A stretch of 64,000 bases of DNA. Source: an uncultured Sphingomonadaceae bacterium (lineage in GTDB: Bacteria > Pseudomonadota > Alphaproteobacteria > Sphingomonadales > Sphingomonadaceae). Shown here one piece after another: positions 1 to 64,000 of this stretch; position 1 is the stretch's first letter, and each line of letters opens with the position of its first letter. The DNA is taken from contig CAIQHF010000014.1 in the NCBI GenBank assembly GCA_903871605.1, positions 36,917-100,916 of the forward strand, given 5' to 3'. Made by a program: the position numbers and the translations under genes. The notes below the pieces were generated by a model, which searched no databases, was not told where the DNA came from, and saw only the letters and a list, made by a program, of their open reading frames with translations.

Positions 1-166
1 CGTCGCCGGTCAAGCCCTCCGCGGCCTTGGCCTGCTTGATCGCACGATCGAAATCGATCGGCTTCGCGCGAAGCCAAGGCAGCCGTGCGACGTCGTAGGT
101 CAAACCGCCCCCCCAAGGCTCGGCATCAGGTCGACATCGGCGATGTGCCGGCCTGACCTGAAGCAA
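1..166 (-). CDS. Partial CDS running off the left edge, function unknown; possible TTG start at 166
   Basis: Open minus-strand frame ...LTYDVARLPWLRAKPIDFDRAIKQAKAAEGLTGD to the window edge; AAGGA-like RBS before TTG; next gene downstream of the minus-strand gene at 207..1133. Confidence 0.35.
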   Translation of the reverse strand, partial: MLQVRPAHRRCRPDAEPWGGGLTYDVARLPWLRAKPIDFDRAIKQAKAAEGLTGD

Positions 167-206
167 GATATCCTTGCTGCGACGCCGCAAAATGTCCAGC
201 CGATCG

Positions 207-1133
207 TCACGGTTTGTCGACGAGTGGCGTCACCACGTCCAATGTCATCCGGGCGACGCGCCGCGCGCCTTCCTCGTTGAAATGGCAGTGGTCGTGCCGA
301 AACCGATCGCCGAGGACATCGGTGTTCGGCCCGGCGACGATACGCGGATCGGATGCGACCGCGGCGGTTTCCGCCGCGATCACGCTTGCCGTACTCGCCT
401 GGCGCTTGGCCCCCGTACAGATCGACGCACGATAAAGGACCAGCTTGGCGTCCGGCTTGAGCGGGAAGGTGGTGAGCACGGTATGCAGCGCCCGCTCGAT
501 CGTCGGCTGCAATTCCGCCTGGCTTGGCTTGAACCATGCGTCTGTTTCGCCCTGGTGCCAGAGCACGACGTCGGGTGGCCCGACGATCCTCGCGGCGTCG
601 ATGACCCGGTCGCGCAATTGCCGCATATACGGCGAGTGCGGATCGGTCCAATCGCTGAACTGCGAGCCCCCGATGGCGCCGCTGATCATCACGACCGGGC
701 GTCCGCTTTGCTCGGCGAGCATCGGCGCAAAACGGCTCCACACGCTGCCGAAGGTTCCGTTGGAGCCCAGCATTGGATCGCGAAGCGCGTAGCACCGGCC
801 TTTGAAGAACATGAATACCGGTGCCGCCGGATTGGCATCGAGCGGCGTCGATATCGCGTTGGCGGCATTAGATTGTCCGGCGGTCGCGATCACGATGGCG
901 TTGCGCGGGCAGGGGAGCGCGATGTTCGAGCCGATATCCTGATTGATCTGTGCCCATTGCTTGTCCTGGCCGGTGATCGCGCGCAGGTCGCCCCTCAGCT
1001 TGATCCACGTGCCTGCGGGCACGTCACCGTCGGGATCGGCGCCGAGGCCATAGATCGTTCCGGCGGCGAACGCCGCGATGGCCACCAGGACGACCACGAC
1101 GAGCAGGACGATGCGACGATGTGAAAAACTCAC
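207..1133 (-). CDS. SGNH-type carbohydrate esterase, sialate O-acetylesterase (SASA/CE6-like) domain, membrane-anchored
   Basis: Motifs ATAGQSNAAN, HQGETDA, DHCHFNEEGARRVA; N-terminal TM segment. Confidence 0.75.
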   Translation of the reverse strand: MSFSHRRIVLLVVVVLVAIAAFAAGTIYGLGADPDGDVPAGTWIKLRGDLRAITGQDKQWAQINQDIGSNIALPCPRNAIVIATAGQSNAANAISTPLDANPAAPVFMFFKGRCYALRDPMLGSNGTFGSVWSRFAPMLAEQSGRPVVMISGAIGGSQFSDWTDPHSPYMRQLRDRVIDAARIVGPPDVVLWHQGETDAWFKPSQAELQPTIERALHTVLTTFPLKPDAKLVLYRASICTGAKRQASTASVIAAETAAVASDPRIVAGPNTDVLGDRFRHDHCHFNEEGARRVARMTLDVVTPLVDKP

Positions 1134-1414
1134 AGCGCGATGCTCAGGATGGGGCGCATAGGATCGAATCCCGATGATGGTCTGTGGCGTCGCATTTTTG
1201 CAAGAGACCCGTCCGATACCAACAAGAAACGCGACGCTGCCCGAAACCGGAGCCGCGGATTGACGCCTAGCCGGACGATGCGACGGTGCGGATGCTTCGG
1301 CGAGCGTTCATCGGTCGTCGAACCGTCACCGCCCACGCACATGCGAGACCCATCATCATCGATGGTACCCGGCGTCATGCGCCGACCAAACACGTAGGCC
1401 CGCCGCATGGCGGC

Positions 1415-2626
1415 TTAGAACAAGCCGACGCCATCGATCGAGAATTGCGGGTCATGGCCCCCCATCGGCGGCACCAGCGAGAGCGAAAGTTGCTGGAACG
1501 CACAATCGCTGTCGGGAACCGTGAAGGTGTAATAGATGCTGACCATCCCGGCCTTGGACGTATCATACGATGGCTGGCCAAGGATGTTGGTCCGTTTGAC
1601 GACGCACTCGAGCGACCAAGCGAGGCTGCTTGCGTCTCCCTTTCCGACATGTTTGGCGACGACGCGCAGGCGATGCGCACCGCTCGGCAGGTGGACGAGC
1701 TGCGTGATCACCTTGCGCGCCATCATTCCAGGCGGCGTGACGAGCACGCCACCTTCTCCGTCAGGCGCATAGCCGATCGTCGCACTGGCGCTGCCTCCCC
1801 TCACCGTCCATTCGAACGGTATCCCGTCCTCGTTCGCGGCGGCGACGCGCGCGGCCTGGATGAAGCGGCCGTCATAGACCAATGGCGCGCTGCCGGGCGT
1901 GGTGAGACGCCATAAGCGGTAGGCGCGATCGAAATCGTTCGATCGGATCAACGTACCGATCAACGTCGCCATTTCCGAGCGTGTCGGGGGCGCGGCCGAG
2001 CGGTGCAGATCGTCGACGATGGCTTCGATACCGGTCGCCTCGTCCTTGCCCAATGCATCGGCCGAGAATATGCCGGGCCGCCACTTCGGCTGCCCGAGCA
2101 GCGTCGTCACGACGGGTTTGCGCGCGACGGGGTCGGCGGCCGTCAGCCGTAGCACCGAGAATACCCGGCCCGCTTCCTCTTCCTCCCGGAGCAGCGCATC
2201 CGCGCGCTGAACGGCAAGGCCGTATTCATGCGCCTGCAGGAATGCGTCGATAAGCCAAAGATTGGTCGGCACGTCCCGCCAGCCGAGCCGGCTAGCAAGC
2301 AGCATGATCGGCACGACGCCGCGATCGTCAGGGTTGGCGGCTTCCTTCGACAGGCCCAGGACGCGAAGCGCCGAGATATTGACCAGCGAGCGGTCCAGCG
2401 AACGCCTGGCGAGACGCTCGGCCTCGTCATAGCGTCGCGCCTCGAACGCCTGTTCGGCCGCGTCGGCATTGGCCAAGGCGCCCCACGGCATGATCGAGAC
2501 CGCCGTGGCCGGATCGAGCGGGTCTTCGAAATAGGATGCGTTGACCACAATCACCAAGGCCGCGAGGACAATGCCCGCCAGGACGACGAGCAGCCGGCGC
2601 GCGGGCATGGCGGCGGACTTTCTCAC
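1415..2626 (-). CDS. Uncharacterised EPS-locus protein: N-terminal TM, TPR-like region, beta-rich C-terminus
   Basis: 403-aa ORF whose start abuts the end of the wzc-like gene; repeat-like AEQAFEARRYDEAERLARRSL. Confidence 0.7.
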   Translation of the reverse strand: MRKSAAMPARRLLVVLAGIVLAALVIVVNASYFEDPLDPATAVSIMPWGALANADAAEQAFEARRYDEAERLARRSLDRSLVNISALRVLGLSKEAANPDDRGVVPIMLLASRLGWRDVPTNLWLIDAFLQAHEYGLAVQRADALLREEEEAGRVFSVLRLTAADPVARKPVVTTLLGQPKWRPGIFSADALGKDEATGIEAIVDDLHRSAAPPTRSEMATLIGTLIRSNDFDRAYRLWRLTTPGSAPLVYDGRFIQAARVAAANEDGIPFEWTVRGGSASATIGYAPDGEGGVLVTPPGMMARKVITQLVHLPSGAHRLRVVAKHVGKGDASSLAWSLECVVKRTNILGQPSYDTSKAGMVSIYYTFTVPDSDCAFQQLSLSLVPPMGGHDPQFSIDGVGLF

Positions 2627-4891
2627 CTAGCTCGCCTGCTTGTTGCCGCTTCCGTAGCTGTAGCTATAGCTGTAGCCATAGCCGTAGCCATAACCATAGC
2701 CGGTCGCGTCGGCATCGAATTTGGTAAGGAGTACGCCCAGCACGGGGGCATGGCTGGACGCGAGACGCCTGAGCGCCAGCTTGGCCGCACCGCGGTGCCC
2801 CACGTTGGAGTCGACCACGAAGACGACGCCCTCGGCCATCGAGGCGAGCTGAAGCGAATCGGCGAAGCCCATGACCGGGGGGCAGTCGACGACGAGCACG
2901 TCGTAGCTCGCCAGTGCGGTCTGGAAGAAGCGCTTGAGCGCGAAATTGCTCAACAGGTCGGTCGGGTTGGGCGGCAGCGGCCCCGACGAGAGGAAGTCGA
3001 GATTGTCGACGTCGAGCTTCTGCACGACATCGGCGAGCGGGTTCTGGTTCGTCAGCTGGCTGACGAAGCCGCCATTGTTCTTGAGCTGGAGCTGGCGGTT
3101 GAGCGACGGCAGACGAAGGTCGCCATCGACCAGAAGCACGCGCTTGCCGATCCGCGCGAGGTTCTGCGCCGTTGCCAGCGCGGACGTGCTCTTGCCTTCC
3201 GATGGTCGGCTGCTGGTGAAGGTGATCACCCGCGGCAGGCCTTCGGGGGTCGAGAATTCGAGCGCCGTGCGGAGCGAATAATAGGCCTCCGCGAGCGACG
3301 ACCGCGGATCCTTGATCTCCTCCATCGGCGACAGCTCGCTTTTGCTGATCGGGATCGTGCCCAGCACGGGCACGCCGAGCTTCCGGGTGACATCGTCCGG
3401 GGTGCGGAGCGCGTCGTCGAGCAATTCGCGGCCGGCGACGAACAATGCGGCGAGGACGATACCGAGAAGCAGAGCCACCGAGAAGTTGATGAACGGCTTG
3501 GGGCGGATCGGCGTGTGCGAGATGACCGCGGGATCGATCAGCGAGAGGTTGTTGGTCTCGACACCGGCCGATACGGTCAGTTCCTTATAGCGCTGCAGCA
3601 GCGCGTTGTAGAGACTGCGGTTCGTGTTTGCGTCGCGCTGAAGGATGTTGAGTTCGATTTCCTTCTGTTGATCGCCGAGTGCGTCGCCGCGGAGTCCGGT
3701 GACGGATGCCTTGAGCGCCTGCTCCTGTGCAACGTCGGACCGGTAGCTCTCCTCGAAGGAATTCCTGATGTTGGTGGCGGCACGCGAAAGCTCGCCGTCG
3801 ATCTGGGCAATCTGCGCAGAAAGCTGCTGGATAACGGGGTGATCCGCCTTGTAGCGCTGCTTCTGTTCCTGCAGGCTGGCCCGAAGATCGGCCCGTTTCT
3901 GGTACATGGACTGGACCGCGCTGTTCGCGAGCACTTCGGGGATGTCCATCAGGGGCATCTTCTGGGCGGCTTCCCAGCGTTGCTGTGCGCGAATGCGCTC
4001 CGCCTGTGCGTCGCCATAGGCGTTGTTGAGCTGCACCAGCGTGCTCGTCGAAAGCGTGCCGGTCGCCGGATCGCCCGAGCCATCGGCGCCGCCACCACTG
4101 GCGGGTCCGACCGCGATCAGACCCGCCGACTGCGCGTAGGCGATCGCCTTGCGCTGCGACGCCTCGAGCGCCCGCTGCGTGGCGTTCAATTGCTGAAGGA
4201 TGAACGTCCGCGCATATTCGGTGCCGGCGGATTTGCGCGACAGATTCTGGTCCATATAAGCGGCGGCATAGCCGTCGGCGACCGCCGCCGAGAGCGCTGC
4301 ACTGGGCGAATCGAAATTGAGCGTGGCCGCGCGCGAATTGCCGGGCAGATCGATGCTCATATTCTTGCGGAGCAGGCCGATCACGACATTCTGCATGACC
4401 GGATCTTGTGGGCTCGCATTGGCCGACGAGAGCGGCTTTCCGCCCATCCGTGTGATGAAGTTGTTGTTGTACAGGTTCAACCGCTGCGCGACCTGGCCCG
4501 CCAGCGTGCGACTTGTCAGAATCGCTTTCTGCGTCTCAAGGAAGCGGGTCGAATCCGCGATCGGCGTCGCCGCATCGACCGACTGCGTGTTGACGACATT
4601 GTCGGAGGTCTGCTCGATCTGCACGACCGATGAGCCGCGATAGATGCGTGTCGACAGCAGCGTCACCGCTATCCCGACGAGCACGCACATCGCGATGATG
4701 CCGACGATCGGAATCATGTTCCGTCGGATCATCGCCATAATCAGCGGGATGTTGAGACTGAAACCCGGAGAGGTTGTCTCACCATAGGGTTCCGCGTTGT
4801 CGGCGGCCCCGACATTGGCGCGCGGGCCTTCCCAGATCTCGGCGCTATCGGGGTCGTAGGAGCTAATCTCGGTCATATCCCCACCTGACAC
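2627..4891 (-). CDS. GumC/Wzc-family polysaccharide co-polymerase with BY-kinase domain and C-terminal Tyr cluster
   Basis: Walker A SSRPSEGKSTSALATAQNLA, Walker A' VLLVDGDLR, Walker B VLVVDCPP, Wzz-type N-term, tail GYGYGYGYGYSYSYSYGSG. Confidence 0.93.
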   Translation of the reverse strand: MSGGDMTEISSYDPDSAEIWEGPRANVGAADNAEPYGETTSPGFSLNIPLIMAMIRRNMIPIVGIIAMCVLVGIAVTLLSTRIYRGSSVVQIEQTSDNVVNTQSVDAATPIADSTRFLETQKAILTSRTLAGQVAQRLNLYNNNFITRMGGKPLSSANASPQDPVMQNVVIGLLRKNMSIDLPGNSRAATLNFDSPSAALSAAVADGYAAAYMDQNLSRKSAGTEYARTFILQQLNATQRALEASQRKAIAYAQSAGLIAVGPASGGGADGSGDPATGTLSTSTLVQLNNAYGDAQAERIRAQQRWEAAQKMPLMDIPEVLANSAVQSMYQKRADLRASLQEQKQRYKADHPVIQQLSAQIAQIDGELSRAATNIRNSFEESYRSDVAQEQALKASVTGLRGDALGDQQKEIELNILQRDANTNRSLYNALLQRYKELTVSAGVETNNLSLIDPAVISHTPIRPKPFINFSVALLLGIVLAALFVAGRELLDDALRTPDDVTRKLGVPVLGTIPISKSELSPMEEIKDPRSSLAEAYYSLRTALEFSTPEGLPRVITFTSSRPSEGKSTSALATAQNLARIGKRVLLVDGDLRLPSLNRQLQLKNNGGFVSQLTNQNPLADVVQKLDVDNLDFLSSGPLPPNPTDLLSNFALKRFFQTALASYDVLVVDCPPVMGFADSLQLASMAEGVVFVVDSNVGHRGAAKLALRRLASSHAPVLGVLLTKFDADATGYGYGYGYGYSYSYSYGSGNKQAS

Positions 4892-4923
4892 AAACTAGGC
4901 GACGCTCGAAAGAGTCATGCCAT

Positions 4924-5598
4924 TCAAAAGCGCGTGAAGATCCCGATGACGGGCGCGGCGAGAAGGAAGTCGCGCCATGCCGCCTTGATGTTCGAGTATC
5001 CCAGCACGACGGTGTCGTTTGGCTGCAGAACCGGATCGACCGCCTCGCCGCGCCGGATCGAGGTCACATTGAAAACGGCGCCCATTCTTTGGTCGCCGAC
5101 CACCCGGAATACGACGACCTGACTGAGCTTTGCGGTTCGCGTCGGACCCTTGGCGAGAGCCAGTGCCTCCAACAGCGTCGTCTGCCCCTGGCGCAGGTCG
5201 TAAACTCCCGGATCGACCACCGTTCCTTCGACCACGACCTTCGGCAAGGATGGCGTGGTGACGTTGACGGCGACCTTGGGCGAGACGAGGAACCGCCCGC
5301 CCAACCGCCGCGAAATCTCCGAGGCCAATTGCTCGCCCGTCTTGTCTGCGGCGTCGATCTGACCGACCAGCGGCAGCGACACATAGCCACCGCTATCCAC
5401 CAACAGAGCAGGGACCGACAGATCGGGCTCCTGGAACACATTGACGCTGATGATGTCGCCGCGTGCAATGCGATAAGGCGAAGTGCTGGCCGCAACGGTC
5501 GCACTCGGCTTGAACGTCGCTTCGCCATCGGGAAGGTCGACCGGAGTTTGACATCCCGAAACGACGACGCAACTCAACAGCACGAGCAGTTTTTTCAT
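4924..5598 (-). CDS. Polysaccharide export outer-membrane lipoprotein (Wza/GumB family)
   Basis: Lipobox MKKLLVLLSCVVVSGC; YRIARGDIISVNVFQEPDLS and SLBB-like repeat; start trimmed from the ORF-track start to internal ATG at 5598. Confidence 0.9.
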   Translation of the reverse strand: MKKLLVLLSCVVVSGCQTPVDLPDGEATFKPSATVAASTSPYRIARGDIISVNVFQEPDLSVPALLVDSGGYVSLPLVGQIDAADKTGEQLASEISRRLGGRFLVSPKVAVNVTTPSLPKVVVEGTVVDPGVYDLRQGQTTLLEALALAKGPTRTAKLSQVVVFRVVGDQRMGAVFNVTSIRRGEAVDPVLQPNDTVVLGYSNIKAAWRDFLLAAPVIGIFTRF

Positions 5599-5713
5599 TC
5601 GGCCCCCACATCGGCAGCTGAGGATGATTGGGTGACCCCACCGCCTCTTCGCACCGGCAGCATTCTCATAGCATGAAAGACACCGGGCGCAATCGCCATA
5701 TGCCACCGAGGCT

Positions 5714-7210
5714 TTAGTTATCGGCGGCGTCGCGTCTCGGCGGTTCGCTCGATGTGTCTTGCATAATCGCGGTTTTTCTGCGCCGCTGCGACATGATCTG
5801 CGGCTGCGTCGCCGAGATCGCCCGCCCGATGAACAGGCCCAGAACGGTCTCCAAGGCGAGCGTGCGCAGGGGGTAATCGGTCAGGGAATGGAGCGCGAAC
5901 AGCAGGATCGCATAAAGCGCGGCCTCCATCATCGTGCGCTCGGCCGAGCGGTCTGCAAGCTGTCGCCGGCCCCTGGCGATCTTGGCAAGATATACGATCG
6001 TAGCGATCAGCAGCAACGGGCCGAAAATGCCTGTTTCGACCGCGAGCTGCATGAAGTCGTTGTGCGCATCATTGACGTAGAGCGGCCCGACGATCGACAG
6101 CTGTTCGATCGACCTAAACACCGGATCGAAGGATCCAAGCCCTGTGCCGATCGGGAAGAACACGCCGATCGCGTAGATGACGTCCGGCCAGAAGTGGGCA
6201 CGTGCGTCGTCGCTCGCCTGGTATCGGTGCAGCAGCAGTTGGAAGCCCGATGTGAAGTATAGTGCGGCGAGTGCGACGACGATCACTGCGACCACCGTGA
6301 TCACGACCGGCGGTTTCACGCGCACGCGGTAGCGCAGGCGAAAGAACCACGGAATCGTCAGCACCACGGCGATGACGGCGACCGCGGACGCGGTACGCGA
6401 TGCGGTGGCCAGCGTCCCGAGCAGGCAGACGCCCATCATGGCGAGCAACAGCACGCGCTCGACCGAAACCGTGCCGCGAACGCGTCCTTTCGCGCCGGCG
6501 GCGAGCGCGGCCGCTGCCAGGAAGGCGACGTCGAGAAACGCGCCCTGGTGATTGCGATTGGCGAAAAAGCCCGTGGCGAGGCCCTGCTGCGAGGTTATGT
6601 AGAGATAGGCGGTCCCGGTCGGGCCCATCGCAACCTGCATCGAGCTCAATGCCACGCTCGCCCCCGCAACGGCGATCATCAGCAGAAGAAGATGCCGGGT
6701 CTCGGCCATGGTGAGACGCAGCGCGGCAAGCATCATCGCTGCCGCGGGAATGAGCGCCAACGCGCTGCGCAGCGTCATGTCGGGGTCGAGCGAGATCGGC
6801 CGATATGCCGCGGACGTGCCGAGCAGCTCCGACGCGTCCTTGCTGAAACCCCGCCCCGGCAGATTCTGCCACACCGAGGGCGGCAACGGAATGAGCTGGA
6901 TGAGCGGCAGCAATATGGTGAGCAGCAGAAGCAGCAGGCCCCACCTGGCAGGCCGGCCGACCGATGCCCATTCGAGCCGCCACAGCTCGGAGGTCAACAC
7001 GATGACGCCGGTTAGCTCGACGACGAGTTCGGTCGCTGGAAACCCCGACCCGCCGCCACCCAGCAACAGCGCAACGGCGAGCAACGCACCCGGCCCGGCC
7101 ATTGAGCGATAATAGAGCGCCTCTGACGGCTTTCTGCCGAGACCGCGCGAGCGGCCATAGCGCGCAGACGAGGAGGGGTGGCTTGAAGATCTCGAGCGGT
7201 GCCGCGACAT
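5714..7210 (-). CDS. O-antigen ligase / Wzy-like polymerase, multi-TM
   Basis: Polytopic protein with GFFANRNHQGAF and NDAHNDFMQLAVETGIFG, typical of the Wzy_C/WaaL family. Confidence 0.88.
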   Translation of the reverse strand: MSRHRSRSSSHPSSSARYGRSRGLGRKPSEALYYRSMAGPGALLAVALLLGGGGSGFPATELVVELTGVIVLTSELWRLEWASVGRPARWGLLLLLLTILLPLIQLIPLPPSVWQNLPGRGFSKDASELLGTSAAYRPISLDPDMTLRSALALIPAAAMMLAALRLTMAETRHLLLLMIAVAGASVALSSMQVAMGPTGTAYLYITSQQGLATGFFANRNHQGAFLDVAFLAAAALAAGAKGRVRGTVSVERVLLLAMMGVCLLGTLATASRTASAVAVIAVVLTIPWFFRLRYRVRVKPPVVITVVAVIVVALAALYFTSGFQLLLHRYQASDDARAHFWPDVIYAIGVFFPIGTGLGSFDPVFRSIEQLSIVGPLYVNDAHNDFMQLAVETGIFGPLLLIATIVYLAKIARGRRQLADRSAERTMMEAALYAILLFALHSLTDYPLRTLALETVLGLFIGRAISATQPQIMSQRRRKTAIMQDTSSEPPRRDAADN

Positions 7211-7353
7211 TATGTGGGAGTAGCCAGACGCTTTGTTCTTGGCGAGGCGTTTTTTACGCGCGCGCGCTGCGTGCTCCTGCCATGGTTGCGATTGCGCCGG
7301 ACGCGGGGGCGGAGCTACTGGCCTGGCCGCACGTATTGGGGGTCGAGACGTCT

Positions 7354-7995
7354 ATGGGCCTTTTCAAGTCGCTGGTGGACCGGGCCCGGCTCGTGCCGCT
7401 GCTCAGAAAACAGCACGACAGCGCCGAGCTGCGTGCGCATTTTGCGGCGCGGCACGATATTGTCGTCGGGCTCTATTCCTACGGCTGCTTCGATCGCTGG
7501 CGGATGCCCGGGCCCTTGCGAATCGGCCGCTACTGTTCGTTCGCCAAGACCGTCCGCGTCGTCGATGCCAATCACCCGGTCGAGGCGCTGACCACGCACC
7601 CCGCGCTCTACGAGCGCCAGTTCGGCGTGATCGACGAGGATATCATCCATGCCGCGCCGCTCATCATCGAGGACGATGTCTGGGTCGGCCACAATGTCGT
7701 CATCCTGCCCGGCTGCAAACGGATCGGGCGCGGCGCGGTGATCGGCGCGGGATCGATCGTCACCCGCGACGTCGAACGCTACGAGATCTTAGCCGGCGTC
7801 CCGGCGCGGCACCTGCGGCAACGCTTTGCGCCCGAGCTCGCCGCGGCGATCGAGGCGAGCCACTGGTGGGAGATGGACAGCGCCGCGTTGCGCGCGCTCG
7901 TCGCCGCGCACCATGACACCGTCTATAGCCCGACCCCCGAGACGATCGCGGCGGCGTTTCCGCGGCGATTCGAACGGGCAGGGGCGGGCGTCTGA
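7354..7995 (+). CDS. Left-handed beta-helix (hexapeptide) acyltransferase
   Basis: IIEDDVWVGHNVVILPGCKRIGRGAVIGAGSIVTRDVERYEILAGVPARHLRQRF. Confidence 0.88.
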   Translation: MGLFKSLVDRARLVPLLRKQHDSAELRAHFAARHDIVVGLYSYGCFDRWRMPGPLRIGRYCSFAKTVRVVDANHPVEALTTHPALYERQFGVIDEDIIHAAPLIIEDDVWVGHNVVILPGCKRIGRGAVIGAGSIVTRDVERYEILAGVPARHLRQRFAPELAAAIEASHWWEMDSAALRALVAAHHDTVYSPTPETIAAAFPRRFERAGAGV

Positions 7996-7998
7996 CGG

Positions 7999-8871
7999 TC
8001 AGTCCCGCGCGCCCGCGGGCAGCGCCATGCCGAACGGATTGTCGCCGAAACGGACCTGGATGTCGTCGAAATCCAGCACGCGCTCGCTGATTCCGGGGTC
8101 GCCGCCATGATGGCCCCACCGCGGCACATAGACCCCGGCCTTGAGATAGGGGCCGATAAGGTCGCGATGCGCGTTGGGACCGCGATCGTTGACGATCATG
8201 GCATTGCCGAGCCACGCGACGACGCTGCCCTTGCCGCTCACCGACCAATGGACGCGAAACGTCCAGCGTTGCCAATGGCCCTTGACCAGCGGCGCCGTGC
8301 CGATCGTGCTGATGCCCTCCGTGTTGCCGAATGCGGTCGGGGTCGAGACGATCCGGGTGTCCCAGGATTTGTGCACCACCCAGTTTCTGCCCGCTATGTC
8401 GAGCTCGAGCGGCGGATATTTGCCCGGTTCGAACAGAAAAAAGTCCTTCGAGCCGTGCCACTGCATCGCGATCACCGGGGTGGCGCTGTCCTGCCAGTCC
8501 GCGGGCACGTAGATGTTCGATCGGTACCAGACCGTCCATCCGACGGGCGTCGGCCGCATCCGCAATTCGCTGCGGAAATTGCCCTTGACGCGGCTGTCGG
8601 TCGGCCGAATGCGGAAGCCGCGCGCGGTGCCTGCATCGCCATCGAGGCCGACCGTGGTGAACGTCGATCCGGCGCAGCAGGCCTGGATGGCATAATCCGC
8701 GCGCTTGCCGAACAGCGCCGCCTCCGATCGCACGAATCGTTCGCCGGGCTCGAATGTCAGGTCGACGGGCGCGCCGTAGCGCATCGACACGAAGTCCGTC
8801 ACCAGCAGGTGCGTGGCGAGTACCAGCCCGCCCAGTGCGAGCGCCAGCCATCCTATCACGCGCCTGAGCAT
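7999..8871 (-). CDS. Heparin-lyase-I-like polysaccharide lyase (PF14099-type), membrane-anchored
   Basis: ELRMRPTPVGWTVWYRSNIYVPADW, IAMQWHGSKD, YLKAGVYVPRWG; internal ATG at 8871 followed by TM. Confidence 0.75.
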   Translation of the reverse strand: MLRRVIGWLALALGGLVLATHLLVTDFVSMRYGAPVDLTFEPGERFVRSEAALFGKRADYAIQACCAGSTFTTVGLDGDAGTARGFRIRPTDSRVKGNFRSELRMRPTPVGWTVWYRSNIYVPADWQDSATPVIAMQWHGSKDFFLFEPGKYPPLELDIAGRNWVVHKSWDTRIVSTPTAFGNTEGISTIGTAPLVKGHWQRWTFRVHWSVSGKGSVVAWLGNAMIVNDRGPNAHRDLIGPYLKAGVYVPRWGHHGGDPGISERVLDFDDIQVRFGDNPFGMALPAGARD

Positions 8872-9100
8872 CACCTGCAGCGTCCCCCCATACCCGCCCT
8901 GCCGCACAGCATCGGCGGTGCCGTGCGGCAAAACACATCTACTTTTGCGTTGCAAGGTGGGGCTCGACTGGTAAACCCCGGCTCGGGGCATGATCGCGTC
9001 GGTGGGATGCGGGATGCGCGGGGGGCGATCGTCGATCATGGTTGATGGGATGGGTCTGCCCGGCGTCGACATGTCTCCGGTCGCCTGATCCGAGACCAGC

Positions 9101-10687
9101 ATGCTCTTCTTCACGTGGCCCTTCGCTGCCTTTTTCGCGATCTTCTACCCGATCTATCTGATCAGCAGGCGCCGCGTCGTATCGCGGAATCTGGTGCTGA
9201 TCGTCGCCAGCTATTTCTTCTACGGCTGGTGGAACATCCATTTCCTGGCGCTGCTCGCCTTCACCACGGGGCTCGATTACCTGACCGCGCTCGGCGCCGC
9301 GGGGCGGCGGCCGCACCGTGGGCAACTGGCCAAAAGCTGCGGCTTCCTGGCGCTCGTCTCGGCGATCGGCTTCGCGCTCAACCACGGCCGCGAGGCCGAA
9401 CTTCTGCTGTTGCCGCCGCTGGCCGCCTGCCTTCTCTATACAGCCGCGGTGATGCTGCTCGGGCTGATCACGGACGATGCGCGACGGGCGCGATCGTGGA
9501 TGCAGCTTTCGATCGTCGTCAATCTCGCAGTCTTGGCATTCTTCAAATATTTCAACTTCTTCGGGACGTCGCTCGATCAGGCCTTCTCGTCGATCGGGCT
9601 GCCGCTCGGCTTCGTCGCACTGCACATCATCCTGCCGCTGGGAATCTCCTTCCACACCTTCCAGTCGATCGGCCGGACGATCGACACCTATCGCGGCAAG
9701 CTCGAGCCATCGACGGGCTTCATCGAGTTCGCCGCCTTCCTCTCCTATTTCCCGCAGATCCTCGCCGGCCCGATCGAACGCGCCGGGCATATGCTCCCGC
9801 AATTCCGTTCGATCGCGCCGATCTACCGGAGTGAGGTGAAGGCGGGGGCCATGCTGTTCCTGTGGGGGCTCAACAAGAAGATCGTCGTGGCGGACAATCT
9901 CGCCGCGATCGCCAACCCGATCTTCGCGCACCCCGGCCGCGCCACCTCGGGCGAGCTCGCCGTCGCGCTGCTCTCATTCACCTTCCAGATCTATTGCGAC
10001 TTTTCGGGCTATACCGACATGGCGCGCGGGCTCGCCAAGATCATGGGGTTCGATCTCAGGCTCAATTTCAACCTGCCCTATTTCGCGCGGACGCCGTCGG
10101 AATTCTGGCGACGCTGGCACATAAGCCTCTCCGAATGGCTGCGCGACTATCTCTATATCAGCCTCGGCGGCAATCGCGGCACGACCGCGATGGTGTGCCG
10201 CAACCTGATGCTGACGATGCTGCTCGGTGGGCTGTGGCACGGCGCGGCGTGGACCTTCGTAATGTGGGGTTTCCTCCACGGCGCGATCCAGATCGTCTAC
10301 CGGCTGCTTGGCATCGACGAACGGCTCAAGCGCGCCGACGACGGCAGCCTTGCGGGCACCGCGACCAACCTGCTGGCCTGGGCGCTGTTCATGCCGCTGG
10401 TGTGCATCACCTGGGCCTATTTCCGCGCCGACTCGATGGCGCAGGCGGATCAGATGCTGCTTGGCATCGCCCGCTTCCACGCGATGACGACGGGCGCCTG
10501 GTCGTCCTGGGCCTTCTACGCGCTGCCGCTGTTCCTGATCGAGTGCGGCTTCCGCTTCGCGCCGCTGCGCGACGCCTATCTCCGCGCGCCGTTCATCGTC
10601 CACTACACCGCGGTGATCGCCTTGCTCTATTCGGTGATTGTGCTGACCTCGGCGACGGGGCAGGCATTCATCTACTTCAATTTCTAG
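9101..10687 (+). CDS. MBOAT O-acyltransferase, AlgI-like
   Basis: LPLGISFHTFQSIGRTIDTYRG, QIYCDFSGYTDMARGLAKIMGFDLRLNFNLPY, SLSEWLRDYLYISLGGNR, LLGGLWHGAAWTFVMWG. Confidence 0.95.
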   Translation: MLFFTWPFAAFFAIFYPIYLISRRRVVSRNLVLIVASYFFYGWWNIHFLALLAFTTGLDYLTALGAAGRRPHRGQLAKSCGFLALVSAIGFALNHGREAELLLLPPLAACLLYTAAVMLLGLITDDARRARSWMQLSIVVNLAVLAFFKYFNFFGTSLDQAFSSIGLPLGFVALHIILPLGISFHTFQSIGRTIDTYRGKLEPSTGFIEFAAFLSYFPQILAGPIERAGHMLPQFRSIAPIYRSEVKAGAMLFLWGLNKKIVVADNLAAIANPIFAHPGRATSGELAVALLSFTFQIYCDFSGYTDMARGLAKIMGFDLRLNFNLPYFARTPSEFWRRWHISLSEWLRDYLYISLGGNRGTTAMVCRNLMLTMLLGGLWHGAAWTFVMWGFLHGAIQIVYRLLGIDERLKRADDGSLAGTATNLLAWALFMPLVCITWAYFRADSMAQADQMLLGIARFHAMTTGAWSSWAFYALPLFLIECGFRFAPLRDAYLRAPFIVHYTAVIALLYSVIVLTSATGQAFIYFNF

Positions 10688-10694
10688 GGACGCC

Positions 10695-11786
10695 ATGCCG
10701 CTGGCCACGCTCATCCTGCGCAAGATCGCGATCGGGCTGCTGCTGCTGCTGTGGACGCTCCTGTTCGGCGAGATCTTCCTGCGGCTGATCGATCCGCAGG
10801 CGCTGATGCCGCGCTACGTCACCGGGACGCCCTATGGCATTCGCGGCAATGTGCCGGGCGCGGTCTATCATCACTATACGCCCGACGTGACCGTCGAATA
10901 TCGCATCAACCGCCAGGGCATGCGCGACGATCGCAGCTTCGCCGAGGCCAAGCCCGCAGGCACGTGCCGGATCGCGATGCTCGGCGATTCCTACTTCGTC
11001 GGCTATGAGCTCGATCTGCGCGATACGCTTGCGCACCGGATCGAGGCGCAGCTGCGCGCCGACGGGCACAAGGTCGAGGTGCTCAACTTCGGCGTGTCGG
11101 GCTTCGGCACCGCGGAGAATCTGATCGCCTATCAGTCGATCGCGCGGCGCTTCCATCCCGATCTGGTGCTGATGCAGTGGCAGGTGACCGACTATGACGA
11201 CAATGTGCGATCGGCGCTTTACAGGCTCGATCACGGGCGTCTCGAGCGCGCCAACGCGGCGTTCCTGCCGGGGGTCGCGACGCAGGACTGGCTGATGCGA
11301 TCGGCGCTCTACCGGCTGGTCGCCGATCACAGCCATCTCTACAATTTCGCGCGCGAGCAGGTCGGCTGGCGCAGCAAGCAGCTGCTCGGCTTCCTGCGCA
11401 AGCGTGCGACGGGGCCGGCCGAGAACGAGGTCGATCAGGACACCTATGCGATCAACCAGGCCGAGGTCGATCTGGCGGCCGCGCTGCTCCGCGAGGCGCA
11501 GAGCGAGCTCCGGCGCGACGGCGCGGAGATGCTGGTGGTCGATATCCCCAACCGGACGCCGGACCGCGTGTTCAGCTCGTCCTACGACCTGATGCCGGCG
11601 GCGCTCAAGCAGACGCTGCCGCCGGTCGACGCGCTGCCGGCGTTCCGCGACGCGGCGCGCGCGCCCGGCGCGCGGCTGTTCTTCCCGCACGGCGCGCGGC
11701 ACCTGACTCCGCTCGGCGCGGGGCTGCTCGCCGACGAGACGGTGCGGCGGATCGAGGCATCGGGTGATCTGGGGCGGTGTGGATGA
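10695..11786 (+). CDS. SGNH/GDSL hydrolase-like protein, probable partner of the MBOAT
   Basis: TM anchor; CRIAMLGDSYFVGYELD block I; FGVSGFGTAENLIAY; FFPHGARHLTPLGAGLLADE; 7 nt downstream of the MBOAT gene. Confidence 0.8.
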   Translation: MPLATLILRKIAIGLLLLLWTLLFGEIFLRLIDPQALMPRYVTGTPYGIRGNVPGAVYHHYTPDVTVEYRINRQGMRDDRSFAEAKPAGTCRIAMLGDSYFVGYELDLRDTLAHRIEAQLRADGHKVEVLNFGVSGFGTAENLIAYQSIARRFHPDLVLMQWQVTDYDDNVRSALYRLDHGRLERANAAFLPGVATQDWLMRSALYRLVADHSHLYNFAREQVGWRSKQLLGFLRKRATGPAENEVDQDTYAINQAEVDLAAALLREAQSELRRDGAEMLVVDIPNRTPDRVFSSSYDLMPAALKQTLPPVDALPAFRDAARAPGARLFFPHGARHLTPLGAGLLADETVRRIEASGDLGRCG

Positions 11787-11839
11787 CGTGCGATGATGAT
11801 CGATCAGGCGGGGCTTATGTGAACGAGGGAAACGGTCCA

Positions 11840-12973
11840 ATGAAAACCACCGATATGCGTTTTCGTCGGGCCGACCCCTCCCGGCCCCGCCGAACCGATC
11901 CGTTCGCGAACAACTTCAATCTATTGAGACTGCTTGCCGCCACGCTTGTCATCGTCTCGCACGCCTACAATCTTGGCAGCGCCACTCAGCCGCTGGATCC
12001 GCTCGAGCGGCTTTTGGGATCGAATCGATCATTGGGGTGGGCCGGCGTCGGCATCTTCTTCACGATGAGCGGATATCTCATCGAGGGGTCCATATCGCGA
12101 TCGGCGAGCCTTGCGAGTTTCGCCATCGGTCGATTTCTCAGAATATTTCCCGGCCTGGTCGTATGCATCCTGCTGTCGACGGCTATTCTCGGCTTGTTCG
12201 TTTCGACGATGCCATTTTCAGAGTTCATCTCAAACCGACAGACGATCAGGTTCTTGCTGGGAAATATGACTCTCTTGTCGGTGAACTATCAATTGCCAAG
12301 CGTGTTCTCCCAAAATCCCGCATCGTCTGCGGTAAATGGTTCGCTTTGGACCATGCCGTTCGAGATATCCTGCTACATCGTGCTGGGTATCGCCTGGGGT
12401 GTCGGCCTAATGAAAGATCGGCGGCGAACGGCGATTTCGCTGTCTGCACTGTTCGTCGCCATCATAGGTTTCACGGTTGTTGCGCCACGGCTTGGAGATT
12501 CGGCGTCAATCGCCAGATTTGGTGTGATGAGCCGTCTTGCAATGTGCTTTCTGGTAGGAGTGGCGTGCTCCGCGGCAAAAGACGTTGTCAGAATCCGTCT
12601 CTATCACGTTCTCGGTGTCGTTGTGGCAGGGTTGGGAGCGGTAGTGCTAGACAAGACGCTGATCGACTTGGCGCTGTCGGTCGTGTTCGGAATTCTGACA
12701 TTATGGGTCGCGTTCGTACGCCATCCGTTTCTCAAGCTGGTTGAGCGAATGCCGGATTATTCCTATGGAATATATATCTATGGCTTTACCGTACAGCAGC
12801 TTATCCTTTCTCAATATCCACAGCTTCCGACTGGAATTCATGTTTTCGTCGCGTTCCTGCTCGTTTTGATCCCGGCAGGCCTCTCGTGGCACCTGATCGA
12901 AAAACCCGCGCTTCGGCTCAAGCCGAAAAGATCGCTCAGCACGTCCGCGCCGAACGTCAACCCGCTCGCCTGA
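11840..12973 (+). CDS. Acyltransferase-3 (OafA-like) membrane protein
   Basis: NNFNLLRLLAATLVIVSHAYNL, GWAGVGIFFTMSGYLI, polytopic; start trimmed to ATG 11840. Confidence 0.88.
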   Translation: MKTTDMRFRRADPSRPRRTDPFANNFNLLRLLAATLVIVSHAYNLGSATQPLDPLERLLGSNRSLGWAGVGIFFTMSGYLIEGSISRSASLASFAIGRFLRIFPGLVVCILLSTAILGLFVSTMPFSEFISNRQTIRFLLGNMTLLSVNYQLPSVFSQNPASSAVNGSLWTMPFEISCYIVLGIAWGVGLMKDRRRTAISLSALFVAIIGFTVVAPRLGDSASIARFGVMSRLAMCFLVGVACSAAKDVVRIRLYHVLGVVVAGLGAVVLDKTLIDLALSVVFGILTLWVAFVRHPFLKLVERMPDYSYGIYIYGFTVQQLILSQYPQLPTGIHVFVAFLLVLIPAGLSWHLIEKPALRLKPKRSLSTSAPNVNPLA

Positions 12974-13094
12974 GCGGTCGTGGTTTCCTCACCGTCGTCG
13001 TCGCGGGTTCGGCATCCTGCGCAACGAACCGGCGCCGTGCGTGCGTCGGCGGACCCCACGAAATGGCTTTCGGCATGATGGTTGATCGCCTAGG

Positions 13095-14498
13095 GTGCAT
13101 CGGATTTCTTGGAGCGAATGCGTGAACCAGCTCGGACCAACTCTTCGTGCGGGTCAAACGGCGTCCGCATTCGCAGCGCGCACCTCGAGAAGCAGCCACA
13201 CGTCGCCGCTCATTTTGAGTTTTCTCATCGCGATTTGCCTTCCGCCGACGATTGCGACCTATGCTGGCCCGCTGCTGATTACGCCATATCGCCTCTACAT
13301 GATCGTCCTGCTGCCCTATCTGCTCTTCAGACTATTCGCCGATCGAACATTGAGAGCGGGGCCGGCCGACCTGCTGGTCATGTTCTACGGCGGTTGGACG
13401 GCGTTCTGCCTGCTGCGAAACCTTCCAACGGCAGGCGTTCAGCGCGCGGGCCAGACATTGCTTGAGACCGTCGGCGCCTATCTGCTCGCGCGCGTTGCTA
13501 TTCGTTCGATGGCGGACCTGTTTTACCTTGTTAAGCTTCTATTTGCGATAAGCATGATCGCGTTCGCCCTATGTATTCCGGAGGCTATTACGTACAAGAA
13601 ATTTGTGCTTGACTGGACTTCGGACATCACTGGCATGCCCTACGTCACATATTTCGCCGGTACCGACATTCGTATGGGATTGCGGCGCCCCCAGGCGTTT
13701 TTTGCTAGCCCGATTCTCTATGGGCTGTTCTGCGCAAGCGCGATTTCGCTGATTTGGTACGCAACCAGGTCAACGACGATCCGCTTGGTCAAGACAGCTT
13801 TGCTGGCAGCGGCCGCCTTTCTAGCACTGTCATCGGGCCCGCTACTGGCCGTCAACGTCCAGATTCTCATGATAATCGGAGAACGCCTGACTAGGAACGT
13901 CAAGCAGAGATCCGCTATCGCGATATTGATAACGGTGATCTTGACGGTCCTGCTGGATCTTACGACCAATTCCGGGGTGACTGGGATCATCGTGAATCAT
14001 TTGACGTTTAATTCCGACTCGGCGTTCAACAGGATTCTCATTTGGCAGTGGGGCACGTACAATATCATGCTCCATCCGTTTCTTGGTCTCGACCCGGATA
14101 ATTGGATCAGGCCATCTTATATGAAGCCGTCCTGCGACGATTTTTGGATTGCAATTACGATGACGGGTGGCCTGCCTTGTCTGGCATTCCTGGTCGGGAG
14201 CATGGGTATCTGGCTTTGGAAAATCGGACATCTGAGCGTTAGCAATCTGCCAAAATATTACGCAGACTTTCGCAGAGGATGGCTTTTTTCGTTTCTGGCT
14301 TTTGCGTTTACAGGATTTTCCGTTTTCTTTTTTGGGGCGCTGCAGCCGTTCTTTTTCTTCACTTTAGGAAGCGCGGGAGCGCTGGTGGTGGTGTATGAGC
14401 GCGAAGCGGCCAAGGCAGGGCCGGCGGTTTCGCGAAGGTCCGTTAAACCCAATTCGCCAGGCAGGCTGTATCAGGTCCGCCCAGTCACGAACCTCTAG
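13095..14498 (+). CDS. Second O-antigen polymerase/ligase-like multi-TM protein (start uncertain, possibly GTG 13122)
   Basis: Polytopic, RRPQAFFASPILYGLFCA, NRILIWQWGTYNIMLHPFLGLD. Confidence 0.75.
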   Translation: MHRISWSECVNQLGPTLRAGQTASAFAARTSRSSHTSPLILSFLIAICLPPTIATYAGPLLITPYRLYMIVLLPYLLFRLFADRTLRAGPADLLVMFYGGWTAFCLLRNLPTAGVQRAGQTLLETVGAYLLARVAIRSMADLFYLVKLLFAISMIAFALCIPEAITYKKFVLDWTSDITGMPYVTYFAGTDIRMGLRRPQAFFASPILYGLFCASAISLIWYATRSTTIRLVKTALLAAAAFLALSSGPLLAVNVQILMIIGERLTRNVKQRSAIAILITVILTVLLDLTTNSGVTGIIVNHLTFNSDSAFNRILIWQWGTYNIMLHPFLGLDPDNWIRPSYMKPSCDDFWIAITMTGGLPCLAFLVGSMGIWLWKIGHLSVSNLPKYYADFRRGWLFSFLAFAFTGFSVFFFGALQPFFFFTLGSAGALVVVYEREAAKAGPAVSRRSVKPNSPGRLYQVRPVTNL

Positions 14499-14522
14499 AC
14501 GTCATGGTCAATCTGGGCGTGG

Positions 14523-15608
14523 GTGATCTGCATGAACTTTAATCGGCCATTGCACGGGTTGCGCGGAGTCGCGTCGCTCATGGTGTTCTTTGCGCATGTC
14601 ACATTCGGTTATTTTCATCACTTCTATGACGGAAATGCCAGTTTGGCAAAGTTCGCTCGATACTTTGCCAACTTTGGAACCTTTGGGGTCGAGCTCTTTT
14701 TTGTAATCAGTGGTTTCGTCATAATTCCGAGTTGCATTAAATATAGCCCTCGTGAATTCGCCGGCCGGCGATTCTGGCGTCTCTATCCGCTGTTCGCGAT
14801 GTTCACGATATTCTATTTTATCATGAATCACTTTCTTCCGCAGGATCCGGGAAGGGAGCATCTATCCTTTTTGCTCTCGAACCTCATGTTCATGGATCTG
14901 TTTTTGGGCACGACCCCGCTTACTCCGAATGCCTGGTCGATCACCTTCGAAATATGGTATTATGCGGCGTCCTATCTCCTGATTTATGCACTTATACGCC
15001 GCGCAGATCGGTTCAATCCCATTGTCGCGGTGCTCGGCATAGCCTTCGCGTGCTTTATGATCGCAGCATATGACATTACCGCCTATTTTGTCGGCGGCGC
15101 GTTTCTCTACTATATAAATCGGACTTTCCTGAAAGGCGAGTTCACTTTCGCCAACAAGACCATTGTGACGGCCTTTGCCCTAATGGCGGTCGGAGTGTTG
15201 GCGACCATATGGAACATCGTTCCGCCCAAAACCTATTTCGAGGTGCCCGGGCTTCAGTTGATCAGTTTTCTGTCCCTGGTTGCGACGTTGCTCCTTGTCT
15301 TGTTGCTGATGCACGAGGATAACCTGTTTTCGCGCTTGCTGGTCAGCAAGACGTTGCGCTTCTTCGGCACGATCAGCTATTCGCTCTACCTGACGCACCC
15401 CTATACCTACATCCTCGTGCGGCAGATCGGCTACAAGCTGAGGCTCGGCTCGCATCCTTGGGAAGCGACGCTGCCGCTCTACCTTCTCGCAAACGTCTGT
15501 CTCGCGGTCGGCGTCGCCTGGATCGTCCACAAGATCGTCGAGGTCGGGCCGTATCGCCTGATCTATGACAGCCGCATCTATCGGCAGCCCGATACGCAGA
15601 TGAGCTGA
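14523..15608 (+). CDS. Acyltransferase-3 (OafA-like) membrane protein
   Basis: LHGLRGVASLMVFFAHVTFGY, GTFGVELFFVISGFVI, RRFWRLYPLF, AWSITFEIWYYAASYL. Confidence 0.9.
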   Translation: MICMNFNRPLHGLRGVASLMVFFAHVTFGYFHHFYDGNASLAKFARYFANFGTFGVELFFVISGFVIIPSCIKYSPREFAGRRFWRLYPLFAMFTIFYFIMNHFLPQDPGREHLSFLLSNLMFMDLFLGTTPLTPNAWSITFEIWYYAASYLLIYALIRRADRFNPIVAVLGIAFACFMIAAYDITAYFVGGAFLYYINRTFLKGEFTFANKTIVTAFALMAVGVLATIWNIVPPKTYFEVPGLQLISFLSLVATLLLVLLLMHEDNLFSRLLVSKTLRFFGTISYSLYLTHPYTYILVRQIGYKLRLGSHPWEATLPLYLLANVCLAVGVAWIVHKIVEVGPYRLIYDSRIYRQPDTQMS

Positions 15609-15675
15609 ACGGTCCGGTAACCGAGCGCGTGCCGGATGCGCCGGCACGGTGTCGCGGCCGCTACCCGATGCGGGA

Positions 15676-16542
15676 TCACCCTGCGCGGAGCAGCCGGAGG
15701 CTTTCGACGAAGCGGAAGTAGCGCAGGCGGAACAGGATCGCCGAGGCGTCGATCCGCGAACCCACGCCGCCGATGCGATCGGATCGCCAGACCTGGACGA
15801 GGTGGGGAAGGGGCGAGGCGAGCACCGCGAGGGCGCGGAGCAGCCACCGCGTGCGGGCGAAGCGGCGGCGGGCGTTGAGCAAATAGGTTTCGCGCGTCGT
15901 TCGCCGCCATTTGCGAACCAGATCGGGCCACGTCGCACGCGCCGGATGCTCGACCTTCACGTCCGCGCCATAGACCAGCGAAAGGCCCATTTCCCGGGCA
16001 CGGAAGCACCAGTCCATATCCTCGGCGACGACCGCGCTGAACCCGCCGACCCGATCGAAATCGGCCCGGCGCGCAAACATGTTGGCGGTGACCGCGAAAT
16101 GCTGCCGCTCGACATAATCGCGCGTCCGGAACGCGAAGACCATCTCGAAGGCCTCGACCGCATTGGGCGCGCCCGGCGTGGCGCAGAACACGCTCACCGC
16201 GCCGCCGACGATGTCGCCGCGTGCAAGCGCCGCGACGCCGCGTTCGAGCCAGTCCTGCGCCGGCACGCAATCGGAGTCGATGAAGGCGAGCAACTCGCCG
16301 TGCGACGCGGCGACGGCGGCGTTGCGCGCGGCGCCGGCGCCTTGCTCGGGTGCGGGGACGACATGGGCGCGATCACCCGCACAGTCGCGAACCGCATCGA
16401 TGCCGCACCGCGAATTATTGTCGGCGACGATCACTTCATAATCGCCGGGCCGGAGCGTCTGCCGCTCGAGCAGCGCCAGGCAGCGGCCGAGATTGGCAAG
16501 GTCGTCATAATGCGGGATGATGATCGAGACGACAGGCAACAT
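15676..16542 (-). CDS. Glycosyltransferase family 2
   Basis: VSIIIPHYDDLANLGRCLALLERQTL, EVIVADNNS, GELLAFIDSDCVPAQDW. Confidence 0.92.
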   Translation of the reverse strand: MLPVVSIIIPHYDDLANLGRCLALLERQTLRPGDYEVIVADNNSRCGIDAVRDCAGDRAHVVPAPEQGAGAARNAAVAASHGELLAFIDSDCVPAQDWLERGVAALARGDIVGGAVSVFCATPGAPNAVEAFEMVFAFRTRDYVERQHFAVTANMFARRADFDRVGGFSAVVAEDMDWCFRAREMGLSLVYGADVKVEHPARATWPDLVRKWRRTTRETYLLNARRRFARTRWLLRALAVLASPLPHLVQVWRSDRIGGVGSRIDASAILFRLRYFRFVESLRLLRAG

Positions 16543-16775
16543 ATGTCCTCACAGGCGGATGGGCATCGCGCGGCGGCGCTCGGCGAACCCTGCCATCGAC
16601 CTGCAACCCGGACGATTCATGCGGCCTTTTATTCGCATCCGCAATATGCCAATGCTGGCGGCATCGTCGGCCCATGGGGAAAGCGGCCCGATCGGTCGTC
16701 ATGGGCGTTGCGCGTAGGATCTACTGGGCTGGACGGCGGGTGGCCTGGCGCCTCCCGCGTGGATCGAGAGGTTGA

Positions 16776-17975
16776 ATGACGGCCGCATCCGACGAGCTTC
16801 ACATTGGTCTGTTGTGGCACAGTTTCCGTTCCGAAAATCTGGGCGTCGGTGCGCTTACCGTGGCCAACATCAACCTCATCGCCGGCGCCGTCGCGAAAAC
16901 CGGGCGTCGGCCCGTCTTTCACGTGCTCGGCGTGCAGGGCAATGTCGATTACAGCGCCGAGACGGCGTTCCGCAACGATTTCACCAACATCGGCTTCAAA
17001 GCGCTACTCAATCCGCGCTCGTCGCTGCACCGGACGATGCGGCGCTGCGCGGTCTTCTTCGATATCGGCGCGGGCGACAGCTTCTCCGACATTTATGGAT
17101 GGAAGCGGTTCAGCCTCGTGCTCGCGTCCAAATTCGCGGCGGTGCATAGTGGCGGACCGCTGATCTTCAGCCCGCAGACGATCGGCCCGTTCGCGAGCCG
17201 GCGCGCGCGCTTGCTGGCCGCGCGGGCGGTGCGATTGGCGGAGCGCATCTTCGCCCGGGACGCGCAGTCTCTGGCGGTGCTGGCCGAACTGGGCGTCGCC
17301 GAACGATCCGAACTGACCACCGATGTCGCCTTCGCGCTTCCCTATGCACGAAGCGAAGCCGAACGCGATGCGGGAGAGCGGATCAGGATCGGGCTGAACG
17401 TCTCCGCTCTGCTGTTCCGACGCGACATCGCCGCCGACGACAAGATCAAGCTCGCGCTGGACTATCCTTCGCTGATCGAGCGCATCCTGACGCAGCTATC
17501 GCGCGATCCGCGGGTCGAACTGCACCTCGTCCCCCACGTCCTTGCCGAACACACCGAATATGAAGACGACTATGCGCTCGCGTTGACGCTGCAGCGCGCT
17601 CATCCGGCGCTGATCGTGGCGCCGCGGTTTGCGGGGCCGTCCGCCGCCAAGACTTATATCGCAGCGCTCGACTTCTTTATCGGTAGCCGGATGCATGCGA
17701 CGATCGCCGCCATCTCGTCCGGAACAGCGGTGCTGCCGCTGGGCTATAGCCGCAAGTTCACCGGCCTGTTCGGATCGTTGCACTATAACTGGACCGCCGA
17801 CCTCACCGCGCTCAGCGAAGATGCCGTGATGGCAAAGCTCGATGCGGCGATGGCCGACTTGGCGCAGGTCACGGCGGACGCGCTCGCAGCGACGGAGCGC
17901 GCGCAGCAGAAACTGTCGGTCTATACCGCGTATCTCGACAGGCTGATCGCGACCCTGTCCACAAACGATGCGTGA
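16776..17975 (+). CDS. Polysaccharide pyruvyltransferase family protein
   Basis: RSENLGVGALTVANI, FFDIGAGDSFSDIYG, IFSPQTIGPF, FFIGSRMHATIAAISSGTAVLPLGYSRKFTGLF. Confidence 0.9.
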   Translation: MTAASDELHIGLLWHSFRSENLGVGALTVANINLIAGAVAKTGRRPVFHVLGVQGNVDYSAETAFRNDFTNIGFKALLNPRSSLHRTMRRCAVFFDIGAGDSFSDIYGWKRFSLVLASKFAAVHSGGPLIFSPQTIGPFASRRARLLAARAVRLAERIFARDAQSLAVLAELGVAERSELTTDVAFALPYARSEAERDAGERIRIGLNVSALLFRRDIAADDKIKLALDYPSLIERILTQLSRDPRVELHLVPHVLAEHTEYEDDYALALTLQRAHPALIVAPRFAGPSAAKTYIAALDFFIGSRMHATIAAISSGTAVLPLGYSRKFTGLFGSLHYNWTADLTALSEDAVMAKLDAAMADLAQVTADALAATERAQQKLSVYTAYLDRLIATLSTNDA

Positions 17976-19197
17976 TATCGAATCGATCAAGACCGCTGGT
18001 CTCTGCCTGGGATGCGGCCTTTGCGCCGGCGTCGGCGACGAACGCGACTCCGCGATCGTCATGCAGGACACCCCCGCCGGTTACCGCCGCCCGCTTGCAC
18101 GCCGTGCCGTGCCTGCTGCACAGGCCTCGCTGATCGACGCGCTGTGTCCCGGGGTAAATATCGTGCACCGCGATCAGGAGGATGAAGCGCCCTATCATCC
18201 GTCATGGGGCCCCGTGCTCGAATCGCGTGAGGGCTGGTCAACCGACGATGCGTTGCGTCGCCAGGCGTCTTCAGGCGGCGCGCTGTCGTCGGTGTTGGTC
18301 CATCTGCTTGAGACGGGTGCGGTCGATTATGTCCTGCAGACGGGTGTTTCGGACGCATCGCCCTTGCGTAATGCGGTGGCGGTCAGCCGCGGCGCCCATG
18401 ACGTTTTTGTGCGCGCGGGATCTCGCTATGCGCCGAGTTCGCCGCTCGAGGATATTGCCAGCCGGCTCGCCGCCCCCGGACGCTTCGCCTTCGTTGGCAA
18501 GCCCTGCGACGTCGCGGGGCTGCGCGCGCTGGCGCGACATGATCCACGCGTGGCGGAGAAGGTTCCTTACATGCTCGCGTTCATGTGCGCGGGGGTCCCC
18601 AGCTATCGCGGCACCGACGCCGTCCTGAAGGCGATGGGGATCGACGAACCGGCGGCCGTCGTCGCATTCCGGTATCGCGGAGATGGCTGGCCCGGCTATG
18701 CGACGGCGACGCTAGCAGACGGCACCACGCGCACGATGGATTATAACAACAGCTGGGGCGGCATTCTCAATCGTCACCTCCAGTTCCGGTGCAAAATCTG
18801 CCCGGACGGCAGCGGTGAGTTTGCAGACATCACCTTCGCCGATGGCTGGATCTGCGACGAGCGCGGATACCCTCTGTTCGAGGAGCAGGACGGCCGGAGT
18901 CTCGTCCTGACGCGGACGCGCAAGGGCGAGGCGCTGCTGCGCGATGCGATCGACGCCGGACACATCGCGGTGAGGCCGACGTCCATCGATTCGATCCGGC
19001 AGATGCAGCCCTTCCAGACCCGGCGGAAAGGCTTCGTCCTGTCACGATTGGCGGCGATGCTCGCTGTCGGCCGGATGCCGCCGCGCTTCCGCAATCTTCG
19101 TCTCTTTCGCATGATGTGGACGTTGGGGCTGCGCGAGAATCTACGCAGCTATGTGGGTGCGCAGCGTCGGCTGCTCGCCAAGAGGCGGCAGGATTGA
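17968..19197 (+). CDS. Coenzyme F420 hydrogenase/dehydrogenase beta-subunit-like (FrhB/FdhB) protein
   Basis: GLCLGCGLCAG, ASSGGALSSVLVHLLE, FVGKPCDVAGLRAL, FRCKICPDGSGEFADITFADGW; overlaps preceding gene by 8 nt. Confidence 0.9.
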   Translation: MRDIESIKTAGLCLGCGLCAGVGDERDSAIVMQDTPAGYRRPLARRAVPAAQASLIDALCPGVNIVHRDQEDEAPYHPSWGPVLESREGWSTDDALRRQASSGGALSSVLVHLLETGAVDYVLQTGVSDASPLRNAVAVSRGAHDVFVRAGSRYAPSSPLEDIASRLAAPGRFAFVGKPCDVAGLRALARHDPRVAEKVPYMLAFMCAGVPSYRGTDAVLKAMGIDEPAAVVAFRYRGDGWPGYATATLADGTTRTMDYNNSWGGILNRHLQFRCKICPDGSGEFADITFADGWICDERGYPLFEEQDGRSLVLTRTRKGEALLRDAIDAGHIAVRPTSIDSIRQMQPFQTRRKGFVLSRLAAMLAVGRMPPRFRNLRLFRMMWTLGLRENLRSYVGAQRRLLAKRRQD

Positions 19198-19199
19198 CG

Positions 19200-20192
19200 A
19201 TGCGCGCCGAGGTCGTGATCGTAGGATACCGAAACGCGGACGAGATCCGGGCCTGCCTGCTAGCGCTCGGCCAGTCGACCTTTGCGAATGCCGGTATCCA
19301 CATCTGCGAGAATGGCGGCGACGCCGCCTATGCGGCGCTGCTGGAGAGCTTGGGCGCCATCGCGCAGCCCCCGACCGAAGCGGAGCCGTTCGCGCGAACG
19401 ACGGCGCGGCATCGCACGGTGCTGATCAACGGGGACAGGCAGGTGTGGCTGCATCGAGCCGCCGAAAATCTCGGCTATGCGGGCGCGATCAATGTTTGCC
19501 TTGGAGCGATCGCCGCAGACGCAGCTTACGATTTTGTGTGGATATTGAACCCCGACACCGTGCCCGAGCCGGACGCGCTGTCGGCACTCGCCGCGCACCA
19601 GCAGGCCGGCGGGTACGGCATAGTTGGCAGCCGACTGGTGCTTCAGGGGAAGGGGCGAATCCAGCTGTACGGCGCGCGCTGGCGACCGTGGATTGCACGC
19701 GGCTTCAACATCGGGCTGGGCGCCCCAGCGGACGCTGTGCCCGACGTCGCGGCGATCGAGGCGTCGATGGATTATGTCGCGGGTGCCGCGATGTTTGTAC
19801 CGCGCGCGTTCATCGAGGCGGTCGGCGGGTTCGACGAGCGCTATTTCCTCTATTATGAGGAAACCGACTGGTGTTTTCGCCGAGGCACATTCCGGTTGGG
19901 CTACGCGCATGACGCGGTCGTCCACCATGCCCACGGCAGCACGATTGGATCGAGCGTCGTAAAAAGGATGCGCTCGCCGCTGTCCGTCTATCTCGACGAG
20001 CGCAACAAGCTTCTCTTCACGCGGCGTTACTGGCGCTGGCACTACCCGGTCGTCGTGGTGACGACGCTGTTGCTCCTCGGCCAGTATCTCAAGGCGGGGG
20101 CCTACCGCAATTTCGCGGTCGCGCTCTCCGGCTGGTTCGCGGGCATACGCGGCGAGACGGGGCTGCCGAGGCGTTTCCGCCCGTCGCCCTGA
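19200..20192 (+). CDS. Glycosyltransferase family 2 (rhamnosyltransferase-like)
   Basis: EVVIVGYRNADEIRACLLAL, FVWILNPDTVPEPDAL, VGGFDERYFLYYEETDWCFR. Confidence 0.92.
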   Translation: MRAEVVIVGYRNADEIRACLLALGQSTFANAGIHICENGGDAAYAALLESLGAIAQPPTEAEPFARTTARHRTVLINGDRQVWLHRAAENLGYAGAINVCLGAIAADAAYDFVWILNPDTVPEPDALSALAAHQQAGGYGIVGSRLVLQGKGRIQLYGARWRPWIARGFNIGLGAPADAVPDVAAIEASMDYVAGAAMFVPRAFIEAVGGFDERYFLYYEETDWCFRRGTFRLGYAHDAVVHHAHGSTIGSSVVKRMRSPLSVYLDERNKLLFTRRYWRWHYPVVVVTTLLLLGQYLKAGAYRNFAVALSGWFAGIRGETGLPRRFRPSP

Positions 20193-20196
20193 TCGG

Positions 20197-21531
20197 TCAG
20201 GCCTGCTTGAGACGCAAGACCGGTCGCACGCGCCCGGTCAGGATGTTAAGGCCGAGCAGCCGGGACACGAAATAGACGCTGACCAGGTTGCGCAGGATCA
20301 TGATCGAGGTGATGCAGCCCGCGAGGCCCATCAGTCCGCCGAATTTCGTCGCTAGCGGGGCAAGCATGAGCATCAGCCCGGTTCCCCCGAGCGAGACGAT
20401 CAGATTGACCCGCTCGTTGCCGCTCATCGCCAGCGTCATGCCCGACGGCCCGATCAGCGTGTTGATCAACTGCCCGACAACGAGCACGCGCACGATCGGC
20501 GTGCAGGCGATGAACTGCGGACCGATGTAGGACAGGAGTTGCGAGGGGAAGACCAGCAATATCACGGCGATGGGGGCGGCACACAGCGCCGACACGCGGA
20601 TCGCGGATCGGGTCAGCCGGCCGGTCCAAGCAAGGTCGCCGGCATGGAACGACGCGCTGATCCTCGGCGGGTAGATGCTGTAGAGCGAAATCGAGATCAC
20701 TTGCATCAGGCCGGCGGCCTGCACCGCGACACGATAGAGGCCGGCGCCCGTGGCGTTGAGATAGGCGGCGGCGGTAGCCAATGTGTACCAGTCGACCGCG
20801 CTGAACGACATATAGACGCCCCACAACGGTATCGAGCTGTTGAGCATCTTCTTCATCGGCACGGCGAGCGTCTCGCCCTTCGAGCCGCAGTAGCGCAGGC
20901 AAGCAACGATGCCCGCCACGGTCGCGACGACGCTGATGATCGCGGTGACCCAGAGTGCCGCGCCGGGCGTCCTGAGGAAGCCGAGCAACATCGCCACGGC
21001 GACGACGCCGGGGATGACCATTACTTCGAGCGTCTGGCCTAGGATGAAGGCATGTTGTGAGCGCAATATGGCTCCGAATAGTCGCGTTCCGCCGCGACCG
21101 ACGAGCATCACGACCAGCACGCCGATGGCGCTTTGCGGCACGGCATGACCGAACATCGGCTTCCAGAGCAGGTCGCCGCCGAACCAGAGAACGACGGCAA
21201 TCGCGATCATCAGCAGCAGCGCCAACCCGGACACTTTTACGAACGTTTCCGTAGCGATCGGTATTTTCCGTCCGACCGCCGCGGTGAAGTGGCGCACGAC
21301 ACCCACGTCGATGCCAGCAAGGCCCACTGTGGCAAGAAACAAGGCTGTCTGCGTGACGAGAGCATATTGGCCGTTGGCGGCCGGCCCCAGCCGATGGCCG
21401 ATAAAATAGGTGATCACGAAGCCGGCAAGCAGCGAGCTTCCCCGTAGCCCAAGCGCCACGATAGAAGGAATGTGGGGACGGAGCCGGCTGATCATCCCAG
21501 CGGCTATGTGGGGACGGCTCGATCCTGGCAA
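20197..21531 (-). CDS. Oligosaccharide flippase (Wzx/MATE-like); start may be internal ATG at 21495
   Basis: 444-aa polytopic protein; N-term LGLRGSSLLAGFVITYFIGHRLGPAANGQYALV typical of polysaccharide biosynthesis transporters. Confidence 0.88.
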   Translation of the reverse strand: MPGSSRPHIAAGMISRLRPHIPSIVALGLRGSSLLAGFVITYFIGHRLGPAANGQYALVTQTALFLATVGLAGIDVGVVRHFTAAVGRKIPIATETFVKVSGLALLLMIAIAVVLWFGGDLLWKPMFGHAVPQSAIGVLVVMLVGRGGTRLFGAILRSQHAFILGQTLEVMVIPGVVAVAMLLGFLRTPGAALWVTAIISVVATVAGIVACLRYCGSKGETLAVPMKKMLNSSIPLWGVYMSFSAVDWYTLATAAAYLNATGAGLYRVAVQAAGLMQVISISLYSIYPPRISASFHAGDLAWTGRLTRSAIRVSALCAAPIAVILLVFPSQLLSYIGPQFIACTPIVRVLVVGQLINTLIGPSGMTLAMSGNERVNLIVSLGGTGLMLMLAPLATKFGGLMGLAGCITSIMILRNLVSVYFVSRLLGLNILTGRVRPVLRLKQA

Positions 21532-21734
21532 GTTTCAATTCTGTGGGCGGTCGCTTTGCGCGCGGAAGTTGGTCGCATCTGGGCGGCGCACATCCGTTTC
21601 GGCGAAGATCCACACAACGACACGCCGCCTCCCAAGTGCCCGCCGCGCCCAATTGACGAGGTGTCCGACCTGCCCTAGGCACTTGGCCTTCGGGGGAATC
21701 GTCGCGTGGATATCCGCATTGTTCATGATCAGCG

Positions 21735-22718
21735 GTGCGCGCGTCCGGAGGGTTGGTGACTGCCGTGGGATCGCTGGTACTGCGGCCTGGCGCGTTTCGT
21801 CTGCTCCTCGCGGGACTCGTCGTCCTTAGTCACATAAGCAATTTGCAGGTCGGCCGGTTGGGCGTCGCGCTATTTTTCCTGCTGAGCGGATTCTGGATTT
21901 CAGATCTCTGGAATCGGCAGGCTCGGTTCGGAAACCTGCTATTCTTCATAAATCGCTTCCTGCGAATATGGCCACTCTACATTCTTGTTGTTCTGGCATC
22001 GGCGTGGCTGCATCGGCGTGCGCTACACCTGCCCAGTTTTACTATCTTCGGCGTCGCTTCGATGAACGCGGACAAACCTATTGGCGTTGAGTGGTCACTC
22101 GATATCGAGGCGCAATTCTACGTCTTGCTGCCGGCTATAATGACGTTGGGGCTGTCGGCCTGGTTGGTCGTGCCCGCGACGATCATGGGCTGGGCCGCGG
22201 TCTATTTTGCCGGAATTCATAACGTACTGATGTATATTCCCGCATTTGCCGCCGGGATGATGCTCTATCGATATCGCGATCGCCCGATTCCAATCGCGGC
22301 GGGCTTCTCTGTTCTGGCATTCTTATGCTTTTCGGCTGTCGCTTTTGCGATTCCGGCGACGCGGGGCATGTTGATTAACAGCATGCCCGATGTCGTGAAC
22401 GAGGATGTCTTCGCGATGGCATGGGGCGCGTTGCTAGTGCCTTACATCGGCCATTCGTTGCGCAGGAAATCCAGCGTATTCGACCGCCACCTCGGCAACC
22501 TCTCCTTTCCGCTCTATCTCGTCCACGAGCCTATCATTCAGGCTCTGATGCCGCACGGGATCGTCATGAAGATCGGCCTGCTCGCAATCATCTCAGCAGT
22601 TGCGATCGCCTTCTATATTGCGATCGACATCCCGATCGAGCGTATCCGCCACGCATTGCTAAAGCGGCTGGAGGCGCGCCAGATGGCGGCATTCGCGGGC
22701 GCGGATGAGATTGCCTAA
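21735..22718 (+). CDS. Acyltransferase-3 family membrane protein (short form)
   Basis: LVVLSHISNLQVGRLGVALFFLLSGFWISDLW, FINRFLRIWPLYI, GVEWSLDIEAQFYVLLPAI; N-terminus uncertain. Confidence 0.8.
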   Translation: MRASGGLVTAVGSLVLRPGAFRLLLAGLVVLSHISNLQVGRLGVALFFLLSGFWISDLWNRQARFGNLLFFINRFLRIWPLYILVVLASAWLHRRALHLPSFTIFGVASMNADKPIGVEWSLDIEAQFYVLLPAIMTLGLSAWLVVPATIMGWAAVYFAGIHNVLMYIPAFAAGMMLYRYRDRPIPIAAGFSVLAFLCFSAVAFAIPATRGMLINSMPDVVNEDVFAMAWGALLVPYIGHSLRRKSSVFDRHLGNLSFPLYLVHEPIIQALMPHGIVMKIGLLAIISAVAIAFYIAIDIPIERIRHALLKRLEARQMAAFAGADEIA

Positions 22719-22799
22719 CACTCGCCCGGCTGCCCATTGCCCTAGCGCTGTTTGCAATGGAGGGTCGAGCGAACAGGGCGGTTTCGTTAACCGGCTCGC

Positions 22800-23489
22800 T
22801 CAATTCTCGCGAAGCGCTTCGGCAATATCCTCCCTGCGGATCAGAACCATGTCGCGCGGATTATGCGGTGGCGCAAAGTCGACGAAGCGAGCCAACACGG
22901 CGTTTTGCGGCAATGAGAACGGCGGCTTGAAGAGGTCGAGTTGGCGAAAATCGCCCGTAACCACATTGCGATTGACGAATGATCCACCGGTATGCGTTGT
23001 CACGAGAATATATTTGATCTGTGAGTTTGCAAAATTTCTCAATGATTTCAGAATTTTTGCATAGGAAAGGTGGAAAAGCACGTCGCGGCACAGCCAAAGG
23101 TCGGCATCCGGGAAAGGATCATCGACAATATCGAAGACGCGGAACGAGGCCCTATTACCAGCATAATTGGCCGCGGCCATCTCGACGACGGCCGGCACGA
23201 CATCGCCACCGATATAATCGATATCGACTTTATCGAGGATCTGCCGCATCCAATGGAGATCTCCGCACGGCGCATCAAACATCGTCTTGATGCCAAATTG
23301 CTCGATCAGTTTTGGCAGTTCCTCCCGGATATGCTCGGTCTGAGCAAGGCTGGACCCGACGCCACTGACGCTCTCCCGGTCTCCCCAATAACGGCTGCTA
23401 TATATGTGCTCAAACACCTTGCGGTGGTCATAGGCGCCGAAGCGCACCGCTCGAGCGGCTCGCCGGATCACCGACCTCACAGAAACCAT
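22800..23489 (-). CDS. Class I SAM-dependent methyltransferase
   Basis: GIKTMFDAPCGDLHWMRQIL, DYIGGDVVPAVVEMA; start trimmed to ATG at 23489. Confidence 0.8.
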   Translation of the reverse strand: MVSVRSVIRRAARAVRFGAYDHRKVFEHIYSSRYWGDRESVSGVGSSLAQTEHIREELPKLIEQFGIKTMFDAPCGDLHWMRQILDKVDIDYIGGDVVPAVVEMAAANYAGNRASFRVFDIVDDPFPDADLWLCRDVLFHLSYAKILKSLRNFANSQIKYILVTTHTGGSFVNRNVVTGDFRQLDLFKPPFSLPQNAVLARFVDFAPPHNPRDMVLIRREDIAEALREN

Positions 23490-23781
23490 TGCGCCCCTCC
23501 GTCCAGCCCCATTCCAGTAGGCAGTCGGCAGCCGCGGCGTCAAGCTGAGGATGGCGTTTCGCGCTTCAATCTCCGGCCGGCAAAGCGAAAAGTGGCGCCG
23601 CCGTCCAATCACGGTTACAGTCACGTCAGCCTCTGGCTATGACGTGATAACCGCCGCGGTTCAGACGCGGGTGGCCACAAAGTCCGAATTGCGTTTCTGT
23701 CGACGATTTCACCTCCCATTCCCGGGCCGGGACGCCAGCGACGTGCAAGTTTGCTTGGCGCCGACGACGAAGAAAGACCGC

Positions 23782-24948
23782 ATGCCGAAAACGCTTCAGT
23801 TAGACTTCATGTTGGGTCTTCCCCTCGATAGAAAGGGCCCCACCTACACGGCGGCCTCGCTCGCTTCAGCGATGGATCGTTCTGACTGCGTGACGCACAT
23901 ATACACGCCGCTGGACCGATGGCCGGCACCGGCGCTTGCCGTCCCGATCACGTCGGGCGCACCGGTAAGCGATCAGCTCTTGAGCCACGTCCCGTATCGC
24001 GTCACGGCGCCATTGACCGTGCGCCTGGCCGAGCGATCGATCCTAGCAGCCGCGCCGACGACTCCGGCGCGGCAGCAGATCGTGTACATGTGGGGCGAAG
24101 TCTCGCTGCGGCTTGCGACCAAGCTGGCCGCACGCGGGACCGTTGTGGTGCGCGAGAAGATCAATTGCGGCAAGCAAGCGTCGAAGCGTATTCTCGACGA
24201 GGCATATGGTCGTCTCGGCGTCGCGGCTGGCCATTCGATTACCGATTCGCTGATCGCGAAAGAGCATGAGGAACTGCATCTTGCGGACGCGGTCTTCTGC
24301 CCCAATCAGATGGTTGCGGAAAGCCTCCGCGAAATCGGGCTGCCGAGCGAGAAGCTCATCGCGACGAGCTATGGTTGGGAGCCGGAACGGTTCATCGGAG
24401 ATGACAGGGCGCTCGGGCCGATCGAGGGGACAACGTTCCTGTTCGTGGGCTTTCTGTGCGTAAGAAAAGGCGCGCACATTCTTCTGGACGCTTGGCAAAA
24501 GGCAGGAGTTAACGGTCGCCTGATCATTGCCGGCAAGATCGAACCGCTCATCGCCGAGCGATACGCTCATGTGCTCGATCAGACGAATGTGAACTATATA
24601 CCCTTCACGCCCAATGTGGGGGCACTTTACCGGGCTGCCGACTGGTTCATCTTCCCATCGCTGGAGGAGGGAGGGCCCCAGGTTACCTATGAAGCGGGTG
24701 GCTGCGGAGTTCCCGGACTGGTTTCCCGAATGGGCGGTGGTGCCTTCACGCGCGAGGGCGTGGACGGGACGATCATCGACTCCGACGACTGCGATGTCTG
24801 GGCAGCAGCGATTGCGTCTGCTGCGAGCACGCCGGAACTGCGTCGCGCTTATGGCGAAAACGCCCGGCGGCGTGCGGAGCAATTCACCTGGGCCGCAGTC
24901 GGAGCCCAGCGGCGCGAGGCGCTGATCGAGCGTTATGCGATGCCGTGA
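23782..24948 (+). CDS. Glycosyltransferase family 4
   Basis: TTFLFVGFLCVRKGAHILLDAWQKA, ADWFIFPSLEEGGPQVTYEAGGCGVPGLVS. Confidence 0.88.
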   Translation: MPKTLQLDFMLGLPLDRKGPTYTAASLASAMDRSDCVTHIYTPLDRWPAPALAVPITSGAPVSDQLLSHVPYRVTAPLTVRLAERSILAAAPTTPARQQIVYMWGEVSLRLATKLAARGTVVVREKINCGKQASKRILDEAYGRLGVAAGHSITDSLIAKEHEELHLADAVFCPNQMVAESLREIGLPSEKLIATSYGWEPERFIGDDRALGPIEGTTFLFVGFLCVRKGAHILLDAWQKAGVNGRLIIAGKIEPLIAERYAHVLDQTNVNYIPFTPNVGALYRAADWFIFPSLEEGGPQVTYEAGGCGVPGLVSRMGGGAFTREGVDGTIIDSDDCDVWAAAIASAASTPELRRAYGENARRRAEQFTWAAVGAQRREALIERYAMP

Positions 24949-24985
24949 CGCTTGGTCATTCACTTGCCGGCGGATAGGCCCCTCA

Positions 24986-26140
24986 TCAGATCTGGACGAC
25001 GTCCCGCATCGGCGTGACCGGCCGCTCGGGAAACAGCGCTTGCGCCGTCTTGTCGGAGGGCAGGCCGAAATGCTCGGCGACCGCACCTGAGATGAGCGCG
25101 TGAAGATCGCCCGTTGGGCGCAGGTCGCGCGCTTCATACAGTTGCGCGGGCTTCAGGCCCGGCCAATCCGCGATCACGCGTCCGCCCTTCACGGTGCCGC
25201 CGAACAGCATCGCGACCGTGCCCGTGCCATGATCGGTGCCGCCCGTGCCGTTGATCGCGACGGTGCGACCGAATTCGGTGGCGACGATCACTAGCGTGTC
25301 GCCCCATGCATCACCCAAATTGGTCTGCAAGCCACCGACGAGCATATCCAGCTGTGACAGTTGATTGCGCAGGCGCGTGATCTGCGCGCTGTGCGTATCC
25401 CAGCCCTGCGTCTCGATCATCGCGATACGGGGGCCGTCCGGCTCGCGCAGGAAGCCCGCCGTGAGCTGGGCGAGCCGTTCGGGCGCGGTGCCGCCGCCCG
25501 CATTCTTGGCCTGGATGTCGAGCGCGAGGCGACGCGTGTCGATCGCCTCGGACCAGAGGGCATGGAACAGCGGATCACCGGCATATAGAGCGCTCACGCT
25601 CGCCATCAGCTTCTCGTTGCTCCGCCCCACGGCCGACGGCTGGAACGAGGCGACCGGGATCGGGCCGCTAAGCGCGAGCGGCACGCCGGCGGTCAGCGCG
25701 ATCGCGCGCGGGTTCTGTTGCAGCGCCATCAGTCGGTTGAGCCATCCGGAATTCAGGTCGAACGGCCGTTCGCCACCGCTTTCGAGGACATTCTGGCCGT
25801 CGAAGTGCGAGCGGTCGCGGTAGGGCGATGCGATGGCATGGACCAGCAGCGCCTGCTTCTGCGTGTAGAGCTTGGCAATGTTGGTCAGCGCAGGATGCAG
25901 TCCGAAGGTCGCGTCGAGCTTTTGTACGCCCTCGATCTCGGCGAGCACACCGCGCGCCGACGCGAAATCGGGATCACCGACCGCGGGGACTGCCTGGAGG
26001 CCGTCCATCGCCCCCCGCTGGATGATGAAGATCAGCCGTCGATTGCCCGGCGGACGCGCCAGCAGCAGTGAGGGGGCGGCGAGAAAAAGCGCACCGGCGG
26101 CGAGCCCGGCGCCCGCCAATTGCCTGCGAGTCAGGATCAT
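24986..26140 (-). CDS. DUF1501 family protein with Tat-like signal
   Basis: MILTRRQLAGAGLAAGALFLAAP; IQRGAMDGLQAVPAVGDPDF; VIVATEFGRTVAINGTGGTDHGTGTVAMLFGGTVKGGRV. Confidence 0.9.
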   Translation of the reverse strand: MILTRRQLAGAGLAAGALFLAAPSLLLARPPGNRRLIFIIQRGAMDGLQAVPAVGDPDFASARGVLAEIEGVQKLDATFGLHPALTNIAKLYTQKQALLVHAIASPYRDRSHFDGQNVLESGGERPFDLNSGWLNRLMALQQNPRAIALTAGVPLALSGPIPVASFQPSAVGRSNEKLMASVSALYAGDPLFHALWSEAIDTRRLALDIQAKNAGGGTAPERLAQLTAGFLREPDGPRIAMIETQGWDTHSAQITRLRNQLSQLDMLVGGLQTNLGDAWGDTLVIVATEFGRTVAINGTGGTDHGTGTVAMLFGGTVKGGRVIADWPGLKPAQLYEARDLRPTGDLHALISGAVAEHFGLPSDKTAQALFPERPVTPMRDVVQI

Positions 26141-26144
26141 CGCG

Positions 26145-27536
26145 TCATCTCCGCTGGAATTCGGGTGCGACGAGCAGCAGCGCGAGTTGCTGTTGCGGAG
26201 ACGCGGCAGTCTTGAGCACGTTGACGGTGTCGCGACGCAATGTGCCGGGCAGCAGCGCTGCGATGGTTGATTCGTCCATCGCGGCAGGCGACGCGGCCTT
26301 CGAAGCGATCTGGTTCGCTATATCGAACCGCCGCATCAACTCGTCGGACGCCGCCCAGGTCTGCTGCGTGTCCGCCCACCCCGCGGGCGAGCCAGACTGC
26401 CAGACGGGTTGCCCCAAATGCTGGAGTATCTGCGCCGACATGGCGAGCGTGGTGGGGTCCGGATTGATGGCGCGCCACGTCGATATCGTCCAGTCCCAGG
26501 GCGATTTGAACTTACCCGCGGGGGCTGCCCAGCTCTCGGGCGCGGCGATCAGGGCGCGATAGACCGTCTTCAGATCGCCACCGCTCGTCTGAAACGCCGC
26601 AGCGAGCCTGTTCACGAGCGCCGGCGACGGCGTATCGGTGACGAAATGCACGGCAAGCTTCGTCGCGATATGGCGCGCGGTCTCGGGGCGCAGCGCGACG
26701 TCGGCCAGCACCGCCTGACCCTGTTCGGCCTGACCGTCTGCGTATCGACGACCCAATATGGTTCGTTCGCCCGGTTCGTGGATGTCGGCGTCGTAAACGG
26801 GTTCGCCATAGACGCCGGGAAGCTGTCCGCCCGCACCGGTGCCAACGATCGTGCGGCCGGTCAGCGCCCGCGCGAACTCGGCGACGTCCGCCTGGGTATA
26901 GCCGGAGCGAACCCCGAGCGTATGAAGTTCGAGAATTTCGCGCGCGAGATTCTCGTTGATACCGATCGCGCGCCGCGCGAAGCGCTTTCCCGAGGGGCTG
27001 TTCGGACCGACCGAGACCGACTGGTCGAGATAGCTCAGCATCGCCGGATGCCCCTCGACCGCGACCAGCAGGTCGCTGAACCGGCCCATGATATTGGGGC
27101 GGATCGCCTCGAATTCGAACGGGCCCGCGGTTGCCAGCAGATCGCCCTTGTTGGTCGATACGGCAAAGTGGTTGGACCAGAAATGGACCAGACGCTCGGC
27201 AAATGGCGTGTCGCTCTGCACCGCCGCCGCAATCCGTGCGGCGACCTGGTCGTTCATCATCTGCCGGATGCTGACGTTCATCGCGCGCGCATCGGCCATC
27301 GCCTGCGGGCTCGCATCGCTTCTCGCGGCACGCTGGGCGTCGCGAATGCTCTTTATCTCGGCCGTGGCCTGGCGATAACTTGGAGCGGCGGCGATCGCCG
27401 GCGGCCGAACGTCGAAACGGTCAAGCTGCGCCGAAAGCCATTCCTGTGGATCCGAGACGGCAGGATCCTGCGGCCGAGCGCCGAGGCCGAACCGGTTGAG
27501 CGCTATGCTCTGCATGTACGCCGTGCTGATCGCCAT
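26145..27536 (-). CDS. DUF1800 family protein
   Basis: LNRFGLGARP, ERLVHFWSNHFAVS, NENLAREILELHTLGVRSGYTQADVAEFARALTG; 4 nt before the DUF1501 gene. Confidence 0.92.
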   Translation of the reverse strand: MAISTAYMQSIALNRFGLGARPQDPAVSDPQEWLSAQLDRFDVRPPAIAAAPSYRQATAEIKSIRDAQRAARSDASPQAMADARAMNVSIRQMMNDQVAARIAAAVQSDTPFAERLVHFWSNHFAVSTNKGDLLATAGPFEFEAIRPNIMGRFSDLLVAVEGHPAMLSYLDQSVSVGPNSPSGKRFARRAIGINENLAREILELHTLGVRSGYTQADVAEFARALTGRTIVGTGAGGQLPGVYGEPVYDADIHEPGERTILGRRYADGQAEQGQAVLADVALRPETARHIATKLAVHFVTDTPSPALVNRLAAAFQTSGGDLKTVYRALIAAPESWAAPAGKFKSPWDWTISTWRAINPDPTTLAMSAQILQHLGQPVWQSGSPAGWADTQQTWAASDELMRRFDIANQIASKAASPAAMDESTIAALLPGTLRRDTVNVLKTAASPQQQLALLLVAPEFQRR

Positions 27537-27706
27537 GCATTTTGGGTAGGGCGTTTGATCATGAAGCTCAAATTAAAGCGGGTTCACGCGCCTCGACTCG
27601 CCTAATTCTCCGCTCATCCTGCCGCGGCCGATTGTGCGAGGCAGAAACAATGCTAATCGATCGGAACCGCGTCGGCTTCACCATCAAAGAAGGAATAACC
27701 TTGGTC

Positions 27707-28900
27707 ATGGGAGGTCGCGCGAAGCCCCGGCGTGTGCTCATCATCGTCGAAAATCTCCCGGTGCCGTTCGATCGTCGCGTCTGGATGGAGGCGACGACCC
27801 TCCAGCAGGCGGGCTATCACGTTTCGATCATCTGCCCGGTCGGCAAGGGGTTCGAGGCGCGTCGGGAGACGCTCGACGGCATCCACATCTACCGCCATCC
27901 GCTTCCGCGCGAGGGCAATGGCCTGTTCGGCTACATCGCCGAATATGGCGCGGCGCTGTTCTGGGAACTTTGGCTGGCCCTGCGGATCGCATTCACGCGC
28001 GGCTTCGACGTCATCCACGCCTGCAATCCGCCCGACCTCATCTTCCTCGTCGCCGCCGTCTTCCGCCTGTTCGGAAAGAAATTCCTGTTCGATCATCACG
28101 ATCTCTGTCCCGAATTGTTCGAGACCAAGTTCGGCAATCGAGGGCCGCAATATAAGGCGATGGTGCTTGCCGAGCGCCTGACGTTCGGGCTCGCCTCGGT
28201 GTCGATCGCGACCAACGAGAGCTACCGGCAGATCGCGATCGAGCGCGGTCACATGCCGCCCGATCGGGTCTTCGTCGTGCGGTCCGGTCCCAATCTCGAC
28301 AAGGTCAAGCCCGGGCCCGCCGTGCCCGCGCTCAAGCAGGGCAAGCCGCTGCTGGTCGGCTATGTCGGCGTGATCGGTCGACAGGAAGGGCTCGATTTGC
28401 TCGTCGAGGCGGCGGCCTGGCTACGCGCGCAGGGCAGGGCGGCCCTCCATTATGGAATCGTCGGCGGCGGCCCGGAGTTGGAGGCGATCAAGGCCTATGC
28501 GAGCGCGCAAGGCGTCGCGGACCTTTTCACCTTCACGGGGCGCGCGCCCGATGCGCTGCTGATGGACATGCTCAACACCGCCGACATCTGCGTCAATCCG
28601 GATCGCGTCGATGCGATGAACGACCTCTCCACGATGAACAAGATCATGGAATATATGGCGTTGGGCAAGCCGATCGTGCAGTTCGAGGTCAAGGAAGGGC
28701 GGTTCTCCGCCGGGGACTCGTCGCTCTATGCCAAGCCCAACGACCCGGTCGACTTCGCGCGCAAGATCGCCGAGCTCGCCGATGATCCGGCCAAGCGCGC
28801 CGAGATGGGCGCTTTCGGATTCCGGCGGGTCCACGATCATCTCGGCTGGGAGCATGAGCGGCCCAAGTTGCTCGCCGCCTATGATGCGGTCTTCTCCTAG
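27707..28900 (+). CDS. Glycosyltransferase family 4
   Basis: ENLPVPFDRRVWMEATTLQQAGYHVSIICP, FDHHDLCPELFETKF, GQEGL-type donor region, MNKIMEYMALGKPIVQFE. Confidence 0.9.
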   Translation: MGGRAKPRRVLIIVENLPVPFDRRVWMEATTLQQAGYHVSIICPVGKGFEARRETLDGIHIYRHPLPREGNGLFGYIAEYGAALFWELWLALRIAFTRGFDVIHACNPPDLIFLVAAVFRLFGKKFLFDHHDLCPELFETKFGNRGPQYKAMVLAERLTFGLASVSIATNESYRQIAIERGHMPPDRVFVVRSGPNLDKVKPGPAVPALKQGKPLLVGYVGVIGRQEGLDLLVEAAAWLRAQGRAALHYGIVGGGPELEAIKAYASAQGVADLFTFTGRAPDALLMDMLNTADICVNPDRVDAMNDLSTMNKIMEYMALGKPIVQFEVKEGRFSAGDSSLYAKPNDPVDFARKIAELADDPAKRAEMGAFGFRRVHDHLGWEHERPKLLAAYDAVFS

Positions 28901-28918
28901 ATTCCCGCCGGCAAGGCG

Positions 28919-30157
28919 GTGACGTCGCTCTTATCCCGCGGGCAAGTGGCGGCCCTATCGGTCTTGCTCTGCCTTTTCGTGGCGGAGGCGCTTCTGGTCT
29001 CGGGCCCGGTCGGCCGGATATTGGCGATACGAAGCCTGCATATGCTTCGTGGAGGCGGCGATGTCATGCCACTGGCCGCGCCCTTCGACGTGACGGCACG
29101 GCGATCGCTCGTGGCGGTTCGTGATCTGCACTTCGGCCAATGCCGGACACCGCCCGTACCCGAGCGTGACTCGCAGCCGATCCCGCGCTTCTACGTCGAC
29201 GACAAGCAATCGGTCAGGGACCCGGAGAAATGGGCGGAAGGGGCAAGGCTGGTCCGTCCGTTACGCGTCTTCGGCAACGAGCTTGCGACGATGACATCCG
29301 ACGATCTGGCGGACCGCGTGCCCGACCAGACGCGCCGCGACTGCATGATGCGCTATCTCGAGAGCTGGTCGCAGGCCGGGGCGCAGACCGGCAGGATGAA
29401 CTACATGACGTCGAGCAATCGGGCCTGGTTCGTGATCATCGATGCGGCCACCGCACTGATCGCGCTCAAGCAGGATCGAGCGATCATGCCGGAACGCGCG
29501 GCGCCGATCGAACATTGGCTCGCGGCGCTGGCCTGGTCCGTGTTGAAGACCGATGACCAGCTGATGCGGCGGATCAAGCGCACCCCGCGCTATCCCAACA
29601 ACCATATCTATTGGGCCGGCGCCGCGGCAGTCGCGGCGGCGGTGGCGGCGCAGGATCCCGCTCTGTTTCTGCGGGGTGTCACCGCGGGGAGGCTTGGTCT
29701 GATGCAGGTCGACCGCGACGGTCTTCTGTCGGGCGAGTTATGGCGTGGTCAGCGCAGTTATGGCTATACCTTATGGGGCGCCGGCCCATTGGTGCTGATC
29801 ATTCGCTTCGCCAAGGCCAACGGTATCGACCTCACGCCGCTCAACGATCATGCCTTGGCGCGCTTCGGCGATGCGATCGTGCGCGCACCCCACACGCCCG
29901 CCTTGTTCGAGGCGCGCGCAGGTGCAACGCAGCTGGGCATGAGAGAATGGCCGCGCCAAGCGGGTGATGTGCAATTTGCCGATGTGTTTCTCGGGCTCGA
30001 CGAGAACGCCGCGATCGAGCGAGCGGTCGCGCCATATCGTCCGATCTTCAGTCAAATGCTCGGCGGCAACCTGACCGCTCTCTATGCGCCGCCCGCGATA
30101 GCGCGGAGCGCGGCGCTCCATCCATCCGCGACGCCGCTCCCCCAGCCACCGCTATAA
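28919..30157 (+). CDS. Alginate-lyase-family (AlgL/PL5-like) membrane-anchored protein, GTG start
   Basis: YPNNHIYWAGAAAVAAAVAAQDPALF...SYGYTLWGAGPLVLIIRFAKANGIDL resembles the NNHSYWAAW ... core of AlgL. Confidence 0.75.
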   Translation: MTSLLSRGQVAALSVLLCLFVAEALLVSGPVGRILAIRSLHMLRGGGDVMPLAAPFDVTARRSLVAVRDLHFGQCRTPPVPERDSQPIPRFYVDDKQSVRDPEKWAEGARLVRPLRVFGNELATMTSDDLADRVPDQTRRDCMMRYLESWSQAGAQTGRMNYMTSSNRAWFVIIDAATALIALKQDRAIMPERAAPIEHWLAALAWSVLKTDDQLMRRIKRTPRYPNNHIYWAGAAAVAAAVAAQDPALFLRGVTAGRLGLMQVDRDGLLSGELWRGQRSYGYTLWGAGPLVLIIRFAKANGIDLTPLNDHALARFGDAIVRAPHTPALFEARAGATQLGMREWPRQAGDVQFADVFLGLDENAAIERAVAPYRPIFSQMLGGNLTALYAPPAIARSAALHPSATPLPQPPL

Positions 30158-30180
30158 TGCACGCCGCAGAGCGAGGCTGG

Positions 30181-31485
30181 TCAAGGCAGGCTGTTGATCG
30201 CCGCGATGCGAACGCCGGCGAGCCCCAGCGTGGCGGCGTCGCCCCGCGCGTCGACCACGAGATCGAAATCGGCCTCTTGCAACTGCTCGGGCGTGCGGAG
30301 CAACAGGCTGGTCATTTCGGGCAGGTGCGCGAAGGAATAGCCCAGATTCTGGCCGGTCAGCGCCGATGGCTCGAGCTGCGGATCCCAGATTTTGAGATCG
30401 TAGCCGCCCTGGAGCAGCCGCCGCGCCAGATCGACATAGGGGCTCTCACGCAGATCGTCGCTGTTCGCCTTGAAGGCGAGGCCGTTAAGCAGGATCTTGG
30501 CAGCCGGCGCCACGCCGTCGGTCGCGCGTTCGTAGAGATAGCGCTTGTGCGCGTCGTTGCTGCGCATGATCGCATCGAGCACGAAGGTTTCGGCGCCGAC
30601 CTCGTTCGACAAATAGGTCAGCGCGCGCACGTCCTTGGGCAGGCAGGAACCGCCGAATGCGCCGCCGGGGCGCAGATAATAAGGCGAAATGTTGAGCTTG
30701 GTGTCCGAGATGAAGATCTCATGCACGGTCTTTGCGCTGACGCCCTCGCGGCCACAGATACGGCCGATCTCGTTGGCGAAGGCGACCTTGAGCGCGTGGA
30801 AGCTGTTGTCGACGAACTTGGTGATTTCGGCCTCGCGATAGCCGACATAGAATCGCGGCGCCTCGATCGCGCCGTACAATTCATCGACGGTGGCAGAGGG
30901 TTTGCCGTCGACCGTTCCCACCACGATCTTTGGTGGCGCGTAATAATCCTTGAGCGCGGTCGATTCGCGCAGGAATTCGGGATTATAGACCAGCTCGACC
31001 GTGTTCGACATGTCGCCGAGAAAGCCCTTGAAGATCGGCGCGATCAGCTTGTCGATCGATCCGGGACGCATCGTCGAGCGATACATCACGGTCAGCGGGC
31101 GCTCGCGCGCGGGGAGTGCTGTGGCGGCGATCGCGATCTGGCGCGAGACCTCGGCGATATAGCCCATATTGTGCGACCCATCGACCGCGCTCGGCGTGCC
31201 GACGCAGACGATCGCGAGCGTGCAATCTGCGAGGCGGTCGCCGATCTCCTGGAATGCCTCGAGCCGGCCCTGCGCGACGCCCTGCGCGAGCAGCGCCTCA
31301 AGCCCCGGCTCGTAGATCGGGCTCTTTCCCTCGTTGATCATGCGGACCTTGCTGTCGCTGACGTCGATGCCGATCACGTGATGGCCGTCGTTGATCAGGC
31401 ACGCAGCCGATGTGAGGCCGACATAGCCGACGCCGAAAATTGCAACCTTCAAGCGATTATCCCCCGCTGGATCGTCCGTTCGCAC
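30181..31485 (-). CDS. UDP-glucose/GDP-mannose dehydrogenase family, AlgD-like (possible GDP-mannose 6-dehydrogenase)
   Basis: VAIFGVGYVGLTSAACL, GKSPIYEPGLEALLAQG, NPEFLRESTALKDYYAPPKIVVG, GGAFGGSCLPKDVRALTY, LNGLAFKANSDDLRESPYVDLA. Confidence 0.9.
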   Translation of the reverse strand: MRTDDPAGDNRLKVAIFGVGYVGLTSAACLINDGHHVIGIDVSDSKVRMINEGKSPIYEPGLEALLAQGVAQGRLEAFQEIGDRLADCTLAIVCVGTPSAVDGSHNMGYIAEVSRQIAIAATALPARERPLTVMYRSTMRPGSIDKLIAPIFKGFLGDMSNTVELVYNPEFLRESTALKDYYAPPKIVVGTVDGKPSATVDELYGAIEAPRFYVGYREAEITKFVDNSFHALKVAFANEIGRICGREGVSAKTVHEIFISDTKLNISPYYLRPGGAFGGSCLPKDVRALTYLSNEVGAETFVLDAIMRSNDAHKRYLYERATDGVAPAAKILLNGLAFKANSDDLRESPYVDLARRLLQGGYDLKIWDPQLEPSALTGQNLGYSFAHLPEMTSLLLRTPEQLQEADFDLVVDARGDAATLGLAGVRIAAINSLP

Positions 31486-31581
31486 GGACGCTGAAACTAT
31501 GCCGCAGTTGCGAACGGCGCCAGCGGAATCGATCCGCCATGGCCGATCCGTCCGAACGGGATCGTGCCGATCGCGCGTGCG

Positions 31582-32670
31582 TCAGTGTGGCGCCTTCCGG
31601 ATCCCGTCGAACAGGCCAAGGTTCGGTACCAGTGGCGCACCCGATGCCTGTTTGGCATCGATCTCGCTCGCGGTCGCTTGCGCGAGCCTGGCGCGCCTGG
31701 TCCATCCGGGGTGGCTGGGGCTTGCGAGAATGCCCAGGCCGTGATCCCGGCCGAAGCGCCGCCAGAAATCCGCCGCTTTGTGATAGTCGTAGCCGGCGCG
31801 GGCCATCAGATAGAGATCGGTATAGTCCGCCTCGATTTCGGATTCCCTCGTCCCGACCGCACCTGCCTCGATCCGCCCCTTGCGCAGCCCGGCCGCGGGA
31901 TGATCGTGATGGACATTATGCGCGGTTTCGTGCCCGAGCACGACCGCGAGCTCGTCGTCGTCCCTCGCGTAGCGGACCATATCGATCGTGATCGTGGCGG
32001 CGACGCCGTCCGCGTAGGAGTCGAACCCCGGCGCCAGGGAAAGGTCGGTGCGCGAGGCGCAGCCGATGGCCGGCACCAGCGCGAGGTCGAGCGTCTTGCC
32101 GCCGCGGTTGACCGAGACGATCGTCCTGCCCCTGGCCATAGCGGCATCCATCGCGGCCGAAAACGCGTCGATCCGCGCCGTGCTCGCGGGTTGCTGCGCG
32201 ATCGCGCGCGCAGGCTCGACGACGGGCCTCGCGTCGATCGCGGTGATGGCGTCGCCAGCGAGGACGCCCGCGCGTGCGGCGGGGCCGTCGGGAACCACCA
32301 GCATCACGGTATAGCCCGAATCCATCTTGAAGAAGCGGATCGCGGCGGAACGCATGTCGGGCTTATATTCGGTCGGATCCTGAACGACCCAGCCGGCCTC
32401 GGGTTGTAGCGTGTCGCACAGGCCGCGATTGGCGGTCGTCAGGCGATAGCCCACCGAGGCCACCCGCGCCTGTTGGTGCAGCAGTTCGGCAAAGCCCTGA
32501 TCCCACTCGCCCGGGTTCGCGCCGGCGGCGTATGTGGGTGACGCCAGGGCGGTGATCAGAGCGGCGGTGATGGTCGGTCTGCGCAAACGAACCCGATCAA
32601 TTGGGGCGCCCGAAGGCCAGGCGACGACAATCATGACGCGCGCGCCATGATGTGCAAGCGCAGTGCGCAC
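31582..32670 (-). CDS. M48-like metalloprotease with PDZ-like domain
   Basis: VLGHETAHNVHHDH zinc motif; GYTVMLVVPDGPAARAGVLAGDAITAIDARPV PDZ-like; start uncertain. Confidence 0.8.
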   Translation of the reverse strand: MRTALAHHGARVMIVVAWPSGAPIDRVRLRRPTITAALITALASPTYAAGANPGEWDQGFAELLHQQARVASVGYRLTTANRGLCDTLQPEAGWVVQDPTEYKPDMRSAAIRFFKMDSGYTVMLVVPDGPAARAGVLAGDAITAIDARPVVEPARAIAQQPASTARIDAFSAAMDAAMARGRTIVSVNRGGKTLDLALVPAIGCASRTDLSLAPGFDSYADGVAATITIDMVRYARDDDELAVVLGHETAHNVHHDHPAAGLRKGRIEAGAVGTRESEIEADYTDLYLMARAGYDYHKAADFWRRFGRDHGLGILASPSHPGWTRRARLAQATASEIDAKQASGAPLVPNLGLFDGIRKAPH

Positions 32671-32734
32671 ACAAAATTACGGCGAGGCAACTTGCGTTGC
32701 CCCGCCGCCAATCTGCCGATTCGGTTGCTAGCGA

Positions 32735-33010
32735 TTAATTGCCGCCGGGGCTGCTCGCATTGTGGTGGCTGTTGTGAACGCCGGCGTAGATGCCAGCACC
32801 GGCAGCGGCGCCGGCGAGAACGGCGAGCGCGACCGTGCCGGGCGCGACGTCGCTGACGTGACGGCCCTTGCCCTTGGTGACGCGCGTGCCGGTCGGAAGG
32901 GACCGAAGCACCGAGAAGCTGGTGTTCGACGCGCGCACCGGGCTCGCCTGCACGGCGGTTGCAGTCAGCGAGACGGCGAGCAATGCCATCGTAGCAATTC
33001 CGAACTTCAT
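32735..33010 (-). CDS. Small exported Gly/Ala-rich protein
   Basis: Signal peptide MKFGIATMALLAVSLTATAVQA, RBS AAGGAGGACACC upstream; C-terminal hydrophobic segment and HNSHHN tail. Confidence 0.7.
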   Translation of the reverse strand: MKFGIATMALLAVSLTATAVQASPVRASNTSFSVLRSLPTGTRVTKGKGRHVSDVAPGTVALAVLAGAAAGAGIYAGVHNSHHNASSPGGN

Positions 33011-33325
33011 CATGGTGTCCTCCTTTACCGAACCTGAATCGGGTAATGCTGCGATGCCACAGCGCCCCGCTTCCGTCAACCATCCGATCGGCGGCGCTTC
33101 CGACCGATTATGGTGTGCCACTGTAATATCGCCGAAAATCAATTACTTCGTGGTTAATGGGCCACAGCGCTCGCCGGCGGCCCAAGATCCGAGTCCATAG
33201 GCAGACTATGCGTTTATTGCGTAGGAAGGATCGACTCGCCTTGTCGTTGCTTCGCTTTGACATCGTGTCAACGCCGCGGTGCGGCTACTTGTCTCGATTA
33301 GGGAGATTCTTCGTGACGCGCTGAT

Positions 33326-34807
33326 TTGCTGTGCTGCAAGATTAGCGGTACGAAGACTCGGCGGTCGGCCATCTTGGGGGGCGACGTGAACGTTTTGGGG
33401 AACAACGTGAACGTTATCGCGGATCGGGCTGTCTGGGGAGATGCGTCGGCATCGCCGACCATGCCCCAGATCCCGCCGCGGCGGGATCGCCTGCGGCTCG
33501 GCCTTCAATTCTCGTTGATCGCGATCGACATGGTCGGGCTGGCGACCGGCGACCTGCTCGCTCACTTTGTCTGGCTCGGCCCCGGCGCCTGGCCCCATGC
33601 GCTGGACAGCATAGCGGCGTTCCTGCCGCTCTATCTGCTCGCCGGCATCTACAGCGGCGCTTTCTCGTCCAGCGTCCTGTCCGATGCGCGGCGCAGCATG
33701 GTGCGCGGCTTCCGGACCGTGGTGCTGACCTGTCTCGGGGTGGTGCTCGTCGGCTTCTTCCTCAAGGCCGGCGACCAGATCTCCCGCGTCGCGCTGCTGA
33801 TGAGCGGCGTGTTCGGCGCTACTCTGGTGGTGACGATGCGCCCGATCTTCTATTATTGGGCGAAGCGCTGCTACGGCACGCTGCTCTATAGCGAAGTGTT
33901 GCTGCTCGACGATTGTCGCTGCGACGCCCCTCGCGGCGTGTTCGTGCTCGATGCGGCGAAGGTGGGATTGCGTTGCGATCTGCGCGATCCGCACATGCTC
34001 GATCGGATCGGGCGGCTACTCGCACCTGCCGACCGGGTCATCGTCGCATGCGCGGTCGAGCGGCGTCGCGACTGGGCGATGATGCTCAAGGGCGCCAACA
34101 TCCGCGCCGAGATCATGAGTGGCGAACTGACGCCGCTGGGCCCGCTGGGCACGGGTCGCTTCGACGGCGGCTCGACCGTGATCGTCGCCGCCGGCTCGCT
34201 CGACATCCGCCAGGGCATGATGAAGCGCGCGCTCGATTTCGGGCTGGCGCTGGTCGCGCTGATCATGCTCTCGCCGCTGCTGGTCGCGGTCGCCGTCGCG
34301 ATCCGGCTCGACAGCTCGGGTCCGGTCTTCTTCGAACAGCGCCGCGTCGGGCGTGGCAACCGCCAGTTCGGCATGTTCAAATTCCGCAGCATGCGAACCG
34401 AGAATTGCGACCAGCACGGCGGACGCTCGACGATGCGCGACGACGATCGGATTACGCGCGTCGGCCGCTTCATCCGCTCGACCAGCATCGACGAGCTGCC
34501 GCAACTGCTGAACATCCTCAAGGGCGACATGAGCTTCGTCGGGCCCCGGCCGCATGCGCTGGGCTCGCTGGCGGGCGAACTGCTGTTCTGGGAGGTGGAC
34601 GAGCGCTATTGGCATCGCCACGCCTGCAAACCCGGATTGACCGGGCTCGCGCAGGTGAGGGGGTTTCGCGGCGCGACGCATTCGCAATCGGATCTCGTCA
34701 ACCGCCTCCAGGCCGATCTCGAATATCTGGCAGGGTGGACGATCTGGCGCGACGTCTCGATCCTGCTCGCGACCGTCCGCGTGGTGGTGCACCGCAACGC
34801 CTATTGA
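33326..34807 (+). CDS. Bacterial sugar transferase (polyprenyl-phosphate hexose-1-phosphate transferase), EPS priming enzyme; start ambiguous (GTG 33386, GTG 33407 or ATG 33461)
   Basis: MMKRALDFGLALVALIMLSPLLVAVAVAIRLDSSGPVFFEQRRVGRGNRQFGMFKFRSM, STSIDELPQLLNILKGDMSFVGPRPHAL, KPGLTGLAQVRGFRG. Confidence 0.93.
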   Translation: MLCCKISGTKTRRSAILGGDVNVLGNNVNVIADRAVWGDASASPTMPQIPPRRDRLRLGLQFSLIAIDMVGLATGDLLAHFVWLGPGAWPHALDSIAAFLPLYLLAGIYSGAFSSSVLSDARRSMVRGFRTVVLTCLGVVLVGFFLKAGDQISRVALLMSGVFGATLVVTMRPIFYYWAKRCYGTLLYSEVLLLDDCRCDAPRGVFVLDAAKVGLRCDLRDPHMLDRIGRLLAPADRVIVACAVERRRDWAMMLKGANIRAEIMSGELTPLGPLGTGRFDGGSTVIVAAGSLDIRQGMMKRALDFGLALVALIMLSPLLVAVAVAIRLDSSGPVFFEQRRVGRGNRQFGMFKFRSMRTENCDQHGGRSTMRDDDRITRVGRFIRSTSIDELPQLLNILKGDMSFVGPRPHALGSLAGELLFWEVDERYWHRHACKPGLTGLAQVRGFRGATHSQSDLVNRLQADLEYLAGWTIWRDVSILLATVRVVVHRNAY

Positions 34808-34828
34808 GCGCCCGCGGTCACCCCGCGC

Positions 34829-35572
34829 TCAGGTCTGCAGGAAGCGTTGCTCCTCGCCTTCGAGGCAGAGCGCGGTCAGCCGCCCGGTCGCATAGGCGCC
34901 GGTATCGATGCCGATGCGGTTGGGCAGCCAGTCGACCTCGGTCGCGATCGAATGGCCGTGGACGACGATCGCGCCGTGATGGCGCGAGCTTTCGAGAAAC
35001 TCCTCGCGGATCCAGAAGCTATCGCCCTTGTCCTGCCGGTCGAGCGGCACGCCGGGACGAACGCCGGCATGGACGAAGAAATAATCGCCGATCGTCATGC
35101 TCTGGCGCAGTCCCATCAGCCAGCGGACGACGCGGACGGGGATCGCGTCGTGCGCCGCCTCCAGGATCTCCGAGATCGTGCCGTCCGCGATCATCTGCGG
35201 ATCGACGCCCCAGCTTTCCAGCGCCTCGCGCCCGCCGACCTTGAGCCAAAGCGGCAGCTGCGCGCGATCGCCGTCGAGGACGTGGAGCATGATCTCCTCG
35301 TGATTGCCCATCAGCGTCGTCTGGCGCGCCCATTCGGGCGGATTCATCGCCCGCTCGACCACGCCGCGCGAATCGGGGCCGCGATCGACGAGGTCGCCGA
35401 GCAGGACCAGATCGACCGCCGCGGGCGGGCGGGCGCGATGATCCGCCTCGATCATCCCCAGCAGCCTGTCGAACAGATCGAGCCGGCCGTGAACGTCGCC
35501 GATCGCGTAGACGCGGCGCCCCTCCGGCACGCTGGGGGCGGGGCGCTTGGTCTTGAGGAGGCGTTTAAGCAC
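34829..35572 (-). CDS. Metallophosphoesterase (ser/thr phosphatase family)
   Basis: VYAIGDVHGRLDLF, LVLLGDLVDRGPDS, LMGNHEEIML, VVHGHS. Confidence 0.92.
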   Translation of the reverse strand: MLKRLLKTKRPAPSVPEGRRVYAIGDVHGRLDLFDRLLGMIEADHRARPPAAVDLVLLGDLVDRGPDSRGVVERAMNPPEWARQTTLMGNHEEIMLHVLDGDRAQLPLWLKVGGREALESWGVDPQMIADGTISEILEAAHDAIPVRVVRWLMGLRQSMTIGDYFFVHAGVRPGVPLDRQDKGDSFWIREEFLESSRHHGAIVVHGHSIATEVDWLPNRIGIDTGAYATGRLTALCLEGEEQRFLQT

Positions 35573-35685
35573 GATGCATCATCTGAAAGCCACGATCGGG
35601 CAACCTTCGTCCAAGCGCGCAGATGCAGCAAGGCCTAACTGGGCCGGATCGCCGCACGGCCCGGTGCTCGCCACCCGCCCGCGCA

Positions 35686-36339
35686 TCACCCCCGTGCATC
35701 GCGGGGCGGGGCGTGATCCGAGCGAGACCGTCGGCGCGACGCGATCTCGGTCGGGAGTTCGCACCGCCATTTTCTGAACCACAGCGCCGCACCCGCTATC
35801 ACCGCGAGCATCGCCGGTTCGGCGAGCAGCCCGAGCCGCAGGCCGCCAACATTGAGGCGCAATGCCGCGTCGATCGCGTGCGCGGAGACCGCGCGGACGC
35901 CGAGCAGCAGCAGCAGGCCGATCCCGCCGGCCGCGGCGAGGCGGATTGCGGGGTGGCGCCGGCGGAGCAGCCAGTCGCTGCCCCCCACCAGGACGATCCC
36001 GACGAACAGGCCGCCAAGCACGAAGCGCGCCTGGATGTCGTGACGCGTGGCGTACATATCATGCTGTATCAGATCGCTCCGCAGCGAACTGTCGATCAGA
36101 TATTCGATGTTGGCGGCACGGTAGATCGCCGCGAGCACCAGCAGGACGGCGAGGGTGATCCAGAGGCGGTTGTCACGCTTCCAGTCGCGCGCGAACTGGC
36201 GATGCTCGCGCACCGGGTTGTCCTGACCGGCGCGCATCGCGACCAGCGTCACCGCCGCGGTGCAGAGATAGAAGGCCGCCGCGATCAGCAGCAGAATCTC
36301 CGAGGGCGGTTGCTGGGTGGCGACTTGCGGGGCGGACAT
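35686..36339 (-). CDS. Hypothetical polytopic membrane protein
   Basis: 217-aa ORF with several hydrophobic helices. Confidence 0.65.
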   Translation of the reverse strand: MSAPQVATQQPPSEILLLIAAAFYLCTAAVTLVAMRAGQDNPVREHRQFARDWKRDNRLWITLAVLLVLAAIYRAANIEYLIDSSLRSDLIQHDMYATRHDIQARFVLGGLFVGIVLVGGSDWLLRRRHPAIRLAAAGGIGLLLLLGVRAVSAHAIDAALRLNVGGLRLGLLAEPAMLAVIAGAALWFRKWRCELPTEIASRRRSRSDHAPPRDARG

Positions 36340-36449
36340 GCCGGATCTCCTGACGGACGTGCGTAGCTATCGAAAGCCCATCGCGTTTCCAAGCGGGTTC
36401 GGCGCCGCCCTCGCGTGTCTGGCCGACCGCCACGCCGGGCGTGCCGTAC

Positions 36450-36938
36450 CTAGGGCCTCGTCGGCGCGACGACCTGACGCTGCGGCTTGACGCCGGCCGG
36501 GCGATGCGCGGGCGCTCGCGCGGCGCCCGCCACGCCGGTGTCGGTCGGCTTGGCCGCGGCCGGCGACTTGGCCGCGGTCTTCGCGGAGGCGGGGTCCGGC
36601 GGAGGAGATTTGATCCCCCTGAGTTCGTCCACCTCGCTCTGGAGCGCGACGATCGCCGCATGCTGGTCGTCGAGCTGCTGTTGCATCGCCTCGACCTGCT
36701 TGCCCTGCTGGCTGGCCTTCAACGTCTCGACGTCCGCCTGCAGCTGGGACAGCTGGCCGGCGCTCATGTCGTTCATCGATGCCGCGACGATGTCCTGCGC
36801 CTGCCGCGCGCCCGCCTGCTTGGCGGCGGCCTGCTCCTGCAGCAGCAACTCGTCGCCATTGTCAGACGAATCATTATGGCCGCATCCGGCGATGGCGATG
36901 GCAAGGCTCAGCGCAGCGAAAGGGGCCTTTCGGATCAT
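36450..36938 (-). CDS. Hypothetical lipoprotein with coiled-coil segment
   Basis: Lipobox LAIAIAGCGHNDSS; heptad-like QLQADVETLKASQQGKQVEAMQQQLDDQHAAIVALQSEVDEL; start trimmed to 36938. Confidence 0.65.
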   Translation of the reverse strand: MIRKAPFAALSLAIAIAGCGHNDSSDNGDELLLQEQAAAKQAGARQAQDIVAASMNDMSAGQLSQLQADVETLKASQQGKQVEAMQQQLDDQHAAIVALQSEVDELRGIKSPPPDPASAKTAAKSPAAAKPTDTGVAGAARAPAHRPAGVKPQRQVVAPTRP

Positions 36939-37177
36939 CCTGCGGGAATAGCCAAGCTTCGCCGATATGGCCATGCCCGTCGCGGTGATTGGCGCGACCC
37001 CGCCGCGGGTTCGAAGCGCGGCGCGACCGGCGCGGCAAGCCGGCAGGTCGTTTCGGGCCTGAGAGCATTCCGCTCCGCAGTCCGGCCGCGCGCGATCGGC
37101 CGTCGCATTTTGCAAGCAACTCTTTGGTGCGTCATCGCTTTCTAACCGTGCACCCATTCGGGATTCAGGAGCGTAAG

Positions 37178-39322
<2,145 letters not shown>

Positions 39323-39340
39323 GCGGCGCATTTTCCCACC

Positions 39341-39368
39341 GGCGCCGGAGCCAAATCGCTCCGGCACC
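39341..39368. terminator. Hairpin after catalase gene
   Basis: GGCGCCGGAGC-caaatc-GCTCCGGCACC stem-loop; no strong T-run. Confidence 0.4.
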
Positions 39369-39422
39369 GTTACAACCCCACCCGACGTCGGCCGTTGCCG
39401 TACGCCGAATAGGAGACATGCC

Positions 39423-40013
39423 TTGGCCAAGAAGCCTGCACCGAAGCCGATCAGCGAAGCGCAGCCGCAATACAAGGTCGAGTATCGCGAGATCCAGCCC
39501 TATGGGACGCTCAAGAAGCTTCCGCTCGCGCTGGAGGACAATGCGCGCACCAAGAGCGTCGCGACCCTCAACCAGGTGCTCGCCGACACGATGACGCTGC
39601 GCGACATGTACAAGAAGCATCATTGGCAGATGTCGGGCGCGACCTTCTACCAGCTCCATCTGCTGCTCGACACGCATTACGAGGCGCAGGCGGCGCTCGT
39701 CGACATGATAGCCGAGCGGATCATGGCGCTCGGCGGGATCAGCATCGCGATGGCACCCGATGTCGCAGAGATGACCCGAATCCCCCGGCCCCCCAAGGGG
39801 CGCGAGGACGTCCCGACGCAGCTCGCGCGTCTGCTCGAGGCGCACGAGATCATCCTGCGCGAGGCCCATGAAGGCGCCGACGAGGCCGATGAATCGGGCG
39901 ATGACGGCACCAACGATCTGCTCGTCAGCAACGTCATCCGCACCAACGAACCGCAAGTCTGGTTCATCGCCGAGCATCTTGCCGAAACCGCGCTGGTGCG
40001 CTCGGACGCGTGA
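39423..40013 (+). CDS. dps: Dps/ferritin-like DNA protection protein, TTG start
   Basis: LNQVLADTMTLRDMYKKHHWQMSGATFYQLHLLLDTHYEAQAALVDMIAERIMALGG. Confidence 0.9.
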   Translation: MAKKPAPKPISEAQPQYKVEYREIQPYGTLKKLPLALEDNARTKSVATLNQVLADTMTLRDMYKKHHWQMSGATFYQLHLLLDTHYEAQAALVDMIAERIMALGGISIAMAPDVAEMTRIPRPPKGREDVPTQLARLLEAHEIILREAHEGADEADESGDDGTNDLLVSNVIRTNEPQVWFIAEHLAETALVRSDA

Positions 40014-40057
40014 GCTGTGAGGCCGTCGCGGCATGATCCGCGGCGGCCGTTCGGCGT

Positions 40058-41485
40058 TCAGGCGGCGCTGTCGATGCCGAGGTCGCCGAGCTTGCGGTAG
40101 AGCGTCGATCGGCCGATCCCGAGCCGGCGCGCGACCTCGCTCATCCGGCCGCGATAATGGTCGATCGCCAACCGGATCACGTCGGCCTCGATCTCGTCGA
40201 GCGGGCGGAGATGGCCGTCGGGGGTGTAGATCGCCACGGCCGACGGCGCGAGCGCTCCGCGCCGACCGACGTCGGGCCGCGTCGTGCGACGCCTCGAGAA
40301 GCTCTCGTGCGCGATCTGCGGGAAATCCGCGGTCGTCAGCGCCGCCGCGTCGCACAGCACCGCGGAGCGGAACAGCGCATTCTGGAGCTGGCGGATATTG
40401 CCCGGCCAGTCATATCCGCCAAGCAGCGTCAGCGCGTCGTCGGTGATGCTGAGCTCGCGCAGGCCCGGCTGGAGCGCGATCCGATCGAGCAGATGGCGCG
40501 CCAGCGCGGGCAGATCCTCGGCGCGGTCGCGCAGCGCGGGCACCGCGACGTGCACGCCGGCGAGCCGGTAGAGCAGGTCTTCGCGGAAGCGGCCTGCGGC
40601 GACCTCCTCGGCGAGCGAGACGCGGCTCGTGGCGATCACGCGCACATCGACGTCGCGGCAGCCGCGCGCACCGAGCGGCCAGATCCGGTTGCTGTCGATC
40701 GCGGCGAGCAGCCGCGCCTGCGTGTCGAGCGGAAGCGCCGCGACATCGTCGAGGAACAGCGTCCCGCCATCGGCTTCGACGAAACGGCCCGGGTTGCGTT
40801 CGAAGGCGCCCGCAAACGCGCCGCGTTCATGGCCGAACAGGTCCGAATCGACGACGTTGGCGGGAACCGCGCCACAGTCGACGACGATCAGCGGGCGTTG
40901 GGCGCGCGGGCTTGCCGCATGGATCGCCTCGGCGATCATCTCCTTGCCGGTGCCGCGTTCGCCCTCGATCAGCACGGGGACACGCGCATGCGCCGCCCGC
41001 GAGGCGGTGGCGATCGCAGCGCGGAACGCAGGTGCTGCGCCGACGATTTCGTCGAAGGACAGCGGCTGCCAGAGCTTCTCCGCCATCGGGCGGAGCTCGC
41101 CCTCGATCGAGTCGCGGTTGGCAGCGGCGTCGAGCGCGGCGAGCAGGCGATCGGGCGCGAGCGGCTTGACCAGATAGTCGGTCGCGCCGGCGCGCATCGC
41201 TTCGATCGCGACCGCGAGGCCATCGAGCGTGGTCAGCACGTGCACGGCCTTGTCGGGATGCGCCGCGCGCAACGCGGCGACGAGCGTCGGCGTATCGTCG
41301 GCCTGGTCGATCAGGATGACCTCGATCGTCCGCGCATGCGGCGCGGCAAGCGACGCGATCGCGGCATCGCCCGAATCCGCGACTACGGTGCGCCAGCCGG
41401 CACGGGCGGCAATCGCGGAAACGAGCCTTCGCTGGCCGGCATCGTCGTTGATCAGCAACAGGCTTCGGATCGTTTCGCGCGGCAT
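40058..41485 (-). CDS. Sigma-54-type AAA+ response regulator (NtrC-like) with GAFAGA instead of GAFTGA
   Basis: Receiver domain (INDD, LID, LTT, LVKP); AAA+ GERGTGKE, GGTLFLDDV; Fis-type HTH IDHYRGRMSEVARRLGIGRSTLYRKL. Confidence 0.9.
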   Translation of the reverse strand: MPRETIRSLLLINDDAGQRRLVSAIAARAGWRTVVADSGDAAIASLAAPHARTIEVILIDQADDTPTLVAALRAAHPDKAVHVLTTLDGLAVAIEAMRAGATDYLVKPLAPDRLLAALDAAANRDSIEGELRPMAEKLWQPLSFDEIVGAAPAFRAAIATASRAAHARVPVLIEGERGTGKEMIAEAIHAASPRAQRPLIVVDCGAVPANVVDSDLFGHERGAFAGAFERNPGRFVEADGGTLFLDDVAALPLDTQARLLAAIDSNRIWPLGARGCRDVDVRVIATSRVSLAEEVAAGRFREDLLYRLAGVHVAVPALRDRAEDLPALARHLLDRIALQPGLRELSITDDALTLLGGYDWPGNIRQLQNALFRSAVLCDAAALTTADFPQIAHESFSRRRTTRPDVGRRGALAPSAVAIYTPDGHLRPLDEIEADVIRLAIDHYRGRMSEVARRLGIGRSTLYRKLGDLGIDSAA

Positions 41486-41626
41486 CCAAGTCCCCCGGAG
41501 TTGTCCATCTGCTAGTCGACGCGGGTAAAGACGGGATTAAGCCTGCGCCCGTTTCGCCGAACGATTGCGCTTGCTCCGACCGACAAGCCGGTTAGACATC
41601 GCGGCGAGCAACGTGAAGAGGGTCCG

Positions 41627-41758
41627 ATGGCCGAGCATACCCCGATGGAAACCAAGGCGCACGAACAGACCTATGAGAGCTTCATCAAGGTCTTCACCTA
41701 CGGTGCCGTCGCCTGCTTCGTCATCGCGGCGATCGTCGTCTATCTGATCGCGTCCTGA
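41627..41758 (+). CDS. aa3-type cytochrome c oxidase subunit IV-like small protein (43 aa)
   Basis: MAEHTPMETKAHEQTYESFIKVFTYGAVACFVIAAIVVYLIAS, read directly; below ORF-track cutoff; just upstream of pntAA as commonly seen in alphaproteobacteria. Confidence 0.8.
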   Translation: MAEHTPMETKAHEQTYESFIKVFTYGAVACFVIAAIVVYLIAS

Positions 41759-41768
41759 GCGCGATCGG

Positions 41769-42890
41769 GTGAAGATCGCTGTCCTGAAGGAAACGGCGCC
41801 GGGTGAGCGCCGTGTGGCGGCGACGCCCGAGACGGTCAAGAAGTTCGTCGCGCTGGGCGCCCGGATCGCGGTCGAGGCCGGAGCGGGCGACACCGCCTCG
41901 ATCGCCGATGCCGCCTATGCCGAGGCCGGTGCCACGATCGGCGACCGGACCGCGACCGTTGCCGGGGCCGATCTGCTGCTCGGCGTGCAGGGGCCGGAGC
42001 CGTCGTCGATCGCGGGCGCCGCGCCCGGTACGTGGCTCGTCGCCGCGCTCAATCCGTTCGGCGCGCGCGAGCGGATCGACGCCTATGCCGGCGCCGGGCT
42101 GGAAGCACTGGCGATGGAGCTGATGCCGCGGATCACGCGGGCGCAGTCGATGGACATATTGTCGTCGCAGTCCAATCTGTCGGGCTACAAGGCGGTGCTC
42201 GACGCGGCGGGCGAATATGGCCGCGCCTTTCCGATGATGATGACCGCGGCGGGCACGATCAGCGCCGCGCGCGTGTTCGTGATGGGGGTCGGCGTCGCGG
42301 GCCTCCAGGCGATCGCGACCGCGCGCAGGCTGGGTGCGCAGGTTTCCGCGACCGACGTGCGCTCAGCGACCAAGGAGCAGATCCTGTCGCTCGGCGCCAA
42401 GCCGATCTTCGTCGAGGACGTCGCGGGCATCGAGGGCGAGGGATCGGGCGGCTATGCGACCGAAATGTCGCCCGAATATCAAAAGGCGCAGGCCGAACTC
42501 GTCTCCGCGCACATCGCCAAGCAGGACATCGTGATCACCACCGCGCTGATCCCGGGCCGGCCCGCGCCGCGGCTGGTCTCCGACGCGCAGGTCGCGACGA
42601 TGCGCGCCGGATCGGTGATCGTCGATCTCGCGGTCGAAGCCGGTGGCAACGTCGAAGGCGCTGTCGCGGGCGAAGTGGTCGAACGCCACGGCGTCAGGAT
42701 CGTCGGGCATCGCAACGTCCCGAGCCGGCTGGCAGCGGACGCCTCCGCGCTGTTTGCCCGCAACCTCTACAATTTCCTCTCGGCCTTCTGGGACAAGGAT
42801 AGCGGGCGCCCCGTGCTCGACGCCGAAATCGGCGATGCGATCCGGCTCACGCGCGAGGGCAGGGTCGTCCATCCGAGGTTGCTTGCATGA
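41769..42890 (+). CDS. pntAA: NAD(P) transhydrogenase subunit alpha part 1
   Basis: KIAVLKETAPGERRVAATPETVKKF, AGTISAARVFVMGVGVAGLQAIATARRLGAQV. Confidence 0.95.
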   Translation: MKIAVLKETAPGERRVAATPETVKKFVALGARIAVEAGAGDTASIADAAYAEAGATIGDRTATVAGADLLLGVQGPEPSSIAGAAPGTWLVAALNPFGARERIDAYAGAGLEALAMELMPRITRAQSMDILSSQSNLSGYKAVLDAAGEYGRAFPMMMTAAGTISAARVFVMGVGVAGLQAIATARRLGAQVSATDVRSATKEQILSLGAKPIFVEDVAGIEGEGSGGYATEMSPEYQKAQAELVSAHIAKQDIVITTALIPGRPAPRLVSDAQVATMRAGSVIVDLAVEAGGNVEGAVAGEVVERHGVRIVGHRNVPSRLAADASALFARNLYNFLSAFWDKDSGRPVLDAEIGDAIRLTREGRVVHPRLLA

Positions 42891-43261
42891 TTGCGCTGTT
42901 GCTCGCCACGCTTCTCGTCTCGGGCCAGCCGCATGGCCCGATCGTCCACGCGACCGACGTCAAGTCGGACGCATCCGACGACCTCACCGAGAAATTCGCG
43001 CAGGCGCTGCGCAAGGCCTTGCCGTCGGCCAAGCATATGCGGCCTGAGACCGGCGACGACGCGGACGACCTGTTCCTCACGATCCTGTTCCCGGTCGAGC
43101 CCGACGGCAAGCGCTTCGGCTATGCGGTCGATCTGCTCAAGGCCGAGCAATTCGTCGCGCCCGCGCGGCTCGCCTCCTTTACCGGCAATTGCCGCATGTC
43201 GGCGATCGATGCCTGTGCGCGCGATGTCGTTTCCAAGGCGGACAAGAAAGCGGAGGACTGA
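42887..43261 (+). CDS. Hypothetical exported protein between pntAA and pntAB
   Basis: 124-aa ORF overlapping pntAA by 4 nt; signal-like N-terminus MIALLLATLLVSGQP. Confidence 0.65.
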   Translation: MIALLLATLLVSGQPHGPIVHATDVKSDASDDLTEKFAQALRKALPSAKHMRPETGDDADDLFLTILFPVEPDGKRFGYAVDLLKAEQFVAPARLASFTGNCRMSAIDACARDVVSKADKKAED

Positions 43262-43267
43262 GCGGCC

Positions 43268-43561
43268 ATGGACTTCATCTCGATCCTGTCGGTCTTCGTG
43301 CTGGCGTGCTGCGTTGGCTATTATGTCGTGTGGTCGGTGACGCCCGCGCTGCATACGCCGCTGATGGCGGTGACCAACGCGATCTCGAGCGTCATCGTCG
43401 TCGGTGCGCTGATCGCGGGGGCGGCGGAAGGCTCGCCCATCGCCAAATGGCTGGGGCTGGGCGCGGTCGTGCTGGCGAGCGTCAACATCTTCGGCGGCTT
43501 CGCGGTCACCGAGCGAATGCTGGCGATGTACAAGAAGAAGGAGCGGCCGGCCGCGAAGTAG
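43268..43561 (+). CDS. pntAB: NAD(P) transhydrogenase subunit alpha part 2
   Basis: GYYVVWSVTPALHTPLMAVTNAISSVIVVGAL; FGGFAVTERMLAMYKKK. Confidence 0.95.
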   Translation: MDFISILSVFVLACCVGYYVVWSVTPALHTPLMAVTNAISSVIVVGALIAGAAEGSPIAKWLGLGAVVLASVNIFGGFAVTERMLAMYKKKERPAAK

Positions 43562-43563
43562 CC

Positions 43564-43630
43564 GGTCCCCGGCGAAAGCCGGGGTCCAGGCCGCCGCGGG
43601 AAGCTGGGCCCCGGCGTGCGCCGGGGAACC
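43564..43630. repeat. Paired-palindrome REP-like element (copy A)
   Basis: GGTCCCCGGCGAAAGCCGGGGTCCAGG and inverted CTGGGCCCCGGCGTGCGCCGGGGAACC. Confidence 0.7.
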
Positions 43631-43645
43631 GAAGGGGAAGAGTTG

Positions 43646-45061
43646 ATGCACGAAGCGGTGGCGATGAACCCCTGGGCGGCGCTGGCCTATCTGGTTGCGG
43701 GGGTGTGCTTCATCCTCGCGCTGCGCGGGCTGTCGAGCCCGGCGAGCAGCCGTCGCGGTAACCGGCTCGGCATGGCGGGCATGGCGCTCGCGGTCGGCAC
43801 CACGCTGGTGACGCATTCGTTCGCGAGTTTGCCCGAGATACTCGTCGCGATGGCGATCGGCGCCGCGATCGGCATCGTCACCGCGCGGCGCATCAAGATG
43901 ACCGACATGCCGCAGCTCGTCGCGGCGTTCCACAGCCTCGTCGGTCTCGCGGCGGTGCTGGTCGCGGTCGCCGCCTTCGCCAATCCGGGCGCGTTCGGCA
44001 TTCTCGACGCCGCGACCGGCCATATCCACCAGGTCAGCCGGATCGAGATGGGACTGGGCATCGCGATCGGCGCGATCACCTTCTCGGGGAGCGTGATCGC
44101 CTTCCTCAAGCTCAACGGCAATATGAGCGGCAAGCCGATCCTGCTGCCCGCGCGCCACATCATCAACCTCGGCACGCTGGCGGCGATCCTGCTGCTGATC
44201 GCCTATTTCGTCACCGACGACCGGACCGCGGTGTTCGTCGCGATCACTGCGCTGAGCTTCGCGATCGGCTTCCTGCTGATCGTCCCGATCGGCGGCGCGG
44301 ACATGCCCGTCGTGGTTTCGATGCTCAACTCTTATTCGGGCTGGGCGGCGGCGGCGATGGGGTTCACGCTGCACAACAGCGCGATGATCATCACCGGCGC
44401 GCTGGTGGGCTCGTCGGGCGCGATCCTCAGCTACATCATGTGCAAGGCGATGAACCGCAGCTTCGTCAGCGTGATCGCGGGCGGCTTCGGCACCGAGTCC
44501 GGCCCGGCGGGCGGCGCCGCGGCGATCGATCGCCCGTGGAAGCGCGGCTCGGCCGAGGACGCCGCGTTCCTCATGCAGCAGGCCGAGCAGGTGATCATCG
44601 TGCCCGGCTACGGCATGGCCGTCGCGCAGGCGCAGCACGCGCTGCGCGAGATGGGCGACCTGCTCAAGAAGCACGGCGTGCGTGTCAAATATGCGATCCA
44701 CCCCGTCGCGGGGCGGATGCCCGGGCATATGAACGTGCTGCTCGCCGAGGCCAACGTCCCCTATGACGACGTCTATGAGCTCGAGGACATCAACGGCGAG
44801 TTCGCGCAGACCGACGTCGCCTTCGTGATCGGCGCCAACGACGTCACCAATCCCGCCGCCAAGACCGACAAGTCGTCGCCGATCTACGGCATGCCCGTGC
44901 TCGAGGTGTGGAAGGCCAAGACCGTGCTGTTCATCAAGCGCTCGATGGGCGGGGTCGGCTATGCCGGCGTCGACAACGAGGTCTTCTATATGGACAATAC
45001 GATGATGCTGCTCGCCGACGCCAAGAAGATGGTCGAGGAGATCGTCAAGGCGATGGGCTGA
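43646..45061 (+). CDS. pntB: NAD(P) transhydrogenase subunit beta
   Basis: GADMPVVVSMLNSYSGWAAAAMGFTL, VIIVPGYGMAVAQAQHAL, GVGYAGVDNEVFYMDNTMMLLADAKKM. Confidence 0.96.
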   Translation: MHEAVAMNPWAALAYLVAGVCFILALRGLSSPASSRRGNRLGMAGMALAVGTTLVTHSFASLPEILVAMAIGAAIGIVTARRIKMTDMPQLVAAFHSLVGLAAVLVAVAAFANPGAFGILDAATGHIHQVSRIEMGLGIAIGAITFSGSVIAFLKLNGNMSGKPILLPARHIINLGTLAAILLLIAYFVTDDRTAVFVAITALSFAIGFLLIVPIGGADMPVVVSMLNSYSGWAAAAMGFTLHNSAMIITGALVGSSGAILSYIMCKAMNRSFVSVIAGGFGTESGPAGGAAAIDRPWKRGSAEDAAFLMQQAEQVIIVPGYGMAVAQAQHALREMGDLLKKHGVRVKYAIHPVAGRMPGHMNVLLAEANVPYDDVYELEDINGEFAQTDVAFVIGANDVTNPAAKTDKSSPIYGMPVLEVWKAKTVLFIKRSMGGVGYAGVDNEVFYMDNTMMLLADAKKMVEEIVKAMG

Positions 45062-45085
45062 GGGCCACCTGCGTCGTCCCGCCCG

Positions 45086-45294
45086 CTCGTCATCCCCGCG
45101 AAGGCTGGGATCTCGGCGAAATCCCGCGAGGTCCGCGCCAAGCTCGAGCCGATCCGGATTGGCGTCCACGATCCGTCGTAGCGTCCCGTCGCGCTTCCGC
45201 GCCTTGAGCGCTTTCGCGCGCGTTTGCATCCTCGGCGCATGAGGCGAGCGTCGCGCGTGCCGCCTGAGATGCCAGGCTTCGCCGGCATGACGAG
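45086..45294. repeat. MITE-like element: ~209 bp with 29-bp imperfect terminal inverted repeats
   Basis: CTCGTCATCCCCGCGAAGGCTGGGATCTC (45086-45114) vs reverse complement of 45266-45294, CTCGTCATGCCGGCGAAGCCTGGCATCTC: 25/29 identical by hand. Confidence 0.65.
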
Positions 45295-45313
45295 ATTGGG
45301 GTGTGTGCCGGGC

Positions 45314-46312
45314 TTAGAAAATCAACGTCGCCCAATAGAATAGCGCGCCCACCGCCGCGGCCGCCGGGATCGTCACCACCCACGCGACGACGATGCTCGA
45401 CGCCACGTTCCAGCGCACCGCCGACAGCCGCCGCGAGGCGCCGACGCCGACGATCGCGCCGGTGATCGTGTGCGTCGTCGAGACCGGGATGCCGAAATAG
45501 GTCGCCATGAACAGCGTGATCGCGCCGCCCGTCTCGGCGGCGAAGCCCTGTGGCGGGGTGAGGCGGGTGATCTTCGAGCCCATGGTGTGGACGATCTTCC
45601 AGCCGCCCGCGAGCGTGCCGAGACCCATCGCCGCCTGGCAGGCGAGCACCACCCACAAGGGCACATGGAAGGTCGGCCCGAGCAGGCCCTGCGAATAGAG
45701 CAGCACCGCGATGATCCCCATCGTCTTCTGCGCGTCGTTGCCGCCGTGGCCCAGCGAGTAAAGCGAGGCGGAGACGAGCTGGAGCTTGCGGAAGCGGCGG
45801 TCGACCTGGTTGGGGGTCGAGCGGATCGACGACCAGGCGACCGCGAGCACCAATACCAACGCCAGCACGAGCCCGAGCGCGGGCGACAGCACGATCGCCA
45901 GCGCGGTCTTGATCACCCCGCTCCACACCACCGCCGAGACGCCGGCCTTCGCTGTCCCCGCACCGATCAGCCCGCCGACGAGCGCATGGCTCGACGAGGA
46001 CGGGATCGCCATGAACCAGGTGATGAGGTTCCAGATGATCGCGCCCATCAGCGCGCCAAAGATCACGCGCGCGTCGATCACGCTGCTGCCGACGATCCCG
46101 GTGCCGATCGTGGTAGCGACGTGCGTGCCGAAGAAAAGGAAGGCGATGAAGTTGAAGAACGCCGCCCAGGCGACCGCCTGATGCGGCTTGAGCACGCGCG
46201 TCGAGACGACGGTGGCGATCGAGTTGGCGGCGTCATGGAGCCCGTTGAGCAGATCGAAAGCGAGTGCGACCGCGATCAGCGCGACGAGCAGCGGGAAAGC
46301 GAGGTGGGTCAT
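45314..46312 (-). CDS. pit: Inorganic phosphate transporter, Pit family
   Basis: FDLLNGLHDAANSIATVVSTRVL, SHALVGGLIGAG, GHGGNDAQKTMGII. Confidence 0.95.
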   Translation of the reverse strand: MTHLAFPLLVALIAVALAFDLLNGLHDAANSIATVVSTRVLKPHQAVAWAAFFNFIAFLFFGTHVATTIGTGIVGSSVIDARVIFGALMGAIIWNLITWFMAIPSSSSHALVGGLIGAGTAKAGVSAVVWSGVIKTALAIVLSPALGLVLALVLVLAVAWSSIRSTPNQVDRRFRKLQLVSASLYSLGHGGNDAQKTMGIIAVLLYSQGLLGPTFHVPLWVVLACQAAMGLGTLAGGWKIVHTMGSKITRLTPPQGFAAETGGAITLFMATYFGIPVSTTHTITGAIVGVGASRRLSAVRWNVASSIVVAWVVTIPAAAAVGALFYWATLIF

Positions 46313-46340
46313 GCGAGGCGGTGACTTGCAAATGCGTCCG

Positions 46341-46416
46341 TTCTCCCGCGAACGCGGGAGCCCGGCTTTACCACGCGCAGCGCTTGTGTCCCTGGGCTCC
46401 TGCCTGCGCGGGAGCA
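46341..46416. repeat. Paired-palindrome REP-like element (variant D)
   Basis: TTCTCCCGCGAACGCGGGAGCCCGG and inverted CCTGGGCTCCTGCCTGCGCGGGAGCA. Confidence 0.6.
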
Positions 46417-46426
46417 CAAGCGTTCG

Positions 46427-47482
46427 TCACGCATGGTCGATCACCAGTCCCTGGATCTCGTTGGCGACGTCCTCGAAGCGATCGACCACCTTCTCGAGAT
46501 GCGCATAGATCTCCTGACCGACAACGAAGTCCATCGGCCGCTCCTTGCTGTCGCGGAACAGCGCCTTGAGGCCCTGGTCGTGGATCTCGTCGGCATGGCC
46601 TTCGAGCGCGATCAGCCGGCCGGTCAGCGTATGCAACCGCCCCGCGTTGGTCGAGAGTGCGCGCAGCAGCGGGATCGCCTCCTCGGTGACGCGCGCCGCC
46701 TCGACGATGATCCCGGACATGTCGCGCATCTCGGCGGCGAACGCGCGCACCTCGAACAAGGCGACGGCCTTGGCGGTCTGGTTCATCTGGTCGATCGCGT
46801 CGTCCATCACGCCGATCAGCCCGGTGATCGCCGAGCGATCGAACGGGGTGACGAAGGTGCGTCGGACATCCTGCAGCACGTCGCGCGCGATATCGTCGGC
46901 ATTCTGCTCCTGGATCACGATCTCGCGGATGTGCGCCTCGATATCGGGGCCGCCCTGCATCAGCTTGGCGAGCGCATCCGCACCCGCGACGAGCGTGCTG
47001 CTATGCGCTTCGAACAGATCGAAGAAGCGCGTCTGCTTGGGCATCAGCGACTGGAACCAGCGTAGCACAGGGATATTCCTTCCGATCTTCTCGCCGAATG
47101 TGACGATGCGGTCGAGCAGGCCCGGCGCAGCGGCGGGCTCGCGAAACCGCGCGATGATGGTCTTGAGCTCGGGCTCGTCGACCGCGGCGGCGGCGTTGGC
47201 GAGCGTGAACCAGGCGGTGGTGCGCTCGTCCTGCTCGGGCCATTCCTCGGCCTGGCCGGTCACCGCGAAGGGGAACACGTCGACCGCGATCGTCTTGACG
47301 AGCCCCGTCTTGCGACGCTTGGCGTAGCTATAGCTTCCGATCTGCGTCGGACAGGCGATGCCCTCGGCGCCGGCCTCCTCGAACGCCTCCTGCGCGGCCG
47401 CCTCGTGCGCGCGCAGGCCCTTGATCGGATTGCCCTTGGGGATCACCCAGCGCTGCGTCTCGCGGCTGGTGATCAGCATCAC
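46427..47482 (-). CDS. Nudix-DUF47 (PhoU-like Pit accessory) fusion; true start may be ATC at 47536
   Basis: Nudix-like WVIPKGNPIKGLRAHEAAAQEAFEEAGAEG followed by DUF47-like FFDLFEAHSSTLVAGADALAKLMQ...IVIQEQNADDIARDVLQDVRRTFVTPFDRSAITGLIGVMDDAID. Confidence 0.88.
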   Translation of the reverse strand: MMLITSRETQRWVIPKGNPIKGLRAHEAAAQEAFEEAGAEGIACPTQIGSYSYAKRRKTGLVKTIAVDVFPFAVTGQAEEWPEQDERTTAWFTLANAAAAVDEPELKTIIARFREPAAAPGLLDRIVTFGEKIGRNIPVLRWFQSLMPKQTRFFDLFEAHSSTLVAGADALAKLMQGGPDIEAHIREIVIQEQNADDIARDVLQDVRRTFVTPFDRSAITGLIGVMDDAIDQMNQTAKAVALFEVRAFAAEMRDMSGIIVEAARVTEEAIPLLRALSTNAGRLHTLTGRLIALEGHADEIHDQGLKALFRDSKERPMDFVVGQEIYAHLEKVVDRFEDVANEIQGLVIDHA

Positions 47483-47675
47483 GCGCAGCTGGCCATCGGG
47501 CTCGGTGCGGTAGGGCAGGGCGGCAACCTGGCGGATCTTCGGTCTCCGTTACATATTTGTTACCGCTCAACAGCAAGCGCGACGGTCATGCAAGCCTGCA
47601 ACGCTTGGACCGCGCGATCGATCGTTCTATCATCGTGCGACACGCCGGCTCGACCGGCGACACGAGGAGCAAGCG

Positions 47676-48449
47676 ATGGCGACGGCGGCAATGGAGCGGA
47701 GCGTGCGCGACGAAGTCTCGGCCGAGGAATGGGCGGTGCGCGTCGATCTCGCCGCCGCCTATCGGCTGGTCGCGCTTTATGGCTGGGACGATCTGATCTT
47801 CACGCACCTGTCCGCGCGCGTGCCGGGGCCGGAGCATCATTTCCTGATCAATCCCTATCATCTGATGTTCGAGGAGATGACCGCCTCCGCGCTGGTCAAG
47901 ATCGATCATGACGGGCGGCCCGTCGGCCGCCCCGCGATGGTCAACGCCGCGGGGTTCGTGATCCACTCGGCGATCCACATGGCGCGCGACGACGCCAGGG
48001 CGGTGCTTCACCTCCACACGCCGCACGGCCAGGCCGTCTCGGCGATGGATTTTGGCCTGCTGCCGCACACGCAGACCGCGATGATCGCGTCGGGCGAGCT
48101 TGCCTATCACGATTATGAGGGCATCGCGACCGAGCTCGAGGAGCGCGAGCGGCTGGTCGCCGATCTCGGCGACAAGAGCGTGATGATCCTGCGCAACCAT
48201 GGCACGCTGACCGTCGGCGAGACGATCGGCCACGCCTTCCTGCGCATGTATTTCCTCGAGCGTGCCTGTCAGGCGCAGGTCCACATGCTGGCGGCGGGGC
48301 GCGAGCATCTCAACAACCCGCCGCAGGGGACGCCCGCGAAGGTCGCGGTCCAGGCGGACGCCCGGACGACGCGGATGGGCGCCGACATGCTCGCCTGGCC
48401 CGCGCTGCTGCGCAAGCTCGATCGGATCGATCCCTCCTTTCGGGAGTAG
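47676..48449 (+). CDS. Class II aldolase/adducin family protein
   Basis: DLAAAYRLVALYGWDDLIFTHLSARVPG, HSAIHMARDDARAVLHLHTPHGQAVS, LRNHGTLTVGETIGHAF. Confidence 0.93.
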   Translation: MATAAMERSVRDEVSAEEWAVRVDLAAAYRLVALYGWDDLIFTHLSARVPGPEHHFLINPYHLMFEEMTASALVKIDHDGRPVGRPAMVNAAGFVIHSAIHMARDDARAVLHLHTPHGQAVSAMDFGLLPHTQTAMIASGELAYHDYEGIATELEERERLVADLGDKSVMILRNHGTLTVGETIGHAFLRMYFLERACQAQVHMLAAGREHLNNPPQGTPAKVAVQADARTTRMGADMLAWPALLRKLDRIDPSFRE

Positions 48450-48473
48450 AGGTCTCCGAACAGGAGACTGCAT

Positions 48474-49223
48474 ATGAAGACGCTGGTGGCATTCGATCTC
48501 GACGGCACGCTCGCCGAGAGCAAGCAGGCGATCGACGACGAGATGGCGACGCTGCTGGCGCGCTTGAGCGGCGTCGCCAAGGTCTGCGTGATCTCGGGCG
48601 GCGACTGGCCGCAGTTCGAGACTCAGGTCGTCGGCCGGCTGCCCGGCGACGCGACGCTCGAGAATTTCTTCATCATGCCGACCACCGGCACCAAGCTTTA
48701 CCGATATGAGGACGGCGCGTGGAAGCCGATCTTCGCCGAGATCTTCACCGACGAGGAGCGGACGCACATCCTCGCTGCGCTCGACAAGGCGGTGGCGGCA
48801 GCGGGCCTGCACGACGACAAGATCTGGGGCGAGCAGATCGAGGACCGCGGCAGCCAGATCACCTTCTCCGGGCTTGGCCAGGAGGCGCCGCTCGACGCCA
48901 AGAAGGCATGGGATCCCGATCGTTCGAAGCGCGAGACGATGCAGAAGGCGGCACAGAAGGAATTGCCCGATCTTTCGGTCAACATCGGCGGATCGACCTC
49001 GATCGACATCACGCGCAAAGGCGTCGACAAGGCCTATGGCATCGCCAAGCTCACCCAATATTCGGGGATCGCGCCATCGGACATGATCTTCATGGGCGAT
49101 GCCACCTATCCCGGCGGCAACGACTTCCCCGTTCCCGACAAGGCCAAGGTCGACACGATCGCGGTGGCGACGATCGCCGAGACCAAGCGCGCGATCGAGG
49201 CGATCGTGCTCTGCCTGGGGTAG
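48474..49223 (+). CDS. HAD-IIB hydrolase, phosphomannomutase-like (eukaryotic-PMM type)
   Basis: LVAFDLDGTLAESKQAID, NIGGSTSIDITRKGVDKAYGI, IFMGDATYPGGNDFPV. Confidence 0.85.
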   Translation: MKTLVAFDLDGTLAESKQAIDDEMATLLARLSGVAKVCVISGGDWPQFETQVVGRLPGDATLENFFIMPTTGTKLYRYEDGAWKPIFAEIFTDEERTHILAALDKAVAAAGLHDDKIWGEQIEDRGSQITFSGLGQEAPLDAKKAWDPDRSKRETMQKAAQKELPDLSVNIGGSTSIDITRKGVDKAYGIAKLTQYSGIAPSDMIFMGDATYPGGNDFPVPDKAKVDTIAVATIAETKRAIEAIVLCLG

Positions 49224-49245
49224 GGGGCTGTCGCGATCGAGCCCG

Positions 49246-49342
49246 CTCCCCGGCGAAAGCCCGGGACCAGCCCCGCATTTCGTGACAGGCATTGTCCTCT
49301 GACAGCGTGGTGGGGCCTGGACCCCGGCCTCCGCCGGGGAAC
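49246..49342. repeat. Paired-palindrome REP-like element (copy B, same family as copy A)
   Basis: CTCCCCGGCGAAAGCCCGGGACCAG and inverted CTGGACCCCGGCCTCCGCCGGGGAAC separated by ~46 bp. Confidence 0.65.
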
Positions 49343-49402
49343 CGCTAGCATCCGCCGGCAAGAGCGGGCAGGACACGCCCCATAATGGTAGGGAGTGGCG
49401 TG

Positions 49403-51343
49403 ATGCGGAAATCGTGGTGGTTGCTCTCGGTCGTGCTGGCGGCATCCTCCGCGCGGGCCGCAGGCTATGATCCCCGCTCCGCCTTCGCCCCGCTGACGCT
49501 CCCCGGCCCGATCAACACGGTGCGCTCGGGCAGCGGCAGGCCGGGCCCCGCCTATTGGCAGAACCGCGCCGACTATCAGATCCATGCGACGCTCGATCCC
49601 GCGACGCACAGCCTGAGCGGCGAGGAGACGATCGCCTATACCAATGCCAGCCCCGATCCGCTCGACGTGCTGTGGCTCCAGCTCGACCAGAATATGTATC
49701 GCCCCTATTCGCGCAGCCACGCCGCCGACGGCGCCTCGCCGCGGCGCGGGGACGGCACCACCGACGGCTATGCGATCGACGGCGTCGAGATCGAGCAGGG
49801 CGGCAAGCGCTTCGCGGTGCGGACGGTCGAAAGCGACACGCGGCTGCAGATCGCGCTGCCCACCCCGCTTGCGGCCAATGGCGGCAAGCTGACGATCCAC
49901 CTGCGCTACCGCTTCACCATCCCCGGCGCGTTCGGCGGACGGATGGCGTGGGGGCCGGTCAAGGGCGGGGCGATCTACGATCTCGCGCAATGGTATCCGC
50001 GCATGGCGGTCTATGACGACGTCCGCGGTTGGGATCCGCTTCCCTATCTGGCGCAGGAATTCTACCTCGAATATGGCGATTTCGACTATTGGGTGACCGT
50101 GCCCGCCGACATGATCGTCGCCGGATCGGGTGAGTTGCAGAACCCGCAGGAGGTGCTCAGCGGCACCCAGCGCGAGCGGCTGGCCAAGGCGGCGGCGAGC
50201 GACGAGACGGTGAGGATCGTCGCGCCTTCCGAGATCGGTGCCGCCAAGCCCGCGGGTCACCGCACGTGGCACTACCATATGGACCACACCCGCGACGTCG
50301 CTCTCTCGGCCTCGGATGCCTTTGCCTGGGATGCCGCGCGCATCAACCTGCCCGGTGGCAAGACGTCGCTTGCGATGTCCTATTATCCCGCCGAGGCAGC
50401 AGGGCCGCAGGCCTGGGATCGCTCAACGCAATACGTCAAGGACACGGTCGAGAATATGTCCCGGCGCTGGTACCCCTATCAATGGCCTGCCGCGATCAAC
50501 ATCTCGGGACCGGCGTCCGGCATGGAATATCCCGGCATCGTGTTCGACGGCATCGACGACAAGGGCAAGCCGCTCTTCTGGATCACCGCGCACGAGATCG
50601 GGCACAGCTGGTTCCCGATGATCGTCGGCTTCGACGAGCGCCGCGACGCGTGGATGGACGAGGGCTTCAACACCTTCATCGACACGTTCGAGAGCGACGA
50701 TTTCAACCGCGGCGAGTTCGGCCCCAAGCGCGACAGCGAGTTCGCGCCGGGGGGCGGCAATCCGGTCGACGAGATAGTGCCGATCCTCGCCGACCCTCAG
50801 GCGCCGCCGATCGTCTCGCGCGCCGACACGATCACCGAAACATACCGCCACCCGGTCACCTATTTCAAATCGGCGCTGGGCCTCATGCTGTTGCGGAACG
50901 AGATCCTCGGACCGGACCGGTTCGATCCCGCCTTCCGCCGCTTCATCGCGACCTGGGCATATAAGCATCCCAAGCCGTCCGACTTCTTCCGCTTCATGGA
51001 GAGCGAGAGCGGCGAGGATCTGAGCTGGTGGTGGCGCGGCTGGTATCTGACCAATGCGACCTATGACGTCGCGGTGACCAAGATCGCGCTCGCGAAGGAC
51101 GGCCGCACGCTGGTGACGGTGGAGAACCGTGATCCGCTGGTGATGCCCGCGACGCTGCGGGTGAGCTACGCCGATGGCGGCCATGACGACATCCGCCTGC
51201 CCGCCGAGGCGTGGATCCGTCAGGCGAGCACCGACGTACCGGTCGCGGCGGGCAAGCATGTGGTGAGCGCGGAGGTCGATCCGGATCACCGGCTTCCCGA
51301 TAGGGATCGGAGCAACAACCGGATGGTGGCGAACGAGAGGTAG
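49403..51343 (+). CDS. M1-family metallopeptidase, exported
   Basis: Signal SWWLLSVVLAASSARA; zinc motif ITAHEIGHSWFPM with downstream DEGFNTFID. Confidence 0.92.
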   Translation: MRKSWWLLSVVLAASSARAAGYDPRSAFAPLTLPGPINTVRSGSGRPGPAYWQNRADYQIHATLDPATHSLSGEETIAYTNASPDPLDVLWLQLDQNMYRPYSRSHAADGASPRRGDGTTDGYAIDGVEIEQGGKRFAVRTVESDTRLQIALPTPLAANGGKLTIHLRYRFTIPGAFGGRMAWGPVKGGAIYDLAQWYPRMAVYDDVRGWDPLPYLAQEFYLEYGDFDYWVTVPADMIVAGSGELQNPQEVLSGTQRERLAKAAASDETVRIVAPSEIGAAKPAGHRTWHYHMDHTRDVALSASDAFAWDAARINLPGGKTSLAMSYYPAEAAGPQAWDRSTQYVKDTVENMSRRWYPYQWPAAINISGPASGMEYPGIVFDGIDDKGKPLFWITAHEIGHSWFPMIVGFDERRDAWMDEGFNTFIDTFESDDFNRGEFGPKRDSEFAPGGGNPVDEIVPILADPQAPPIVSRADTITETYRHPVTYFKSALGLMLLRNEILGPDRFDPAFRRFIATWAYKHPKPSDFFRFMESESGEDLSWWWRGWYLTNATYDVAVTKIALAKDGRTLVTVENRDPLVMPATLRVSYADGGHDDIRLPAEAWIRQASTDVPVAAGKHVVSAEVDPDHRLPDRDRSNNRMVANER

Positions 51344-51411
51344 CAACGGAGACGAGCGGCCAAGGCCGCCCCCCTCTCGCTTTCTGCGCCGCACGCGCTA
51401 CATGCGCCGCC

Positions 51412-53001
<1,590 letters not shown>

Positions 53002-53125
53002 GCAACCGGACCGCTGATCGCGCGCCGCCGTCGCCACGGCTGCGGCGCGTTGCCGATAGCCGCGGCGCGTCGATCGGCCTAAAGAGGCCTCATCGATGGG
53101 CGTATGTGGTCGGACAGAGGGGGCT

Positions 53126-54127
53126 ATGCGGCAGTCGGACGTCATTGATCGTATCCGTGAAATCATTCTGGAGGCGAGCGTTGATGCGTCCCCGGAAAAT
53201 TATGAACTGTGTCACCGGTTCGTCACGCGTTCGGACCCCGCCGTCGTCGCCGCCTTCGATCGCGCGATGGCGGTCAGGTCGCCGATCGACGCCGCGACCT
53301 TCCAGCAGATACGCGACACAGCGCCGCCGCCGCGCGGCCAGATCGATGTCGCAGGCCATATGGTGCAGCTCGACGCGCAATTGGGGCGGATTCTCGGTGC
53401 GACGTCGGAGGCGATCAGCGACGCCTCGAGCTACTCGCATTCGCTCAACGCCGGCGCGGATCATTTGCGCGGCCTCGATCCGGGGTCCGATGCCGCCGAG
53501 CTCCTCGCCGACCTGCTGGTGCGCACCATCGCCATGGCGGAGCGCACCGCGGCGCTCGAGTCCAACCTTCAAGCGGCCGGATCGGAGCTGACGTCGCTCA
53601 AGGACGATCTGTCGCGCGCCAAGCTGGAGAGCGGCAGCGACGCGCTGACGTCGCTTTCCAATCGTCGCGCGTTCGACAGCCGCCTCGCCGACGCGGTCGC
53701 GGTCGCGGTCGCGACGCGCAGCCCGCTGTCGCTGGCCTTTTGCGATGTCGACCGGTTCAAGACCTTCAACGACAGCTGGGGCCACAAGCTCGGCGACCAG
53801 GTGCTTCGCTTCGTCGGATCGCAGATGGTCGCGATATTTGGCGACGCCGGCCTCCCGGCGCGGTTCGGTGGCGACGAGTTCGTCGTTCTGCTGCCCAACC
53901 ACGGGTCGGCCGATGCGCTGGAGATCGTTCGCCGCTTCTGCGAGGTGGTGAGCGGTCGCGTGCTGCGGACGCGGTCCGATGGTCGCGAGATCGGGACGAT
54001 CACGCTGTCGGCTGGGGTCGCAACGTTGCGGCGCGGCGAGACGCCCACCGATTTCGTCGAACGCGCCGATGCCGCGATGTACGCCGCGAAGCAGGCGGGG
54101 CGGAACCGGATCGTCTCCTCCGTCTGA
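53126..54127 (+). CDS. GGDEF diguanylate cyclase
   Basis: DALTSLSNRRAFD, LAFCDVDRFKTFNDSWGHKLGDQVLR, ARFGGDEFVVLLP; no obvious RxxD I-site before GGDEF. Confidence 0.92.
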   Translation: MRQSDVIDRIREIILEASVDASPENYELCHRFVTRSDPAVVAAFDRAMAVRSPIDAATFQQIRDTAPPPRGQIDVAGHMVQLDAQLGRILGATSEAISDASSYSHSLNAGADHLRGLDPGSDAAELLADLLVRTIAMAERTAALESNLQAAGSELTSLKDDLSRAKLESGSDALTSLSNRRAFDSRLADAVAVAVATRSPLSLAFCDVDRFKTFNDSWGHKLGDQVLRFVGSQMVAIFGDAGLPARFGGDEFVVLLPNHGSADALEIVRRFCEVVSGRVLRTRSDGREIGTITLSAGVATLRRGETPTDFVERADAAMYAAKQAGRNRIVSSV

Positions 54128-54187
54128 CCGCGAGCATCCGGGGCGCCGATCCGGGCTCGGCGCCGGCGGCGCACTTTCCCGGACCGC

Positions 54188-54223
54188 AAAAGGGCGGCCC
54201 CGGCATCCCGGGACCGCCCTTTC
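54188..54223. terminator. Bidirectional hairpin terminator between convergent GGDEF and rpsI genes
   Basis: AAAGGGCGG CCCC ggcat CCCGGGA CCGCCCTTT with A/T flanks. Confidence 0.75.
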
Positions 54224-54245
54224 GGCAACATATCGTTCGGGACGC

Positions 54246-54806
54246 TTAGCGCTTCGAGAACTGGAAGCTGCGGCGCGCCTTGGCCTTGCCGTACTTCTTG
54301 CGCTCGACCGCGCGGCTGTCGCGGGTGAGGAAGCCTGCCGCCTTGACCGGCGCACGCAGCACCGGCTCGAAGCGGGTCAGCGCCTGCGAGATGCCGTGCT
54401 TGACCGCGCCGGCCTGGCCCGAAAGCCCGCCGCCGGTGACGGTGCACACGACGTCATACTGGCCCTCGCGCTCGGCGACGCCGAACGGCTGGTTGATGAC
54501 GAGGCGCAGCGTCGGGCGTGCGAAATAGATCTCCTGATCACGGCCGTTGACCGTGATCTTGCCCGAGCCGGGCTTGAGCCAGACGCGGGCGACCGCGTCC
54601 TTGCGGCGGCCGGTGGCATAGGCGCGGCCCTGCGCGTCGATGATCTTCTCGCGCAGCGGCATCGTCGAGACGACGGGCGCGGGCGCGGCGGCGACGGGCT
54701 CGCCGTCGGCGTCATAGCTCGGCGCCGCGGGCGCGGCCGGAGCGGGAGCCGCCGCTGCGCCGGTCAGCGCGGCGAGATCGGAAAGGGACTGGCGATCGTC
54801 GGACAT
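54246..54806 (-). CDS. rpsI: 30S ribosomal protein S9 with Ala/Pro-rich N-terminal extension
   Basis: [29 protein letters not shown]...[22 protein letters not shown]. Confidence 0.97.
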
Positions 54807-55285
54807 CAGGCGCCCACCTTGTTCTTGCGGTTCATGCCCGCGACATCGAGAGTTTCGGGGTTCTGCGCGACATGGTCGTGCTCGGCGCCCTTGAAGACGC
54901 GCAGGTTGCGCATCTGCGCCCGGCCCAGCGGACCGCGCGGGATCATCCGCTCGACGGCCTTCTCGAGCACGCGCTCGGGGAAACGGCCCTCGAGGATCTT
55001 CGCGGGCGTGGTTTCCTTGATACCGCCGGCATAGCCGGTGTGCTTGTAATAGACCTTGTCGGTGGTCTTCTTGCCGGTGAACTTCACCTTCTCGGCATTG
55101 ATGATGATGACATTGTCACCACAATCGATGTGCGGGGTGTAGCTCGGCTTGTGCTTGCCGCGCAGGATGTTGGCGACGATCGAGGCGAGACGCCCGACCA
55201 CCAGACCATCGGCATCGATCAGATGCCATTTCTTCTCTACCGTGAACGGCGTCGCCGACTTGGTGGTCTTCATGAGCGCCTTCAT
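54806..55285 (-). CDS. rplM: 50S ribosomal protein L13
   Basis: [54 protein letters not shown]. Confidence 0.97.
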
Positions 55286-55431
55286 GGCGTCGTTCTCCGT
55301 GATCGCGTGAAACGCAGCGCGCCGCCCATCGCTGGACGGCGCTACAGACGGGCCTAATGACGATGAGGGGCACGCAAGTCAAGCAAAACGGGGGTTTTAG
55401 CGTAGGGTATCTGAATACCGTAAGAAAACGA

Positions 55432-56337
55432 TCAGGGAATGAGCAGCTCTTCCTGTTCGGATACGGGGCGCTCGCCGCCGGGTGCGGCGGGGTCGGCGCA
55501 GGTCGTGCGCTGGCTCGCCGCGAGCAGCAGGCCGCTCGATGCGGAGAGCGTGATGCCCCCCGTCTCGTGGATCCGCAGCCGCTCGATCGCCGCCGCCTGC
55601 TGCTCGATCCTGGCGCGGGTGGCCGGATCGGCCTTCGCAGCGTTCGCGCGCAGCGTCGCGGCGAGCCCATCAGCAGCCGCGGCGCTGGTCGCGAGATCGC
55701 GGCGATAGTGGCGCGCGCCGTCGCTGTCGGGATCGCGCCGGATCGTACCGCTGCTGGGCAGCGCCGTGCCGAGCGGGGTCTCGACGGGTTCGGCGAGCGG
55801 TGCGCTGTCGCCGACGCCGAGATCGGGGACGGCGAGCCCGAGCAGCGCCACGGCGGGCGCCTTCATCATCGCGTCGCGCGCGGCGGGGGGCAGCGTCGCA
55901 AGACCCCGTGCGGTGCGCTCGATCAGCGCCCGCTGATCGAGCGTGTCGGTTGCCGGACGCGCATCGGCGGCCGCCTGGATCGCCGCGACGAGCTGTGCCC
56001 AGGTCGCGTCGGCATCGATCAGGTCGCCGGGATCGCCCGTCGGCGACAGGTGCAGCCGGACCGGAACGCCGATGAAGGGGCGCATCGCGGCGTCGAACAC
56101 CGCCCGGGCGGGTGCGGGCGCCTGCGCATCGGCGGAGAGCGCACGGATCGTCATGATGTAGCCGGCACCGTCGCGGGCATAGCGCACCTCTTCGGTCATG
56201 GTGAAGCGGAGGTCGCCACCGTCGTCGCCGATGCGGTGCTCGGTATGGCGGTAGCGAAGCGGCTGGTCGATCGGCGGCGCGAAGCGGAGCGGGTCTCCGG
56301 CTCCCGCGAGCAACGCGATCGCCAGAGCCGCGATCAT
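55432..56337 (-). CDS. Hypothetical exported protein
   Basis: 301-aa ORF, signal-like MIAALAIALLAGAGDPLRF; start overlaps end of ctaA by 4 nt. Confidence 0.7.
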   Translation of the reverse strand: MIAALAIALLAGAGDPLRFAPPIDQPLRYRHTEHRIGDDGGDLRFTMTEEVRYARDGAGYIMTIRALSADAQAPAPARAVFDAAMRPFIGVPVRLHLSPTGDPGDLIDADATWAQLVAAIQAAADARPATDTLDQRALIERTARGLATLPPAARDAMMKAPAVALLGLAVPDLGVGDSAPLAEPVETPLGTALPSSGTIRRDPDSDGARHYRRDLATSAAAADGLAATLRANAAKADPATRARIEQQAAAIERLRIHETGGITLSASSGLLLAASQRTTCADPAAPGGERPVSEQEELLIP

Positions 56338-57422
56338 GCGGCGGGCGCTGTCTCTCGTCGGCCGATCGCGTGGCCACCCCATATCAGCGCGCCGAGCAGC
56401 AGCGTGCCCGTCGCCTGGTGCGCGACCGCGATCGGGATCGCGACGCCGCTGATCAACGTCGCGATGCCGAGCAGGATCTGCACCGCGACCGTGGCCGCGA
56501 TGGCGATCGCCGGCCCGCGCGCGCCGGCCTTGGCGGCGACGTGCGCGACCATGAGCACCGCGACGCACGCGACCCACGCCCACCAGCGGTGGAGAAACTG
56601 CACGACGATCGGATTATAGACGAGATTGTGCAGCGTCGTCGCGGCGCCGTCCCAGCCGCCGGCGGGGAACCACGCGTCGCCCATTTCGGGCCAGCTGGCG
56701 AACGCATAGCCCGCGCGCAGCCCCGCGGTGAACGCGCCGAGCATCAGCTGGAGCGCGAGGATCAGCATCGCCACCACGGCCAGCCCCGTCAGCCGCGCCA
56801 CCTTTGCATGGGGATCGCGGGCGAGAGAGAACAGGTCCAGCGCGGTCCAGATCAGCGTGCCGTAGATGAGCAGCGCGGTAAGCAGGTGCGTGGCGAGGCG
56901 GATGTGGCTGACCTCGGTGCGAAACTGCAGCCCCGAATAGACCATCCACCAGCCGACCAGCCCCTGCAGGCCGCCCAACGCGAAGATCAGCACCGTGCGC
57001 CAGCCAAAGCCCGCCGGGATCGCGCGGCGCCACCAGAAGACGAGCAGCACGACGGCGAGAACGGTGCCGATCCCGCGCGCGATCAGCCGGTGCAGGAACT
57101 CCCAGAAATAGATATGCTGGAAGCCCGCGAGCGTCATCCCGGTATTGAATGCGCGATATTGCGGGATCGCCTTGTAGGCGTCGAATGCCGCCTGCCACTG
57201 CGCATGGTCGAGCGGCGGGATCGCACCGAGGATCGGATCCCATTCGACGATCGACAGCCCGGATTCGGTCAGCCGCGTGATCCCGCCGACGATCACGATC
57301 GCCAGCACCATCGCCGCCACAACGAGCAGCCAGGCGGCGAAGGCGCGCGGCGCGGGGCGAGCGGCGGCGGGGCGGCCGGGAAGGCGGAAGGGAGCGGGGG
57401 CAGTCGAGACGATGTCGGACAT
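56334..57422 (-). CDS. ctaA: Heme A synthase (COX15/CtaA type 2)
   Basis: GGITRLTESGLSIVEWDPILGAIPPL, FWEFLHRLIARGIG, GLQGLVGWWMVYSGL, QFLHRWWAW, HQATGTLLL. Confidence 0.95.
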   Translation of the reverse strand: MSDIVSTAPAPFRLPGRPAAARPAPRAFAAWLLVVAAMVLAIVIVGGITRLTESGLSIVEWDPILGAIPPLDHAQWQAAFDAYKAIPQYRAFNTGMTLAGFQHIYFWEFLHRLIARGIGTVLAVVLLVFWWRRAIPAGFGWRTVLIFALGGLQGLVGWWMVYSGLQFRTEVSHIRLATHLLTALLIYGTLIWTALDLFSLARDPHAKVARLTGLAVVAMLILALQLMLGAFTAGLRAGYAFASWPEMGDAWFPAGGWDGAATTLHNLVYNPIVVQFLHRWWAWVACVAVLMVAHVAAKAGARGPAIAIAATVAVQILLGIATLISGVAIPIAVAHQATGTLLLGALIWGGHAIGRRETAPAA

Positions 57423-57615
57423 GCCGGTGCCTTACTATAGGGGCGAGACATTCTCAATTCGCGGGGTCGACGCGCCAGCCCGATCCATCGGCGCGGTTCG
57501 CCGGCCCGATCCACCGGGGCGGCCCCGCCCGAATTCGTGCGGCGATCATCGCGGACGAAGAAAAGAATGAAATGAGATATTGTATCATCGGATCGAAGCT
57601 GCCACTTAGCCGCGC

Positions 57616-58059
57616 ATGGCGAGCCTTCATCCCGACATCATCCCTCCGGCCGACGAGGAGGTCCGGATCGGCCGTCTCGACCGGATGGCAATCGGGCTGT
57701 CGAGCCTGTGCCTCGTCCATTGCATCGCGACGGTGATGCTCACCGCGGTGCTGGCGTCGGCAGGCGCGGCGCTCGCCAATCCGGCGTGGCACGAGATCGG
57801 ATTTACGGTCGCGATGCTGATCGGGGCGGTCGCGCTCGGACGCGGCTATGCGGCGCACCGCGATCGCGCGCCGCTGCTGATCGGCGGGGCGGGGCTCGCG
57901 CTGATGGGGGTCGGGCTGCTGCGCGCCGAGGGACTGCCCGAGATCGCGGCGACGATGGCGGGCGTCGTGCTGCTCGCGCTGGCGCATCGCCGCAACGCGC
58001 ATGTCGGCCACGTCCATGCGCATCGCCGCGGCCTTGCCCGTGGCGCGCCTCACGCCTAG
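57616..58059 (+). CDS. MerC-domain membrane protein
   Basis: DRMAIGLSSLCLVHCIATVMLTAVLASAG; C-terminal HVGHVHAHRR. Confidence 0.85.
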   Translation: MASLHPDIIPPADEEVRIGRLDRMAIGLSSLCLVHCIATVMLTAVLASAGAALANPAWHEIGFTVAMLIGAVALGRGYAAHRDRAPLLIGGAGLALMGVGLLRAEGLPEIAATMAGVVLLALAHRRNAHVGHVHAHRRGLARGAPHA

Positions 58060-58068
58060 TTTGGCGGC

Positions 58069-58563
58069 ATGACGGTTTCCCAGGCTGCGGTCGCACGCAC
58101 GCACGATCATGCGCATCATCATGGTGCCGCGCTTGCCGCTGCGGCGCGGGCGGCGCTCGAGGAGCGCGGCGAGCAATGGACCGCGCTGCGTGCCTCGGTG
58201 TTCGACGTGCTGCGGCTCGACCGGCCCGCGTCCGCCTATGACGTCACCGAACTTCTGTCCGCCGCGCAGGGGCGCCGCGTCGCCGCGAACAGCGTCTATC
58301 GCATTCTCGACCTGTTCGTCGCCTCGAACCTCGCGCAGCGGATCGAGAGCGCGAACGCCTATATCGCCAATCCGCATCCCGGCTGCCGGCATGATTGCAT
58401 GTTCCTCGTCTGCGACCGATGCGGCCGCGCGACGCATGTCGACAATGACGCGGTCACCGAGCAGGTCCGCGCGGCGGCGCTTCGCGCCGGCTTCGCGCCC
58501 GAGCATCCGGTGATCGAAGTCCATGGTCTCTGCGCGGAGTGCAGCGCGGCCACAGTGGCGTGA
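58069..58563 (+). CDS. Fur-family regulator (Zur-like)
   Basis: SAYDVTELLSAAQGRRVAANSVYRILDLFVASNLAQRIES, DCMFLVCDRCGRATHVD. Confidence 0.9.
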   Translation: MTVSQAAVARTHDHAHHHGAALAAAARAALEERGEQWTALRASVFDVLRLDRPASAYDVTELLSAAQGRRVAANSVYRILDLFVASNLAQRIESANAYIANPHPGCRHDCMFLVCDRCGRATHVDNDAVTEQVRAAALRAGFAPEHPVIEVHGLCAECSAATVA

Positions 58564-58643
58564 TTCCTCGCAATTAAGCTTTGTTCACGGTTCGACAGGA
58601 CGTGTCGCTTGGCGTAAGCGGTGCGGTCCAAGGAGAGGTCTTA

Positions 58644-60569
58644 GTGTCCGAACGTCCCACTACTCCGCTGCTCGACAAAATTGATATTCCAGCGGATCTG
58701 CGTCGCCTCAAACCCGAGCAGCTCCCCCAATTGGCGAGCGAGCTTCGCGCCGAGATGATTTCCGCGGTGTCGGTCACCGGCGGCCATCTGGGTGCCGGGC
58801 TCGGCGTCGTCGAGCTGACCACCGCGATCCACTATGTGTTCGACACGCCGCGCGACCGCCTGATCTGGGATGTCGGCCACCAGGCCTATCCGCACAAGAT
58901 CCTGACCGGCCGCCGCGACCGCATCCGCACGCTGCGCCAGGGCGGCGGCCTGTCCGGCTTCACGCAGCGCGCCGAGAGCGAATATGATCCGTTCGGCGCG
59001 GCGCATTCGTCGACCTCAATCTCCGCGGCGATCGGCTTTGCGGTCGCCAACAAGCTCGCCAAGAAGCCCGGCAAGGCGATCGCGGTGATTGGCGACGGCG
59101 CGATGTCGGCGGGCATGGCCTATGAGGCGATGAACAACGCCGAGGCGGCGGGCAACCGGCTGGTCGTGATCCTCAACGACAACGACATGTCGATCGCGCC
59201 GCCGGTCGGCGGCCTGTCCGCCTATCTCGCGCGGATGGTATCGAGCGGGCCGTTCCTGGGGCTTCGCGACATCGCCAAGCGGCTCGCCAAGAAACTGCCG
59301 CGCCCGCTGGCGGACGCCGCGCGCAAGACCGACGAATATGCCCGCGGCATGACGATGGGCGGCACGCTGTTCGAGGAACTCGGCTTCTATTATGTCGGGC
59401 CGATCGACGGCCATAATCTCGATCATCTGATCCCGATCCTCGAGAATGTCCGCGACGCGGCGCAGGGCCCGATCCTCGTCCATGTCGTGACCAAGAAGGG
59501 CCATGGCTATGCGCCCGCCGAGGCGGCGGCGGACAAATATCACGGCGTCCAGAAGTTCGACGTCGTCACCGGCGTTCAGGCCAAGGCCGAGCCGGGGCCG
59601 CCGAGCTATACCGGCGTGTTCGCCAACGCGCTGCTCGCCGAGGCCGAGCGCGACCCGACGATCGTCGCGATCACCGCGGCGATGCCCACCGGCACCGGGC
59701 TCGACAAGTTCCAGAAGGCGTTTCCCGACCGGCTGTTCGACGTCGGCATCGCCGAGCAGCATGCGGTGACCTTCGCCGCGGGTCTCGCCGCGCAGGGGCA
59801 GCGGCCGTTCTGCGCGATCTACTCGACCTTCCTGCAGCGCGCCTACGACCAGGTCGTCCACGACGTCGCGATCCAGAACCTGCCGGTGCGATTCGCGATC
59901 GACCGCGCCGGGCTGGTCGGTGCCGACGGCTCGACGCATGCGGGCTCGTTCGACGTCACCTATCTCGCGACGCTGCCCAATATGGTGGTGATGGCGGCGG
60001 CCGACGAGGCCGAGCTGGTCCACATGGTCCACACCGCCGCGCTCCACGACGACGGCCCGATCGCGCTGCGTTATCCGCGCGGCAACGGCACCGGCGTGGC
60101 GCTGCCCGCGACGCCCGAGAAGCTCGAGATCGGGAAGGGCCGCATCGTCCGCGAGGGCAAGAAGGTCGCGATCCTGTCGCTGGGCACGCGGCTCGAGGAG
60201 GCGCTCAAGGCGGCCGACAAGCTCGAGGCGCAGGGCCTGTCGACGACGGTCGCCGATCTGCGCTTCGCCAAGCCGCTCGACGAGGCTCTGATCCGCAAGC
60301 TGTGCGCGAGCCACGAGGTGGTAGTCACGGTCGAGGAGGGCGCGGTCGGCGGGCTCGGCGCGCATGTGCTGACGCTGGCGTCGGACGAGGGGTTGCTCGA
60401 TGCGGGGCTCAAGATCCGGACGCTCCGCCTGCCCGACGTCTTCCAGGCGCACGACAAGCCCGAGAAGCAATATGCAGAGGCTGGCCTCGATGCCGACGGC
60501 ATCGTCGCGACGGTCAAGAAGGCGCTGCGGCACAATTCGGTGGGCGTGGTCGGCGAGGCGCGGGCGTAA
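58644..60569 (+). CDS. dxs: 1-deoxy-D-xylulose-5-phosphate synthase (GTG start inferred)
   Basis: [81 protein letters not shown]. Confidence 0.97.
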
Positions 60570-60731
60570 GCGCGCCGGAGGGTCGCTCGATCACGTCTGC
60601 CGCCATACCGGGCTTGGCTCCGATATCCTTGGCTTCGTGTGGCGACGCTTGCGGCTCTGGTTGCCGGATCGGGACCGGCGGCGTCGGACGGTTGTCGCTG
60701 TCTTCAGCCGCCGCGCGAGCCGGACATGCGA

Positions 60732-60761
60732 AAGCCGCCGGGGCGCGGGCCGCGGCGGCTT
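60732..60761 (-). terminator. Hairpin AAGCCGCC...GGCGGCTT downstream of the 27-aa ORF
   Basis: aagccgccggggcgcgggccgcggcggctt; on minus strand followed by TTTCG; could also serve dxs. Confidence 0.5.
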
Positions 60762-60801
60762 GGGCAGGTCGGGGCGGTGACGTCCGTCCGCGCGGCGTCC
60801 C

Positions 60802-60885
60802 TCAATGGATGAGGATGGTGCCGATCGCGAGCGTCTGGGCGCCGACCACCATCGCGAGCATGGCGACGGTTTCGAGAATGCGCAT
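60802..60885 (-). CDS. 27-aa hydrophobic small protein candidate MRILETVAMLAMVVGAQTLAIGTILIH
   Basis: AAGGA RBS (AACAAGGAACGACCCATG), single hydrophobic helix, nearby downstream hairpin. Confidence 0.45.
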   Translation of the reverse strand: MRILETVAMLAMVVGAQTLAIGTILIH

Positions 60886-61034
60886 GGGTCGTTCCTTGTT
60901 GAGCCGCCTGCTCGGCATGCGAGTGGGTTGTTTCCCCGCGGCGAAACGACAGATATGCGTGACGAAACAATGTTTCAAGTGACAGACATGAAACCACGAT
61001 TGCGCGAGCTGCAACCGTGGTCGGGAACGGTGAT

Positions 61035-61784
61035 ATGAAGGTGCGCGCCGATCAATTGCTCGCGGATCGTGGCCTTGCCGAGAGCCGCACCCGCGCGCAG
61101 GCGCTGATCCTCGCGGGCCTCGTCTATTCCGGCGATCGCAAGATCGACAAGGCGGGGCAGGCGCTCGCCGACGACGCGCCGCTCAGCGTCAAAGGGCGCG
61201 ACCATCCCTGGGTGTCGCGCGGCGGGCTCAAGCTCGATCACGCGCTGACGCATTTCGGCTGGGACGTGACCGATCTGACCGCGATCGACGTGGGGTCGTC
61301 GACCGGCGGGTTCACCGACGTCCTGCTCACGCGCGGCGCGGCCAAGGTCTATGCGGTCGACGTCGGCCACGGCCAGCTCGCCTGGAAGCTGCGCGAGGAT
61401 GCGCGCGTTGTCGTGCTCGAGCGAACCAACGCGCGGCATCTCACGATCGATCTCGTCTCCGATCCGATCGACCTGATCGTCTGCGACGCGAGCTTCATCG
61501 CGCTCGCCAAGGTGCTTCCGGCAGCACTCGGTCTCGCGCGGCCCGGCGCGCGGCTCGCGGCGCTGATCAAGCCGCAGTTCGAGGCCGGTCGCGACGAGGT
61601 CGGCAAGGGGGGCGTGGTGCGCGATCCGGCCGTGCACCGCGCCGTATGCGACGATGTCGTGGCGTGGCTGGAGGCGAGCAGCTGGCGCGTCGAGGGAGTC
61701 GTGCCCAGCCCGATCAGGGGACCCGAAGGCAATATCGAGTTCCTGGTCACCGCAATGAAACAGATCGCGGACACGAGCGGTTGA
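61035..61784 (+). CDS. tlyA: TlyA-family rRNA methyltransferase (S4 + FtsJ-like)
   Basis: KVRADQLLADRGLAESRTRAQALILAGLVY, HPWVSRGGLKLDHAL, AIDVGSSTGGFTDVLLTRGAAKVYAVDVG. Confidence 0.95.
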   Translation: MKVRADQLLADRGLAESRTRAQALILAGLVYSGDRKIDKAGQALADDAPLSVKGRDHPWVSRGGLKLDHALTHFGWDVTDLTAIDVGSSTGGFTDVLLTRGAAKVYAVDVGHGQLAWKLREDARVVVLERTNARHLTIDLVSDPIDLIVCDASFIALAKVLPAALGLARPGARLAALIKPQFEAGRDEVGKGGVVRDPAVHRAVCDDVVAWLEASSWRVEGVVPSPIRGPEGNIEFLVTAMKQIADTSG

Positions 61785-61843
61785 CGCGGCGCAGCAAGTC
61801 GATACCTCGTGCGCGTCGATCATCCCGGGCAATGGGGTAGAAT

Positions 61844-62398
61844 ATGAGCCAGTTAGCGTCGCCGGGCCAGTTGCGGATGTCCTTCGCCCGCGTCGCGCTG
61901 GTGACCGTACCGCTGGTGCTGTTGCTCGGCATCATTTCGGGGGCGGTCGCCGGGTCGGGGTCTTCCAACCCGTGGTTCGCAAGGCTCGTCAAGCCCGCGG
62001 CGATGCCGCCCGAATGGCTTTTCCCGGTCGCCTGGACGCTGCTCTACATCCTGATCGGGCTGGCGCTGGCGATGATCATCGGCGCGCGCGGGGCGAGCGG
62101 GCGCTGGATCGGCATCACGCTGTTCGTCGCGCAGTTCGCGCTCAACCTCGCCTGGTCGCCGGTGTTCTTTGCGGGTCATGCGATCGGCGCCGCCTTCGCG
62201 ATCATCCTGCTGATGATCGTGCTGACCGTCGCGACGATCCTCGCCTTCGCGCGCATCCGCCGGCGCGCCGCGGCGCTGATGCTGCCCTATCTGGCGTGGA
62301 TCTGTTTCGCCGCGTGGCTCACCCATGCGATCGAGACGCTCAATCCGACGGCGGCGACGCTTGCGCCCGCGCCGTCGAGCACCCAAGTGCAGCTCTGA
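61844..62398 (+). CDS. tspO: TspO/MBR family protein
   Basis: NPWFARLVKPAAMPPEWLFPVAWTLLYILIGLAL, ALNLAWSPVFFAGH, LPYLAWICFAAWLTHAIETLNP. Confidence 0.93.
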   Translation: MSQLASPGQLRMSFARVALVTVPLVLLLGIISGAVAGSGSSNPWFARLVKPAAMPPEWLFPVAWTLLYILIGLALAMIIGARGASGRWIGITLFVAQFALNLAWSPVFFAGHAIGAAFAIILLMIVLTVATILAFARIRRRAAALMLPYLAWICFAAWLTHAIETLNPTAATLAPAPSSTQVQL

Positions 62399-62416
62399 CT
62401 TCAACCGGAGACGAGC

Positions 62417-62704
62417 ATGCAATCCGAGAACCGCTTTTTCGACGACCTCGTCAAGCTGATGAACGGCGTCGCCGGCACCGTCGCGGGCGCGGGGCGCGAG
62501 GCCGAGAGCCAGATGCGCGAGAAGATGAAGGGCGTGTTCGGCGGCATGGATTTCGTCAGCCGCGAGGAGTTCGACGCGGTCAAGGCGATGGCCGCCGCCG
62601 CGCGCGACGAGGCGGATGCGCTCAAGGCGCGGCTCGATGCGCTCGAAGGCAGGCTGCACGAGACCGGCGCGCCGACGTCGTACACGCCGCCGTCCGAGGC
62701 CTGA
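62417..62704 (+). CDS. ubiK: Ubiquinone biosynthesis accessory factor UbiK-like (BMFP domain)
   Basis: FFDDLVKLMNGVAGTVAGAGREAESQMREKMKGVFGGMDFVSREEFDAVKAMAAAARDEADALKARLDALE. Confidence 0.88.
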   Translation: MQSENRFFDDLVKLMNGVAGTVAGAGREAESQMREKMKGVFGGMDFVSREEFDAVKAMAAAARDEADALKARLDALEGRLHETGAPTSYTPPSEA

Positions 62705-62800
62705 CGGTTCTCCACAGCTTTCGCGCCCCGCACGCTTGCGCCGAGCCTGCGCGCCCGCCACGGCTTGGCGCGCAGCGATCGCTGCGCTAGGGGCGGGACG

Positions 62801-63313
62801 ATGACACTCGACGATCTCGAGGATGCGCGCGGCGATGCGACGCCGCCGATCGACATGCTGGAAAGCTATTTCCAGGCGCATGGCTGGGCGTGCGAGCGGC
62901 TCGGCGAGGACGAGGTCACCGCGACCGTGCAGGGCAGCTGGACGCAATATGAGCTGCGCGGCGTGTGGCGCCCCGAGGACCGCGTGCTGCAATTCCTCGC
63001 GCTCCCCGACATCCGCGTCCCCGCCGACAAGCGGCAGGCGGTGTACGAGACGATCGGGCTGATCAACGAGCAGCTGTGGCTCGGCCATTTCGAGCTGTGG
63101 GCGGCATCGGGTCTTGCGCTCTACCGCAACGCCTCGCTGATCGAGGGCGACGGCGAGAGCGTGCTCAGCCTCGATCAGGCCGAGACGCTGATCGAGACCG
63201 CGATCGACGAATGCGACCGTTTCTATCCGGTGTTCCAGTTCGTGCTGTGGGGCGACAAGACCCCGGCCGACGCGATCGCCTCCGCGCTGATCGAGACGCG
63301 GGGCGAGGCATGA
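62801..63313 (+). CDS. YbjN-domain protein
   Basis: PIDMLESYFQAHGWACERLGEDEVTATVQGSWTQYELRGVWRPEDRVLQFLALPDIRVP. Confidence 0.88.
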   Translation: MTLDDLEDARGDATPPIDMLESYFQAHGWACERLGEDEVTATVQGSWTQYELRGVWRPEDRVLQFLALPDIRVPADKRQAVYETIGLINEQLWLGHFELWAASGLALYRNASLIEGDGESVLSLDQAETLIETAIDECDRFYPVFQFVLWGDKTPADAIASALIETRGEA

Positions 63314-64000
63314 CCGCGAGCGCCGAGCGCGTCGCGGGCGGCGGGCCGATCTGGCTCGCGGGCGCGGGCAATATGGGCAGCGCGATGCTGCGCGGCTGGC
63401 TGGCGCAGGGGATCGCGCCCGAGCGCATCACCGTGATACGGCCGTCGGGCGCGGCGGTCGCCGAGGGTGTCGCGGTGTTCACGGCGCCGCCGCCCGACGG
63501 CGAGATGCCCGCCGTGCTGGTGCTCGCGATGAAGCCGCAGAAACTCGACGAGGCGGTGCCGCTGCTCGTGCCGCTGGTGGGCGAGGGGACGCTGATCGTC
63601 TCGGTGCTCGCGGGCGTCGAGATCGCCTCGCTCGCGCGGCGCTTCCCGACGCACCGCGCGATCGTGCGCGTCATGCCCACCACGCCGGTCGCGATCGGCA
63701 AGGGGGTGCTGCTGCTCCACGCCGCCGACGCCGATGCGGCGACGCGCGGCGAGACCGAGGCGCTCGTCCGCCCGCTCGGCGCGATCGAGTGGATCGAGGA
63801 CGAGACGCTGTTCGGTGCGGCCAGCGCACTGTCGGGCTGCGGCCCCGCCTTCCTGTTCCGCTTCGTCGACGCGATGGCGAAGGCTGGCGAGGCGGTCGGC
63901 CTGCCGCAGGATCAGGCGGCGCGGCTCGCGCTCGCAACCGTCGAGGGCGCGGCGCTGCTCGCCGCCGGATCGGACGAGAGCCCCGCGCGCCTCGCCGACC
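63310..64000 (+). CDS. proC: Pyrroline-5-carboxylate reductase, truncated by window end
   Basis: IWLAGAGNMGSAMLRGWLAQG, LVLAMKPQKLDEAV, VRVMPTTPVAIGKGV, SALSGCGPAFLFRFVDAM; starts in 4-nt overlap with YbjN gene. Confidence 0.92.
   Translation, partial: MTASAERVAGGGPIWLAGAGNMGSAMLRGWLAQGIAPERITVIRPSGAAVAEGVAVFTAPPPDGEMPAVLVLAMKPQKLDEAVPLLVPLVGEGTLIVSVLAGVEIASLARRFPTHRAIVRVMPTTPVAIGKGVLLLHAADADAATRGETEALVRPLGAIEWIEDETLFGAASALSGCGPAFLFRFVDAMAKAGEAVGLPQDQAARLALATVEGAALLAAGSDESPARLAD

Follow-up and report, generated by a model that had tools for sequence, protein, structure and literature searches.

A single-locus relative of the scattered sanxan exopolysaccharide pathway in an uncultured Sphingomonadaceae bacterium

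Identity of the locus

The locus described here represents a near variant of an exopolysaccharide (EPS) pathway already known, not an alginate hybrid, since the genes for the gel-forming food gum sanxan, scattered on the chromosome of S. sanxanigenens NX02 (PMC5399355), sit side by side in the window, i.e. the whole 64,000-nucleotide stretch analysed. Judged by its genes and their order, the locus is very probably the sanxan pathway in clustered form and would make a sanxan-type exopolysaccharide via the Wzx/Wzy route. The predicted polymer is acylated and sanxan-like, with a deduced Glc-Rha-GlcA-Man backbone, is probably pyruvylated and possibly carries one extra sugar. The novelty lies in the clustering into a single locus and in the features that depart from sanxan. 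The initial annotation had read the locus as encoding a Wzx/Wzy-assembled, acylated, uronic-acid polymer accompanied by lyases, and as a prediction this reading is supported. Its proposal of a previously undescribed EPS largely fails, as the locus for the most part shares synteny with the sanxan genes of NX02, which belong to a characterised system with a product of known structure.

Gene content, orthology, gene order and orientation and lyase motifs were computed here, and NX02 mutant phenotypes were taken from the literature. The sanxan genes of NX02 have been genetically tested (PMC5399355); their tags were assigned by gene order and spacing, with the tag-coordinate scale calibrated on two priming transferases. 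Orthologues of the window genes occupy four separate loci in NX02. By these assignments the glycosyltransferases SsB, SsQ, SsH and SsT all have window orthologues (48, 63, 63 and 56% identity, respectively) at positions fitting their tags, and SsC, SsD and SsG share 41-53% identity with their window counterparts. The NX02 block at 5,072-5,086 kb holds orthologues of SsQ, FrhB, the pyruvyltransferase (PVT), Wzy2, an acyltransferase, SsT, SGNH, MBOAT and lyase genes in the same relative orientations as in the window; the gene count between its two glycosyltransferases equals the tag gap 24170-24200, and the flanking acyltransferases lie at 24165 and 24195. The window export chassis fits operon 02920-02935, including a single 751-aa SsC, the GT4 and AlgD-like pair fits ssH (04645) near ugdG (04625), and PHPT, rml, AcT3_b, SASA, FkbH, ACP and MBOAT2 fit the stretch 28170-28110. 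The cluster starts approximately 6.6 kb upstream of the window, at a Dlt-like acylation cassette. The listed open reading frames 7760-8938, 8939-9931, 15649-16779, 20246-21682 and 30157-31494 are shadow frames and were discarded.

Glycosyltransferases and export

In the lists below, percentages are identities to the NX02 and S. formosensis orthologues.

15676..16542, minus strand: GT2, SsT orthologue (proposed beta-Man transfer to GlcA); PF00535 3.3e-23; 56% NX02, 70% S. formosensis
19200..20192, plus strand: GT2, SsQ orthologue (putative alpha-Rha transfer to Glc-PP-Und); 63% NX02, 72% S. formosensis
23551..24948, plus strand: extra GT4 (GT4_a); PF00534 1.7e-19; 55% S. formosensis
27542..28900, plus strand: GT4, SsH orthologue (proposed GlcA transfer to Rha); PF13692 6.2e-21; 63% NX02, 84-86% S. 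formosensis
33326..34807, plus strand: priming hexose-1-P transferase, SsB orthologue; PF02397 3.7e-63; 48% NX02 SsB
34829..35572, minus strand: metallophosphoesterase, conserved neighbour of the priming transferase; PF00149 3.5e-12; 48% NX02, 47% S. formosensis
1415..2626, minus strand: membrane-anchored TPR superhelix with CBM-like beta-sandwich (AlphaFold and Foldseek), at the position of NX02_02920
2627..4891, minus strand: Wzc co-polymerase with fused BY-kinase, SsC orthologue; 53% NX02, 64% S. formosensis
4924..5706, minus strand: Wza outer-membrane export protein, SsD orthologue; PF02563 1.3e-21; 51% NX02, 66% S. formosensis
5714..7210, minus strand: Wzy_C polymerase, SsG orthologue; PF04932 1.1e-16; 41% NX02, 46% S. 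formosensis
13095..14498, plus strand: second Wzy-like integral membrane protein; orthologues of 56% and 38% at conserved positions
20197..21531, minus strand: putative Wzx flippase, from its membrane protein sequence, dissimilar to NX02 SsS; 73% S. formosensis

SsQ-like proteins scoring above 600 bits were found in 3 of the 401 sampled family genomes (that of the window, NX02 and S. formosensis), the next match reaching 248 bits. The true start of the extra GT4 probably lies downstream of 23624. The flippase, Wzy-like proteins and priming transferase reported by the initial annotation were all recovered, the last two types with clear Wzy_C and Bac_transf matches; the flippase and the second Wzy-like protein gave no Pfam match even at E<=1, and their putative identities rest on membrane topology and conservation. 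The window Wzx had no match in the NX02 ssB/ssS region (5.87-5.93 Mb). Export of the GumB/GumC type, also proposed earlier, stands with regard to the presence of Wza and Wzc; nevertheless the 754-aa Wzc consists of Wzz, GNVR and AAA_31 with a fused BY-kinase and a Tyr-rich tail, and is thus not of the kinase-less GumC type. The TPR-CBM protein has no Pfam match but has homologues in 56 of 201 genomes, and its AlphaFold model (pLDDT 87) was matched by Foldseek to TPR and CBM16/CBM4 structures.

Acylation, pyruvylation and other decoration

207..1133, minus strand: SASA-type carbohydrate esterase; PF03629 2.1e-10; 59% to the NX02 gene adjoining the 28130 acyltransferase
9101..10687, plus strand: MBOAT O-acyltransferase, DltB-like; PF03062 8e-26; best PDB relative DltB; 66% NX02, 80% S. 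formosensis
10695..11786, plus strand: SGNH partner of the MBOAT; weak PF13472; 68% NX02, 75% S. formosensis
11777..12973, plus strand: acyltransferase-3 (AcT3_a); PF01757 3.5e-17; 46% S. formosensis
14523..15608, plus strand: acyltransferase-3 (AcT3_b), orthologue of the required NX02_28130; PF01757 5.5e-32; 49% NX02
16776..17975, plus strand: polysaccharide pyruvyltransferase; PF04230 1.9e-31; 57% NX02, 69% S. formosensis
17968..19197, plus strand: FrhB/FdhB-domain protein adjoining the pyruvyltransferase; PF04432 9.3e-35; 64% NX02, 74% S. formosensis
21735..22718, plus strand: acyltransferase-3 (AcT3_c); PF01757 1.7e-22; 63% S. formosensis
22800..23624, minus strand: methyltransferase; PF13649 8.3e-6
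1..13, minus strand: 5' end of an FkbH-type gene, the rest lying upstream (contig C14:35097-36929); TIGR01686 FkbH 273 bits; 76% NX02
Upstream of FkbH, in order: ACP, MBOAT2, a 360-aa DltD/SGNH-like protein and acyltransferase AcT3_u

Three of the four acyltransferases required for sanxan are matched (28110, 28130 and 24195; 49-62% identity), and 24165 is without clear orthologue. No counterpart of the methyltransferase was found in the related loci. The MBOAT had been described as AlgI-like, with an SGNH protein next to it; both proteins are present, but the MBOAT is nearest to DltB and matched no AlgI-specific model.

In the upstream cassette the FkbH, ACP (PF00550 3.1e-8) and MBOAT2 genes are adjacent, a Dlt-like trait in which the activating enzyme is FkbH and not DltA. 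The 360-aa protein beside MBOAT2 has no Pfam or NCBIfam match, and its DltD-like designation derives from position and sequence features. The cassette may supply glyceryl groups, and we tentatively propose that it works as a Dlt-like machine in which glyceryl from 1,3-bisphosphoglycerate would be passed to the carrier protein, across the membrane and onto the polysaccharide. If so, it would provide a genetic explanation for glyceryl esters in sphingomonad gums; a literature search for FkbH together with polysaccharides found nothing relevant.

Lyases, the AlgD-like dehydrogenase and alternative readings

7999..8871, minus strand: PF14099 polysaccharide lyase with N-terminal membrane anchor; PF14099 1.1e-34; 55% NX02, 78% S. 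formosensis
24986..26140, minus strand: DUF1501 protein; PF07394 5.2e-31; 69% S. formosensis
26145..27536, minus strand: DUF1800 protein; PF08811 8e-121; 64% S. formosensis
28919..30157, plus strand: PL5 lyase; PF05426 5.4e-23; 7fhu 1.8e-27
30181..31485, minus strand: AlgD-subfamily nucleotide-sugar dehydrogenase (GGSCLPKDVRAL); 58% NX02, 88% S. formosensis
31582..32670, minus strand: M48 peptidase with PDZ domain, conserved neighbour; 42% S. formosensis

Both lyases and the AlgD-like dehydrogenase of the initial annotation were confirmed by domain matches or closest structures. The PF14099 lyase keeps invariant QWHG and KAGxY motifs in its three orthologues (its AlphaFold model, built from 3 sequences, reached a pLDDT of only 46), and in the PL5 lyase the catalytic NNH and RGxRxxxY motifs are retained in alignment with 7fhu. 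The PL5 gene lies between the SsH-like glycosyltransferase and AlgD-like genes only in the window locus; S. formosensis has no PL5 gene at that position, and none was found in NX02. As a locus marker it matched only 2 other genomes, and the neighbourhood of the PL5 homologue in genome G021 showed no synteny with the window locus. The best solved relative of the dehydrogenase (UDPG/GMP type) is AlgD 1mfz, with 333 bits compared to 222 for the best UDP-Glc dehydrogenase, and it carries a CLPKD motif. The product of this enzyme could be GDP-ManA instead of UDP-GlcA.

Because of the extra GT4, the extra acyltransferases and the methyltransferase, the polymer may differ from sanxan. A sanxan-related but chemically distinct product, in which a branched, O-methylated or ManA-containing repeat made with altered specificities was derived from a sanxan-like ancestral backbone, is a real possibility, though somewhat short of probable; the changes would be reflected in the swapped flippase, the extra GT4, the methyltransferase and the PL5 lyase. 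Wzx, GT4_a and AcT3_c are indeed unmatched in the NX02 sanxan loci yet common to S. formosensis, and the AlgD-like gene adjoins the uronosyltransferase in all relatives, each genome also having a canonical CFPKD UDP-Glc dehydrogenase. On the other hand, the four backbone glycosyltransferases all have NX02 orthologues, and conservation of the GT2 neighbours points to unchanged acceptor chemistry. Catabolic lyases that scavenge foreign uronate polymers and lie among EPS genes by chance are improbable. The S. formosensis PL5 homologue is located outside its EPS blocks, and in strain WG the welan lyase WelR is believed to break down the gum that the strain itself makes once glucose is exhausted (PMC7899989), so a lyase within an EPS cluster can have a catabolic function; against this, the PF14099 lyase is kept beside the MBOAT in divergent orientation in 3/3 genomes, and the window genome, NX02 and S. 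formosensis are the only 3 of the 401 sampled family genomes with close orthologues. Very unlikely is an alginate-like or ManA-rich polymer assembled via Wzx/Wzy with imported alginate modules, which the AlgD-subfamily dehydrogenase and the intact PL5 lyase favour, as the glycosyltransferases fit the proposed Rha, GlcA and Man transferases, the closest relatives of the MBOAT and SGNH proteins are DltB and generic SGNH proteins, and the PL5 gene was inserted at a position where a relative lacks it, so that the "alginate-type modules" of the initial annotation are not supported.

Proposed assembly of the sanxan-type polymer

The steps assigned to the sanxan-type pathway rest on orthology to NX02, in which the transfer steps are themselves partly speculative, SsH above all (PMC5399355). 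The priming transferase (33326) would load Glc-1-P onto undecaprenyl phosphate as SsB does, after which L-Rha would be added by the GT2 at 19200 (as SsQ), a uronic acid, GlcA in sanxan, by the GT4 at 27542 (as SsH) and Man by the GT2 at 15676 (as SsT), with one more residue possibly coming from the further GT4 (23551). RmlB for dTDP-Rha supply is encoded outside the locus, elsewhere in the genome (contig C53, 453 bits), and a ManC-type gene for GDP-Man supply is present on contig C3 (404 bits). The unit or chain would be decorated by the acyltransferases, the pyruvyltransferase/FrhB and MBOAT/SGNH pairs and the upstream FkbH-ACP-MBOAT2-DltD-like cassette, flipped by Wzx (20197), and polymerised and exported by Wzy_C, Wzc and Wza, with the TPR-CBM protein as a putative scaffold of export. 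The PF14099 lyase and, here, the PL5 lyase may shorten the polymer or set it free through beta-elimination at a 4-linked uronic acid. We infer each enzyme's substrate, the structure of the finished polymer and the functions of the lyases, the acyl cassette and the TPR protein.

Comparison with known systems

The alginate (alg) operon shares an AlgD-subfamily dehydrogenase, a PL5 lyase and an MBOAT with the window but is synthase-dependent, and, as noted in the initial annotation, none of Alg8, Alg44, AlgK and AlgE was seen among the Pfam-scanned ORFs of the locus. A classical sphingan or a promonan cluster is ruled out by gene content. Classical sphingan clusters (spn/gel/wel/dps) likewise have the Wzx/Wzy route, a priming Glc transferase, Rha and GlcA and a lyase gene (SpnR/WelR); in contrast, they encode separate SpnC and SpnE where the window has one fused Wzc, their WelR is a beta-helix lyase where the window has PF14099 and PF05426 (PL5) lyases, and their glycosyltransferase set differs, in line with the earlier remark on dissimilarity to sphingans. 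The promonan (prm) cluster of Sphingomonas sp. LM7 is also a Wzx/Wzy locus, with an essential OafA-type acyltransferase, but contains GH10/GH16 hydrolases with no lyase mentioned, and the authors of that work detected no sanxan-like genes in the strain (PMC11340318).

With sanxan of NX02 the locus shares SsB, SsQ, SsH, SsT, SsC, SsD, SsG, three of four acyltransferases, the lyase, MBOAT/SGNH, PVT/FrhB and FkbH/ACP/MBOAT2, in one locus here and four there, with a Wzx unlike SsS. Compared to the NX02 loci, only the window has the extra GT4, acyltransferases and methyltransferase, DUF1501/1800 genes within the locus and PL5; acyltransferase 24165 and a 2OG-Fe oxygenase beside Wzy2 in NX02 are both without clear window orthologue. 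S. formosensis CC-Nfb-2 (NZ_WRPK01000001) has nearly all genes in near-identical order within blocks (41-88% identity), but in two blocks about 185 kb apart, the second carrying RmlB, a canonical UDP-Glc dehydrogenase and ManC; its EPS blocks are without PL5, methyltransferase and FkbH cassette. This two-block layout is an intermediate arrangement. Sanxan has been presented as a "scattered" pathway and used to argue for a cluster-scatter-cluster evolutionary cycle (PMC5399355); with a one-locus relative and a two-block intermediate, the argument becomes a testable phylogenetic series. The 2017 paper described NX02 as being without an SpnR-type lyase (PMC5399355), and synteny now adds candidates beyond the published NX02 pathway: the PF14099 lyase, the MBOAT/SGNH and pyruvyltransferase/FrhB pairs and the FkbH acyl cassette. 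Sanxan is approved for food use in China, and these candidate genes are possible engineering targets for the chain length and acylation of the gum.

Results and discussion

The window covers positions 36917-100916 of contig C14 in a 4.28 Mb sphingomonad genome. Within it the locus extends from an esterase gene (207-1133) to the priming transferase and then a phosphoesterase ending at 35572. Pfam and NCBIfam scans verified the majority of the components that the initial annotation listed; its GumC-type co-polymerase proved to be a Wzc carrying a fused BY-kinase. The MBOAT has DltB as nearest relative, the PL5 protein retains its catalytic motifs, and the flippase and second Wzy-like protein (Wzy2) were assigned solely from topology and conservation. 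Beyond the locus (36989-53001) lie a long catalase, alanine dehydrogenase/PNT, a phosphate transporter with a PhoU-like protein, an M1-type peptidase and release factor RF3.

The decisive comparison used tblastn to search two relatives, Sphingomonas formosensis CC-Nfb-2 and the sanxan producer S. sanxanigenens NX02, with the window proteins. In NX02 the window genes correspond to four separate loci.

NX02 loci corresponding to window genes
602-607 kb: TPR protein, SsC, SsD, SsG
906-912 kb: canonical UDP-Glc dehydrogenase, epimerase-like gene, AlgD-like, SsH
5,072-5,086 kb: SsQ, FrhB, pyruvyltransferase, Wzy2, acyltransferase, SsT, SGNH, MBOAT, lyase
5,893-5,909 kb: MBOAT2, ACP, FkbH, SASA, acyltransferase, rml genes, SsB, phosphoesterase

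The scattered sanxan pathway of NX02 was identified largely via knockouts by Wu et al. and comprises ssB (tag 28170), ssQ (24170), ssT (24200), ssH (04645), ssS (28140), ssC/ssD/ssG (02925-02935) and acyltransferases 24165, 24195, 28130 and 28110 (PMC5399355). Tags were matched by gene order and spacing rather than taken from an annotation, at ~209.5 bp per tag unit on the 6,205,897 bp chromosome, a scale calibrated by placing tags 16760 and 28170 on the two NX02 priming transferases (3.51 and 5.91 Mb). At 5,072-5,086 kb the five genes between the two glycosyltransferases equal the tag gap 24170 to 24200, acyltransferases fall exactly at 24165 and 24195, and relative orientations are those of the window.

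In S. formosensis the counterparts (41-88% identity) form two blocks.

Blocks on S. formosensis contig NZ_WRPK01000001 (1,243,671 bp)
965.9-981.3 kb: TPR protein, Wzc, Wza, Wzy_C, PF14099 lyase, MBOAT, SGNH, Wzy2, three acyltransferases
1166.8-1192.7 kb: SsT-like GT2, pyruvyltransferase, FrhB, SsQ-like GT2, Wzx, GT4_a, DUF1501, DUF1800, SsH-like GT4, AlgD-like, M48, priming transferase, phosphoesterase

Internal order is nearly that of the window, except for two acyltransferases that are placed elsewhere and an inverted priming transferase-phosphoesterase pair. The DUF1501/DUF1800 pair (window 24986-27536) is kept in S. formosensis, and in NX02 it lies ~40 kb away from the ssQ block; pairs of this kind have also been described from chitin synthase operons of bacteria (PMC5122149).

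The proposed undescribed hybrid of alginate and Wzx/Wzy systems is not upheld. The window genes are best explained as a sanxan-type Wzx/Wzy pathway gathered in one locus, a reading that draws on orthology and gene order established here, phenotypes from the NX02 paper (PMC5399355) and inferred chemistry. Their grouping in a single locus is of real interest, as are the added genes.

Among 401 sampled family genomes, close PF14099-lyase and SsQ orthologues occur only in the window genome, S. formosensis and NX02 (SsQ 670-704 bits; next best 248). The chassis is commoner: homologues of the unannotated TPR protein (1415-2626) occur in 56 of 201 genomes, and in the sphingomonad loci inspected they adjoin Wzc and/or Wza or Wzy_C. 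The structure model of the window protein (pLDDT 87) combines a TPR superhelix with a beta-sandwich resembling CBM16/CBM4. The protein is a candidate export scaffold. It occupies the position of NX02_02920, among the operon genes whose deletion reportedly lowers sanxan (PMC5399355).

The dehydrogenase (30181-31485) belongs to the AlgD subfamily, with 333 bits to AlgD (1mfz) versus 222 to the best UDP-Glc dehydrogenase, and carries GGSCLPKDVRAL where canonical enzymes have GGSCFPKD. Another relative likewise pairs an AlgD-like gene (15409-16695 of contig stretch L053) with an SsH-like GT4. Given this pairing, and a separate canonical UDP-Glc dehydrogenase in each of the window genome, S. formosensis and NX02, the AlgD-subfamily enzyme could supply GDP-ManA rather than UDP-GlcA.

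Several features differ from sanxan. The window Wzx resembles nothing in the NX02 ssB/ssS region, and GT4_a, the acyltransferase AcT3_c and a methyltransferase had no match within the NX02 loci examined. G+C is 55-58%, against ~65% around, at 12000-16000 (acyltransferase/Wzy2) and 22000-24000 (AcT3_c/methyltransferase), possibly reflecting recent swaps. Only in the window does a PL5 gene separate the SsH-like and AlgD-like genes, which are adjacent in S. formosensis, where a 55% PL5 homologue lies on a different contig. NX02 is reported as having no releasing lyase of the SpnR type (PMC5399355), but it does carry a PF14099-type lyase gene (5,085.1-5,086.0 kb; L013:1492-2373) adjoining MBOAT. 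The window lyases could cleave Man-(1-4)-GlcA bonds via beta-elimination.

The cluster starts upstream of the window, where an FkbH-ACP-MBOAT cassette and a neighbouring 360-aa protein occupy 15138-19930 of stretch L009.

Upstream genes on L009 (C14:17000-36999)
AcT3_u, acyltransferase-3: 54.5% to the NX02 24195 position
360-aa protein, putatively DltD-like: 57% identity
MBOAT2: 62% to the NX02 28110 position
ACP: PF00550
FkbH: 76% to NX02; TIGR01686, 273 bits

FkbH-ACP neighbours occur in several further relatives, four with MBOAT also within the stretch examined (L128, L129, L131, L132; L127 is a similar set); in L129 the set adjoins a pyruvyltransferase. No FkbH match was found in S. formosensis, so the cassette is modular. 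As FkbH enzymes convert 1,3-bisphosphoglycerate to glyceryl-ACP and gellan bears glyceryl esters, a glyceryl role may be proposed. The cassette resembles the Dlt system in joining a carrier protein with an MBOAT, and differs in having FkbH in place of DltA.
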